A stretch of DNA of 64,000 bases from NCBI GenBank assembly GCA_027603945.1, contig JADIIU010000019.1, forward strand, positions 1-64,000, written 5' to 3'. This document shows, piece by piece, positions 1 to 64,000 of the stretch. Source of the DNA: Terramyces sp. JEL0728 (Eukaryota; Chytridiomycota; Chytridiomycetes; Rhizophydiales; Terramycetaceae). Below the pieces are notes generated by a model. It did not search any database, was not told the origin of the DNA, and saw only the letters and a list, made by a program, of their open reading frames with translations. The position numbers and the translations under genes were made by a program. Numbering within the stretch: position 1 is the first letter of the stretch; every line of letters begins with the position of its first letter.

Positions 1-61
1 CTACATGGCGATCTCTTTCAAATTCCACATCAAAAATATTGCTTGTAATTCGATATTCCGT

Positions 62-416
62 TTATTTTTGATTTTCAAGTTGCTTTGATTTCCATTCAAA
101 GTACAAATCATCATTAAATTTGTATGATTCAAAGTCGACACATGGAACTAGAATTAGTTGTATTTACCTCCATCCTTCTTTGCAAGTTCAGCTTCTTCTT
201 TCTTTTCTTGGGCTTCAAATGCAAGTTTGGCTTCTTCAACCAAATCTTCATACTTTCTGCGAGCAGTTTGTTCATTTCTGTCCTTTACATAATAAGTGAG
301 ACTTCTTTGTTTAGAAAATCCGTAGGAGACTCCAAAAACAAGAGCACCGAGACGCAATAACTAATTTTAGTAATTCGTTGTACGTTGACTGAATGGTGGT
401 TGATGAGTGATGCCAT
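62..416 (-). CDS. ATP21: ATP synthase subunit e (mitochondrial F1Fo)
   Basis: Small inner-membrane subunit of F1Fo ATP synthase, involved in dimerisation of the complex. Exons are 384..416, 168..360 and 62..147 (103 aa), with introns of 23 and 20 nt. The second exon gives a short hydrophobic segment with a G-x-x-x-G-like pattern (ALVFGVSYGF), as in subunit e, followed by a charged helix. The third exon was found only by removing a 20-nt GT-AG intron at 148..167; without it the protein ends early in a stop. The family is poorly conserved in sequence, so the call rests on the N-terminal membrane motif and size. Confidence 0.68.
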
Positions 417-475
417 CTGAATGGTTTTTGAAAAAATTTTGAGCAGTCGAAATTTCAGTTTCCCAACCCTAGACA

Positions 476-1062
476 ATGAAAAAGAATAGTATACTGAAAC
501 GCCCAACAGATTCCCAGCATGGACAGAAAGGGTGAGTTGTATTAATATAGGATACGATGGGATGAAGATAATTTGGCCATCACCGAAGCACAAAAAGACT
601 CTACGATGAAAATCTTGGAGCCAAAAACACCCTATATCCACTACGACGCATCTATGGATGAACTCAAAGGCACCTCCAGCCAAGGCGTGCCGCCAATGGA
701 ACTAGAGCGAGCGATTAATCTGCAGAATTCTCTTAAGCGTGAAAATTCCCAGGAGATTCCGTTTGATGTTGACAAGCAGTTGAATATCAGCAGCAAAGAG
801 CACGATTGGTCGGAAGATGAAGAAGACCCGAAAGGTTTGGTTTGCTAATACAGAAAAACAAAAGCACCAGAGATTCAAAAAGATGCGGGCAGAACACTAT
901 GATATGAAAGAGGTTTTATCTCACGCAAAGGATTTATTGGAGAGCGAGCTGGAAGATGAGAATATTAATGACCCCAATAAGTATGAAGTTGAAGAAGCAC
1001 AAACACCCAACGTTGAAACAGATTCCGAAGACGAATTATCGAATAATCATACCAGAAATTGA
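476..1062 (+). CDS. GLC8: Protein phosphatase 1 inhibitor-2 (Glc8 family)
   Basis: Regulator of protein phosphatase 1. Exons are 476..531, 551..834 and 854..1062 (182 aa), with two 19-nt introns. Three family signatures are visible: an N-terminal SILK motif (residues 5-8) that docks PP1, a WDEDNL segment followed by the [10 protein letters not shown] motif near residue 40, and a C-terminal [13 protein letters not shown] helix that in the family enters the PP1 active site. The upstream ATG at 476 is preferred over the one at 519 because only it puts the SILK and WDEDNL parts in one frame across the first intron. Confidence 0.88.
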
Positions 1063-1224
1063 ATAATAAACTGTCTATTTATATTCCGATTTGAGATTCA
1101 ATGTTCTAGTGTCAGGATCCGTATACTTGGGCTGAAACAGGTAGCTGATGGTAACCTCTGTTTCTACAGTTACCATGTACCAATATACGCGCTGTTTGAA
1201 TTTTTTCAATCACAACAATCCAAA

Positions 1225-3202
<1,978 letters not shown>

Positions 3203-3268
3203 ATAAATCGTATTTGCTTTCATTCAGAAAAATGGTTTACTTTAGCTCAAATTAATATCTTACATTTA

Positions 3269-3985
3269 TTATTTAGTACTTTCTTCAATTAATATCTGCA
3301 CAAGCATTTCAAAAGTATACAGGATCTTTTTCGATGGATCGGTAATAGCAGCTTTATACGCATATTCCAGTTCTTCGTGTACAATCAGACACAAGCTGCG
3401 CTGTAACACACTATCGGTACAAATGAAGGCACATAAACTCAGCAAGAATTCTTCAAGCTGGTCTATATCCCATCGAAAGGCACATGCAAGGCCAACCACC
3501 AACTCGGCTATCCCTTCGCTAGCCATTGCAGATATATTCACCCAATTGCCTATAAAAGCAGCAACGATTGACATTGATTCACCAACCAAGATTACAGGCA
3601 GTAGATCGTTTATCCTTTCATTTTCCCAAGAATGAACTAGTCCCCAGACAATTTGGCAAAACAATGCAGAGCTGATTCGTTTTGTATAAAATAATTTCAA
3701 AATCAGTTCAGATGTGGATTCCAACGACCATCCATCTGTCATCCATTCTAGTGCATGAATGCTGGATTCGAAATCTTTTTCAATGAATTCCTTGATTAGC
3801 TCACCTTTGAATGTACAAATATAGTTGATGTTGGTTTCGGATTTCACCCATTTGGTGAATGAGGTTTTGTTTTGCTTGTCCATTTGCGCCATTGTTGCTT
3901 CGACGTCTTGAACTGATGTATGTCTTTTAAACACATTTACAGGCGTATGTTTTTCTGCAATCCTATTTTCAATTAGTTTGTGCAT
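3269..3985 (-). CDS. Hypothetical helical protein
   Basis: Single-exon reading frame of 238 aa, convergent with VMA1 (66 bp between stops). I do not recognise it. It starts at the first ATG after METTL16, is rich in alpha-helix-forming residues, and has no transmembrane segment, signal peptide or zinc motif that I can see. Codon choice looks like that of its neighbours. The central part has hydrophobic stretches, but they contain acidic and tryptophan residues and look like a soluble helical-repeat core. Confidence 0.55.
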   Translation of the reverse strand: MHKLIENRIAEKHTPVNVFKRHTSVQDVEATMAQMDKQNKTSFTKWVKSETNINYICTFKGELIKEFIEKDFESSIHALEWMTDGWSLESTSELILKLFYTKRISSALFCQIVWGLVHSWENERINDLLPVILVGESMSIVAAFIGNWVNISAMASEGIAELVVGLACAFRWDIDQLEEFLLSLCAFICTDSVLQRSLCLIVHEELEYAYKAAITDPSKKILYTFEMLVQILIEESTK

Positions 3986-4070
3986 AAAGGTAAAGCAAAA
4001 TTTGGGGTTTTAAGCTGGGGTTAGGGAGTTGTTTGCCCCAGCTTGTTTCAGAAAAACGCCTGCAATTACA

Positions 4071-4898
4071 TCAAGCGGAAAAAGTCCATGATATAATCCA
4101 GCGCACAGTATTTCCTTGCTGATAAGAATCAAGTCTATTTGAAATACCCTTTCCCTCCAAATACCTCTGCAGCTCGAACGCGTCCTGTTTGATTCCAATT
4201 AGACTAGTAAACCACCTGGATTAACCAACTATTACTTTATATCACGCCGTTTACTTTCCTTTATCATTCTTTTCACAAACTGCACTTCACCGCCTTCCGT
4301 TATCATTTCATTTTCATTTCCTGTGCACTCGCCGGAAGGCACAGATAGTTTGATTCGTTTGGATTCATGAATATGGTTTACATCTCTATAAAACGGTGGG
4401 TTGCACATTGAGAAATCAAATTTTCCTTTTGGTATAATTCTTTTCGATTCATTCAACTGCAGCGTGATTTTTTCATCCAACTTGTTTCTGCTGATATTGT
4501 CCTGGGCATATTCGAGAGATTCCCTGTCTATATCCAGTGCAAGGAACTCCCAACCAAAGATGGCTGCCCCTAATAAAGGATAGATACACGATGCACCAGT
4601 TCCAATATCAACCCCCTTCAGACTAGTTCCATCTTGAAACAAATCTGCAATATGTAGAATATAGTCTAGTCGATTTGGAACAATTGGAATCAACTTATCC
4701 AGCGGAATTTCTATCCTTATTTTGTAATATTTCAATAGAATTGCAATGTTCACATCTCTGATTGTTTTTGGGTCTTTAAAATCCCTGATTCGACCATTCT
4801 TTAGACTATGTTATTGATTATTACTGATGTGATAGCGGCGGGAAAGCGATTGCCAGTTCGTTGAAATCAATCTTTTCAAGTGGGTTTTTTGGATGCAT
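4071..4898 (-). CDS. METTL16: METTL16-type RNA N6-adenosine methyltransferase
   Basis: SAM-dependent methyltransferase; family members methylate A43 of U6 snRNA, in the ACAGAGA box that pairs with 5' splice sites. Exons are 4825..4898, 4236..4805 and 4071..4215 (262 aa), with introns of 19 and 20 nt. The N-terminus starts with the family pattern MHPKNP; the SAM-binding motif VDIGTGASCIYPLLGA follows; the catalytic NPPF lies near residue 160; and an RW..W-rich last exon (KWFTSLIG, VRWIISWTF) completes the fold. The vertebrate C-terminal VCR extension is absent, as in short eukaryotic homologues. Of interest here because U6 methylation influences 5' splice-site choice. Confidence 0.9.
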
Positions 4899-5149
4899 TC
4901 CAGGTGTAAAAAAAGTGTCCATAATTCTAACCAGCAAGTCAGATTCAGTCTAAAGTATTCCAAAATAGTAAGAAGGATAACAAGCTCGATTATATTTGCA
5001 TTGGGAAATCCGTTAATTTTATTAATACCACTTCAAAAGTTTAAACCTCGGATGAATTAAACCCATTCCGCACTGTTGATTCACTTTCATAGCCTCAGGG
5101 GCTGTCTTGTGGCAAAATTTTCAAAGCTGTCTCACCTAGTTTCCAAAAA

Positions 5150-5641
5150 ATGCAAAACCCATTCGCTTCACAGAATGAAATGGACGAAGTAATATACCCT
5201 TAATCTAGATGTGCGGAGGGTTCAAACTCACCCGAATGCAAAGATTCCAAGCATTCGGAATATGCTTTGGTGTCGGATTCTTGATTTCGTTCTTTGCAAC
5301 ATTCTCATTGTGGACAGCTCAGTTTGGCTTGTTTGCTGCATTATATTCCATTGGGAACATTATTTCTTTGCTGGCTACAGGATTCTTGATTGGATTTAAA
5401 AAGCAGTTTAAAAAGATGTTTGATGAAACCAGGAGAACAGCGACTATTGTATTTTTATCATCGCTTGTGGTTACACTTGTTTGTGCTTTTGTGGTAAGAT
5501 TATGTTTGATTCTAGTTGCATATCGCTATTTTGACTTTGATTTCTGCATTGGTTCAGTTCTTTGCTTTACTGTGGTATTCCTTGTCTTACATTCCATTTG
5601 CCAGAGATGGTGTAAAGGGAATGTTCAAGAGCTGCTTTTAA
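5150..5641 (+). CDS. SFT2: SFT2 vesicle-transport membrane protein
   Basis: Four-span Golgi/endosome membrane protein that assists retrograde vesicle fusion. Exons are 5150..5188, 5209..5493 and 5516..5641 (149 aa), with introns of 20 and 22 nt. The family core is clear: RFQAFGICFGVGFLISF in the first span, LYSIGNI, the KQFKKMFDETRRTATIV loop, and LWYSLSYIPFARD in the last exon. The third exon is out of frame in the raw sequence and recovers the WYSLSYIP motif only after splicing. Convergent with TIM10, with 19 bp between stops. Confidence 0.92.
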
Positions 5642-5660
5642 TAAGATGTAATTTTATCAT

Positions 5661-5946
5661 TTATTGAACCATTTTCTGTATTCTCTCCAATTCCCTTTGT
5701 TTCTTGATTAGATGGCTCTGGGCTAGTTCTCCCACTAGGACATTTGCCTCAAAGAATTTGCTGAGGCAGCTATCTGTACATAATTTTTCAGTGTCTGATA
5801 ACTCGCCTCCTGTTGTTGCTTTAACACATTTCATTTGACAAGTATTTATTCCTCCAGAGTGCAAATCAATAAATGCGTCCTTTAGTTTAATGCTCAGTTA
5901 CCATTTGAACTTTGGCCTGTAAAAGTGGAAGCGAATGTCTCGACAT
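5661..5946 (-). CDS. TIM10: Small Tim chaperone, Tim10-like
   Basis: Intermembrane-space chaperone that passes carrier proteins to the TIM22 complex. Exons are 5902..5946 and 5661..5879 (87 aa), with one 22-nt intron. The twin CX3C motif that forms two disulphides is intact (CQMKC and CTDSC, 15 residues apart). The stretch GGELSDTEKLC...CLSKFFE.NV..GE resembles Tim10 more than Tim9, Tim8 or Tim13. The N-terminal helix (LLQAKVQMDAF) is carried by the first exon, so a start inside exon 2 would lose it. Confidence 0.75.
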
Positions 5947-6612
5947 TTGTAAAAAAGAATTTTGAGATTTGAATCTCACTGGTAATGCGTAGAGATTGAT
6001 AACTGGTAATGCATAGAGATTGATAACCGTCCGAATACCATTTGCAGACCTAACTTTACATTGATTCAATCATAACCGCAAATCAATGGGCTATTCAATA
6101 ATACAGTAGCTGTGCATTGTGCGGATTTCTATTGGGCTGCACAAATACATTATTTGGTAAATAAATGGTTAGTTTGTTTCATCAAGCATTTGTGTGCATA
6201 TGACTAAATCAAGTTTGTTAAGTTGGTCATTTGGAATCACAAGCAAATGTGGTAAAGATGGCTGATTGAGGCAAAGTTAACAACGCCTTTGATTATTAAT
6301 CTGGGAAATACCTGGATAATTAATAAAAATCTGACAATAATTTAAACGAATTTCACTGTTCATTATTTCTATTTGCCCAATATTTTTACTATTTCCATTC
6401 CTTATTTAGGTGCAATGATAAGGATCAGAGAGGAGTATTTTCAAACTCAGCCAATGGCCCTCACTGTTCCATATTTGGGTAGGCAAGCCACACATCAGTG
6501 GTACAAAAAATAAGAAATCCTCCGAATCAAACGCAAATATGGCGGGATAGTGAATGGTTATAGCAATAATATTTAAATCATACATTTAAATGATCAAATA
6601 CGGCCAGATTAC
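5947..6612. other. Intergenic spacer, TIM10 to GNAT-like gene
   Basis: About 670 bp between divergently transcribed genes, unusually long for this window. AT-rich, with several TTTAAA and TAATTAAT stretches and the 24-nt tandem repeat at the TIM10 end. I see no exon chain, tRNA boxes or long stem-loop in it. Confidence 0.5.
5978..6025. repeat. Two-copy 24-nt tandem repeat
   Basis: Two adjacent 24-nt copies (5978..6001 and 6002..6025) that differ at one position (G in the first, A in the second). They lie just upstream of TIM10 on its promoter side. There is no sign of coding; likely a simple local duplication. Confidence 0.8.
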
Positions 6613-7503
6613 ATGCAAACCAAGCTTGCAGTCAAGAGAATCACTCTGCAAAAATACTTGTCACCAAAAAGTTGTGGCGATGCTTCAGTATTATTTCACC
6701 CCCCCAACATGAGCCTTGAGGTATTTAATCTCTACCAAATGGAAAAAAAAGTAATGATCCTGACTCGTAATTTGCAAGACCACATACCAAAAACAAACAC
6801 ACCTGTTAATATTGCCCGCGAAATAGAGACTCCGCAGTTGAAATTGTGTCCGATTACAAGCAACTCTCTCTCAATTTCCCATGCCACTTTTCTAAACCAA
6901 CTCTTTCAATTAGAAAGTATTAGAAATTCCACCTTTTGTATTTTGCAATCTCTTCGTATACCTGATTTCAATAGCTGGACTAGCGATGCTATTCATAAAT
7001 TAATCCAATTGTGGAAAGAAGATTGTCAAATTCCCGGATGTGGAGTCTGGGTGATATTTCAAGAAAAGGAAGAATTTCCCATGGATGTAAATACTACTTA
7101 TCCTCCTCGCAATATTTCCAGCTCGAAAAAGACTCCTATTGGGCTTGCCTGCTCATCTCCTTCTGAAAATGATTCTGACGAATGCATATTGAATATATTT
7201 ATCCATCCGAAAAATAATGGAAAAGGATTCGGGTTTGAAGCTGCCAAAGCCTTATTGAAAGCAAACCTATTTCCAAAAAGACAATTCCCAGATATCTTTC
7301 CTGTCGGAAAAGAACGGATCAGCAAGACCAAAGTCTCTTCATTTGTAAATGACCAAGATGCCAATTCAGACCGATGGACCAGGCTATTGGAGAAACTAGG
7401 AATGGCTCTGACTGGCCAATTCATCATTGCCGGAAGACTCTCTCAAGTATATACTATATCAAGAGATGAATTCAAGGATCTATGGATTCCTATGGACGAA
7501 TAG
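6613..7503 (+). CDS. Putative GNAT-type acetyltransferase
   Basis: Single exon, 296 aa, not firmly recognised. Two parts suggest a GNAT fold. FIHPKNNGKGFGFEAAKALL (near residue 197) resembles the acetyl-CoA-binding motif A (R/Q-x-x-G-x-G/A followed by a helix). Near the C-terminus RLLEKLGMALTG.......VYTISRDEF resembles the final beta-alpha-beta of RimJ/RimL-like enzymes. The N-terminal 90 residues match nothing I know. The substrate cannot be guessed. Alternative: an unrelated fungal-specific protein with a chance glycine loop. Confidence 0.5.
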   Translation: MQTKLAVKRITLQKYLSPKSCGDASVLFHPPNMSLEVFNLYQMEKKVMILTRNLQDHIPKTNTPVNIAREIETPQLKLCPITSNSLSISHATFLNQLFQLESIRNSTFCILQSLRIPDFNSWTSDAIHKLIQLWKEDCQIPGCGVWVIFQEKEEFPMDVNTTYPPRNISSSKKTPIGLACSSPSENDSDECILNIFIHPKNNGKGFGFEAAKALLKANLFPKRQFPDIFPVGKERISKTKVSSFVNDQDANSDRWTRLLEKLGMALTGQFIIAGRLSQVYTISRDEFKDLWIPMDE

Positions 7504-7626
7504 AATAAATTATTATTGCATTATATTCAGCTTTCAATTTGTAAGAGTCATTGTTGTGCAAAATTGCGCTGGAATGAGCCATTGAAGGGCATTTCCAGAG
7601 ATGAATTTATTAAAACTTGAGCAATA

Positions 7627-8235
7627 CTATTTATCCTCTTCCCAAATAGTCTTTCCAGAGCAGGCGCAAACCCTCTTTTTGTTTTCAAACGCACCAGCAC
7701 TTCTAGCAAGTATCCCACAAACTGAATCTTTGCCTCTAGTCAAGCACATGGCTTTCCCAACCAATTCCCACGTCTTTGCCTTTACATTCCCACTCCAAGT
7801 ACCTTTACCATCCTTGATATCCATCATACCCAGTTTAAGAAATACGCTTCCTGTTGATTCAACCCCGCTTGACAAGTCACCGTATTCATGGATATTCAGG
7901 TTCCATTCACCGTTGTCTATCCCAGAAACACTGGAATCTACAAACAATGTCTGGTCGTCTACTGGAATTAGTCTTGCTAGCCCTTTAGATGTCTTTTCCG
8001 GCCACCCCATTGTGCCTTTAAAGAATTCAAACAAGACGACTAGTGCATTAGGCGACCCGATAATCCGAAAAGTTTGTTTGTTTTCATGCAGGAATTTGGT
8101 AACTGAGGGTAAATTAGTTGGTTGAACGAGCAGAAACTCTTCATCGTCTTTTGTTTTGCATTCCGCTCCTTTCAGCTTATTTTTCAATTCGTTCGAGAGT
8201 GGATTCTTTAATAGGATTTCAAAAATGTTTTGCAT
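7627..8235 (-). CDS. CCS1: Copper chaperone for superoxide dismutase
   Basis: Delivers copper to Cu/Zn superoxide dismutase and forms its disulphide. Single exon, 202 aa. The SOD-like middle domain is evident (HEYGDLSSGVESTGSVF). The C-terminal domain has the family signature CGILARSAGAFENKKRVCAC followed by GKTIWEE, with the copper-relay CxC intact. The N-terminal Atx1-like domain keeps its length (about 70 aa) but lacks the MxCxxC copper site. Its ATG is only 9 bp from the start of divergent POP7. Confidence 0.88.
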   Translation of the reverse strand: MQNIFEILLKNPLSNELKNKLKGAECKTKDDEEFLLVQPTNLPSVTKFLHENKQTFRIIGSPNALVVLFEFFKGTMGWPEKTSKGLARLIPVDDQTLFVDSSVSGIDNGEWNLNIHEYGDLSSGVESTGSVFLKLGMMDIKDGKGTWSGNVKAKTWELVGKAMCLTRGKDSVCGILARSAGAFENKKRVCACSGKTIWEEDK

Positions 8236-8244
8236 TGATCAAAA

Positions 8245-8583
8245 ATGGGGAAAATTTATAAAATGTATAAGCGAACTCCAATTAGACCGGAAACTAAACC
8301 AACTGATATTTATGTAACAAGTAAATCCGTCATACCCTCCTTATTAAAACGGATTGATAAAGTCTTTAGCCGATACGATTATGTTGAAATTCACGGACTC
8401 GGGATTACGATACAAAAAGCAGTGCAGTTGGCTTTAGCATATACTAAAATACCTGTTACAATGGAAACTAGGAGTGCGACGGTCAAGCTAATTGATGATT
8501 ACGAGATGGAGGATTTGGATGAGGATTATGAAACTAGAATGAGAAATAATTCTGCTATTCATATTAAATTAATAAAGATATAG
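8245..8583 (+). CDS. POP7: RNase P/MRP subunit Pop7/Rpp20 (Alba fold)
   Basis: RNA-binding subunit of RNase P and RNase MRP, partner of Pop6/Rpp25, acting in tRNA and rRNA maturation in the nucleus. Single exon, 112 aa. Conserved features are DIYVTSKS near residue 21, the Alba-domain core YVEIHGLGITIQKAVQLAL, a VKLIDDYE strand, and the near-invariant ending TRMRNNSAIHIKL. The start is fixed by the very short gap to CCS1. Confidence 0.9.
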   Translation: MGKIYKMYKRTPIRPETKPTDIYVTSKSVIPSLLKRIDKVFSRYDYVEIHGLGITIQKAVQLALAYTKIPVTMETRSATVKLIDDYEMEDLDEDYETRMRNNSAIHIKLIKI

Positions 8584-8781
8584 TCTGGGTTGGCAATCAA
8601 ACAGATATCTACTTTTGACAAAAGAGCATTCTGTAACAAACTTTTTCAAGAGTGGTAAGTGTGCAGACGAATTGCAGTCCTCTAGATCCTCAAATAGCTT
8701 GTGCCTGCCCTTTTTATTTGAGGAATTCAGTCGTTGAGAACAATAACCAGTCAAAAGAAACTAATTTATTACAGAAAGGAA

Positions 8782-10403
<1,622 letters not shown>

Positions 10404-10522
10404 ATGAAATACGTGGTTTTGCGTGTAGTGCAGCATTTGACCGTTACCGCATGATGTATTGATGGAAAGTCCAGAATCGCACTGTAGCTTTGGCATTTTG
10501 GCATTACATTCAGCATTGATAA

Positions 10523-12086
10523 ATGCAGCCTACGCCACCAATGCTCACCAAAAAAATAATGGATGAAGACCGAAATTTACTGCTAGGTCAAACAGATGTC
10601 GATATAGAAACAGAAAGTGTTGATGCTATCGATGTAAACGCAAACTGACAATAGAAATTGAACGATTGTATAACAAAAATCGGGATGGGCAGCTACCAGT
10701 GGAAACTATTCTTCCTGTGTGGAATGGGGTGGGCAGCAGATAATATGGTAATTAATTCTAATGCAGTGGTTTCAAGGACTAGCGGTTATACTAACCCCGG
10801 TTTATTTGGAGTTTAAACTTTCCGGATGGATGATTGGAGCTGGAACTACCAGCGCTCACCTCGGAGCAATGGTTGGAGCTTTGCTATGGGGATATATATC
10901 GGATAAATTTGGTAGACAGCCTGCATTTTTATGGACATTGATCATATCGGCTATCGGTGGAATAATGGCTTCCTTGTCTACGAATATCTATATTCTGTAT
11001 ATGTCACTAGCATTTTTGGGATGCGGAATAGGAGGAAATCTTCCGGTGGATGGTAATTTGGACTAACGCAGGCGCACTATTCCTTGAATTTATCCCTCAG
11101 CAGTATCAGTCTTTATTGACACTCTTATCCCTGTTTTGGCCAATTGGACAAGTCGTTACTTCATTGATTGCCTGGGCTGTACTACCTCGATATAGTTGTG
11201 AAATCATGGAAGGCTGTGGATTGGAAAACAACAAGGGATGGAGAATTGTACTAGTAGCACTAAGCTGCATGTCTATCCTGATGATACTTGCTCGAATATT
11301 TGCTGTACATTTCCATGAAAGCCCAAAGAATTTAATTACACGGGGTAAATATCAAGAAGCAGTCGATGTTTTGAATATACTGGCTGCAGAAAATAATGTG
11401 GAGCTGGATATCTCTGCGCACGATTTCGTTCGGCAGAGGGTTAAGCATGACAGCAACTTACTCCAAGATTACTTGCCTCTGTTCAAGAACGACTATTGTA
11501 TCTCGACAACAATGATTATCATGATATGGGTTCTGGTTGCTGTTGGATATAATATATTCAATGGGTTCCTGCCAAAATTCCTGCAAGCCAGCGGTCTTGA
11601 ACCGCTTACAATTGATGAGACTTTTAGGAATTATGTTCTGGTTTCCTTTTCAGGCGTGCCAGGGTCAATAGTTGGTGCATATCTGACAGACACCAAACTA
11701 GGAAGAAAAGGCACAATGTCTATTTCTACATTACTAACAGCAGCAGCATTGTTTCTATTCACTACTTTGAAAACAAATAGTGGACAACTAGTTGCAGCGT
11801 GCTGCGAATCGTTTTTACAAAATATCATGTAATCTCTTCTAACGATAGGTATGGAATCATTTACACTTATACACCAGAGGTATTTCCAACCTTTATTAGA
11901 GGCAAGGCCGTTGGGTTGGCATCTGCCAGTGGACGATTAACTGGTGCATTCGCGCCGGTTCTTGCAGGCTATCTTGTGTCGCAAAGTTTAACATTACCTC
12001 TATATCTAGCTGCCTCACTGATTGGTACCACGGGAATCCTGATGATATTCCTGCCAATTGAAACGAGAGGATCCGCTGCTCGTTAG
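10523..12086 (+). CDS. MFS transporter, SV2/SVOP-like
   Basis: Major facilitator carrier with about 12 membrane spans, 494 aa. Exons are 10523..10633, 10655..10747, 10767..11052, 11072..11828 and 11849..12086, with introns of 21, 19, 19 and 20 nt. The start of the domain matches the SV2/SVOP branch (ITKIGMGSYQWKLFFLCGMG then WAADNMWFQGLAVILTP). The loop motif GYISDKFGRQPAF between spans 2 and 3 and GVGGNLPVDGALFLEFIP around the third intron are typical. The second half carries the PEVFPTFIRGKAVGL motif. Substrate unknown; fungal relatives include inositol and organic-ion carriers. Confidence 0.88.
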
Positions 12087-12198
12087 TATTTATTAGTCAC
12101 GATAGCAATATAGCCCTTTTTACATTTTATCTGCTATCAGTCTACATTCTAAAAATCAAGGTGAAAATTTCCTTTTTCATTTTTTTCATTTTCAAGAA

Positions 12199-13963
12199 AT
12201 GGATAACAAGAAAATAGGAATCTTGGGCGGTGGCCAACTAGGACGGTAAACCCCTTCCTGAATTAGAATGATGAATGAAGCTGCCGCACGTTTGAACATT
12301 CAAACAATCATTTTAGACCAAGAGAATGCACCTGCAAAACAAATATCTAATCAAAAACATATAAATGGTAGTTTTACTGATCCTGAATCAATCAAACTAC
12401 TCGCTAAAGAATCTGATGTGTTGACAGTTGAAATTGAACACGTCGACACTAAAACTTTACAGTCCGTAGTCGAATCTGGAGGTAATCACCATTAATGCAG
12501 TTCCTGTTCATCCAGATCCTACTACCATTCGAACTATTCAGGACAAGTACCAACAAAAACAGTTTTTGCTATCCAAAGATCCTTCAATTCCTATTTCTCC
12601 TTTCAGAGAATTAACCGGCGATTTGGTACTGGATTTGAAAAAGGCAGGAGAGGAATATGGATATCCATTAATGTTGAAATCAAAGACATTGGCTTATGAT
12701 GGAAGAGGGAACAAAGTGGTAAAGAGCGAAAGCGAAATTCCAGAAGCTATTAAAACTCTTGGTGGAGGTCCAGCAAATAGTGGGCCTGGATTATATGTTG
12801 AAAAGTTTGTTAAATTCAGCAAAGAATTGGCAGTTATGGTTGCCAAGTCAAGTGATGGGACTATTGCCAGCTATCCATGTGTTGAAACTGTTCAGCAAGA
12901 CAATATTTGCCATTTGGTAATTGCGCCAGCTCAAATTGACGGATTAGTACGGGAAAAGGCTCAATTTATTGCCGAATCTATTGCTAGAGTGTTTTCAGGA
13001 GTTGGTATCTATGGCGTAGAAATGTTTATGCTTGAAAATGGAGATTTGACTTTTAATGAAATTGCACCTCGTCCGCACAACTCTGGCCATTACACTATTG
13101 AAGCTTGCCATACTTCGCAGTTTGAGCAGCATTTAAGATGTGTCGCCGGCCTTCCGCTCGCCAGCAGCGCAATGAAAGTGCCTGCGTCCATCATGATCAA
13201 TATTATTGGAAAAGGAGAAGGAGAAGAAGGGCTAAGAGAGACTTTGGAACCATGCAAGAAATCGCTGACTATTCCAGGAGCAACTGTTCACCTGTATGGC
13301 AAATCTGGTTGCAAGAAAGGACGCAAAATGGGACATATTACACTCGTTGGAGAATCAATGACTGAGCTTTTAAACCACACACACAGATTGATGAACACTG
13401 ATGTTCCTAAACCTGCGCCGCTAGTTGGAATTATTATGGGCTCTGATTCAGATTTACCAACTGTTAGACCCGCTGCACAAATATTGAAAGGATTCGATGC
13501 CCCTTTCGAGCTGACAATTGTATCTGCTCATCGCACACCAGATAGAATGGTTGAATATGCCAAAACAGCTCATTTGCGTGGATTAAAGGTCATCATTGCT
13601 GCTGCTGGAGGCGCTGCGCACTTGCCCGGAATGGTAGTTCTAATATTAACCGATAGGTTGCTGCTTTGACCCCATTACCTGTAATTGGTATCCCGGTCGC
13701 ATTGAAATTATTGGATGGTGTAGATTCATTGCACTCAATTGTCCAAATGCCAGTAAGTGTTCTTTAAATGGTAGCGTGGTGTTCCAGTAGCAACTGTAGC
13801 CATCAATAATGCTGTCAACGCAGGACTACTGGCTGTAAGAATCTTGTCTACTCTTATTCCTTCGTACACCGAAAAGATTTTGGATTACAGTCAACTGCAA
13901 GAAGAAGAGGTGTTGAAAAAGGTTGACAAGCTGGAAAGTTTGGGATGGGAAAAGTATGAATAG
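12199..13963 (+). CDS. ADE2: Phosphoribosylaminoimidazole carboxylase (PurK-PurE fusion)
   Basis: Converts AIR to CAIR in de novo purine synthesis. Exons are 12199..12245, 12267..12481, 12501..13633, 13657..13752 and 13775..13963 (559 aa), with introns of 21, 19, 23 and 22 nt. The N-terminal two thirds is the ATP-grasp PurK-like domain (start [11 protein letters not shown], then [18 protein letters not shown]). The C-terminal PurE-like domain begins near residue 405 with [12 protein letters not shown] and has SAHRTPDR and [12 protein letters not shown]. This domain order is the fungal arrangement and a main reason for placing the organism with fungi; animals use a PurC-PurE fusion. Convergent with the next gene, 11 bp between stops. 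Confidence 0.97.
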
Positions 13964-13974
13964 CCGTATTAAAT

Positions 13975-14800
13975 TTATTTTCTTTTCAGTGTATCTTGTA
14001 TTTGTTCCAAATGTTTGTCGTACTCGTCCAACAAATCTAATCTGCTCTTTGAAATCTTTGCCTGGTCCAGAATGTCTTGCTTTAATTTTAGAAGCCCGTT
14101 GCCGAGCTCGTCCCAAAATTCCATTTCTTGTGATTCAGCAAAGGTATCTTCTCGTTCAAGTGTGCTTTGTGCCAAGGAAATAGCGTCTATAGAACTTTCG
14201 TCCATCAGTAAATTTTGTAGTATGGTATGTTTCCCCAGAGGGAAATCAATTTCATTTGGCGCAGTCATATTCTTTGCATTGGATAACTGGTGGTACCATA
14301 TATTCAGCTCTGAACTCGAACTGACTATGTTAATTGATCGCACCTTCATAAACACGTTTTGATTCTGCTGATTCGCCATGGATTGAAAACTGATATCGCT
14401 TGCTATTCTTTGACGTAATCAAAGCAAACTTCATATCTTGCACAGGCACAACCGATAATACAGTCCCGTTGTCCATTGAGATTTCCCTTATAAACCTTTT
14501 GCCAATTTCAAGATGGACTGATACTTTACGTGTCCAATATCCGGTTTCGTACTTTCTAATGGTCATTATTTTCTGCAGCTGTCCTAGTTCATCAAAAGCG
14601 GACACGGAAATAATCTTGCCTTTGAATAGGATATCGTCTTGAATGGTTGAATCTGAATGGGGAAGAACGTCCAAGGAAAAGCGTTTTGAGAGCGATTTGA
14701 CTAGCGTTGATGAAGATTGCTCTTCTTTATTGAAAAAATTGGATTTGCCGTGCTTGAATGCATCAGAAAGTGATTGTAATGATAATGCGTCGCGTCTCAT
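13975..14800 (-). CDS. Hypothetical protein with PH-like region
   Basis: Exons are 14344..14800 and 13975..14324 (268 aa), with a 19-nt intron. Not recognised by name. The middle (about residues 50-150) alternates short beta-like stretches (LFKGKIISVSAF, KIMTIRKYETGYW, GTVLSVVPV, FALITSKNSKRYQFS) and ends with a helix carrying the WYHQL pattern, which fits a PH-domain fold. The C-terminal third is a charged coiled coil. The intron is needed to bring the last strand and the W-containing helix into one frame. Possible roles include membrane or cytoskeleton scaffolding, but this is inference. Confidence 0.55.
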
Positions 14801-14932
14801 AAACAGAAAACTTGAATATTCCCATAAATAGACTTTTATGTTTGTTTCCGCCTACATATCACAATAAGTTCAAGGACACGCTATTGCGTCTGACATCACA
14901 TTCGAGCAATCCTATTTTTCCCAAATATTTTC

Positions 14933-16518
14933 ATGTTCCGAACTGTCGTTGGTCATAAATTCAAAATAACGACTGCATTAGTTGTATCGGCAGCAATATA
15001 TTATGAATCGGACTCTAGTTTATTAAAGAAACCCTATGGTATGGTGCGACACTTTCGTGCAATTTCAACACTAGGAGTAATTGCTGCTGATTACAAATAC
15101 AGTTTGAAAGGAGACCCAAAATCTGATGAATACTTGAAATTGAAATCGCAATGCCACCAACGTTCGGCGGATAGGATGCTACAATTGTTCAGAATCAATG
15201 GGGGAATATACATCAAGCTGGGGCAGCATATCGCATCCCTGATTTATTTATTACCAAAAGAGTATACGACTACAATGACCGAATTACAGGATGCTTGTCC
15301 TCCTTGCACGCTGAAGCAAGTGAATTCTGTAATTCTGAGTGATATGGGAAAACCAATGTCAGAAATATTTGATTCTTTTGATCCAAACCCAATTGGAGTT
15401 GCATCTTTAGCTCAAGTACATAAAGCTACCCTAAAAAGGGACGGGAGGTCTGTCCCAGTAGCTGTCAAAGTACAACATTATTATCTGGACCACTACAAAG
15501 ACGTTGATCTATACACCTGCTCTACTGGATGCAAAATCATTAAAAAACTGTTTCCTGATTTTGAATTTCAATGGCTGGCAAATGAGATTGAAAAGAATTT
15601 CCCTGTCGAATTGGATTTTCGTATTGAACATGCAAATGCAGACAAAGCCAGACTGAATTTCAGGGACATATCTGAAGTGATTATACCTGGAGTAGAGTAT
15701 TCGAATAGAAGAATTCTCATTATGGAATGTAATTACAAGTAATCGTAGATATTGATGGCGCCAAAGTTATTGACGTGAATTACATCAACAAGCATGGCAT
15801 CAATAAGGAAAATATCTCAATGATGATTGGGAAGATGTATTCGGAAATGATTTTCAAGCACAGGTGGTTATGCACTAACGATTGATTCATACATTGTGAT
15901 CCACACCCTGGAAATATTCACATTTTGGCAAAGCCAAGATATTTCTGGTCTTCCAAACCAAACTTTAGTATAGTGTTGCTCGATCATGGATTGTACAAGG
16001 AGTTGGAACCAGATTTTGTATTCAGTTACGCACAATTTTGGAAAAGTATAATATTGGGTGATGAGGAAGGAATTGAAAAGCACGCATATAGCCTGTTTAG
16101 ACATACCGGCCAAAAGCAAAAAGATGGTATTGATTACCATAGATTGTTTGCGTCAATGGTCAGTGCTCGATCATGGGGTGCGATTACCGCTAAAACTACA
16201 TCTGGATTCGGCGGGATTACCTTGTCAAGACAACTGAGCGAGGTTACAGTGGTACAGAGCAAAGCTGGCAATGCTCGTTTCCTGGAAGCGATATCAAAAA
16301 TCCTGTCGCAGTGTTCTGGAGAATTACTACTTGTTATGAAAAGCAACGATCTGATTAGATCAATAGATCAATCGCTCAAAGTAGATCAGGGCAGGCATGT
16401 GGTAACATTGGTCAACCAGTTGGGATGGTATTGCTTGGAAACCATCCAAAACCGCGAATTTGATCTTTGCTTGCTTATATTTAGACTAAAGTTGCTCCTG
16501 ATCGGACTGTTTTACTAA
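14933..16518 (+). CDS. UbiB/ADCK-family mitochondrial atypical kinase
   Basis: Member of the ABC1/UbiB/ADCK family (closest to ADCK1/Mcp2 or ADCK5), inner-mitochondrial-membrane proteins linked to lipid and coenzyme Q homeostasis. Exons are 14933..15728, 15749..15863 and 15885..16518 (514 aa). Visible motifs: the KxGQ-type IYIKLGQHIAS, a LQDACPP loop, the A-rich loop GVASLAQVHKA in place of a kinase glycine loop, VAVKVQ with the lysine, HCDPHPGN as catalytic loop, and LLDHGLYKEL as the DFG equivalent. The N-terminus has a targeting-like stretch and one hydrophobic segment. The second intron has no AG and ends TG; see the separate entry. Confidence 0.92.
15864..15884 (+). other. Non-canonical 21-nt intron, GT...TG
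   Basis: Sits in the UbiB-family gene just before the invariant HCDPHPGN loop. It starts GTGG, has a strong ACTAAC branch point, and is followed by GATTG where AG is expected. Removing exactly 21 nt restores the family reading FKHRFIHCDPHPGN. No AG occurs between the branch point and the conserved loop, so a normal acceptor is not available. Confidence 0.7.
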
Positions 16519-16616
16519 TAAACCGTGTAGTTTCACTATAAATATTAGGAACAATGATGGTCGCGGCGTGACCCAGTATTTCCTGACTGAAAAATCTTAG
16601 TAAAGTTTACTCAGAA

Positions 16617-16971
16617 ATGGGAAAATCTCCAACCAAAACAACATCAGATCGTATCGTCTATACCACCAAGATTGGTGACAATGCTCATCAATTCTTTGTC
16701 TACGTCGAACCTAATCAAGTAGACCTCTGGCGTAAAGGTATATTATGCTAATTCAGATAAATCTGTTCCGCTAGTAGACGTGGTCCAATCTTTCCAAGTG
16801 TTTGAAAGCGACAACCATAGCAACCAAGGGATTGCTATGAAACCAAATAAAGCTACTCTTTCAAACGCTTTTGGAACTGAAGACGAAAACAAGATTATTG
16901 AAAAAATCTTGAGCGAAGGAAAGGTTATGCACACCACTAATAACGGAGGAACAAAGGGATACGTTGCATAA
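16617..16971 (+). CDS. RTC3: SBDS-domain protein, Rtc3-like
   Basis: Small single-domain protein with the fold of the N-terminal SBDS domain; the yeast homologue Rtc3 is linked to RNA metabolism and telomere capping. Exons are 16617..16737 and 16757..16971 (111 aa), with a 19-nt intron. Matching parts are FFVYVEPNQVDLWRK, PLVDVVQSFQVFES, and the family ending NKATLSNAFGTEDENKIIEK followed by ILSEGK. Full SBDS has two further domains that are absent here, as in Rtc3. Confidence 0.75.
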
Positions 16972-17036
16972 TAAAAATCTTGCTTCTTTATATTACTACT
17001 GGGTGATCTCTGGCGCGGTTGCCTTTAAAAATCAAA

Positions 17037-17655
17037 CTATTCACTTCTATTTAAATTCATTTGATTGACATAATCCGCTAATGCCTCCTAAGGTTAATCA
17101 GAATTACGTTTGCGCGGATAATGGATTCATTAAAAGCGGATTTGCAGTTGTCCAAATTTGAACGGCTATACTCAACATTCTGCTTGTATATACTAATTGT
17201 CGGCTGTATTAGCGGTGCTAGATTAGCAATGTCTGTCTTCAGCAGCTCGAAAGTTTGATTGTAAAATGCAAATTCTTGTATCAGAGTAGAATCTTGACTG
17301 TGATTCGTGGTGAATAGTCCAAAGATTGGCAGTCCGAGAGACTCTACCAGCAATTGCTCGCGAATACTAGGCTGCAGCTATATTAGCAATGAGATACAGG
17401 GCTATTTCTTCTGGTTTTAAAGTACCCAATCGGTTTGTGTTCAAATCGATCCAAATCGTTCAAATTAGTAGAGATTTGGAATGCGGTGATGAGAATCAAT
17501 TGTTGCTCAACCTGCTGCTCTTCGCCATCGGTAAATTTTGTAATGGTCTTGTTAACAACCTCGCCAAATAAAAATCCTTGCTTATCTACATTCGAATTCA
17601 TCATTTCAAACTGCAACATTGAAACCAATAGCCCAGTCGTTGTGCAGGTCGCCAT
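17037..17655 (-). CDS. Abraxas/ABRO1-like MPN protein
   Basis: Pseudo-deubiquitinase scaffold; in animals and plants Abraxas proteins bind the K63-specific enzyme BRCC36. Exons are 17398..17655, 17108..17377 and 17037..17087 (192 aa), with two 20-nt introns. The MPN- domain shows [16 protein letters not shown] and [20 protein letters not shown], close to the animal WYKFRRN...REQ segment, and lacks the JAMM zinc residues. A C-terminal coiled coil follows. The second Met is taken as start because it matches the family N-terminus and leaves 20 bp to the divergent TAD3 start. No BRCC36 gene is in the window. Confidence 0.75.
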
Positions 17656-17675
17656 CCCGATTTCTTTTTCAAAAT

Positions 17676-18434
17676 ATGAGAAAAGTCCTGCCAATAGAAA
17701 AAACTAGAGGTTTAACAGCGATAGACTACTATGCGGTCGACATTGATCCAAAAAAGACCCAGAACATTCTCGTATTGCTCAAGGATTGCCAGATACACCA
17801 GCACTTGAAACGGATTAGAAAAATAGACAGCTTGAATCGTATTCTTATATTCCCTATCGATTCAGAAATAACTATACCGACAGGCGGTGCAGATTCTCCT
17901 AAACAACAAATAATCAACAAGATAGCAGAGTTGGGAAATATTTCAATTGTGCAGGTGTCAGAATATGCAGCGCATACGCTCGAACAGTACAAGCCATGGA
18001 ACGCATTATGGCCAATGAGTTATCATCAATCAAAGGCGGTGGTACTTGCAGAACATGAAAAATTATTTATTAAACAAACATGTCTCAAACTAAACGAAAA
18101 TACCTGCATTATTTGTGACCCTTTAACATCTGAAATACTAATAACTGCTACAAAGGGGAAAGATATCTTTGATCACCCTGCTATGGCTGCGATTAACCAG
18201 ATGGCTGAGCTGGAAAAGAAACGAAAGAAAGGGTACCTGTTAAACGGACTTGACGTTTACCTGTATCAGGAGCCGTGTGTAATGTGCTCTATGGCACTAG
18301 TGCATTCGCGAGTCAATAGGGTATTCTACTGCTCCGATTATGAATATGGCGGGCTTGGGTCAAAGTATTCAATTCATACGCTGAGCTCATTAAACCATCA
18401 TTTCCAAGTGTACAAGGACTGCTTAAATGAATAA
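17676..18434 (+). CDS. TAD3: tRNA-adenosine deaminase non-catalytic subunit Tad3/ADAT3
   Basis: Partner of Tad2 in converting A34 to inosine at the tRNA wobble position. Single exon, 252 aa. The deaminase domain has HPAMAAI, where the catalytic HAE glutamate of Tad2 is replaced as in all Tad3 proteins, and the zinc-binding [19 protein letters not shown]. The ending [19 protein letters not shown] is typical. The first ATG after the Abraxas start is used. Convergent with TFIIF-alpha, 7 bp apart. Confidence 0.9.
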
Positions 18435-18441
18435 AGGTTTA

Positions 18442-19964
18442 TTATAAAAGGGGGTCTGTCCAGTCGCGGTATTCTGCTTTAAGAGTGACAGTTTTGGTAT
18501 CTTTATCATGATCCAGGTATTTTGACATTAATTCTTTGAGTTTCTTTTTGTTGTTTGCCTGGTCCTTGTCAAACCATGTTTTCAACTCTTTTACCAAGTC
18601 TCGCAATTCCATTCCATCCGGGTTTGATTTCAAAATACGAATCATATCATCAGCTGTCATTATATCTGCGTTAGTTGAAAGTACTTGGATCTTGGACAGG
18701 AGGGGCTGCAGGAGTAACAGGAGGGGGAGGTGAGGCAGAAGTAACTCGTTTGCGTTGCTCTTTTTCTAATCGCTTGATTACTTGTGCTGCACTAGGTGGT
18801 GGTGGGGTCTATATTAATTTAAATTACTGCTCCGTCTTCCAATTTGATTCTCTTTGCTGGAGGTTCGCCTGGAGCAGGTGCGTTTAGTTTAATCTTGATT
18901 GAATCTTTGACAGCCGGACTACTATTTCTGCTTGTCTTTTGCAATTTGCTCTTTTTTGCTTTTTCTAATAGAAGGTTTGTTGGTTTTGCCTTTTCTTCCT
19001 CCTCCTCCTCTTCTTCTAAATCACTCCAGTAAGGGTTATCCTGGCCCATATCTTCATAAAAATCTGATTTTTCTCGCTTTACTAAACTTTTTGCCAATTT
19101 CTTTGCGTCCTTGGATTTCCAGATGTCTTCCTCCTCATCTGCTTCATCAACTATTTTTGTGGTGTGCAGACGCTTTTGGGCTTCCTTTCTTTCTTCATCA
19201 TCATCAATTCCAAAGTTAATTTCTTCGTCATCGGCAAACTGTTCATTTTCATCATAGTCGAATCCATTATCCTCGATATTTTCAGATCTTCTTTTCGACT
19301 TTGGCTCTTTTTTAACAGGCACATCCTCTAAATTGTCCCCGTCGCGTAGTTTCTGCAAGATACTCTTTTCCTTGTCTCCTTTATCTGCTTTCTTTTTTGG
19401 TTTTGATTTCTCCAACTCTCCTTCTCTCATTAACCAACGGTTATCTTTTTTCTGCCTGGTATTCATAATTGCTTCAGCCTCTTCAATAGTCAGAGTCTTG
19501 TGAGTCATTTTCGGATTGAATTTGTACCACTTTGCAAGTGGGACAACTTTAAATCCTTCGTTTGTAGATACAAATACCACATAATTGGAGTTCTGACTTC
19601 CTTCCAAATTGCCAATGAAGGTTTGTTCACCATCTGTAAGTTCCCAAGGCGCTTTATCTGGATCAGCGTACCTTGATCCAATTGATGCAATTAGAGATCC
19701 ACGATGTACCGATTTATTTTCTCCCATTACAACATCCTCTTCTTCTCTGCCCAGGAAGATGGCTTTTGTTTTTTTCTTAAAGTAGTTGTTTGTTGGTGTT
19801 TCCTCTTCCTTTACTTCTTCCTTTTGCTGCCTTGTCATTCTTACTGGCTGTTGCATTGAATCCAAATCGAATTTCTGGGATGGCACTTTCATTATATGAT
19901 GTGGTACGGTAGCAGGTCCTCTCCCCGCTGAAAATAATCTATATTCCTGGAATCCTTGATCCAT
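18442..19964 (-). CDS. TFG1: Transcription factor IIF alpha subunit (RAP74/Tfg1)
   Basis: Large subunit of TFIIF, which binds RNA polymerase II and stabilises the pre-initiation complex. Exons are 18828..19964, 18685..18808 and 18442..18665 (494 aa), with two 19-nt introns. The N-terminal dimerisation domain holds EYRLFSAGRG and WELTDGEQTFIGNLEGSQNS followed by NYVVFV and GFKVVPLAKWYKF. The middle is a long acidic/lysine-rich linker with a run of glutamates. The last exon is the winged-helix domain (ADDMIRILKSNPDGMELRDL) that recruits the CTD phosphatase Fcp1. A short proline-rich segment (VTSASPPPPVTPAAPP) is encoded in exon 2. Confidence 0.92.
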
Positions 19965-20117
19965 TTTAGATTCAAGAAAAAATATCTGCAACAATCACCT
20001 AAAAGAGTCATTGGATCATTGGTATGACACATCCAGCTCGAATCCCACTCAATCATGCCATTTACTATCAAATCGCGTTGGAATTTCTAAAGCAAAAAGA
20101 AGTTTATTAAATGGAGG

Positions 20118-20731
20118 TTATTCAGTCTTTTTGATTTCTTCAGTCAAGACGGAAGAGACCTTGTTCTACGTTAGTGAAATCTACCTTGAATTTGTCTAAG
20201 CTAGCATCAATTTCGTTTTGTTCAGCAATCAAGAATGGACGGATGATTTTAGAATAAACGAAATTGGCTCCCTGCCGTTAATTTGATTTACCTTAGTTTG
20301 AGGAAGAACCAACCATAAAATAATGGCGGCTTTGAAAAAGTAGTAGAATGGCAACCAGAACAAGAGAATATCCGAGAAGAATTCAATCAAGTTGAAAAGT
20401 CCGAATACTACCCAGTAAGTTAGCCAGTGAGTGTCGTCCGCTGAGGTGGTGGTTTCAAGAGCTTTGAAAGAAGCGTATGCCGGGTAAATGAATCCGAGCA
20501 AGTTGGTCAAAAGATCACCCCAGATGTTGAGGAAGATGAGTAGGAAAAAGACAAAACCTAAACCTGAAGCAACAAAGACTTTCGGGATTTTGGTTCTCTT
20601 TTCGAATTCAACAGCCAGTGGGTACTTGTTGAGTTCTCTGTCAAACTACTGTTAGCGAATTCGTACCTATGGTTAATATGAATGCGAACTTGTAATGCGT
20701 ATACTTGAAGCTGTGGTGGTAATTTGTCCAT
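20118..20731 (-). CDS. YOP1: ER-shaping protein Yop1/REEP5
   Basis: Reticulon-like hairpin protein that curves tubular ER. Exons are 20690..20731, 20292..20645, 20185..20271 and 20118..20165 (176 aa). The TB2/DP1/HVA22 core is near perfect: GFIYPAYASFKALETT, THWLTYWVVFGLFNLIEFFS, FPFYY-like LPFYYFFKAAIILWLVLPQT, then GANFVYSKIIRPFL after the 20-nt intron. The first intron is 44 nt and decomposes into two 21-23-nt units; see the separate entry. The short first exon encodes MDKLPPQLQVYALQ. Confidence 0.93.
20646..20689 (-). other. 44-nt intron made of two abutting mini-introns
   Basis: First intron of YOP1. Read on the coding strand it is a 23-nt unit (20667..20689) beginning GTTCG and ending TTAACCATAG, followed directly by a 21-nt unit (20646..20666) beginning GTACG and ending CTAACAGTAG. 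Each unit alone has the donor, branch point and acceptor typical of this genome. Only removal of all 44 nt keeps the frame into FDRELNKYPL. Confidence 0.6.
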
Positions 20732-20923
20732 TATGAGATTTCAGTTTTTTGGAGAGAAAACGGCAAGTGAATTTGACATTGTAGCACAGAGGACCCACAC
20801 AAATCCACGTTTGTTGTTTGTATTGTTTAATTTGAATTATCAACCAACAATAGCATGGTCGGCTTTTCAACGTTAACTCTTGAGAATGAGAGCGGATTTT
20901 CGTGTCTACCATAGTCACCAATT

Positions 20924-21483
20924 ATGTCCAGGGAAAAGACATGTGAATGCGGCCCAAACGAGATTTTTAGGTCCAACCAGAACACTTATCAATCAGAAGC
21001 AAGGGAAACCTGCATAAATAAACTGGTGATAAATGGAAACTTGTTTATTTTCCACGCATTGAGATTCCATGTCCATTTCATGCAAGAAATTATTCCGGTA
21101 GGATTCATCATACGCTACTACTGGGATATCTAAAATGCGTGGACTGTTTACAATCCATCAAACCTGCAATTGCAGACTCCAAACATGTCCGAAAGTTTTT
21201 CCAAATGCAAGATTTCGAGGATAAACTTAATCAACTGGAATTAGAATTTGAGCAACTAACCACACCAGAAAAAGGACCCCAGATTGCTCCAAAATCACTG
21301 ATAGCTGAAAAACTGGAGATGTTTTTCAAAAAGGAAGATGAGCTGCTGCAAACATACTTTAAAATAAACAAAGATCAGGAATATTACTTGGATGCAGCTG
21401 GAGACTTTAGATTGATGGTTGACAGATTGAAAATGATAAAGCGAAAGCAATCGAGGAATCAGCTACTAGATATTTTGCAATAA
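20924..21483 (+). CDS. Hypothetical cysteine-rich protein
   Basis: Not recognised. Two reading frames must be joined; the only GT-AG pair I can find that keeps the frame is a 38-nt intron at 21026..21063, giving exons 20924..21025 and 21064..21483 (173 aa). The product has CEC near the start, CPFHARNYSG and CVDC in the middle (a possible zinc site) and a long charged helix to the end. The proposed intron lacks the usual TAAY-AG ending, so the 5' exon is uncertain. The C-terminal frame is solid. Convergent with the next gene, 2 bp between stops. Confidence 0.4.
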
Positions 21484-21485
21484 AT

Positions 21486-22736
21486 TTATTCATCCCAGTA
21501 CAACACTTCATTTGCTTTTTCCTCGAGCTCAAGACTGAACGTATTAAAATTTCTGTATCCTTCAATGATACTGGATTCGTCGGACACAAAACTATCTCTA
21601 AAGTCCTTTTGGTCTGTAAAGTCATTTGATGGAGGGCGATTGTTGTTGGCAGTGGTTGGATTGGCATTGCCTGGATTAGCACACCGTACCTTTATTTTGA
21701 TAGCTGCTTGCGAAAATGTTGGAGTAGTGGGATGGGTAATTGAGAGGATCATTAGAGGTAACCCGTGGAGGAAAGTTGATATATGGATCTTTCTTTGTAG
21801 GGGACCTTCTGGTAAGTGTAGTCTGGCTATCTTTGCTGCTCTCGTTCTTAAATTTATGAACCTCGATTTTGACTGGTTCTTCTCTATGTGAACTGGATTG
21901 CATCCTTGTCTTTGATTGAGATTCAATCATCTTTTGAGTTGTTCTAAAAGTAACAAACAAATAAGAATGTAGCTCCAGTCCGTACAAGAAAGATGGGATG
22001 TAGAGCCCAACTGTGTTGATGTAATTCCTCCCAATGCTGGCAACCGAAATCGCGCAAATCATCAGAACGATATTTGTTAGCATGATCAATATAATTCTAA
22101 TACAGCCGCCATCAAATGAAATATAAGTCCATACCTTGTACCATTTCTTTTCTGGGCTGTTGGCTAGCACGTACAGGAACGAGAGTGACCCGGCAATGAA
22201 TAGACCGGCTTCTATAATACAAGCAGCAGCGTAGGTCGGATAAATCAAATTATTGTTTGGAGAACCGCTATACGATAAATACTCGTTCATTGCAATTTGA
22301 TATCCAATATATGCCCCCACCCCTGAAGCAAACCCTTTGACAAACAAAGTCAGCACACCAAGTATAATGGTGGCAAGCGTGATATAAGCAGATTTCCAAG
22401 TTAATCAAAAAGTACCCCATAAAAGACTCGTACTCGGTGCAGCAACAGCCCGATTATAAATACTGAAATTACATACGCAAACGTGTAGTTCAATGCACTA
22501 ACCAATCCATACCAATAGTTCGGCACAACGTACGGGCTAATCTGGTAATCCAATATGTATAACTGCAAAAATATGAATCCAGTGAGCAATACCGCTGTAA
22601 TGAATGAGATGATCCAAGTGACTGTAGCGTACTTTTTTCTGGTAAACAAAATGTAAAAAGATGAAATCATTTCATGGATTGCCATGCCGCCAATCACCGT
22701 AGCTGGTGTTAGGAATGCGTTATCTTGTCTAAACAT
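21486..22736 (-). CDS. Seven-span membrane protein of unknown function
   Basis: Exons are 22416..22736, 21690..22395 and 21486..21670 (403 aa). About seven hydrophobic segments are followed by a roughly 120-residue polar tail with many S, P and N, the architecture of a receptor or of fungal RTA1-like proteins, but I see no diagnostic motif of either. The last intron is a normal 19-nt one. The first one (22396..22415, 20 nt) has a good GATTAAC branch point but ends in GG, and its removal is required to keep the third membrane segment in frame. Confidence 0.6.
22396..22415 (-). other. Non-canonical 20-nt intron, GT...GG
   Basis: First intron of the seven-span protein. On the coding strand it starts GTAC, has GATTAAC, and ends CTTGG. 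With 20 nt removed the frame runs from RVRVFYG into KSAYITLATIILG, a continuous membrane segment. No AG within the next 60 nt gives an open frame. Confidence 0.6.
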
Positions 22737-22959
22737 TTGGGGAAAATCTAACCATTATTCAGAGCTTGTAGGTGGATTGTTTTGGCGTGGATGTACTTAC
22801 AAATATATCCAACAATGAACTTTAACCATGTATATCCAAGCTGACCTTTCAAGTTTGAGGTTTGAAAGTCACCAGTGGAACGCGGATGTAAATCGGTTCA
22901 TTATCCGACAGACTAGAGTCATGGGCTGCAGTGCGATATTTGAAAGCAATTTATATTAA

Positions 22960-24515
22960 TTAATCAAGTTCTTCGGCGTTTTCATCGCCCTCTTCTTGCA
23001 ACTGAATGAACCCAGCTTTGGCGGCTAATTGTGCTTGCAAATCTGCTTCTTCAGATGGAAGACTGCTCAAGTATGCGTTGATCTTGTCGACGTCTTCATT
23101 AAGAAGACCCACTGCGATTAACAACAACTACCTTTATAATCATGTGGTAGGTTATCAAACCACTCTGCTTGTTTCTTTTCCATTTCAGTTGGATTTTCAC
23201 CAAGTGGAATCTTTAAGCTTCCGTCTGGCTGAGTAAACGATTCAATCAATTTCTTTCTGGTTTCTTCCTGATCTTTCAGTTTCTTTTGCAAATCCAACTT
23301 TTCCTTTCTTAGAATTGCACCTCGGTTGGTAATATGCTGGTAAGTTTTGTCCAAATCAGAAAAGAATAGGTTTTGAGCACTTGTACCCGTGCCAGACAGT
23401 CTATGTTAACGAAATTCTACTTGGCAAAGAACATGTCAACACCAGAAGGTCCAAGACTGCGAGTATACTTGATAATCATGGACACGGTAACAGCAGCTTT
23501 TGCTTCCTTGGTTCTTCCAACTATTTGAAGTGCTAAACCTCGCAACAAAAGTATTTCTTCATTCTTTTCAGTCTGGATTTCTGGGTTCTTTTTAATGATT
23601 CTGGCAATATCCCCATAATCGGATTTCTTTGATATCTCTAATAATTGCGGATGGATCGATTTGATATTTTCATCGGTTGCTTCAAATTCTTCTAAAGTAG
23701 CTTGTTGAGTCTGTATTAAATCAGTACTTACTTCTTTGCTTAACTGCGAATCGCCTTGAGTTTTTGGACTATGGATAGTTTCAATCACTTTTTCCTTTCC
23801 TGACGACTTGTGAGTGTCTGCAGCAGGTGCAACTGATGAATCTGCCGGGGTTTCTTTTGCCACAAAAGTCTTGTCGAATCCAGTGACTAAATTGTCGCTT
23901 GTCAACTTTTTGCTCATCTCATCTTCAAATTCCTTGATTTGTTTCTTTACCACCAACTGCCGTGCCTTGTACATTTCAATGTTTCTTTGGAAACAGCCAA
24001 ATAAAAACTTGACAATATGCTGACCATCTTGTTCTTTAGGAATAAACTCGACCAATTCTTTTCCAATATTGTTGATTTCTTCGTGCCAAGGTTTGTGACT
24101 GCGCAAAACATCTCCCCAAACAGGAGGCTCCCAGTTTCCAGGCCAGTCTTTCATTCTTCCAAGTGATTCGGTACGAATAGGGTCAGTAAATTTCTTTTCT
24201 ACTTGAGCTGACAGATTCTTTAGGTATTCAAATATCTGGGTTGGAGTGAGAGCCGCCAAAGGTTTAATTTCTTCAGGAATAAACTCGAGATATTGTTCTG
24301 TAAGGTTATATTCCATTTGTAGCAAGTCCCTCTGATCTTTTCTTTCCCTTCGTTCCTTGTGTACCTGAGCTTGCTTCCATCTGATCATTGATTTCTTGTC
24401 AACATTAGGACTATGTTAAATTCTATTACTGGCACTCAAAGTCTTCGTCGTCGCTCAACTCAATAGAGTCCCATTTGCTGTAATCTAAAGTTAGGTTGGA
24501 AATACCGATTGGCAT
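22960..24515 (-). CDS. CDC37: Hsp90 co-chaperone Cdc37
   Basis: Kinase-specific Hsp90 co-chaperone. Exons are 24430..24515, 23421..24410, 23132..23400 and 22960..23111 (498 aa), with introns of 19, 20 and 20 nt. The N-terminal client-binding signature is present: LDYSKWDSIELSDDEDFE with the acidic CK2-type serine, then HPNVDKKSMIRWKQAQVHKE. The Hsp90-binding middle domain and the C-terminal helices follow. Slightly longer than most fungal Cdc37 because of a low-complexity linker around residue 200. The second-exon frame is open for nearly 1 kb. Confidence 0.95.
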
Positions 24516-24591
24516 TTGAAACAATTTGCTGGAAAATTCTGCACTGAAAAAGTAAATGAAAAAATATATTGCAAACTGCGATTAGTTCCAA

Positions 24592-26942
24592 TCAAGGAGC
24601 TGATTCAAATTTGAAGAGGGCATCGTACATTTTAGCCCCAAGTTCGGCTGCAACTTGAGGATTTTTGAAGACTGCCACTTTGACAGAGTCAACTGACAAT
24701 TTTGCATAATAGTTAGTGCTACGATTAGAAGAAACCTACTGAATTGCCCGTCCCATTCCTTCGATAATAACAAGGTCTACATTTTCGCTGGCTGCGATAA
24801 CGTCTTCGCTGACTCGTTCAAGATCAATACAAGGAGAAGTGTTGCCAGTAGACACAAATGTCAACACCTTTGATCTGTATGCCTTTTCAATAGTTGAATC
24901 AATCTTTGACACTTGTTCTAAAATATCTCTCAATTCGCCGGCAGTGATATCGTTGACAGATGGTTGGGAGTTGGCTGCAATCACAACCCTTGTACCTCTC
25001 GAAACAAGGTACCGGACAAATGGAAGGATACCAAAGATTAAATCGGCGCCGCTGTTATCCACAAAAATCATACATTTTTTGTATGGTTTGCCATCCAAAA
25101 TCCTATCCCTAAAATCTTTGGTGTCGTAGAACTTTGGGTCGTATCCAATTTTCGACTATGTCAACAAGATCGTACCTGAGCAACTTTAAAATCTAACTCG
25201 CCCTTCTTGATCATTTCCTGGATTTCGGTGGCTCCCCAGTCATACATATTCCCAGCCAAAATGTTGTTAACAAGTTCATCAATCAGCGCTGCACCAGACA
25301 ATTTATCCAACTTTGAAGTCAATAAAGGGTATCCATGTAGCGCCTGGCTGTTCTCCTTCTGTTTGATTTTAGAAAAGATATCATTGAAGCCCATTTCTCT
25401 TAGACACTGCTCTCTCAAATTCAAGAGACTAAAGGTTAAGTGCATCTACCTTCTAACAGAAAGTTTACCATATTCGTTTGGATTTGTCTTCAATTCCGAT
25501 AAATGGTGACGGTACATCTTTTCAAACATTTCCGCACGGGCTAATGAATCTTCATTCTTGGCAGTTGCGATATCTACAAGAGACTTTAAATTTGCATCTA
25601 ATAGCTCTATCCAATATGAGTGTAGATTTCTTTCTGTTAGTTCAATAGTGTCAGGATTGTATGATTTTGGGTCCAGAAGCAATGGGAATTGATCAAGAGT
25701 AATTGGATGTTCTTCCAAGCTTCCGACCGCAGTAATATTGTTCTTTTCAATACTGCTAAAGTTTTCAGTAAAAGAGTTTAATCTTGCATATGTAGGAGGA
25801 TCCCTCAAGAATGCTCCAACCGCGCCAAGATATCCTTCATGTCTCAAGAATTGTGCCTTGATTTTCCCTTTGGACCAGAAGGCAATGGCATAACTGAGAG
25901 TGTTCATCGTAATCGGATGCCCGTTGATAAAGAAACCACTAAAATAGATTCTACGATTACAAAGAAAATACCTTTGAATACCATGTGCCTGTGCATTCAG
26001 ATATGCAATCTGTCCAATATTATTACTGACCAGGAAAAGGAGTGAAGCCGAGATGTCTTCTTGAGCAAATTTGCCCTTTCTTTCCGTTGGAGGAACTTTG
26101 ATCACTTTACCAAAAGATGACGCGATAGTGGTGCTCTTCAACCCAATTTTCGAGTAATCGCCTCCGTAAATATCACCGACTAGCATATCTACGTTTTTGT
26201 TGTCGCCTAGCTTTGACATTGCTGCGTTAACATATTCGTACCCAGCATTTCGTCATAGTCCTTTGCATCTGTGAGCAGCCCCAACAAACCCCATAGCGTG
26301 CCTCCTCCTAATGATGTGCCGCTGATGCGTTCATAAGTTTCATCGCTTGTTACTTTGATGATGGAAACACCAGACCCAATATTCACCAACATGTACGGAA
26401 ATAATTCCTGGGAATTGTTTTCAAACTGCATAGGTTCCGGACGCCTTTCATCATAAGTAAATACTTCATAAGCAATTTGTCTAACAAGGAAGTTTAATCC
26501 GTAGATTAAACATTCCATCTCATCTTCCTTTTGAATGGCAACACCAAGCTTTTCTCTGAATAAATCTAAAATTAAAGGGACAAACCGTAGAATTTATGAG
26601 AACCTCCACCAGTAGCTAATATTAAGACAAGGTACCTTTGATTCTAACTGGGGTATCGCCTCTTTCCGTCAGCAAACCTTGAAGAAACCCAATGCATTGC
26701 TCTATTTTTGCGGTTTCAAACTTGCAAAAGCTCAATCTACCTCCTTGCGATTGCTTAGAGAACCAAACCACTTTTGCCAAACTGCCTCCCTTTAAATTAA
26801 TTGAAATTACGATATCAACGGCAATATGTGCAATATTATCGCTCTGATTTGGAAGCACGATGTCGCTCTTCTTGTTTTCCGAAATGAAGGATTCGTTTGT
26901 ATTTAACGATCCTGCTGAAGGGTTGCGATACATTTTCGACAT
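24592..26942 (-). CDS. Pantothenate kinase-like / DUF89 phosphatase fusion (PANK4 type)
   Basis: Bifunctional protein of CoA metabolism. Exons are 26811..26942, 26636..26789, 26586..26615, 26242..26565, 25972..26221, 25450..25950, 25176..25428, 24740..25155 and 24592..24718 (728 aa). The N-terminal half is PanK-like: VDIGGSLAKVVWFSK, ATGGGSHKF, LVNIGSGVSIIKV and ISGTSLGGGTLWG, IYFSGFFINGHP. The C-terminal half is the DUF89/ARMT1-type phosphatase with the metal-site FVDNSGAD and the ending GMGRAIHTNYYA that continues in the last exon. All eight introns are 20-21 nt; two are 21 nt with no in-frame stop, recognised only by homology. Whether the kinase half is active cannot be judged by eye. Confidence 0.93.
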
Positions 26943-26982
26943 TGGAATTTGTGTTGGGAAAAACTTTGGAATCTTTTCAAGA

Positions 26983-28750
26983 ATGCGAGATAACTTTGAA
27001 CTGGCAGTTCTGGACAGCAGAAATCACTGGAATATATACGTAAATGAAACGCTGCAGTCGATAAATATCTTTGAACAGCTGGAAACGGAAACACGAGATT
27101 ACAGTGAGATATCGGATATAATATTACCATCAGTGGATGAATCTCAAGACTTGTCATTCAAAGAAAAAGAGCTGGATAATGAAACTGAAATTCCAGACAT
27201 TACAGAAGCAGATTTTCCTGTTCCATTAACAGATCAGAGTTCCAATCAACAGGAAGACTGTATGGAAGACGAGCTATTTTCAATGTCGCAGAGGCTAGTG
27301 TCGTCCTTGTTTCCTAAAGTTGCTCAGAAACCAAAGGAAAGGGAGCCTGATCATACCGATTTCTATTTGGAGAAAATCAATGTAATTAACCCTTAAATTA
27401 GCAATTGGAATTGGATCTGTCGAAAACCAAACAGCTGCTGTTGAAATCAAAGAGAGAGTTGGAATCAGCAGTGAAGAGGGAAGAAAAAGCTAGAATCGAT
27501 AAAGCAAGTAAAAGTTAATAGTAGGAAAATGAAATCTTCTATCTAAATGAAGAAATCAGAAAGCTAAAAGTATCGGTGGATCTGGAAATGAAGAAATTCA
27601 AAAAGGAGAAACTACTCTGGGAAAAACAACGAAAAGCAATGGAAATCTTGCCGACAAAAAGGTAGATTGGGATTTATAAAAGGGAGCGGCAAGAAGTGGA
27701 GATGTTGCGAATACAGCTGCAAGAAGAGCGGGACAAATTCAAACAAAATGAAAATCGGCTGCAGCTTGGCCAAGAACGAACAAGAAAGAAAAATGAAGAT
27801 TTGGAGAAGCGCAATAGAGAGCTGTTGGAGGAAGTAAAGACACTGGAGCAAGAAAGATCAAATTTCCTTGAATTAAAAAAGTCTGCCACGACTGAAAAAG
27901 AAGAGAGGTTTGTGGAGGATTTCAAAGCAAGCGAAAGAGTTCGAACATCATTGCCACTTGCAAAAAGCAAAAAACCTTCGCTATTGAAACAAGCTACCCG
28001 CCTGTCATTAGGATCGGCAGAACAGAAAACGCTAAAGAAAACTGCATCAATGCCAGCTTTAAATATCAAAGTATCAAAAAGGAATATAGTGCATGCTCCG
28101 AGTGAAGGAGAGCTGAAGTTGAACGAGTTGGAAAAGAAATTGGGAATGAAAACACATGTACACGTAATTATTAGTAATTCTTAGCAAAATGAAATGAAAG
28201 ATGGGTGTATAGAGCGGTTCTATTCTGATAAATCACGATGTGTGTGGAATAATGGAAACTCGATTGAAGTATACAAACCAGATGGACTAATTACAACATT
28301 TTTCCCTAATGGGGACAAGAAAGCAGTAATTAGGTTTAATTCAAGGTGGATATCGGCAAAATAGAGACTTACTGGTATAAGGAGTCAAAGATAAAGCAGA
28401 CAATAACACCTGGCGGAGAAACACTGGTTGAATTTGAAAATGGACAAAAGGAAAGAAAGTTGCCTGATGGTACATGGATAATAGAATTTACAGATAATAC
28501 GGTAAAAACAGTAAATCCAGACGGGTCTGAAAGAATCCTGTATGGCGATGGCAAATATCAAGAAACCGACAAAAATGGCCGCAAAGTCATCAAATTCCCA
28601 GAAGGGATAATAGAGACGCATGAAAACGGACGGAAAGAGCGGGTGTACCCAAGCGGAGCCAGGAGGATAACCTACTCTTCAGGGTTACAAGAAACCATCT
28701 ATCCAAATGGAGATATCTGCCTCAAAGACAAACAGGTCGTGCATTTCTAA
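26983..28750 (+). CDS. Centriolar SAS-4/CPAP-like protein with TCP10 C-terminal domain
   Basis: Centriole-elongation protein family. Exons are 26983..27381, 27402..27507, 27553..27661, 27683..28163, 28185..28325 and 28346..28750 (about 546 aa). The middle is a long coiled coil. The last 180 residues are a clear TCP10/G-box domain: single-sheet repeats of the form G-x-x-x-x-x-x-P-(D/N)-G, such as VYKPDGLITTFFPNGDKK, KLPDGTWIIEF, VNPDGSERILYGDGK and YPSGARRITYSSGLQETIY. Introns are 20, ?, 21, 21 and 20 nt. The second one is ambiguous: a 45-nt GT-AG intron keeps the frame, but the coiled coil would favour a shorter one. Start chosen 40 bp from the divergent PANK4-type gene. Confidence 0.82.
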
Positions 28751-28875
28751 TTCTAGGGCAATGTAATCAAGCAAACACATGTCAGCCAAGTCGAACAGTA
28801 TTAATAATATAATTTTCCTTAGTTTGTCTTTATTATTTTCGGTCCTGCTACAAACAGTTGATAAATACAGCATCT

Positions 28876-29786
28876 TCAAGAAGTAGGCGCAGCTTGCTTA
28901 ATTGATATTTCGGCCACTGTTTTCAAAGGGTCGATGGTGTTTGGCCTGTCTCCAACCACATCGGTAGTATCAGTAGTATCGGTTGCGTTGCTTCTACCAC
29001 TACCCATACGGCTGGCTCCATACAAGTTTCCCAACTTCATATCTTGAGCAGGTTCGGTATCCAAAGCTGTTTGAGAGTCTAGAGGCATTAGGGTATCGCC
29101 TAACCCTTTCTCTCCTCCCCAAGACAATCGCAATTCATCGTTAGAGCCTGCACCGAGCGCCTTCTTTCTTTCCAATACTTTGCGAGCATGTTCTTCTTGA
29201 CGTGCCAATTTGAGCTGCAATTTGCTGATTTCACGGTCACGGTTGATCTTGGCAGCTTGCTCCTTCTCCAAAAGACGCAGTTTCAATGCGGCCAAATCTC
29301 CCGGATCTTTTTCTTTACGTGATTTGAGTTTAGGTTTGTCACCTTTGCGACGTTTTTTCGTTTCTTGCTGGTCAGCCAAATCCTAGCGTTAGTACGTTCT
29401 AATTGAATAAAAGTCTTTATGACGCACCCCATAAAGAAGATTATCAAGATCGTTACCAACCTTCCAGCGAGCTTCCGTGTTTGCTAATTTAGCTTTGATG
29501 TCATTATCAGATATCAAGAGCTTTGGTAATGAGAGTTTTGCTGATTGCGAGAGTGATTTTGGAGGTTTTTTTGTTTCAGTTAATTCGTCTAGTGGGATTT
29601 CAAAGGCGACGGATTGGCCTACAGTATTAATTGGAATAGATGGGATCACACGCTTTGACAGTACATCTGGTCCTAGCGTTAAATCAATGTACCTTGAGAA
29701 GTATCTGTAACAGATCCACCAGCTTTTTGTTTTGGAATAGTTGTAGCGACAATCTGATTCCCATGCTTTGAAACTCCGCAGCCCAT
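28876..29786 (-). CDS. Stathmin-like protein with N-myristoylation site (STMND1-like)
   Basis: Exons are 29693..29786, 29428..29672 and 28876..29382 (281 aa), with introns of 20 and 45 nt. The N-terminus MGCGVSK is a textbook N-myristoylation plus palmitoylation signal. Residues 45-110 (VAFEIPLDELTETKKPPKSL, then LPKLLISDNDIKAKLANTEA) follow the order seen in stathmin-domain proteins such as vertebrate STMND1, which has [20 protein letters not shown] then a charged helix. A long charged helix follows and the last 100 residues are low-complexity. Stathmins bind tubulin, and STMND1 is associated with cilia. Moderate confidence: stathmin helices are easy to imitate by chance. Confidence 0.55.
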
Positions 29787-30336
29787 TGATGATAATAATT
29801 TAAAAAACGAATGTGAGATTTATAAGCAGATTTAGTTTCACTAGGTGAATGAAATAGGTTTGAGTGAAATAATTCCTTTTTAAGTGTGGTCGGAGATTTT
29901 TAGACGTGACGTATACCAGTCAGGAGGGGAAGACCATCTAAAGTTGATTCAATGTAAACAGTAAATAAATGATTTTTAGTTTTCGATCTTTGGTGAGGAA
30001 ATAACTTTTGGCATCTGCCCACCTGTCAAATGCGACATTCATAGGCAAGTTGGCAGCTTACAGATCTGACGGATATCAGATTTCAAAATTTGAGATTTAT
30101 GCTCAGTGTAAACAATAAAATTGAGAAAAAGTAAATAAACCATTGATACCTGGATGGTTGGTAGGGAAATATCCTTAGCAATAGCGAAATCACAATGGAA
30201 AAACAATAAAGACATAGTTTGGTGGTAGATCAAGCGTTGGAATACCAGCAACCAAGAGCTCGCGGCTATAAAACACCGCCATGCCAACAATCTCGTCTAG
30301 AATTTCAAACAGACCGCTTCAGGAATAACTTTGCTT
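29787..30336. other. Intergenic spacer upstream of the stathmin-like gene
   Basis: 550 bp between the start of the stathmin-like gene and the stop of GLTP, both on the minus strand. AT-rich; contains a TATAAAA-like stretch near 30269 and a T-rich ATTTTTAG near 29900. No exon chain and no tRNA boxes found; an unknown small RNA cannot be excluded. Confidence 0.4.
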
Positions 30337-30938
30337 TTATTGGATATTTTCCTTTTGATAAAAATCAACAATCACTTTGAGCTTTTCATCAAGTCCAGCA
30401 ATCCAGGATTTTAATTGCTCGTTCAATTTTTGATCTTCCCCGTGAGACAAGTTTGCATAGAAATCTTTGCGGTATGGGCAAGCTTTCATGGCGACAGACA
30501 CCATTGGTCTAACTAAAAATGAATGGTGTTTAGATAGAGTTTGTTCGTAAGCTTTGGTAAATGAAGCTTGCAATTCTTCGGATTCATTTTGCAGGTTTAA
30601 TTTCAATCCCAAGCAAGTGAATTCTAAACCTCTTTTTAACCACAACAGTGCTTCTGTTGCAGCTTTCTTTTTTTCAGTTTTTTCAGAAATAACAATGGAT
30701 TGAAGCGTCTTTGATTTGTCTGGTGCCTGATCGTATCTGGTTTTCAATTTAGTAACATTGCCTTGGATATCTGAATTTACTACGGAAAACGCCGATCCTA
30801 GCGAACCTTTTGTTAATGAAACTTACCAAGGAGTTTAATCAAAACTTCTACGCTGTTGAGAAATGGAATTGTTTCAACTTCACCGTTGACTAGGTTCGCA
30901 TCATTGAACGATGTTGGATTCTGGTCGAAAAAAGTCAT
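30337..30938 (-). CDS. Glycolipid transfer protein
   Basis: Cytosolic all-helical carrier that moves glycosphingolipids between membranes. Exons are 30827..30938 and 30337..30806 (193 aa), with a 20-nt intron. The lipid-headgroup pocket signature is intact: ALLWLKRGLEFTCLGLKLNL with the tryptophan, TKAYEQTLSKHHSFLVRP with the histidine, and AMKACPYRKDFYANL. The N-terminal helix (VETIPFLNSVEVLIKLLGSL) is split by the intron. Length is normal for GLTP, close to the ~200-aa soluble form without a PH domain. Confidence 0.9.
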
Positions 30939-31156
30939 TTGGATTTCGAAACTTGGACAAACAATTTGCACGCGTTGCTAGGGTAAAGAGTGCTTCAAAT
31001 CAGATTATAGTATGTCGGGCACTATGCTCTCTTCAATAACCGGCGCTGTCAATCCCTCTTACCAATATGGTGGACTCTAATGATTATAAAGAGTATGCAC
31101 TCTTTAGTGAATATAAAAGATTTAAAACACAAATATCATTTATAAACACGGTTTAT

Positions 31157-31855
31157 TCACTGAAAGATAACTTCTGGGTTAATATAATTGGAGTCCAACA
31201 GACTATCTGAACGAGTCATTTCCCTAAAGGCACTATCGGAAGTTCTGGTTTCTTTGAGAAACGCGGCAGTTTCTGCGAGTTTAACCGGCTGGTCAAGCTT
31301 ATACTGAACAGAACCTAGTTGAGGGGAACAAAACGTTTCTGCAGGCGAATTGTCTGCGAGGTCAAGTTGGCCAAAACTATGCTGCATTGTATTCGGTTGA
31401 GGGGAATAGAACGATTCTGTTGCCTGAGACCAAGGTGAAAATGAGTCAGACACAGATTGCACTGGGGTATCATAACATGGATACATATCCGCAGGGCATC
31501 GGAATACAAAGTACTTTTTCCCCTGGATTACTTCGGTTTTGATTAATCCAACATTATCTTGAGGACTATTCAACAATGGTGAGCGTTTAATTTTGTCAAC
31601 TCCCTTTTCAGCAGTCTTTACAAACCCTTGAAGTTTGTTTTGGAATGATCCACAAGTACGTAGATGATCAAAGTAGTTGGAATCTTTTGTGCTGTAGTCG
31701 CAGAATTGACACCTGCTGTAGGCTCGATCCTTATTCCCATCCAATTTTTCACAGTTTAATAAATGTCTGGCAAGAACTTGATGTAATTTACCGTCGCTGC
31801 AAAACTTGCATTCCAATCCTTTTTCAAGTTCCTTCTTGTTCATTGCCTTTCCCAT
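31157..31855 (-). CDS. Protein with two C2HC/C2H2-like zinc fingers
   Basis: Single exon, 232 aa, not assigned to a known family. Two finger-like units lie at the N-terminus: CKFCSDGKLHQVLARHLLNC (residues 16-35) and CQFCDYSTKDSNYFDHLRTC (residues 49-68), both C-x2-C...H-x4-C. The C-terminal half is rich in S, P and Q and holds two imperfect copies of a SPQ..(T/S)(M/V)Q......DQ/DL..A segment. The layout suggests a nucleic-acid-binding regulator, but no more can be said. Confidence 0.5.
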   Translation of the reverse strand: MGKAMNKKELEKGLECKFCSDGKLHQVLARHLLNCEKLDGNKDRAYSRCQFCDYSTKDSNYFDHLRTCGSFQNKLQGFVKTAEKGVDKIKRSPLLNSPQDNVGLIKTEVIQGKKYFVFRCPADMYPCYDTPVQSVSDSFSPWSQATESFYSPQPNTMQHSFGQLDLADNSPAETFCSPQLGSVQYKLDQPVKLAETAAFLKETRTSDSAFREMTRSDSLLDSNYINPEVIFQ

Positions 31856-31976
31856 GTTGATGATTAGCCGAGGAAATGCTCTATATTTATACCCAACAGC
31901 TTGCCCCTTTTTATGTGGGAGAGTTTGTCACAATTTCATCCAATAAAATACACGCAGACCATCAGATCAAAAAGGT

Positions 31977-33332
31977 TTATTCCAATAACGGAAGTAAATC
32001 AGAAATGGTTTTCAAATCCATAGACTTGATTTTTTCAGTCCACACTAGTTTTTCATCATCATCTTCTTGTGGTTCGATGCCAACAATCTTGATATTCTCC
32101 AACCCAGATAGGGGATAGTTTGGATCAATTTTCAAGACAAACGCTCTGCCGCTTTCTGCTTGTACCAGCAATTCCAACAGTTCATCGTCAAAGATTCCTA
32201 TTTTAGTATCAGCTACCCCCATTCTGTACAATAATTTCCATTTCTCTCTTTCTATTCAAGTAATTCATTACGCGGTTGTTTAAAACCGATACGCTGGTTC
32301 CAATTGCTTCGTTCAAAGGGAAATCTGCAACCATCTCAAGAATATCTTGAAATTCAACATTATCAGCCTAAGTTAGACCAGGTGTACTTGAATATCCAAT
32401 TTCTTGTCGTTTAAAATGTACGTAATTGTAACATCTTCAATTATTACTTGGAATTTGGTGTCTGAAAGCGTATTAATTTTGGTTTGGTTAAATCTGTATA
32501 GCAGCTTTAACTGTTCCTTGAACCATTTGCCTACCATTAGTATCTAATCTCTGGAAAAGCCATTCAGTCTCGAGACATAAGCGAGAATGAGATTCTCGAT
32601 TGCCATAGCGCTCTAAACTCTTACCTAACTCTTCTACTTGTGGATCCTTCTTTTCTGAAATTCTTTTTGCTTCCAATTCGCGTTCTTTTGCTTCCTGCCG
32701 AGTCTTTCTCAATTCTTCATTATTTGCACTCAACTCTTGTTTTCTCTTTTTCAATTTCTCGTTCGATTCCTGTTTCGCCTTCAGTTCTTTTTCGAGTTGT
32801 TTCAATAATTCCGATTCTTGTTTCTCGCTCTCTTTCAATTCATCATTATTCTGAAATTCAATTTGCAAATCTAATAATTCTTGCTCTTTTTCTTTGGCAA
32901 TTGATAAATCATTGAACAACTGCTGCTTATTGACTTGAATTTCGTTGATAAGATGTTGGAGCTGTTTTGATATTGAAATAATGTCTTCCTTTTTCTGTTC
33001 AATTTCCAAACGATATTCTTTGGTCTTTGATTTTTCACCTTCTACTTTTCGTTGCATCTCATTTACTTGATCTACGGTTTTGTATTGCGGAGTGAAGCCT
33101 AGATTAATGAGACAAATACCTGTATATAAGTGAGGTCGTACCCGATACAAGCTTATACCATTCTGCTTGATGCCCTTTTTCCAGAAACAGCTCCTTTAAT
33201 TTTGTAAACAATAATTTGTGGTTTTGGACTTTAGAATCATTGAAATCGTTGATATTCAACTGCAGATTTGCAGATTCCTTTAGTAATCTTGTTATTTAAA
33301 TATTACTGCTCGATAGACTGTACATCAATCAT
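31977..33332 (-). CDS. Coiled-coil protein with C-terminal RWD-like region (KNL1/Spc105-like)
   Basis: Exons are 33307..33332, 33142..33287, 32524..33098, 32388..32504, 32217..32367 and 31977..32197 (411 aa), with introns of 19, 43, 19, 20 and 19 nt. About 190 residues of coiled coil are followed by two alpha/beta units (FQVIIEDVTITYILNDKK... and FVLKIDPNYPLSGLENIKIV...), an order like the C-terminal half of KNL1/Spc105, which docks Mis12 at kinetochores. The MELT-repeat N-terminus of KNL1 is absent in this model. Alternative: another RWD coiled-coil protein (Kre28, Spc24/25 or HAUS type). The exon chain is better supported than the name. Confidence 0.5.
33099..33141 (-). other. 43-nt intron made of two abutting mini-introns
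   Basis: Second intron of the KNL1-like gene. On the coding strand a 22-nt GT...ACAG unit (33120..33141) is joined directly to a 21-nt GT...TTAATCTAG unit (33099..33119). Removing only the second would add 22 nt and shift the frame; removing both gives KLVSGFTPQYKTVDQ. Confidence 0.6.
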
Positions 33333-33496
33333 TTGAGATTTTAATTTTCGGACAAGAAAAAAGTAACCACATGAAATTGGTCAGTCAATCGTACTGATCG
33401 TATAACAGCAATAGGGCTACACCCAACTAAGAGTTGCTTAGATCTGTAGAATTATTGCCGTGGTGGGCAGTTCAAATCCACAAGTAATAACATTTA

Positions 33497-34695
33497 TTAA
33501 ACTTCAGTGAAATCATAGAGATATTTGCCGATATCAAATGAGATACTTTTGGATACAATCTGAATAAATTCATATCCAACGTTACACTTGATCTTGTAAT
33601 TCAATTGGTTGCTGATCTTGATTATTAGTCGCAAGTTGACCAAAGTTGAAATCTGCATTAAAATAGAGTACTTGAGAATAAACGTCAAAGCTGCCAGGAA
33701 TGTCTTGATCCAAAATCGAGTAAAATATCGCCAACAACCTTTCAATGTTGAATGCCTTTGGACCGAGTAATTGCTGTCGCTTTGATTTGTGCTTGGTGAG
33801 TTTCTTTTCTCCGCCTTTGGTAAAGAATCTCATTAGTGAACAAATACCTATTGTCCAGTCTTGAAGGATTAAATGAACCTAAAAAGGAGGCAATCAGGAG
33901 ATGCTTTGTATAGTAGGGCAACTCTACCTTTTTGTCGTTCATGGTTCTTAGAAACAAGTTGTTGAAAGCTACTTGAAGGTGCTTTTGGAATAGTGTAAAA
34001 AGCTTACTGCTCTGATCATAAGTGGCTACGTTAGCTGGAATTACCTTTTCCCTCTTTAATTGGCTCGATATATTTCGGGTATAGAATGAAACAGAGATAC
34101 CGCAGCTCATTCAGGTTATTCGTGACACTGCTGATCGAATCAATCACCAGTCCAACAAACTGTTCATACTTGATGTTTTCTTTTCCGTCTAGCATCAGGA
34201 TATCAATAGTCTCTTGTCGGGTGTATTTTGGGAAATTCACCGTCAGTGGTTGTTCACAATAGAAATGCTTTTGCAGCAAATTCCATTTCAGAAACGAGAT
34301 GAACACGATCTGAATCTGCGGCTGAATCTCTGGCAGCTTCAGCAAGAAAGGGAATATATTTGGTTCTGAAATATCCAATTCTTCTATCTGATCGAGCACC
34401 TTTATAAGTCACCAAATACTATTAACCTCTTTGATTCTATAGATGCGCAATAACATACAAAATCGTCATAATCATTACATACGTGCGATTCATTCCATTG
34501 GCTCAATATCGAATCAAATAACTGTTTAATTGTAAATATTTCCAAGGAGTTGATCCATGCATGATGTGTATCCGCAACTGCTTTCTTGGTGATTAGTGTC
34601 TTTCCGGTTGAGGGTAAGCCTGTAATAAATAGAATGGATTCATTCGATCTCAAAAAGTTTGATATTTGCGTTGCATGTAAATCTCTTGATTGCAT
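33497..34695 (-). CDS. ORC5: Origin recognition complex subunit 5
   Basis: AAA+ subunit of the replication-origin complex. Exons are 34420..34695, 34045..34399, 33848..34025, 33672..33828 and 33497..33652 (373 aa), with introns of 20, 19, 19 and 19 nt. Walker A is FITGLPSTGKTLITKKA near the N-terminus; Walker B is VLDQIEEL. Later family blocks are ELRYLCFILYPKYIEPI, VELPYYTKHLLIASFLGSFN, LLGPKAFNIERLLAIFYSIL, and the ending SFDIGKYLYDF. Each block sits in a different raw frame, so the four mini-introns are well supported. Starts 34 bp from divergent AHI1. Shorter than animal ORC5 (about 435 aa). Confidence 0.95.
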
Positions 34696-34729
34696 CTCAA
34701 ATATTTCGGACTTTTTTTTCGCGCTTTAA

Positions 34730-36960
34730 ATGGAGAGTTCAAGTGAACACGATATAGGAAGCAGAGATAGCATACAAGACGTAGCTGGTGGAGAAAATAA
34801 TGTAAATAGTAAGGAGGAGGTGGCGAGTGCAGGAGGGCAAATTGAAGCAAAAACAGAAAAGGATGGAATAACAACAGACAAACACAAAAAGGAAAAGAGG
34901 AAAAAGAAAAAGAGAAAGGAAGACCAAGTACCCAGAGATGAGCGCGATCCACGGCACGAATTATTGCAAGATAAAATATTTGTGTTGAAATTACTGAAAT
35001 CGGATCCTCTAGTTCCAGAGATGGATTTAAAGCATCCAATGGTCAAAGTACATATTGTAGACATAAACACTGGGCAGTATTATCTTAAATCCAGCGATAG
35101 ATGCGTGTCATCAGTCTATGAACAAACAAATTTCATTCTCCCATTTCTATCAGATAGTTTCGACTTGGTATTAAACTCCACTAAAGCGCCTCATTGGAAT
35201 CAAACCATTTTACTCAATGAATTATACTTGCATTTATTGAAGAAAGATGTGCTGGTATTATTTGAGATTTTGGACTACGTGGACTCTGTAAAGCACCTCT
35301 GCAGGCAAATGGTTTTAATTTAGATATCCCGATGGATGGAAAAGAGTTTGCTGGGCATTCTTAAAAGTGGTTGGTGATGAACCAAATGCTGAAAAACTGG
35401 CCAGGTTACAGCTTTACAAATATCCATTCTCACTTTCTGCGATTCAAGATTTTCCCATTCCATATGTTTATCAATGCTACAAGAAGCAATGGAAGAGGTA
35501 TCCAGCAACAATGTATGTTGAACTCAACTATCACGATCCAATTTCTAAACGAAAAACAACTCATCCAAAGCAGCCATTAGACATAGAAATAGGTGCCATC
35601 ACAATCCAAGAACTGTTAAAAACGGATTCAGTGGTGAGCAAAGACTTTCCTTATATGTCAATGATGGCCCTGAATTCCATTTCCAAACAATGGAAAAGAA
35701 ATGAGAATGAAATCAATAGTCTTCCAAACAAATTGCTGTATAGAATAGAAACAGGATCTAAAGGAAGTTTTTCATGCGCATTCTCTAATATGGGGATATT
35801 CTTAGCTGTAGGATGTGTGAATACAAACACATTTCCCATAAAGATTTATGAATTAGAAACTGGTAAACGCATGGCTACACTTGATGGACATTTGGATTTG
35901 GTATATCAATTATGTTGGTCAAAAGATGACTCGGAACTCATATCTGCAAGCAGTGATGGTTCAGTACGAGTATGGAAGTTTTTATTAGATGGATCATGCG
36001 TGCTATCTGGCTTGTACATGCATCCGACATTTGTATATTCGGCAATCTTCCATCCTACATTGACGGAACCGGAATACATTGCGACAGCGTCGTACGATGG
36101 TGTAATTAGAATATGGGAACATTCAAAAAAGGCTGAACCAAGCAAAAAATTGCGAGGCCACACCGCAAATGTAAATACTCTTGTATTTAGTGAAGATGGC
36201 AGGAGAATATATTCTGGAGATGGGTCTGGAATACTTAAAATATGGAGTTCAGAAAAGCTAGACGGCAAAAAAGATTCTTTGAATTATGAATGTATTAAAA
36301 GCATAGATACATTGATGGGACACCCTATTCAGCATCTGCAAATGCATCCAACCAACAGAAAGCTGCTCGTTCAAACCATCGGGCCATTGTCCCATATCCT
36401 TGATACTAGAATCCATAGATTCTTGTCTCATTTCCAGGCACCTGTTGATACAAGCGTGTTACCACCACTGCTGAAAGACAATCAGTTCAAAATGACGAGC
36501 AATCAGCAGGTGAATTCTAATAGATTCATGAAATCTACTTTTTCTGCCTGCGGCACGTATTTGATTTCAGGATCATTAAAAGGCCAAGTGCATGTTTGGA
36601 AAACAGATACCGCAGGCTACGTCGGATCATATTCCTACCAGTCTCTTAGAAGCTGGCAAAAAGATTCTTTGCCAGTCGTAGATATATCTTTCCACCCATT
36701 GGACAATTATATCGCCTTCTCGATGTGGGGAGAAAAAGAACCGATTAGTATTTATTCCTACGATGAAGCTTTCCCAGACATCAAGAATGTAAATGGTTTT
36801 AATGTAGATTGAAACTGCAGAGATTGCAAAGACGAATCATTTGGACGTTGATTCCATAGTGGCAAAGAGTATGGCAAATCTCTATGTCGATGACAGGCGA
36901 AAAATTGAGAAAATATCATCTGCGAAAGCAGCCGACAGCTTTTTTATTCCTCTTAAATAA
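34730..36960 (+). CDS. AHI1: AHI1/Jouberin ciliary WD40 protein
   Basis: In animals AHI1 works at the ciliary transition zone. Exons are 34730..35304, 35324..36788 and 36808..36960 (730 aa). After a basic low-complexity N-terminus the family-specific region follows: LLQDKIFVLKLLKSDPLVPE, HPMVKVHIVDINTGQYY, VLVLFEILDY, then WAFLKVVGDE and the WD40 repeats from about residue 330 (FSCAFSNMGIFLAVGC, GHLDLVYQLCWSKDDSEL, GHTANVNTLVFSEDGRRI). No SH3 domain is present at the C-terminus, unlike human AHI1. The first intron is 19 nt with a GC donor (35305..35323); the second is a normal 19-nt intron. Confidence 0.92.
35305..35323 (+). other. 19-nt GC-AG intron
   Basis: First intron of AHI1, starting GCAAAT and ending TTTAATTTAG. 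It is the only phase-2 donor/acceptor pair that joins DSVKHLCR to YPDGWKRVCWAFLKVVG, a block conserved with human AHI1. GC-AG introns are known elsewhere but this one is extremely short. Confidence 0.75.
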
Positions 36961-37049
36961 TTTATTCAGATTAAATGTGCTCTTTCTCTTAAACACGTGA
37001 CTTGTGAAAAACGAAAAAATTGGATTTTCAATCTTCTATCATCAACAAA

Positions 37050-37335
37050 ATGCCACCATTCAGAACCTTCCTTGGAGCTCGCGTATGGCCTGGAAACTTT
37101 TTGAAACTCTACTTTCCATTCATTATTTCCGGATCAACAATTTACTTTTTAGTAGCAAGCACACACACCCAATTGATGGATGGTAACTAAATATTAATGG
37201 TAGCTCCTGACGACAAATGGGTTGGTATTTGGTATATTAATATTTAACTGTAGTGATAATGTTCGTGAATCGTCTGCTCAAACTGCAATGAAGCAAGAAG
37301 CTGAAAAGTATTTGAGAGAACACAAGAAACATTGA
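37050..37335 (+). CDS. ATP18: ATP synthase subunit j-like small mitochondrial protein
   Basis: Exons are 37050..37182, 37204..37231 and 37254..37335 (80 aa), with introns of 21 and 22 nt. The start MPPFRTFLGARVWPGNFLKL, then YFPFIISGSTIYFLV, resembles fungal subunit j/Atp18 (RxWPTPVLKPxWPFF-like) with one membrane span, and the polar tail is longer than in yeast. A second Fo accessory subunit (subunit e) is at the other end of the window. Alternative: another single-span respiratory-complex subunit. Confidence 0.5.
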
Positions 37336-37345
37336 ATGGAATAAA

Positions 37346-37485
37346 ATGGTTTTACAGCGTTATTTTGGATTTATTTATCAGGATGGAATGAAAAGAGGTG
37401 TTGGATATTTGTGCCCACAGCATTTGGTGTTTCTGGTTTAGTAGTTGAATATCGAGTTGATCAGACAGGACAGCTCTTGAATTGA
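37346..37485 (+). CDS. Possible single-span microprotein
   Basis: Two exons, 37346..37358 and 37382..37485, joined across a 23-nt GT-AG intron, give a 38-aa product starting MVLQRWNEKRCW and holding one hydrophobic span (IFVPTAFGVSGLVV). It begins 10 bp after the stop of the ATP18-like gene. Size and layout resemble tiny subunits of respiratory or translocase complexes, but I cannot name it. The intron-exon fit is the only evidence. Confidence 0.35.
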
Positions 37486-37554
37486 GCTGCACCTGTATTA
37501 TGATTCAAAATTGAGGTCAATTAAAAAACTTGAATTTTATTGCTGAATAATTAC

Positions 37555-39269
37555 TTACACTTTTGGTCCAGCTCCAAGAATTTCAGTGCTTGCTTTGTCT
37601 GCATAAGTCTTGAAGTTGTCATTGAAGAGACCAGCAAGCTTTTTGACAGTAGCGTGGTAAGATTCTTGAGTTCCTAACCAAGTCTTTGATGGATGCAAAA
37701 TGTCAGATGGGACACCAGTAACAGTCTTTGGAATAGACAAGTTGAAAGTAGGATAGTTTTCGTATTCAGCCTTTGCCAATTCACCATTGTGGATAGCATC
37801 AATGATGGCACGAGAGTATTTCAATGAGATTCTCTTGCCAACACCGTAAGCACCACCGTTCCATCCAGTGTTAATGAGCCAAGCATCTGCTTTGTGCTCC
37901 TTCATCTTTTCAGCCAACATAGTAGCATACTTGACAGGGTGCCAAACCAAGAATGGAGAACCAAAGCACGCACTATTGTTAGTAAAAATCTTACGAGAAG
38001 GTTGCTTGAGGTTCAGTAACACCCATTTCAGTACCAGCGACTTTAGCGGTATAACCACTAATGAAGTGGTACATGGCCTGTGCCGAGGAAAGTTTGGATA
38101 CTGGTGGGAGAACACCGAAAGCATCACAGGTCAAAAGGATGATGTTTGTTGGGTGTCCACCAACACATGGAAGTTTAGCATTTGGAATGTATTCGATTGG
38201 ATATGCGCAACGAGTGTTTTCAGTGATGGAGACATCGTTGTAATCGACAACACGAGTTAATGGATCATAGACAACATTTTCCAAAACTGATCCGAATTTG
38301 ATTGCATTGTAAATCTCAGGTTCCTTTTCTTGTGATAGGTCGATAGTCTTTGCATAGCAACCGCCTTCGATGTTAAAGATACCATCGTCAGACCAGCAGT
38401 GTTCGTCATCACCAATGAGGAAACGGTGTGGGTCAGCAGAAAGAGTGGTTTTACCAGTACCCGAAAGACCAAAGAAGACAGAAACATCTCCTTTTGGACC
38501 TTCATTTGCAGAGGAGTGGAGGGAAAGCACACCACGCTTTGGCATCAAGTAGTGCATGACGGTAAAGATACCCTTTTTCATTTCACCAGCATATTGAGTG
38601 CCGAGGATTACCATTTCCTTTCTATCAAAGTTGAGGGAAACAGAAGTTGTAGATGTCATGCCAGTAGTAAATCTGTTTGCAGGGAATCCACCAGCGTTGA
38701 AGATTGTGAAATCTGGCTCGCCGAAATCAGCCAATTCTTGTGCAGTTGGGCGGATCAACATGTTGTTCATGAAAAGAGCGTGGTAGGCTCTAGCACAGAC
38801 AACTCTGACTTTGATTTGGTACTTTTTGTCCCAGCCAGCAAACCCATCGAATACGTAGAGCTTTTCACGAGTATTCAAATAATCGATTGCACGTTCACGG
38901 TTCACCATGAAAGAGTTTTCAACCATTTTGAAGTTAACAGGTCCCCACTATCGGTTAATCGTTGTAGCATACCCAGACATCGTTGGTAGTAGATGGTTCA
39001 TCGACAATTCTCTTGTCTCTTGGAGATCTGCCGGTTTTGGCACCAGAGCTGGTAACGAGAGCGCCAGATGAGGTAAGAGCAGTACCCTTTTCATACTTTA
39101 AGGCTTCTTCGTATAAAACAGAAGGACTTCCTAAAGATTAACGAGAATTACCGTTGCGAATGATAGGCTTGGTAAAATCGATACGAGCATCTCTGTGGAG
39201 CTGTTCATGAATAACATCGTGATATTCGACTTCACCGTCAGTATTAGTAGTAAATGCAGCGTTGGACAT
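37555..39269 (-). CDS. PCK1: Phosphoenolpyruvate carboxykinase (ATP)
   Basis: First committed step of gluconeogenesis: oxaloacetate plus ATP to PEP plus CO2. Exons are 39152..39269, 38973..39130, 37994..38947 and 37555..37971 (548 aa), with introns of 21, 25 and 22 nt. ATP-type signatures are all present: [36 protein letters not shown], the P-loop [14 protein letters not shown], and [20 protein letters not shown]. Animals carry only the unrelated GTP form, so this supports a fungal affinity and suggests growth on two-carbon or lipid carbon is possible. Confidence 0.98.
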
Positions 39270-39989
39270 TCCGAAAACAATAATGAAAAAATTTCATCTG
39301 CTGTTTCGTTTTTATAATATTTTCTGCAGCTCGTGATTTTACCTACGCCACATTTCTTCCTTCCTCAAGAATGGTGATTATGATGATTGAGCGATAAAAA
39401 TGAGCAGCAAATTTTGACTAAACGGGAAAATCAAGGATGGTAGGACTAAAGAGCAAGTTCAAATCAATTTTTCCCCCGTCTGAGTTGTGAATTCATTTTT
39501 CTTTTGTATTATCCGCAACAGGGCACTAAAAAGGAAGGAGAGCCAAAACCTTCGACCTGCAGACCAACAAAACACATGACAAACGGGCATTCCACAGTGA
39601 TTGATTAAAAAAAGATTGATGTGCTTTGGCGCCAGAGATTGATGCATTAGACATCTAATTTTCATGCAGATTAAACAAACGAACGAGCGAGAAATTTCAA
39701 GCAAACCAACGACCCTTGCGAAATAGTAGGAAACCCTTCGGTCAGAATACATATAAAAACTTGAGCTAATATATTCGCCATTCTGTTAGTTGGTGTATAT
39801 TAATCGGCGGCCATCTTCCATCATCATGATACCCGAGTTTCATGAGCATAAAATACAAGCGGGTTTTTTATTTTACAAACAGCCATTCGATGCCAAATGG
39901 TTTCAGAAACAGTAATACCGCCTTGCACTAGCATTGGATTACATTGAAAAATCCACCTAGATTTTTGTTTCCAAGTTACTAATCACAGT
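39270..39989. other. Intergenic spacer upstream of PCK1
   Basis: 720 bp between the divergent starts of PCK1 and the DUF1279 gene, the second longest gap in the window. It holds GC-richer islands and several short palindrome-like stretches, consistent with a regulated promoter for a gluconeogenic gene. I found no exon chain or RNA gene. An open 97-codon frame on the minus strand (39459..39752) shows no protein-like pattern. Confidence 0.45.
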
Positions 39990-40394
39990 ATGAAAACATT
40001 TGTGCAGCAAGTTGGAGAACTTTCCCAAAAATACGGAGTCGCTTGGTTAGTTGTAAATCAGGTACTAGGCTGGATTACTTATTTGTTGATTTATGCGTTG
40101 CTCATATTTACCGAAATTGATATCCTGGCTTACTTTGCCAAGTACAGATTTACACAGAAATTGATTGCAAATCTAAGTCCGTCAGCGGGAAATTTAGCCT
40201 TGGCATTTGCGATAAATAGACTAGGAACTCCTGTTAGGCTTGTATTAACAACAGCGCTAATGCCTTATTGTGCCCCTCCAATCAACAGATTTGTGAACCC
40301 GCTACTCGTAAGAATGGGACTCTACCGGCCAGCTCCAGTAGCAGAGAACGATCCTGATTATCCCGGGGTTGAAGAAATAAAAAAGAATCAATAA
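39990..40394 (+). CDS. DUF1279/FAM210-like membrane protein
   Basis: Single exon, 134 aa. A helix with KYGVAWLVVNQVLGWITYLL leads into one membrane span. The second half LALAFAINRLGTPVRLVLTT, then ALMPYCAPPI, resembles the DUF1279 ending (PLRxPxTxxLTP). FAM210/Nat2 proteins of this family sit in the mitochondrial inner membrane. There is a short acidic-proline tail. Function in fungi is poorly known. Confidence 0.6.
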   Translation: MKTFVQQVGELSQKYGVAWLVVNQVLGWITYLLIYALLIFTEIDILAYFAKYRFTQKLIANLSPSAGNLALAFAINRLGTPVRLVLTTALMPYCAPPINRFVNPLLVRMGLYRPAPVAENDPDYPGVEEIKKNQ

Positions 40395-40517
40395 AGATCA
40401 AGTTTTAATACAGTAGTTAAATTCAAAAGGTTTATTAATACAAAAGCCAATTTTACAAACAAATCTTGGGATATCATCTGGAGATGAAAGCGTGGATTTC
40501 TTGATATTCATTCAAAG

Positions 40518-41581
40518 TTAAAGAGAAAATACCTTTTGGACTTTTAACAGCTTTGCAATTGAATCAAAATCAATGTTGAATATGGACAAGAAATTCCACT
40601 GGTCCAGGGAATATAGACAGGCGGCAAGAACCACCGACGGCTTCTCGATGCAGTGCTCTTTGTGCAATAGAATCGAGCTGATCAATGGATGTAGCTTGAC
40701 TTCAATTGAAGATCTGGTAACATTGGAGGCTGCATATGGCTTGACTCTGGGATCTGGTAACCCCAATGAATTTAACAGTTCGTGCAATATGGAATACGGC
40801 GTAACACATGTCAACTCCCAATCCAAGCAGCCAGTAACCTTACGCTCCATTCTCTAATATTAATGGTATTAACCTTGATTTCGCTAACAGTAAATTTGAA
40901 CTGCGACATTGAAATCATATCGTTTGTGCTGGGATCGGCCAATTCTTCTACCAATTTACCAGAAATGTAAACACAGGTCGTCGCCAATAAATAGAGCTGC
41001 TTTCTCAGGTTTACTTTGGTCTTTGAAAGGTATCTGTCAAAGATGTTGATTGCCATGTATTTGGTTTCGGGTATAAACCGTAGCTTTTGACAACTATCAT
41101 GCATCCAATTCAGAATTTCTTTGTTAAAATTAATATTACCAATTCTCTGGTCATACTTTTTGGCAATAGTCACCAGATAGCCTCTTGGTATCAACTTTTC
41201 CAATTCTATATTGAGCAAGCAGGTGAGCTGTTTTGTTGGTTCAAACCACTTGATCTTCCTTTCTGATACCGGAGATGGTATTAGCAATGGCGGATAACAC
41301 TCAACAGGCGTTCTAGGCGACATTTGGCCGTATTGAAACGACGATGTTTGGTATTGATATATTTGCAAGTGCGGGATTTGTTTAACTTGGAAATGGGGCT
41401 GGGATATAGACTGCATAGCGCTACAATACTCTTGCTGGCGGTATTGATTGATCTGTTCTTTTACTACTATATTTTCGATCGATGGGATGTAGTCAGCCTG
41501 AGACAGAGGTGACGGCAGCAGTGATTCCTGAACCCGAAGCTTTTTAGACGGCACTACAACTTCATTTCTAGAGCGTTTCAT
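40518..41581 (-). CDS. D-type-like cyclin
   Basis: Cell-cycle cyclin. Exons are 40874..41581 and 40518..40853 (347 aa), with a 20-nt intron. The first cyclin box lies around residues 160-260 (EILNWMHDSCQKLRFIPETK, AINIFDRYLSKTKVNLRKQL, then YLLATTCVYISGKLVEE). The KVTGCLDWELTCVTPYSILHE segment after the intron is typical of D-type and related cyclins. The N-terminal 130 residues are Q/P/S-rich, with no obvious destruction box. The 3' end is uncertain: a possible 20-nt GT...TG intron (40513..40532) would replace the last five residues by NEYQEIHAFISR and move the stop to 40474. Confidence 0.78.
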
Positions 41582-41948
41582 GGCGGTAGTATCCAGTAGA
41601 GAAATTTTCCAACACAGAAACCCGTGTGTTGTTGCTTCATTTTCGCTCGCCACTCTCCTTTTGCGTTGGGCCGTTTCAGAAACCTCTGGTGATTAGAAAA
41701 AGTAGAATTAAATCGATTTAAATGAGAGAAACTCTCTGAGGATAGGGTTTTATTCTATTACGGGTTTCTGCTTTCTGCTGAGCAGCGGAGAACTCGTCTT
41801 GACTTTATCGGAAGCAAAGTCATCACTAGGCTTCGAACCGACCCAAAATGATCTTTGAATGAAAATTTGTGAAACCAGCAATTGTGGGAGATCATTTAAT
41901 CAAAAAATAATGAGAAAAGGTATGCTTGAATCGTAAACTAATATTTCA
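41582..41948. other. Intergenic spacer between cyclin and CDC25
   Basis: 367 bp between two minus-strand genes. An open frame runs upstream of the cyclin ATG without another ATG, so a further 5' exon is possible. On the minus strand GGTTCGAAGCC near 41830 matches the tRNA B-box consensus, but I could not build a cloverleaf around it. Confidence 0.4.
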
Positions 41949-43467
41949 TTATCGAAGAAACCCTTCTGAAAAACATTTTCTAAATTGTCTCTTCTGCAAG
42001 CACATTCCTTCCTTACATTCTTGAACAAAGCGTGGGTCATTCATTTCAATATAGTTCATAGGAGTGCAGCGGATCTAAGGTTAGCTATATTTACCGTGTG
42101 CTGGCCGTAAAAGTCTCTGTAGCCTCCTTTGAGTATATAGATATCAGGATAATTTAGTTTGGGGTAAAAGTCACGATTCAAGTTTCTATCTATGCTTCTA
42201 AAATGCAGAGCCCTGCCATTAACAACAGTTACATTTGGGGAGCTCTTTGAATAGAGTATTCGCAATGAAATACAATTGCTATCTTTTTCAGAGTGAGCTT
42301 GGAAAAGAATCTCTTTTCTATTTCTTCGACCGTAGTAATATTGATTGCAGACTCAATGTGACCGCCTTGGTATTCGTATGGGTATCGACAGTCGACCAAG
42401 TAAAACTCGTCCATCTTTTCAGAAAATTGCCCATTAATAATATTTACAAGCTAGCTTAAATTAAACTTACTGTATTGGCAGTTATTCTTCGGATCATATC
42501 TTTTCCGTCTTCAATGATACTTGGCAAAATAGGAACCGGCTGGGAGAATAGATCGTCAGGAGGGGGATGTAGCACATTTTGATTTAGCACAGTCATGTTT
42601 TCGGCACCATTGAATGTCATTGAACGACGGATTTTACGAGGTGGGATATTGGAGTTGGAGTTTGACCTTACAAGGCCAATTGCTACACGCTCCGAGTCGG
42701 GTTCATCTTCACACTTTCTTCTAATTCCAATAGATACCTAATATCAGCAACTAGCTATCTATTTTGTCTTGGAAACAAAAAAGATTGATGCAAGACTTAC
42801 ATCCTGGACAGAGTGCTGTTTCGCTAGACCGGCGGCTTTACGGTGGTTCCAATGTGAAACCTTCATTCTACGGTTAGAAAATCATTACTTGTTGAACTGT
42901 GTAAAGTCCGACAAACCAATTGGTCGAGGAGGTTTCATTTGATTCTGGTCTTTAAACTTGAGGGTAGACTTCTTTTTTGGTGAACATAGCGGAGACTGGT
43001 TGTATTCGTTGCTGTTTTTGAAGGGATTTGGAGACTCTTTTGTTAGAGAGCTTTTCGTGTTTATATCCAAATCTAGCAAAAGATCTCTGAATTTAAAAGA
43101 TGGGCTAAATTCAGGCTTGGGGTTTATTTTCTTATCCTTGAACAATCTTGTTGGAACTTTGGGGGTATCTGGCAGCGGAGATCCAATGTTGGAAGAAGCA
43201 GTTGAATTCGCTGGTGAAGTGCTCAATATAGATACGTCCGAAGGAGAATCGACAGACTTTGAAAGGATGTCCAATAAACATCTGCGAGGAGTCTTGGTAT
43301 CCACACTACGTTAATACACGAAATTACTCTGGAGCGACAAGCAGGTTTTCTTCTAATTCATGTGCTAGTTGTGAGATAGGAGAATGAGAATGTAAATTAT
43401 TCATCAAGTTCATTTCTGGTTTCAAGACTGCTGGGTCTGGGGTAACTGCGAAGCTTTTATACGACAT
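41949..43467 (-). CDS. CDC25: M-phase inducer phosphatase Cdc25
   Basis: Dual-specificity phosphatase that activates cyclin-dependent kinase. Exons are 43328..43467, 42889..43305, 42801..42867, 42471..42737, 42234..42450, 42095..42213 and 41949..42074 (450 aa). The rhodanese-fold catalytic domain is clear: FYLVDCRYPYEYQGGHI, the active-site loop HCEYSIQR (family HCEFSxxR, catalytic C and R present), then YPKLNYPDIYILKGGYRDFY. The N-terminal half is unstructured with many S/T-P sites, as expected for regulation by Cdk1 and checkpoint kinases. Five introns are 20-22 nt; the third is 63 nt, the longest in the window. Confidence 0.94.
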
Positions 43468-43685
43468 TTTGATATTTTCTGATTTATCTGTTTATTAATA
43501 TGATCTTTTACCTTGTAATCGGTCTCACACCTGGTTGCGTTTGTGATGTAAAGAGATGAGTTTTCGTGGTAAACAAACAATTTCTAGTTTCGGACACTGT
43601 TACTACTATTTTTCTTCGCGTTGTAGGTTGAAGTTACTTTGTGTGGCTTGGATGTTTTCTACGCGTTGCTCTTTGATATTTTGAA

Positions 43686-44778
43686 ATGGACAGCTGTAGT
43701 GTGTGTAAAGAATCGATAATTGGGACGCATATAGCTACTTCGACTGACAAGTATCACAGCGAATGTTTCAGATGCCACCATTGTTTGCAAGGTTATTATT
43801 CAGTAACTGAGAGAATTCAAAGATAATGTGTTTTTTGAAGAGGAGGCCCATTTTTATTGTGAAGAAGACCATGCAATGCTATATTTGTACTCTATATTGA
43901 TAGTAGAGCAAGGTGTGGAAAGTGTGCAGAAGTAATTCAGGGGAAATGTATAAATGCATTGGACAACAAATGGCATATCGAGCATTTTGTATGGTATCCG
44001 ACCTTAATATCAGCGAAAATTGTGGCAGATCACTGGTTGGGACCAATTTTGTTCGAAAAGATGACAAGCCGTATTGCAAGCTGTGCCCAACAGACAAGGA
44101 ACAAGCAAAACAAAAGAAAATGGGTAGCCAATGATTAATGGAAGAGGAATACACTGATTTTTGCGAACAGTGCAAGCTGCCGATTCAAGTTATACCGTTG
44201 GTTTATAAAGGAAAAAAGTTCCATCCAAACCACTTTCACTGCATCCAGTGCGAGGCACCACTCGATTCAAAATCCAGAGAATTCAATGGCGACCTCTATT
44301 GCTTTACAGATTATGAAAAATTAATATCGCAAGTTTGTCATAGTTGCAGATCGCCCATCATTGGAGTGACAGTCAGCGCTCTAGGAAGAGTGTATCACCC
44401 AGAGCACTTTGTGTGTACTAAATGTGACAAACCCTTCAACGGGACCCAATATTTTGAAGATGAAGGAAAACCATATTGTGAATTACACTACAAAGAAGTA
44501 ACCGGCGCGTTATGCCAATTCTGCAGGAAAGCAGTCAAAGGAAACAGTATTTGCTAACTGATATAGTCATTTCTGCACTCGGATCCAAGTGGTGTGAAGC
44601 CCACTTTATGTGCATGGGATGCTTTGCACCGCTGAACGATTTTGAAAGAAGCAAATTCATGGATTTCGATACCAAACCATTCTGTAGGAGATGCTTCGAC
44701 AAGCTGCCTTCAGATACAAAGAGGAATATAAAGAAATACGCGGAATCTGAAAAAAAATATCTACCAACACCTGCATAA
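43686..44778 (+). CDS. PINCH/LIMS-like five-LIM adaptor
   Basis: Exons are 43686..43791, 43814..43886, 43907..43993, 44014..44123, 44145..44546 and 44567..44778 (329 aa), with introns of 22, 20, 20, 21 and 20 nt. Five LIM domains run in tandem (starting CSVCKESI, CGKCAEVI, CEQCKLPI, CHSCRSPI, CQFCRKAV), each with the C-x2-C...H-x2-C-x2-C...C-x2-C/H/D zinc pattern. The C-terminus CFDKLPSDTKRNIKKYAESE matches the PINCH tail (CFEKFP..LKKRLKK). Length and domain count equal human PINCH1 (325 aa). In animals PINCH links ILK and parvin to integrins and to actin. Confidence 0.85.
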
Positions 44779-44795
44779 TAAAAGAATGTTTTGTT

Positions 44796-45723
44796 TTATT
44801 TGTTGGCCAATTCATCACCAACCTTGTCTAAAAGTTAATTGTAAACTTACAGGCCAAAATAGCAGGCCAATCAATTTTCGTTTTGGTGATTGGAAGAGCT
44901 CTTCTTAGAGCTTTAAAGGTGGCAACTGCACTATCGGCAAATGCATTATTGATGGCTATCTGGAATTTGGCTTCAACTTTTTGAATTTGCTTTACAATTT
45001 CCGCTGCGTCCTATTGTTAATAAAAGTTACGGCTGATGGTAAATCTGCTTCGCTTTCCTTGTGTGTGTTAAGCTGGACATTTCCGTCTTCATAATAATGA
45101 ATTTGAGCTCTGATGGACGCAGTCAATCTTGATTTTGAAAGCACCCACGATGATCTTAGTCTTCCAGCCCTGGCGTTATTCCATACTTACCAGAAATTGT
45201 TTGGATTGTACTTGTTTCCAACAATATGAATGACAATATTATCTTCAGATACAAACACAGACGAAATTCCTGAAGGATAGTAAGTTGCAACATAATCTGC
45301 AACTGCTTCGTCAATGGCGTTCCTGGCTTTTGCCCACTTATCATCAAATGTAGGTGCGTCGGCATCAACCCTAGTTGCAGTCTATATCAAATTAATTGTA
45401 CTTGGCGCATATGATCGATTTTATAAGTTGCCAAAGTCCTTGGGTCGTAAACCAATCCGTTTCCAATATGAGCTTCAGGAGCCAAAATCAACTGCAATTA
45501 AATAATTCAAACTTCATATTCAGCATCCGGCAATTTGATAGGAATTGATTGTTCCTTGTTGTGAGATTCAAATGTTGGAATCAGCTGCGCCAACTGTTGT
45601 TTATCTTCAACGATTCCGCGAATATCTGATCAACAAGAAAATACCATTGTAAACATCGCTAATCTGGCCAGGTGGACTGTGCAGCAAAAAGTCTTGGAGT
45701 ATTTCTCCTGCTTCTGATTGCAT
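44796..45723 (-). CDS. CAP1: F-actin capping protein alpha subunit
   Basis: Caps barbed ends of actin filaments with its beta partner. Exons are 45645..45723, 45513..45625, 45402..45491, 45191..45381, 45031..45169, 44851..45010 and 44796..44827 (267 aa), with six introns of 19-23 nt. Family blocks: LHSPPGQISDVYNDIR at the start, ISSVFVSEDNIVIHIVG, NPNNFWAGRLRSSW, IRAQIHYYEDGNVQL, and the actin-binding tail ALRRALPITKTKIDW then YKVGDEL. The rebuilt protein is collinear with yeast Cap1. Its start is 53 bp from divergent UBC8. Confidence 0.95.
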
Positions 45724-45776
45724 CTTTCTTGCAAGTTTTTTGGCGTGACTTTTTTGGTAACCCACCGCGAAATCTA

Positions 45777-46443
45777 ATGTCGTCCCCCAGGAGAAGAATT
45801 GAAACAGATGTAATGAAACTGTAAGCGGTTGATAATACTAGATTAATGAGCGACTATGAAGTTACTCTTGTAAATGACAATATGCAGGGTTCGTTTTATT
45901 AATCTAGAATTTTATGTCAAATTCCTAGGTCCAGAAGACAGTAATAAATCGCTAACTTGAGCCCCATTCAACGGAGGAGTATGGAAAATACATGTAGAGC
46001 TTCCGGATCAGTATCCTTATAAATCTCCTTCAATCGGATTCATGAATAAGATATTCCATCCCAACATTGACGAACTGTAAGTAGCAGGACTAGTGAGAAT
46101 CAAGGACAGATTAACAATAGGAGTGGCTCAGTATGTTTAGATGTAATTAACCAAACCTGGAGTCCCATGTTTGGTAATTCAAGATAACCTAGATATGGTA
46201 AATATATTTGGAGTGTTTTTACCTCAATTATTACGCTATCCAAATCCTACAGATCCATTGAACGGAGAAGCAGCAGCATTATTAATGAGAGAACCAAGCG
46301 CATATGATTCGAAAGTTCGCGAGTACGTTTCTAGATATGCTACAAAAGAAGCGGCGGATGCAGCAACCCAAGAAAGCTCAGAAGACGAAGTTAGTTCAAT
46401 GGGATCTTTTTCAGATGATGAAACTCCAGGAATGGAATTGTAA
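45777..46443 (+). CDS. UBC8: Ubiquitin-conjugating enzyme E2, Ubc8/UBE2H
   Basis: E2 that in yeast works with the GID/CTLH ligase to degrade gluconeogenic enzymes, a functional link to PCK1 in the same window. Exons are 45777..45820, 45842..45888, 45908..45940, 45962..46076, 46121..46173 and 46193..46443 (180 aa). Signatures: [60 protein letters not shown] with the catalytic Cys, and [19 protein letters not shown]. The acidic tail ([14 protein letters not shown]) is typical. Four introns are 19-21 nt; the fourth, right before the active site, is 44 nt. Confidence 0.97.
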
Positions 46444-46582
46444 ATGTCCAAGCTGAATAAACAAGTATAAAAATATTGCATCGTCCCTCCATAAAGCAGT
46501 GGTTCTACGTGGCTCTGCAGTAATTCCAAGCAATGATTCATTTTCAATGAGTGGCTGCAAAAAGTTTAAATCTTTCCTACAA

Positions 46583-47342
46583 ATGGATCTCAGAGACATT
46601 GTAAACAGCCTCAGTTTCGGTAAACTCACCTCAAATTTGTCACCTTTGGCCAAATCGCATGTGGTTAAAGTGTATTCAAACATGGCAGTGATGCTTGGAT
46701 TGGCAGCTCTCGGTGCATTCCTGGATATACTCTTGGACAATGTCGCTGGTGGAATCATCTCTTGTATTGTGTCGATTGTTTGTTTATGTAATTGGCTACT
46801 AACGTAGTTGGGTTTTACCTTACTGACGAACTTTTGAATGAACAGCAGGCAAAAATGTATTTATACACCTATTCATTGATGCAAGGAATGTCCCTGGCTC
46901 CTTTGATCTCATTTGTTGCGGTTGTCGATGCCTCATTGATTTTCATTGCATTAGGAGCTACATTTATTCTCTTTACTTGCTTTTCTATTTCTGCATGGAA
47001 CTCTTCAAGAAGAGACATGATGTACACTGCTGGTAACTACTTGGCTCTAATATAGGTATGTTATCCAGTTGGGTCTCTATCTATTTCTGGATGAACATTG
47101 TCAATTTCTTTGTTGGATCCCAAATGCTCTACACTGGAGAACTCTACCTCAGTTTGATTATATTTTCCTTATTTGTGGTTTTCGATACTCAGTTGATGAT
47201 TGCGAAAGCAGAAGCTGGATCAAAGTTGGTCTTGAAACACTCGCTGGAGCTGTTTGTTGACTTTGTTCAACTATTCGTCAAGTTACTCCAAATACTAATG
47301 GAAAAGAAGGAAAAGAAAAAGAGAAGGGAGAGGGACGAATAA
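46583..47342 (+). CDS. BXI1: Bax inhibitor-1 (TMBIM6) family protein
   Basis: Six- to seven-span ER membrane protein of the BI-1/LFG family, affecting ER calcium leak and stress tolerance. Exons are 46583..46787, 46808..47032 and 47056..47342 (238 aa), with introns of 20 and 23 nt. The start MDLRDIVNSLSFGKLTSN, then SHVVKVYSNMAVMLGLAALG, resembles animal BI-1; FVVFDTQLMIAKAEAGSK is the hallmark motif with the pH-sensing Asp; and a lysine-rich tail KEKKKRRER ends the protein. The second intron joins SSRRDMMYTAG to MLSSWVS. Confidence 0.92.
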
Positions 47343-47374
47343 ATATATTTCAACTGAATTTTTTTACTTTTTGA

Positions 47375-47950
47375 ATGACAGGAAGAGGGAACCCAACACC
47401 AAACAGACCGGCAAAGCCATTGTCTGCAGCGGATTTGCTCTCAAATCCAACATTATTATCAGCTTATATTGCTGCTTATTCATCTCTCAGTAATGCCAGA
47501 CCACCAAGGCCGCCTCAGATGTCCCAAGCAACATACGACCAGATTCTAGCTAAAACAATGGCCACATATAACACAAAACCAAGACCAGTAAACACAGCAC
47601 CGGTTAATCGGCCTGTTGCAAAAGAAAATAGGACAGTTGAAGAGCAGGATCATTCACGGATCGTGAGACAACGAATTGATGACGCACTGAAACAAGATCA
47701 AGAAAAAATATTAAATCCTAGCACGGAGCTATTTGTAAATAAGGAAGATATGGTTAGCCGGCTGGTAGCGTTTCATTTAGTTCAGATACCCGATCTGGAA
47801 GTTAAACCAGTTGAATTTGCTTGCAGAGAATTGGTGGAAGGTGCAACATCAAGGATAAAGAAGATTGAAGCGCTGGAGCAGGATGAATCTAATGCGCAAA
47901 AAGAAATGATGTCAAAATTTGCAGAGTTCCTGACAACCTTGAACAAATAA
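47375..47950 (+). CDS. GLTSCR1/BICRA-domain protein
   Basis: Single exon, 191 aa. The central block SRIVRQRIDDALKQDQEKIL, then NPSTELFVNKEDMVSRLVAF ending in HLVQ, fits the GLTSCR1 domain (helix, then NPD..PF.S.EDA..RLLPYH). Animal GLTSCR1 proteins define the GBAF/ncBAF form of the SWI/SNF remodeller. The N-terminus is proline/asparagine-rich and the C-terminus is helical. The start is the first ATG, 32 bp after Bax inhibitor-1. Confidence 0.6.
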   Translation: MTGRGNPTPNRPAKPLSAADLLSNPTLLSAYIAAYSSLSNARPPRPPQMSQATYDQILAKTMATYNTKPRPVNTAPVNRPVAKENRTVEEQDHSRIVRQRIDDALKQDQEKILNPSTELFVNKEDMVSRLVAFHLVQIPDLEVKPVEFACRELVEGATSRIKKIEALEQDESNAQKEMMSKFAEFLTTLNK

Positions 47951-47994
47951 TAAATACCACTGAAATACACATGAGGCGAAAAGCTTTTATTAAT

Positions 47995-49438
47995 TTAAAG
48001 CAGCATAGTAAGTGGGTTTTCAAGATAAGCCTTGAACTTTTGTAACCATTCAGCAGCAACAGCGCCATCAACAACGCGGTGATCTGGACTTAGAGTAACC
48101 TTTAGTACTTTGGTAGCCTTGAATCCTTTTTCGCTGGAAGCATCTAATACAAGTTTATCCTCAATTCCGCCAACTGCTAAAATAGCAGCATGTGGAGGAT
48201 TAATTATAGCGGTAAAATGCTGGATTCCATACATTCCAAGATTTGAAATGGTAAAGGTGCCGCCTTGATATTCTTGTGGAGCTAATTTACCAGCTCTAGC
48301 TCTTTCTGCCATACTTTTAACTGAATTAGAAATTGCAGAAAGTCCTTTAGTTTCTGCGCTGGCAACAATTGGGGTTATTAAACCAGTATCAGTTGCAACA
48401 GCAACCGCGATATCCGCATTCTTGTATCTAATGTTAGGCATCAGCTACTCTCTAATAAACGAACCCTGCCATGAACTGTTGACTGCTGGGACATCCAAAA
48501 GAGACAAACTAGAGGCTTTAATGACAAAGTCGTTGACTGACAATTTGTATTTTCCGTTAGATTCTTTGTTTAATACTTCTCTAAGTTTCAATACTTTGTC
48601 AACATTAATTTCTTGAGTCATGTAATAATGAGGAACGGTAGATTTGGATTCTGCAAGGCGGCTAGCAATTACTTTTCTAATGTTTGATAATGGAACATCC
48701 GTGAATGCAGCCTGGGCAGTTGGAGCAACAGGTGTTGAGGCAGGAGCAGCTTTAGAGGCAGCAGGAGCTGAATAAAGGAAAAAATACCTTTGTAATTTTC
48801 AATATCTTCCTTTACAATTCTCCCATCTGGCCCGGTTCCTTTAACAGTAGCGAGATCAATTCCTCTTTCTGCAGCTAAAGTTTTTGCCAATGGACTTGCA
48901 AAGATACGGCCAGCAGCTGGAGCGGCGGCGACAGGTGTGGCAGGAGTCGGAGCTGCAGCAGGAGTCAAAGTAGGGGCTTCTTCTTTCTTTGCAGCTGGGG
49001 TTGCACCCGAAGATGGAGTGAAATTTGCAAACTTTTCAATATCCGCCTTATCTTCAACAAGCACGCAAATGGGGACGTTAACATTGATATCCTTAGCACC
49101 AGCATCAACAAAGATCTTTGCAATAAAGCCTTCATCTTGACATTCAAAATCCATTTGCGCTTTATCGGTTTCAATTTCGACCAAGATATCACCAGGAGCG
49201 ATTTCATCTCCAATCTTTTTGTGCCATTGGCCAAGATTACCTTATATTAGCAAGCGAGTACCATGGGTCATAGTTGGGGAAAGTGCTGGCATCTTGATGA
49301 CTGTATGAGGAGGGAATCCTATTTTAGCTAAAAGACACCTTCAGATGAAAATCTCTTGAAGAGATTCATTTGATTCCTTGCCAGCGGGATTATAGCTTGA
49401 GTAAATTTGAATGCAGGTCTAATTGTTGAGATGAACAT
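47995..49438 (-). CDS. LAT1: Dihydrolipoamide acetyltransferase (E2) of pyruvate dehydrogenase
   Basis: Core of mitochondrial pyruvate dehydrogenase. Exons are 49339..49438, 49262..49318, 48788..49240, 48449..48767 and 47995..48427 (453 aa), with introns of 20, 21, 20 and 21 nt. Order of parts: mitochondrial presequence rich in R/K/S, one lipoyl domain ([16 protein letters not shown] then [15 protein letters not shown] with the lipoyl-lysine), A/P-rich linker, E1/E3-binding domain ([20 protein letters not shown]), and the catalytic domain ending [15 protein letters not shown] with the DHRxxDG active site. The single lipoyl domain is as in yeast. Confidence 0.97.
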
Positions 49439-49609
49439 TCTTCAAAATTTGTAAAATTTATGAATGGCTTAGAATTTAATTTCGCCTAAAACGGAAAATG
49501 GAGATCCCTCAATTAAAGCGATAAGGCTCGCCATTGGTCTTCAGAGACATGGCAGCAATTACTTTTGGATTATTTTTCGTCAGAATGACAGCTTTAGATA
49601 AAACAGGAT

Positions 49610-50047
49610 TTATTTTGGAGTGGATGAAAAGAAGTCATCACGGGCAAGTCTGGAAGGAATCACATTTTGTTTACGGACAGTTTTCGCACTTTCTAGCAAA
49701 GACTGGGTTTTAGGAGTCTGCATTCTTACCCCGCGATACAGTTTTGACTTTGGGGTGATTGGCGTATTTAACGTCTTTGATTCTACGAGTATTTCAGATT
49801 CGTTCAACTGTTTAGCATTGTCAAACGGGTTGATATTTTCTCCATCTTCGTTGGGGTTTGTTGATTCGTACCAAATCCCGTTACTCTCCTGCAACGAGGT
49901 TTCAGACAGTTGTTCAGATAAGAGCAAATCAGACTTTCTGAATTAGCACAGTATTACTTGAAAAAATCATTCTTGACACTCGAGTTAAACCATAATTACC
50001 TTGGTGATGAATAATTGACCTGTGAAACCTTTTCGCCTTTTAGCCAT
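49610..50047 (-). CDS. Hypothetical protein with Cdk-type TP sites
   Basis: A long 3' exon (49610..49937) is open for 109 codons. A 5' exon begins MAKRRKGFTGQLFITK (50000..50047). Joining them in frame needs two introns around a 14-nt micro-exon (49958..49971), giving 129 aa; the 20-nt intron at 49938..49957 is canonical, the other would be 28 nt. The product is basic and polar, with NTPITPKSK, MQTPKTQ and a final SSTPK, so it may be a substrate of cell-cycle kinases. No family recognised. Confidence 0.45.
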
Positions 50048-50088
50048 CTATATTAGTCAACAATACGTTGGTGTTGGTGGAAAGGTGT

Positions 50089-51259
50089 TTAGCAAGGCAG
50101 CCGTAGCCTGTGCTCTCTTATCTTCCTCCAGCATTGCCTTTTCTCTCTTTTGTCAGCCAAAATTACCAAAAGATTTGCCCTTTCAACCCCCATTCTAATC
50201 GCAGCATCTGTAAAGTCTTTGCGTTCCCTTTCTAACTGCTCCTTGTCCTTTTGTAACCTCTCCCACTCTTCTTTCAGTTCTTCAATATTTTCTTCAAAAT
50301 CAGACTTGAAGTTAGGTGCTGGTTGTTTCGCTGACAGTGCCATTTCCAACAATTGTTTTTGCTCCTGCAACTTTCTATTATTTTGGTCTAATATTAGAAT
50401 AGGTGAACCTAATTCTTCTTTCAGTTGCTGTATTTCCAAATCTGCTTTCACTTGAACAAATGAACGATCAATCAAAGTGTTCAGCGTATCTGAAACTAGT
50501 TCTTTTACATTCTCAACCGGCATTTGGAACACTCCTTCCATAATGGACAAGTCATTCGCCTTTGCAATCAATTTGGAATACAAATCAAAGATAATCTGTC
50601 GTAATAATGAATTTTCGTACATTATTTCCTTTTCACGTTCTTCATAGTTGGCAATCACAATTTCGTACATGGTTGGCTGGTTAGTATTCTCGTACCTTTT
50701 CCAATGCTTGAATATGGATTTCCCCGTTGATTACTGCAGTTTGAGTATGCTTCGCCCCTGATTGTTAATATTAGGATACCTTTGGTAAGTTTTGCAAGCT
50801 GCTCTCTCATTCTAATCTTTTCTGTGTTGCTCTTTTTCAGGTCGTGTTCGTAGTGTGTCTTGCAGTATTGCAAATTCAACTTTGACTTTTTGTTTTCCTC
50901 TTTCTGATTCGCAAGATCTCTGCTTAAGGAATTGATTTTCTTTTCTGATAAACTAGAATTATCTCCGATTACTCGTTGGCTAGATTCAGTTGCTTGATTT
51001 CCTTTTCTTGGGAGATTTGTTTTTGTTTTAATCTCCTCTATCATTAAACGGAAACTACAATCTCTGCTTCGTACCCAGATTGCTCTTGCTCCAATATTTT
51101 AATCCGTTCAGTTTGTTCGTTGCGGTAAAGCTGTTCTTTTTGCTGCAGTTTGAGCAGCGAGAATATTGTTCCTTGAACAGTTTGGCTATTTGATAAATCT
51201 AGCTCTGGATATCCGATCGCTGATAATTCTCGATTTATATAATTCAAAACTTCGCTCAT
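50089..51259 (-). CDS. SSX2IP/ADIP-family centrosomal coiled-coil protein
   Basis: Family members anchor microtubules at centrosomes, basal bodies or fungal spindle poles (Msd1). Exons are 51059..51259, 50973..51037, 50780..50952, 50696..50757 and 50089..50676 (362 aa), with introns of 21, 20, 22 and 19 nt. The ADIP signature is the N-terminal VLNYINRELSAIGYPELDL, then long coils with LNLQYCKTHYEHDLKKSNTE, and TMYEIVIANYEEREKEIMYE which matches the animal MYK.LL.DYE.RQK.I..EN block. Everything else is coiled coil. Confidence 0.78.
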
Positions 51260-51518
51260 GTAGATCAAGTCCGAAAGAAACAAAACTCGTTTTCAAATGA
51301 GAAACTAGGCCAAACAGACTGCATAATTATGGAGATAAATTCACATTGAACAATCAAGTATATCTCGAGGATTTCGGGGATTTGGTTAATACCGCTGATA
51401 TCTATAAGATGTAGATCTCGATTGCTGCAATAAAGATCATTTGACTACCGGTACCAAATATTCGTCCATCGCTAATTCCATAATTCGCGGGGCAGACGAA
51501 TTTACTCTTTGAAAATTT

Positions 51519-52910
51519 ATGGGAGGTGTCTTGTCATCACTGGTTACTTCAACAGCCTGTTGCTTTGGAAATGCAGCACTCTCCTGTTTTTGTAATATAT
51601 GCGGAAGTAAAAGTTCAACTGCAACCAGAGTAGGATATGCCTTACAATTTTTGGCAACCGCAATCCTTTCTTGGATAATGCTGACCGATTGGATGGGAAA
51701 GAAACTGCGAGATATCAGTTATGGCTATCTGGATTTAAATTGTCCCAATGGCCAGTGCTATGGGGTTTTAGCTGTATATAGAATTTGTTTTGCGACTTCA
51801 ATTTTTCATTTGTTGATGTGTCTGGGAATGTACGGAGTAAAGTCTAGCCAGGATTGGAGATCTGGAATCCAAAATGGCTATTGGGCATTTAAATGGCTTG
51901 CCTGGGCAGGTTTGATTGTGCTGGCCTTCTTTCTGCCCAATGGATTTGTCATGGGGTGGGGCCATTACATAAACATGCCTGGTAATTTCGGTTAATAATA
52001 GGCGCAACTGTGTTTATATTAATTCAATTGATCCTATTGATTGACTTTGCATATTCCATCAGTGAAACTCTGCTTGGTAAGTTTCATTTAATGTAGCGTG
52101 GTGGGACGAATCTGATGATCAAAGGTACCTTGGATTGTTGCTAGTGTTGACAGGTATCAGTTACATTGCTACCATAACGATTACTGGCTTCATGTACGCG
52201 TGGTTCGGCAAAGCAGATTGCAAATTGAACCAATTCTTTATCACATTTAACTTGATATTAATGCTTATCACAAGCGGGATATCGATTGCACCATTCGTCC
52301 AAGAAGTAAATCCAAAATCAGGTTTGGCGCAAGCGAGTATGGTTGCCATCTATGCAACCTACTTGATTGCTAGCGCACTATCTAGTGAGCCTTCGGACCC
52401 TAACGGAAGCGTATGTAATCCTATGGTGGAACAAGAACAAACTCAAACCACTTCAGTTTTAATGGGTATTCATATGACTGATCTTTAGGATCTCTCTTTA
52501 CGTTCTTGGCGTTATCTTATAGTGCCACTAGAGCTGCTGAAACTTTTACTTACAGCACAGAAAGTGAGCCATTGATGGGATCTCACCTAAATGCCGCAGT
52601 AGAAGCTGGTGCTTTGCCAATGTCATCAATTGGCGGCGGCGACAACAGCAAGCACCCTCAAGATGATGAGCAAGATGGAGTGCTGTACAATTATTCATTC
52701 TTTCACTTTGTATTCCTTATAGCTGCAATGTACTTGGCAATGTTGATAACAAACTGGGATTCTGTCATTTTCACTGAAGATGATCTGGCTGTAGTAGGAA
52801 AGAGTATGGTTGCAGCGTGGGTTAAAGTAGTTTCGTCCTGGTTTGTATTGTTAATTTACTTGTGGACGGTAATCGCCCCAGTTGTGTTGCCAGACAGGAA
52901 TTGGGACTAG
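51519..52910 (+). CDS. TMS1: SERINC/Tms1 membrane protein
   Basis: Ten-span membrane protein of the SERINC family, which affects lipid distribution. Exons are 51519..51981, 52002..52076, 52097..52465 and 52489..52910 (442 aa), with introns of 20, 20 and 23 nt. Typical parts: cysteine-rich start (MGGVLSSLVTSTACCFG), LFHLLM-like FHLLMCLGMYGVKSSQDWR, NGYWAFKWLAWAGLIVLAFF, CAYSISETLLAWWDE-like region spanning two introns, YATYLIASALSSEPSD, and the C-terminal FFHFVFLIAAMYLAML block ending in VVLPDRNWD. The first ATG after the SSX2IP promoter region is used. Confidence 0.96.
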
Positions 52911-52930
52911 CTCAATAAAATCTTTTTATT

Positions 52931-53584
52931 TTAACAAGAATAACGGTCTTTAGCTTGACTGGCGTTTTTAACTGCAGTATCTGTGTGAGCTTGGAACCCA
53001 ATCTTTTCTGTAATTCCAACGGATTGTTTGAATTCGTTTCTACGTTACTCTCGGATTACCCTATTTCAAGTGTTTTTTCCTTGTCATCGAACGTCTTTGT
53101 CCACAACGAAATTCTATCTGCAGTTTTTCTTATGGAAAGAACAGCACCAGTAATTTCTTCGTTGTGAGTGAATTGTTCACCAATAATAGCCAACATCTGC
53201 ATTAACAATAATTACAGTTTTTATCCAGTTTAAATTCAAGTCCTTATCCCTCTTATTTCTTGCTTGGGAGTAAGTCCATTTTCCTCCTTTTGCATTTTCC
53301 TTGTCTTCCCACATTGGTTTAACTCCTTCCTTGAATAAATGGTAATTGGAAGAAGCTGGAATATCATTTGGGGTTCTTAAACTGAGGATTAATCCCCAGA
53401 AATCTTCAACAGTATCGACTGTTAATAAGCATTTCAGGTTTTCATCCCAAGTCAATTTTGGATTTTGCTTCATAAATGCTGGATCGTCGTACCACAAAGT
53501 CCATCTATGTTGTAAAGGATGTTTTAGTGTAAAATTCACTGGATCCTGGAAAATGGTGACTTGTTCTTCTGATTCACTACTCAT
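52931..53584 (-). CDS. CDC33: Translation initiation factor eIF4E
   Basis: Cytoplasmic mRNA cap-binding protein. Exons are 53216..53584, 53060..53196 and 52931..53039 (204 aa), with introns of 19 and 20 nt. The cap-stacking tryptophans are in place (HPLQHRWTLWY and KPMWED), as is the eIF4G-binding TVEDFWGLI. The tail IGFQAHTDTAVKNASQAKDR is near identical to other eIF4Es. Convergent with the SERINC gene, 20 bp between stops. Confidence 0.97.
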
Positions 53585-53742
53585 TTGAAGTTGAAAAAAA
53601 ATTTGCAGCTAGCTATATAAATATTGCTTGCGAATCGATTGGATGCAAGTAGCAGCAGATTCAATTCTAGTTTGCGGACAGAGCGACTCTATTGAACGTG
53701 CACAAACAAGCCAGTTTCTCTAACCCTTATTAAATTTCAATA

Positions 53743-55070
53743 TTATATTTTAGCCATGTAAATATGAAGTTTCGAATCTTCACCACCACTGGCAATCAAT
53801 TCATTTTTCCAATCCAAATCAAAAATCCTTGACTCGCCATCACCGATAGAGTACAAAGGTATGCTAGATCGAATATCCCACACCTTTACTGTTCCATCGT
53901 ATGAACTGCTAGCAAAGTGGAACCCAGAAGTTTCTGATTTGGCCAACGACGAAACCCAATTGCTGTGCGATACGAATTTCATTTTAACAACTAGTCCATC
54001 TAAGTAAGATATGTATTTCACCTTTTGATCGTGGATCCCAAAGTCTAATACTTCCATCAACGTGGCCAGTCATAATCAACTTGGATTCAGATAGGTAGTC
54101 CATACAGGTAATCACCTTTTCGCAATTCTGGTTAGGTTTGTCTTACCATTGTGGTGGTATTTAGCTGTTGGGTGAAATCCCAAACTCTTACCGAATGATC
54201 CCAAGATCCAGAATACAGAGTGTTAGCCTCGTGTGGATCAAATTTAATACAGGAGACAGCTCCGCTATGGCCTTCCAGACACAGCTTGTGGTTCAAATGT
54301 TAGTCAAAAGGATACCTTGATGGTTTGGAAGCTTGTTTTTTGCTTCTTTTTTGATTTCTTTGCGGCATTGACTTGGATACCGTCTTCCAAGTGGCTCCAA
54401 ATTCGAATTGTTTTGTCCCATGAGGCAGTAGCAAAATGGTCATTATCTGTGCTGTTTGCAATGCCTTCTATGCTGCCTTCATGTCCGACGCAGGTGTATG
54501 AGAGACTCAAAGCATCACTATCCAATTCATAAACATAAATTTCTCTTTGCAAATTTCCTGCGACTACTGTATCGTCATTCAGCCAGTCAGCGCATTTAAT
54601 TGGAGATTCGCTTTCTGATGCGGATGTCAGCAACTCTCCTGACGGTGTCCAAATCCTTACATACGAATCAAAGGATCCGGTAAGCAGATATGTATTACTT
54701 TTTTGAATCTTTGTACTTGAAATCCAATCATCCTGAATTATTGTGGAAGATTCAGCAGGCGGTAAACTTAATTCTACAAATTCTATTTTTAGTGTATTTT
54801 CCTGAAATTAAATTCCAATTACGCTTGATAATGAATTTGCATTCAAATAATTCTCCAAAGATACCCGCAAGAATTTTCCATTAATAATAACGTCAAATGG
54901 CACAGGATCGTCTGATGTTAAATCAATGTACCTAATCCCAGCAGATGATTGATAATTTCCGACAAACCAAAGCGCTTCAACTTGGTAGGCACCAATATAG
55001 GAGCATCTGTAACTGCGTACTTGCTTTGTCTTGAATAAAAGGACACTTGGACCTTCCTCACTTCTGACAT
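53743..55070 (-). CDS. YTM1: Ribosome biogenesis WD40 protein Ytm1/WDR12
   Basis: Part of the PeBoW complex (Nop7-Erb1-Ytm1) in 60S maturation in the nucleolus. Exons are 54932..55070, 54823..54911, 54316..54801, 54147..54284, 54022..54127 and 53743..53999 (404 aa). The N-terminal NLE/ubiquitin-like domain (VQVSFYSRQSKYAVTDAPIL) binds the Rea1 MIDAS; seven WD repeats follow (HEGSIEGIANSTDNDHFATA, GHSGAVSCIKFDPHE, DPRSKDGLVVKMKFVSHSNW). Introns are 20, 21, 31, 19 and 22 nt. The 31-nt intron contains a 22-nt GT...TG alternative that also keeps frame; the AG form is preferred. Confidence 0.95.
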
Positions 55071-55360
55071 TTTTTTTGTTTTTTCAAAAAAAAATAAGTG
55101 GTGCAAAACTTCAGTCAAGTATCTAACGACAATTCAATATAATATGAATTAGATGCTATTACACAAACGGATCAACTCCGTAGACAATCCAGTCTTTGAG
55201 ATCAAACTTGATTCTGAACGCCATTGCAAGTTTAAATGGACTACAAGAATCTACTCGTCTCTGTATTTGATACAAAGCTTTGTGTTGGAAGATTGTAGAT
55301 TTATCCTCTGCAAGTTTGCTTTTCGTGGGGAGAAGCCACTTTCTGGTTTCCAAATCTTCA

Positions 55361-57922
55361 ATGGCAACGCTGCAGAAATTTTCAGAGGTTATCGATTGGA
55401 GAATAGTATTAGGGATTGTGCCAATTATATATTTGATGCCGTGGACCTTTGTAACGGCTGTCCTGGTAATTGGCGCATTTTTATTGGGAATTCTTTTCGA
55501 GGAAGCAAATGTTCGAGATGGCGGAGGGATTGCATTAATCAATCAACACTACCAGGAGAGAATTCAACCAATTAATGAAGCAGCTAGTGCTAAACTGAAG
55601 GAATCCCTTGAATCCCGGGTTGTATATTCAAAGAACGAACCAGTTTCCTCAGAATTAGAAGCAGTATTGAACAAATTCATTTCCAATATTGTAAGGGATT
55701 TTATCAATGGCTGGTACAATAATTTGAATGTTTCAAAGAAAACTGACTTTCCAGATGCTATTCAAGCTTCGATTTTTGACAGCTTCGTAACTTTGGGAAA
55801 TTCGGCAAGGAAAATCAATCCCACCAATTTAATCCTCTCTACAATGGAATCTGTTATCGAACATGTCGTAATATTCTCTTAATTTTAGAAAGAATATCGC
55901 GAGTTTGATTTGTCAGGGCTGGATATGCAAGATTTCTTAAAAATCAAACCAGAATCTAGATTTAATAGGTTCAACTCCCGAAAAGCTGTTGTGGATCATC
56001 TCTGCGAACAGTCAATGAAGCTAATTATTCACATTCTGCCTCGGCCAGACAGGAATTCATCGGCTTTGTTCTCGATTGTTCAAGAAATCGTAGCGACAAC
56101 AGTTTTACTCCCAATTATTGATAAAATTACAAACCCTACTTTTATCAATGAATCTCTATTGAATGCTTTAAAAAAAAAGAACGATTCGGCAATAGCTGGG
56201 CAAATGCAGGAAAGAACAAAATTAAAACAAATATTGGGCAATGATAAGACGCTGCTTGACTTTCAAAATTTCTTGGAGGACAAACTACAGTTTTACCTCG
56301 GTGTTTATTTGGACATTATCTCTGCAAATGAAAAGGGTGACCAACAGACATTTCTTTCCAAGCTTAAGAGCGATTCCTATGGTGTTAAAATGCAGGGGTT
56401 ATTACAACTGGCGAATGTTTCCGAGATCACTTCTGATAGCGTAGTAGAGCTTGAAACCGCCTTATCAAAGATATTGGATGATCAGGCGACCTTGTTCGTC
56501 TCTCAAAAATCAATTCAAATGGATGTGGAAGTGACAGAAGAAGCAAGTGAGTTTTATATTGGCTCGGCAGACAGAGGAGTATTCCTCAGCAGTTTTATTA
56601 AAGATTTGGAAGAAAAGTTGTCCAATATTGGCAAGTCTATGGGCTCAGTGGATGCTAATCTGTCTGATTTGCTGGAATCTAAATTGCTTTACCAATCCCA
56701 GTTGGAGGAATTTAGAGAATTGCTTGTTCAAGAACAAGAAAATCCGCTACAAAAAAGGTTATTGGATGTGCATAGCGCTGATATTGTCGTGACTCTTGAA
56801 GACAACTCAGCATCGAAAAAAGAAGCTAGCATCATCTCGCTGGGATTCTTGAATGCAGGAGTCCCAAATTATGCCATAACTGTGACATCTTCTATCAAGA
56901 ATTGGTCGGTTGTAAAAACGGAAGCAGATTTTGAACAGCTGTCGAAATCTTTGCATAATCATTTCAACAGAGTGAAATTACTACGATCAGAAGTGAAGGG
57001 GTTTATTTCCAAAACTACAGAGGCAGAATATACGGCAAAGGCTCTTGAATACACCAATTATTTGAATGAACTGAACCATGACCAAGTAGTCAGACATAGT
57101 GTAGACTTTTTAGCGTTTGTTCAACCGTTAGAAGTCAAGAAAGTGGAAATGAAAAAGTCCAATAGCTGGATGGAACCTAATATTTCAGTGAAGAAAGTTC
57201 TTAGCTCCGCAAGCATTGGTATTGGCTCTGCATTGAAAAGGGTAACGGAGGCATCGATTGTCGCAGAAAGCCCTGCAGAACAAACTCTTCAGAATGTAGA
57301 AGAAATTTCAGATCATACTGATTTGCAACTTGGTTCGGCTGGTGAACAATTGCCTGCTGACGACGAATATGACGATGAAGAAATAGTTTTCAATTCTTCA
57401 ATCAGCAAAGAAGATCTGAACATCATATTGGATATTACTTTTACAACAATCGAAGAGCTATTTTCACTCAATCAATCCAGCCAATGGATGCGCCAACAAT
57501 CCTTGCATTTGATCAAAGTGATGTTAAAGAGAATGTTTGGCAAAAAGCTCTCTACTGTAATCACTTCAAAGTTGGATCAAGCCTCTACTGAATCATCAAT
57601 TTGCACGACAATTGATTCATTGACTGAAACACTTTGGCCAGAAGCCAGACCTTGGGGAACTGGCCCACAAGTTCCTGAAAAAACACCTTATGAAACTGAA
57701 CGAATCAAACACCAGCTATTCTGTTTGTTGAACAAACAAGAAGGCATGCAAAGAAGCGAAGAGTTTGAAAAGGCAGTTGTAAGCATTCAAAACTTGCTGG
57801 GGAATGCCAACACCACAAAGGGACTCTTAAGAGGGTTCTTTTTGGTTCAGAATCAGCACCTGAGTGCCGGCCTGTGCTGTGAAATTATTGAAAGCATAGT
57901 GAACATGGTTACTTTGAATTAA
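55361..57922 (+). CDS. Sorting nexin of the Mdm1/SNX13-SNX14-SNX25 type
   Basis: ER-anchored tether protein family at ER-vacuole/lipid-droplet contacts. Exons are 55361..55867 and 55889..57922 (846 aa), with a 21-nt intron inside the PXA domain. An N-terminal hydrophobic hairpin (residues 17-45) anchors it; the PXA domain follows (VLNKFISNIVRDFINGWYNN ... VDHLCEQSMKLIIHILPRPD). A weak RGS-like helical region comes next (FQNFLEDKLQFYLGVYLDII), then a PX domain around residues 500-600 and a nexin-C domain at the end (LGSAGEQ linker, then WMRQQSLHLIKVMLKRMFGK). Order fits Mdm1. Confidence 0.87.
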
Positions 57923-58035
57923 TATAACGTTTCTTGAAGTTGTATAATATTTATGGTATTCTGTAAAGCAACCAATTTTTTTCATCCCGCTATTTGGTTA
58001 GAATTCCGAAAGAAAAAACCTTTTGAATCTGGAAA

Positions 58036-58632
58036 ATGAAATACGGTGTAATTCTAAGTACTGTCAGGGCGGGCAGAATGTCTGACAGAGTTGGCAAACT
58101 CGTAGTTGACGCAGTTAAAAGTAGGGGGCATTCTGCTGCGTTAATTGACCCAAAGGTAATAATAAATCTGATGTAGGCGTACGACTTGCCAATGTTACTT
58201 GGGAGATTCGCATATTTAGATAAAAGCGAGCCTTCATACGGCAAATTGAGTGAAATTTCTACAACTTTGCAATCCTGCGACGCATTCATTGTCTGTTCAG
58301 CTGAATACAATTTCACCATTCCGCCTGCTTTAACAAACTTGATGGATTACTTTTTGGATGAATACAAGTACAAACCAAGCGCAATTTGCTGTTACTCTCA
58401 AGGTTCTTTTGGGGGTATAAGGGCTGGGTCTGTGCTACGTAGTTTCTTGGATGGTTTAGGGTGCCCATCAATTCCAAAGATGTTCCCAATTCCTACTGTC
58501 CAAAAAGCAGTAAATGAAGATGGTACGACAGATTCTGAAATCTTGCAGAAAAGTCTTGCGGGTTTCTTGTCTGAATTAGAATGGTATGCTGAAGCGCTGT
58601 CTTTGCAACGTGCCAAAGGTCTGCCAAAATAA
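58036..58632 (+). CDS. NADPH-dependent FMN reductase family protein
   Basis: Flavodoxin-fold oxidoreductase (SsuE/YieF/Lot6-like). Exons are 58036..58155 and 58177..58632 (191 aa), with a 21-nt intron. The first strand and FMN-phosphate loop are VILSTVRAGRMSDRVGKLV. SAEYNFTIPPALTNLMDYF and YSQGSFGGIRAGSVLRSFL are typical of the fungal and bacterial proteins. The likely role is NAD(P)H-driven quinone or flavin reduction in the cytosol; the substrate is not clear. Confidence 0.82.
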
Positions 58633-58959
58633 AGTCTCTGTTGGTTTGATTTAAACCATTCCATTTTTGTTATTCGCCGCTCAATCACTTGGCCTTTCTT
58701 TGAGATAAAAGAATTGATCGCTAACGTGCGTGAAATCATAGCGTAATTTTCTATCCATAAGCTTCATGTGCAACTGGCCGTACGATCAATCGAGTTGCAA
58801 GGCTTTGGTTTTGTATTACTCCCACCCCTGTTTTTTGATTCACCGCACGTATGGAAGGGAACTGTTTTTTTTTGGAATTTAGTGCGACGTTGTCCGCAAA
58901 GCGAGCGGCAACGACGAATTATAAAAAGCACCAGAGGTTCACCGTTGTTTTACACTATC
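58633..58959. other. Intergenic spacer upstream of the HMG-box gene
   Basis: 327 bp between two plus-strand genes. The reverse strand is open for over 100 codons at its left end, but only as a shadow of the reductase gene. It contains short GC-rich patches and a TATA-like element listed separately. No RNA gene seen. Confidence 0.45.
58920..58927 (+). promoter_or_regulatory. TATA-like element
   Basis: TATAAAAA about 33 bp before the HMG-box start codon. Spacing suits a TATA box with a very short 5' leader, but the region is AT-rich and this could be chance. Confidence 0.25.
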
Positions 58960-59640
58960 ATGACAAAGCAACAGTCCCCACGAAGACCAATGAATGGTAC
59001 CCGATGATTAACAACAGCATTTTTCATCTACCGAAAAGCAATGCGGGAAAAATTTATTTCTCTTGCTGGAACCTCTCGTTCGCATAATGTCTCCAAGGTC
59101 GCTGGTGAAAGCTGGGCAAAAGAATCGCCAGAAGTAAAGGCCCACTACCAAAACCTCGCTCTTGTTGCTCATCAAGAGCACAAGGAAAAGTATCCAGACT
59201 TTGAATGGTGCCCAAAAAAGCCAAGGGATAGCGAATCTAAAGTGGAGCCGTCTATGAAAAGAAGGTACTCAGAACCTGCAATTTCAACAAAGCGACCTTA
59301 CACTTTTAGGAAAACAAAATCTGAAGAGTCTTTAAAATTCAACCCAGTTAACGAAATGCCAGAGTACAACACTGGGTTTGAACCAGTATCTGCCGATGTG
59401 TATTTTTCAACATTATTAGAGAGTGATTTGGCAATTACCTCCGCTGATCTGAACGCTTATCCAAGTTATGAATATCATGATTACGGCGCAGTAATTGAAA
59501 ATTCTCCGTTTTCTTTTGTAAAAACCAACTATCAAACAGTCCCTGTAAAAGCTGAAATGGAAACCGATCCGTTCGATGCCCTGTTCGCTCAACTTACAAT
59601 GGACTCTGTAAACAGCAATCAATCCACTGTACACTTCTAA
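58960..59640 (+). CDS. HMG-box transcription factor (MATA/SOX-like)
   Basis: Exons are 58960..58996 and 59018..59640 (219 aa), with a 21-nt intron that splits the box. A single sequence-specific HMG box lies at residues 8-80: RRPMNAFFIYRKAMREKF, then SHNVSKVAGESWAKESPEVK, then HYQNLALVAHQEHKEKYPDF. The RPMNAF start and the SKxxGExW pattern place it with MATA_HMG/SOX proteins rather than with the non-specific HMGB type. The acidic/tyrosine-rich C-terminus may activate transcription. Fungal proteins of this class include mating-type regulators (MAT1-2, sexM/sexP). Confidence 0.87.
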
Positions 59641-59729
59641 CCCTGTTCATACTCTGTATGTAAATTGAACCTCATTATAATAAATCCTGTACTTTTGATT
59701 GAAAATATTTGTTTCTTTTTGAACGCGAC

Positions 59730-62548
59730 ATGGAACCTCTGCTAAAACGAACCTCGGTGGAATCGCCAAAAATCCCTAGGAGGTTTATAAAAAACAAGAG
59801 TTTTACTGGATCAAGAGAGAATGTGCTAGCAGACACGCCAGTATTTTCGCCGATTCTGGAAAAGAGTATAGTAGGAGTATTAGAATACCAGGAAAAATTG
59901 AAAGAAATAGATGCAGATATTTCTCTGGATCCAACTAATCTTATCAAGCACCTAAGTGATATTAATTTCCTAATAGAAAAAGCGTGTCTGTCCGCACCAG
60001 AGCAATGCGGCGATATCTGGAAGAATTTAAAAGGAGTGCTAACCGATTTCACAGAAAAGTGTTTCAAAGTAGACAAAACACTGCAAATTCCGCGCTGCAA
60101 GGCAATTTCAAATAAATTCGTGAATCCACATGGCGAGGAATGGGAAGACAACTTTTCGTGGCTGAACGACCGAAATGATCCAGGAGTGTTAAAATATATT
60201 GATGAGGAGAATGTGTATGCTAATGCAGTAATGGAAGATACTAAATCCTTGCAAAAATTGTTATACAAAGAATTCGTATCAAGATTGGACCAAGATGAAG
60301 AATCACCAAAGCTGAAGCTGGATGATGGTTTCTATTATTACTCGAAAAAGGTAATTTCCTACTGATTCCATATTGCCGGAGAAGAATATAGAGCACATTG
60401 CAGATGTAATCCAGAAACAGGCGAAGAATTTATTTATTTAAATGAAAATGATTTAGCTACCAAACAATATGCTGATGCATCATTCTTTAGTGTAGGATAT
60501 CTTAAACTGTCGCCAGATTGTTCAAAGCTAGCCTATGGTGTAGACGGGTCAGGGCAAGAGAGATATTCAATCTTATTCAAGGATCTCAAAAATGATCAGG
60601 AGATCCAAGACCAAATTGAAGGTGCATATATAGATTTGGAATTTTCAGAAGATGGGAATTATGTATTTTACACATTGCTAGATGACACTGAACGGGCATA
60701 TCAAATAAAACGTCATAAAATCGGCACTCCTGCGACCGATGATGTAATCTTGTATGAAGAAACTGATGAAATGTTCTTCCTTACTTTGAAAAAGACCTGC
60801 GATCGAAAATATTTAATACTTACATCTGCAGCTCAAATTACTTCTGAAATCCGATACCTTAATACTGCAACACCCGAACACAAATTGGAACTATTGCTTC
60901 CACGACAAGAAGGAATCCAGTATTTATGTGTTGAACACCACGACGGATACTTTTATATTCTTTCGAACGCAGAAGTTAAGAACAACTATTTATACAGAAC
61001 TCCGGTCCCTGTTGACAACACTTGCGATATAAATAGCCAAGAAATAGTGGTAGAACATCGCGATTTCGTACTTATCGAGGATTTCCAATTTAGGAAAAAC
61101 TACTTGATTGTTTTGGAACGTTCCAACTGTCTACAGAATGTTCGAATTTTGAATACTCACAGCTTTATTGACAGCGAATTTACCAATTTCCACTATGTTA
61201 GTTTCTCGGAAAATGTCTATTCGCTCTGGCTGGGGACACCCAACGAAGACTCTATCTATTTAACAAAGTCGGGCCAGTATAATTCAAATATTTTACGAAT
61301 TACATATACCTCGTTCATCCAGCCAAAGCAGGTGATTGATTACAACATGAACGACAGGTCGATGACTATTATTCATGAAGAAGTTGTGAACGGAGTATTT
61401 CCTTATGACAAGTCCCAATATCATTCTCAAAGACTGTACGCAACAAGTTACGATGGAACGTCCGTCCCAGTTTCAATAGTATACCGAAAAGATTTACTAG
61501 GAATGAACATGAATCCAATACAATACAACCCGTGTTTGTTGCACGCTTATGGCGCGTATGGCAGCTGCGTTAATCCAATATTTTCAGCCTCTAGGTTGTC
61601 TTTGCTGGATAGAGGATTTATCTATGCAGTCGCGCATACAAGAGGTGGTGCTGATATGGGTAATGGCTGGTATGAAGAAGGAAAGCTTGCCAAAAAACCG
61701 AATACTTTTTATGACTTTTGCGCTGTTGCTGAATATCTAATCAAAGAGCAATATACTGTCCCGTCCAAGCTGGCAATATATGGGAGGTCAGCAGGTGGCC
61801 TGTTGATTGGGGCTTCTATTAATATGCGGCCAGATTTGTTCCAATCTGCCCTAACCGAAGTACCGTTCGTCGATGTTATCAATACTATGTTTGATTCTTC
61901 AATTCCATGGACTGCGTTTGAGTACGAAGTAATCAAATATAACTTTAGGAATGGGGAAATCCTAATGACGAAGAAATATATGAAGTTATGAAAGGATATT
62001 GTCCATACACGAATATTGATGGAGATAAATTGGCACAAAATCTGTACCCAAATCTATTGGTATTGGGAGGAATGAACGATCCTAGAGTTGCATTCTTCGA
62101 ACCCCTAAAACTTGTTGCAAAAATGAGATATGAAAAACAGAAACATATAGAAAAGGCACATATAATTGGTACAGAAGTAGACGGCAATACTTTAGAGAAC
62201 AGAATGCTAATTCTGAAAATCGACAATGCTGGTCATGGAGGCAACTCTGGACAGTATTCCTTTTTAGAAGACCTTGCATTTGAATATGCATTTTTAATCA
62301 AAACTCTGAACGCATTAGAAAAACCAATCTATTCTGATTATGAATTGTTTGAAGAAAAAGCTTCCAATTTAACCAGTTCACAGTTAGAAACTGCAAAAAA
62401 TTTTGAGCGAAGTCATAGGGGTCTTCGAGAAAGATTGTCATTTAAATGGGATAAGAAGAAAGAGAATCATGAGGAAAAAATTTACCGAAACAAGGCCAAA
62501 AAGACAACAAGGACTCAACTATTTCAATGGCTGAATAATTTTTTATAA
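59730..62548 (+). CDS. Oligopeptidase B-like S9A peptidase with extra N-terminal domain
   Basis: Serine peptidase of the prolyl-oligopeptidase class. Exons are 59730..60350, 60372..61928 and 61949..62548 (925 aa). From about residue 125 it follows oligopeptidase B: NPHGEEWEDNFSWLND, propeller, then the catalytic domain with PCLLHAYGAYGS, RGGADMGNGWYEEGKL, the nucleophile in GRSAGG, the aspartate in GMNDPRV and the histidine in AGHGGNSG. The first 120 residues (S/P-rich, then coiled-coil-like) and the last 70 basic residues are additions. The second intron is a canonical 20 nt; the first (60351..60371) fits only as a 21-nt intron ending in AT. Confidence 0.92.
60351..60371 (+). other. Non-canonical 21-nt intron, GT...AT
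   Basis: First intron of the oligopeptidase gene: starts GTAATT, has TACTGAT as branch point, and is followed by TCCAT where CAG is expected. Removing 21 nt gives YYYSKKIAGEEYRAHC, which aligns with the family pattern. Leaving it in brings a TGA. The next AGs (in GGAG and GAAG) put the downstream domain out of frame. Confidence 0.55.
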
Positions 62549-64000
62549 TAAATATTGCTTTAAACTATTCCAAATAGTTCCCAAGCCAAAAAGAATTACT
62601 AAAGTTCTGTTTGGAAATCTACAATAACCATCGGTAACGATAACCAAGCTTGCACTGGAATAACAAAATCATACAAGTTAAATAATCAAACACCTTCAAT
62701 TGATTTGGTACTGCCAGAAAGAAAGCGTTCAATCCAACCACAGGTTTATACATGGCGGTTTAGTCCAGCAAAATACATTCTAACAGAGATAGAAACAACA
62801 TTTAGGCCATTGCTTTGTTGGACACTATAAATACAATTTAGGCCGATTTCGAGAACAGCAGATATCCATAAAAGAGAATTTGCAAGCACTATCCACGCTC
62901 ATTCCTCATTAAATGAAAACTGGAACTAGAATCAGAGTGTATTTTAATCAACGATGAATAAAACAAGCGTTCAACTAGAAAATGTATTTCCACGCCAATG
63001 CATTAGATTTAACTTTCGTCATTTGTCTTGCATTTATAACTTGTATGATGGGCTTACATTTAGGGTTAACAAATTGAATACCTGTCAACTATATTTTAGT
63101 CTGATGTCAATTGATATCTACTTTCAATATTGCAGACTTAATTAAACGTAGGCTTCATATGAGATACAGGAGTTTAAAATGATATTGCCGATTTTAGGGT
63201 GACAGAATCTCCATTAACAAACTCCTTTTGGTAGTGTATAAATTATGTATATAAATTGCTATTTGGGTTAAAGCTGTACTCAATACGACATATTGTAGCT
63301 GTATGTAATATTTAATGTGATTTATCTGCTATCCTATCAGAAATATTAAAAGAATTTCACCAGGGATTTGTCATTCTATATACAAAGTATGTTTATATTA
63401 AAAAGTTTAAATACATTAATGAGCCAATTGCAGAATAGGTATTCAATTTCTGAACAAATAATCGGAATGATCTTATTAATTTATATTAGTCAAATGGGAT
63501 ATAGCTTGGACGAGAGAAATTACAAATTCATGGTGAATAACGGGTTTTTAATAATATTCTTTGAACCAATAATTAGAGTTCGACTCATTCCGGAGTATTG
63601 AAGCTATTCGTCTTTTTTGTGGTTGTCTAGAATAAACTCAAATGCAAGGCAACTTGATTCTATTTTTTGCATCGTATAATCATTTATTTATACGGATTTT
63701 GAAGTTTAATTTGCGCAAACCAAAATTCTCTAGGTTATACCTAAAACAAATAACAATTTAATGAAGATGTTGATTGCGCAGTTTCACTTTTGTTTGCAAA
63801 TATTGCTTTATTAGACTAATGGGTATTATTAACATTCATATGGCATAGCTACGGTAAACTAGTTATACATTCTAATTATAAATTTCGTTACAAAGTAGGA
63901 GCAGTTAGCAGCAATTTCAAAATTGGCTGTATTAGTTCACGTAATTTAATGAAAACTGTTTCTGAAACAAATGACTATAAGGCATCTCACTCACTATCTT
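62549..64000. other. Gene-poor AT-rich end of the window
   Basis: 1.45 kb without a supportable gene. Short open frames exist on both strands (for example 62954..63142 and 63368..63601), but none has a protein-like pattern and I could not link them through mini-introns into anything recognisable. The AT content rises compared with the rest. It may be the edge of a heterochromatic or subtelomeric region, or hold a gene whose exons continue beyond the window. Confidence 0.4.

Follow-up and report, generated by a model that had tools for sequence, protein, structure and literature searches.

The short gaps that interrupt the genes of Terramyces sp. JEL0728 are very probably U2-type spliceosomal introns that, as read from sequence, have shrunk to about the shortest length the spliceosome of this fungus accepts, and this applies across the sampled genome. 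The gaps show an excess of GT..AG ends, a branch motif that can pair with U2 and restored proteins on their removal, as U2-type introns do, and the observation of introns of about 20 nt is itself confirmed. A sequence-only reading of the window (the whole 64,000-nt stretch of DNA analysed) had proposed such introns genome-wide, in keeping with which U2-type introns of 19-22 nt were found throughout the sampled 264 kb of the assembly. Their length is also, as had been claimed, near the known minimum and far under usual fungal lengths, taking as a yardstick Cryptococcus, in which introns with a mean of 63 bp are called relatively short (PMC8476143).

Intron lengths and end pairs

The window and 20 other 10-kb stretches of the assembly (L009-L028), 264 kb in total, were decoded with a gene finder that had no preference for length or motif and accepted GT..AG gaps of every length from 12 to 120 nt. 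Over the 264 kb the lengths formed a sharp spike between 19 and 22 nt, the third pass giving 256 GT..AG gaps with 43 of 19 nt, 50 of 20 nt, 22 of 21 nt and 7 of 22 nt and only 0-5 gaps at each other length from 12 to 120 nt. When gaps of 9-60 nt were allowed and GT..AG was compared with 16 other end pairs, 135 gaps of 19-22 nt had GT..AG ends against 9-25 for each control pair, with 37 against 2-6 in the window alone. GT..TG, GC..AG and AT..AC were considered as extra tiny-intron classes and rejected, their counts (13, 10 and 18) lying inside the control range. Decoding with flat lengths up to 300 nt yielded long gaps that fuse neighbouring genes, which were left out of the intron counts.

It is scarcely credible that the gaps are an artefact, either of sequencing indels or of a gene finder buying frame with short deletions. 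The codon-pair table of the later passes and of the control run was re-trained on GT..AG-decoded genes and could favour GT..AG, but the spike was already there in the first pass, trained solely on long open frames (33, 38, 14 and 6 gaps at 19, 20, 21 and 22 nt; n=222), and did not appear with the control pairs. Likewise the branch motif described below emerged although it had never been supplied to the motif-blind model, and for the two genes checked against deposited proteins, most junctions coincide.

A second model, which learned the motifs and, unlike the motif-blind run, holds a learned length prior, placed 356 introns in the 264 kb, 336 of them of 18-25 nt and 325 of 19-22 nt. Two were of 18 nt, such that the earlier statement that none falls below 19 nt is valid for the window only (0 of 113). 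A further 20 were of 36-111 nt, some with good consensus, and this coexistence of longer introns with the same consensus indicates that tiny size is not obligatory. Within the window it gave 45 gene models, 35 with introns, and 113 introns, of which 101 were of 19-25 nt and 12 longer than 25 nt; the earlier figure of about 125, all but some ten of 19-25 nt, was close to this. Stop-free introns of 3n length were scarce (4/65 against 101/253 at other lengths), a count biased by the fact that such introns can be read through by the model; the scarcity may reflect nonsense-mediated selection.

Gene models in the window

Strands are given below as + or - and intron lengths, in nt, in brackets. The ATP synthase E chain gene (w1, PF05680; 62..416, -) has introns at 148-167 (20) and 361-383 (23), while six interrupt that for V-ATPase subunit A (1225..3202, +), at 1228-1251 (24), 1346-1365 (20), 1561-1580 (20), 2339-2358 (20), 2547-2567 (21) and 3094-3112 (19). 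An RNA methyltransferase of the Methyltransf_10 family (PF05971; 4071..4922, -) is split at 4216-4235 (20) and 4806-4824 (19), an MFS transporter (10523..12086, +) at 10634-10654 (21), 10748-10766 (19), 11053-11071 (19) and 11829-11848 (20), and an ADE2-like PurK-PurE fusion (12199..13963, +) at 12246-12266 (21), 12482-12500 (19), 13634-13656 (23) and 13753-13774 (22). The ABC1-family atypical kinase gene (14933..16518, +) carries 15729-15748 (20) and 15864-15884 (21, GT..TG), the latter hidden in a 105-nt model gap, 15864-15968, that looks artefactual.

Further along, PEP carboxykinase (ATP) (37555..39269, -) has introns at 37973-37994 (22), 38948-38972 (25) and 39131-39151 (21), a LIM-domain protein (43991..44778, +) at 44124-44144 (21) and 44547-44566 (20), and F-actin-capping protein alpha (w34; 44796..45723, -) at 44828-44850 (23), 45011-45030 (20), 45170-45190 (21), 45382-45401 (20), 45492-45512 (21) and 45626-45644 (19). 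The model at 45846..47342 (+) probably runs two genes together, one for a ubiquitin-conjugating enzyme, with introns 45889-45907 (19), 45941-45961 (21), 46077-46120 (44) and 46174-46192 (19), and one for a Bax-inhibitor-like protein, with 46788-46807 (20) and 47033-47055 (23), the gap 46440-46530 (91) being a likely false join between them. At least two of the 12 window introns longer than 25 nt (15864-15968 and 46440-46530) thus look like artefacts. The 2-oxoacid dehydrogenase E2 gene (47995..49292, -) is interrupted at 48428-48448 (21), 48768-48787 (20) and 49241-49261 (21), and that for a Serinc-family membrane protein (51519..52910, +) at 51982-52001 (20), 52077-52096 (20) and 52466-52488 (23).

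Single introns occur in w13 (13975..14800, -) at 14325-14343 (19), w15 (16617..16971, +) at 16738-16756 (19), w20 (21486..22290, -) at 21671-21689 (19), w25 (30337..30938, -) at 30807-30826 (20), w31 (40518..41581, -) at 40854-40873 (20), w42 (55361..57922, +) at 55868-55888 (21) and w43 (58078..58632, +) at 58156-58176 (21). Pairs are present in w2 (476..1062, +) at 532-550 (19) and 835-853 (19), w6 (5150..5641, +) at 5189-5208 (20) and 5494-5515 (22), w16 (17037..17655, -) at 17088-17107 (20) and 17378-17397 (20), w18 (18442..19964, -) at 18666-18684 (19) and 18809-18827 (19), w24 (28876..29786, -) at 29383-29427 (45) and 29673-29692 (20), w40 (52931..53473, -) at 53040-53059 (20) and 53197-53215 (19), and w41 (54304..55070, -) at 54802-54822 (21) and 54912-54931 (20). 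In w45 (59730..62548, +) the intron 61929-61948 (20) is accompanied by 60328-60414 (87), whose boundaries are doubtful and which, with 15864-15884, is perhaps one of two window gaps with ends other than GT..AG.

Three introns lie in w10 (9230..10403, +) at 9386-9404 (19), 9911-9930 (20) and 10091-10109 (19), and three in w28 (34730..36960, +) at 35288-35323 (36), 35346-35367 (22) and 36789-36807 (19). In w23 (26983..28750, +) there are 27382-27401 (20), 27662-27682 (21), 28164-28184 (21) and 28326-28345 (20), with 27508-27552 (45) doubtful, and in w27 (33497..34695, -) 33653-33671, 33829-33847 and 34026-34044 (19 each) and 34400-34419 (20). Five were placed in w26 (31157..33332, -), at 32198-32216 (19), 32368-32387 (20), 32531-32624 (94), 33099-33141 (43), which divides into 22 and 21 nt back to back, and 33288-33306 (19), with a doubtful 31881-31989 (109), and six in w32 (41949..43467, -), at 42075-42094, 42213-42232 and 42451-42470 (20 each), 42738-42800 (63), 42868-42888 (21) and 43306-43327 (22). 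The introns of w38 (49610..51259, -) are all of 19-22 nt (49938-49957, 49979-49999, 50048-50066, 50147-50166, 50677-50695, 50758-50779, 50953-50972 and 51038-51058), and w22 (22960..26942, -) has eleven of 19-21 nt (23112-23131, 23401-23420, 23711-23731, 24411-24429, 24719-24739, 25156-25175, 25429-25449, 25951-25971, 26222-26241, 26566-26585 and 26616-26635) and a doubtful 24576-24678 (103).

Protein support for the splice junctions

Matches to proteins assign the window to this chytrid strain. By homology, removal of the gaps restores both frame and protein continuity in the proteins compared, with 34 of 41 junctions lying inside the matched stretch when 11 window proteins were set against Pfam or PDB. 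The spliced V-ATPase subunit A matches P0001 of Boothiomyces sp. JEL0866 (97%) from P0001 residue 5 on, and PDB chains also; the intron 1228-1251, directly behind the start codon, was positioned manually, guided by the P0001 N-terminus, and is extra to the 113. The deposited protein P0121 of the same strain agrees at five of the six w34 junctions, with P0123 and P0127 backing the sixth, while three Boothiomyces proteins contain a 7-residue insert exactly where the 19-nt w34 intron 45626-45644 sits. From their sequence these inserts can be read as retained 21-nt introns, complete with branch motif, that were misread as coding. In the case of w38, six of the eight junctions are matched by the deposited same-strain protein P0241; the 16 residues between the remaining two are missing from P0241 but at least partly present in P0242. 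Deposited chytrid gene models for these two genes, w34 and w38, would include tiny introns left in place and an exon that was skipped.

Branch motif and intron geometry

Of 122 motif-blind introns, 108 had the motif YTNAY close to their 3′ end, compared with 690 of 6,279 background segments. The donor consensus is GTA-A-N-T, with T at +5 (42-45%) commoner than G (22-24%). As located by the motif, the branch A is preceded by 13 or 14 nt in 300 of 336 introns, with 13 the minimum across the model set, and is followed by 4-7 nt, which together account for the total of 19-22 nt. The branch position thus appears fixed, as it is in tiny-intron genomes.

It is very improbable that the gaps are kept in the mRNA and skipped by ribosomes (translational bypass), or cut from DNA or RNA by non-spliceosomal means. 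The introns are known here from genomic DNA and protein comparison, which leaves this reading some footing, but GT..AG ends, YTNAY in a fixed place and a U2 with GUAGUA are what a spliceosome needs, and other end pairs were tried without comparable excess.

For spliceosomal introns at a minimal length, the first six bases would be read by U1 and then by U6, while U2 would pair with the six or seven bases that end at the branch. The sequence-only reading held that the U1, U2 and U6 contacts must overlap, which is not supported, as the 13-14 nt ahead of the branch A would accommodate U1/U6 at +1 to +6 and U2 on the last 6-7 nt up to the branch, next to each other; in Stentor the branch A sits at position 10 (PMC9505925). 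The 3′ splice site would be the first AG after the branch, too close to it for a polypyrimidine tract to fit in between. A hard floor may then be set by the distance from the 5′ splice site to the branch, onto which deletion pressure would have pushed nearly all introns.

snRNAs and splicing factors

An inventory of the snRNAs, suggested by the sequence-only reading, succeeded for U2 (140.2 bits) and U5 (85.9 bits), with GUAGUA, the branch-pairing segment of U2, and CGCCUUUUACU present and both RNAs canonical where checked. Slu7 is also present, which defeats the proposal that the closeness of branch and 3′ end had allowed it to be lost. Searches for U1, U4 and U6, run without a positive control, gave no Rfam model match for U1 or U4 and none above the cut-off for U6, nothing for U6 when the Rfam consensus served as a single BLAST query and 0 matches to a gapped U6 pattern. 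Two weak Rfam U6 matches under the gathering score of 44 (L029, 27.4 bits; L030, 26.9 bits) were discarded on inspection, since the aligned sequence is near-identical at both places, has an intron-like segment (21 nt and 20 nt) and does not show the AGC triad. The U6 5′ half gave 6 matches at up to three mismatches against 7 in a reversed control, and the four read in context (L036, L039, L040 and L041) did not continue into U6. Its 3′ half gave 5 against 3 in the control, with no U6 at the two read (L042 and L043), the best of them, L042, sitting by eye in a RecQ helicase-like stretch. A U1 pattern matched 3 times against 2 in the reversed control, and L033-L035 hold no snRNA.

The failure to find U1, U4 and U6 while U2 and U5 were found, together with the excess of T over G at donor +5, might suggest a changed spliceosome acting on genuine introns, with divergence, splitting or loss of U1, U4 and U6, altered branching factors and a length floor that is the product of a special machine. 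This is unlikely, though less so than bypass; the U1, U4 and U6 searches had no positive control, U2 and U5 look canonical, Slu7 is kept and longer introns of the same consensus coexist. Slightly more doubtful still is a Terramycetaceae spliceosome dedicated to introns of 19-22 nt, its U1, U4 and U6 too diverged for standard models to detect, or its U6 genes too split by their own tiny introns, and the 13-14-nt spacing built in. The earlier inference that an adapted spliceosome is implied was not borne out, given the canonical U2 and U5 and the retained Slu7, and introns worn down to the floor of this fungus's spliceosome remain the preferred reading.

Significance and comparison with known systems

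Terramyces is free-living. With many 20-nt introns in a fungus of free-living type whose gene number is unreduced and whose U2 and U5 look canonical, intron shrinkage is set apart from genome decay, and the spacing between 5′ splice site and branch, here 13-14 nt, shows sharply and in a natural setting how short that distance can be. Strains belonging to the JEL series of cultures are kept in a public collection (PMC7537106), so RNA-seq should be feasible. Tiny-intron genomes are already known as a kind, being cited, in the portions of the literature consulted, for relict nuclei, reduced intracellular symbionts and ciliates, and a chytrid fungus is an unexpected place for one. A literature search found no fungal tiny-intron genome, and the intron passages of PMC5364385, PMC13391722, PMC3569864, PMC11649378 and PMC12075339 contain nothing on tiny chytrid introns.

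Short introns genome-wide are shared with the ciliates Paramecium and Nyctotherus, in which they are on average longer, at ~25 bp (PMC5014332). The type B introns of Trichomonas vaginalis are likewise short and uniform, down to 23 nt, but number 24 amid longer ones in an intron-poor genome (PMC12316389). Mikrocytids (Mikrocytos mackini and Paramikrocytos canceri) have narrow, conserved, tiny introns of 16-17 nt, M. mackini differing in being an intracellular symbiont with 224 introns and a reduced spliceosome of 17-19 proteins (PMC10245619). In the nucleomorph of the chlorarachniophyte Bigelowiella natans, a relict endosymbiont nucleus, >800 introns in ~300 genes have lengths within the narrow range 18-21 bp (PMC10245619), whereas the 15-Mb fungal assembly here would hold an extrapolated ~20,000. 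The extreme genome reduction of nucleomorphs and mikrocytids is not seen in Terramyces, with 15,016,339 bases and an extrapolated ~9,560 gene models. In the heterotrich Stentor coeruleus near-uniform length, a fixed branch A, A+T-richness and a 3′ tail of ~5 nt are all as here, but the introns are of 15-16 nt, have the branch A at position 10-11 and lack a strong branch consensus (PMC9505925), against 19-22 nt, position 14-15 for the most part and a strong YTNAY; Slu7, entered as N/A in the Stentor listing, is present here. The band of a few nt near 15-21 that typifies tiny-intron genomes has its counterpart in the 19-22 nt of Terramyces.

Short GT..AG gaps beyond chance

The window of Terramyces sp. 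JEL0728 (Terramycetaceae, Rhizophydiales, Chytridiomycota) was combined with 20 further 10-kb stretches (positions 20001-30000 in each of contigs C1-C18, C20 and C21) of assembly GCA_027603945.1 (15,016,339 bases in 231 contigs), giving a 264-kb sample in which the small contigs are not represented. Genes were sought on both strands with a motif-blind decoder that scores in-frame codon pairs and admits any GT..AG gap of 12-120 nt at equal cost, the training for its first pass being long open frames only. That pass placed 222 gaps in the 264 kb, with 33, 38, 14 and 6 at 19, 20, 21 and 22 nt, and by the third pass the total was 256, of which 43, 50, 22 and 7 had these lengths, any other length having 0-5. 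In an end-pair control that allowed gaps of 9-60 nt and exchanged GT..AG for each of 16 alternatives, there were 135 GT..AG gaps of 19-22 nt in the 264 kb versus 9-25 across the control pairs, and 37 versus 2-6 in the window only; the codon table for this control was re-trained on GT..AG-decoded genes and may favour GT..AG, help of which the first motif-blind pass is free. The donor GTA(A)N(T) emerges unprompted in the 122 third-pass gaps of 19-22 nt, and a branch-like YTNAY, ending 3-6 nt before the intron end, is found in 108 of them compared to 690 of 6,279 background GT..AG segments of 19-22 nt. The analysis demonstrates GT..AG ends, the motif, its spacing and the frame.

Intron anatomy

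A second model, which took its donor, branch and length preferences from the motif-blind introns, gave 356 introns in 168 gene models across the 264 kb (1.67 introns per kb of coding sequence). Two of these are 18 nt, 96 are 19 nt, 145 are 20 nt, 64 are 21 nt, 20 are 22 nt, nine are 23-25 nt and 20 are longer, a distribution that is partly prior, unlike that of the motif-blind model. Using the motif with a flat length prior the peak persists (76, 112, 42 and 18 at 19, 20, 21 and 22 nt; n = 334), followed by a sparse tail of long gaps, some of which fuse adjacent genes. The branch A, as placed by the motif, is preceded by 13 or 14 nt in 300 of 336 introns and by fewer than 13 in none, with the 3′ end following 4-7 nt afterwards. 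Introns in the sample are 70% A+T versus 60% for coding sequence, T being the most frequent base from donor to branch. A rough extrapolation from 1.8% of the assembly gives a total of some 20,200 introns and some 9,560 gene models.

In the 264-kb sample, introns free of in-frame stops make up 4 of the 65 of length 3n versus 101 of the 253 of other lengths. Nonsense-mediated surveillance of introns left in the mRNA would produce such a deficit, but the gene finder can miss stop-free 3n introns. Two 43-nt introns, at window 33099-33141 (-) and at 3842-3884 (+) of L025, one of the 10-kb stretches, each divide exactly into 22 + 21 nt that abut without an exon (the halves score 0.2 and 6.0 for the motif in the window, 2.8 and 4.1 in L025), possibly as back-to-back introns around zero-length exons with stepwise splicing.

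In the window the motif-learned model has 45 gene models, 35 of them intron-bearing, and 113 introns, of which 101 are 19-25 nt, none is shorter and 12 are longer, to which a 24-nt intron directly 3′ of the V-ATPase A start codon (1228-1251) was added by hand as demanded by the N-terminus of P0001, the subunit A of Boothiomyces sp. JEL0866. The sequence-only reading, with about 125 introns, nearly all 19-25 nt and none below 19 nt, was therefore about right in count and lengths. Among the 12 long gaps, 46440-46530 seems to fuse two genes and 15864-15968 conceals a 21-nt gap at 15864-15884 (+). This has a good CTAAC branch and ends in TG rather than AG, and its excision gives back the ABC1-kinase stretch FIHCDPHPGN; the alternatives are a GT..TG intron and a base error, the end-pair control having no general excess of GT..TG gaps. 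At 60328-60414 (+), in the gene at 59730..62548, the flanking frames could not be joined by eye at a GT..AG pair, perhaps reflecting a base error or an unusual site.

Homology and deposited proteins

For 11 window proteins (10 of the 45 models compared with Pfam, V-ATPase A with PDB), 34 of 41 junctions lie inside the matched stretch with a margin of 3 residues or more at either end, and V-ATPase A has a 97% match to P0001 across all 613 residues. The F-actin-capping protein alpha gene (44796..45723, -) matches the deposited Terramyces protein P0121 (HDV01_002622) at 100% over 97%, with P0121 concurring at five of six junctions and running on at the last; the 23-nt intron 44828-44850 yields the C-terminus seen in the proteins P0123 and P0127. 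The product of the gene at 49610..51259 (-) is matched by P0241 (HDV01_002627, same strain), all 479 residues of which are identical, but which lacks 16 residues encoded exactly between introns 50048-50066 and 49979-49999; these are present at least in part in the protein P0242. The deposited annotation therefore already uses most of the tiny introns of the two genes compared and misses some.

Three Boothiomyces capping proteins (P0122, P0123 and P0124) carry seven extra residues (GRVELIK, GSIGLTK and GSIGLTK) at precisely the place where the window has the 19-nt intron 45626-45644, and back-translation gives 21-nt segments able to start with GT, finish with AAAG and hold TTAAT or CTAAC. Read from protein letters, these inserts would be introns taken as coding, and this one place in one gene suggests a tiny-intron system common to the family. 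Among the deposited Terramyces and Boothiomyces models (P0121-P0124 and P0241) there are thus tiny introns left in the protein, stretches that were skipped and a C-terminus that runs on.

Splicing machinery and proposed mechanism

An ordinary U2 snRNA (140.2 bits, gathering 46) with the branch-pairing GUAGUA, an ordinary U5 snRNA (85.9 bits, gathering 40) with loop CGCCUUUUACU, and Slu7 (matched in two places, at 139.2 and 104.2 bits) are present, the second Slu7 stretch spanning two stop codons as expected from an unspliced intron. Two tRNA genes (both 55.8 bits) lie shortly behind the U5 gene at 1901-1982 and 2330-2411 (+) of its locus, L032. Family models for U1 and U4 had no match in the assembly and further U1 and U6 queries and patterns gave nothing convincing, an empty result of such a search being uninformative unless a genome known to carry the query is run alongside; assembly gaps, introns within the genes or divergence could possibly account for the U1, U4 and U6 misses. 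Two weak U6 matches were rejected; the places concerned (L029:1501-1606 and L030:1501-1605) are nearly identical and on separate contigs, with a one-base difference within a tiny-intron-like segment (21/20 nt). A Methyltransf_10 RNA methyltransferase (PF05971) is encoded at 4071-4922 (-) of the window; this family includes the enzyme that methylates the U6 ACAGAGA box, and the gene would hint at an ordinary U6.

The usual spliceosome most likely removes the 19-22-nt introns, with U1 and then U6 on the first six bases and U2 on the six or seven bases leading up to the branch, such that 13-14 nt would just suffice for both side by side with no overlap; the 3′ splice site would be the first AG past the branch. 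The floor of 13 nt before the branch seems to mark a mechanical limit, and the narrow range of lengths just over it would come from deletion pressure towards this floor; a passage of PMC10245619 makes the same argument for mikrocytids.

Comparison with known systems

Introns of 18-21 nt in nucleomorphs and 16-17 nt in mikrocytids (passages of PMC10245619) and of 15-16 nt in heterotrichs (a passage of PMC9505925) have been reported. In Stentor the branch is placed at position 10 in the latter source, whereas Terramyces mostly has 13-14 nt before the branch A, and the earlier proposal that U1, U2 and U6 contacts must overlap suits Stentor better. Slu7 is entered as N/A for Stentor in a table of PMC9505925 but is present in Terramyces. 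For fungi, the short introns named in the part of a 644-genome survey drawn on here (PMC8476143) are those of Cryptococcus, with a mean of 63 bp, and introns of about 19-22 nt in a chytrid or other fungus were not described in titles or abstracts among the matches listed, nor did a genome paper for the strains concerned turn up, most subscription journals being outside the coverage. Since tiny-intron genomes are already known as a kind and none was described for a fungus among the matches listed, Terramyces is filed among them as a further, fungal case.
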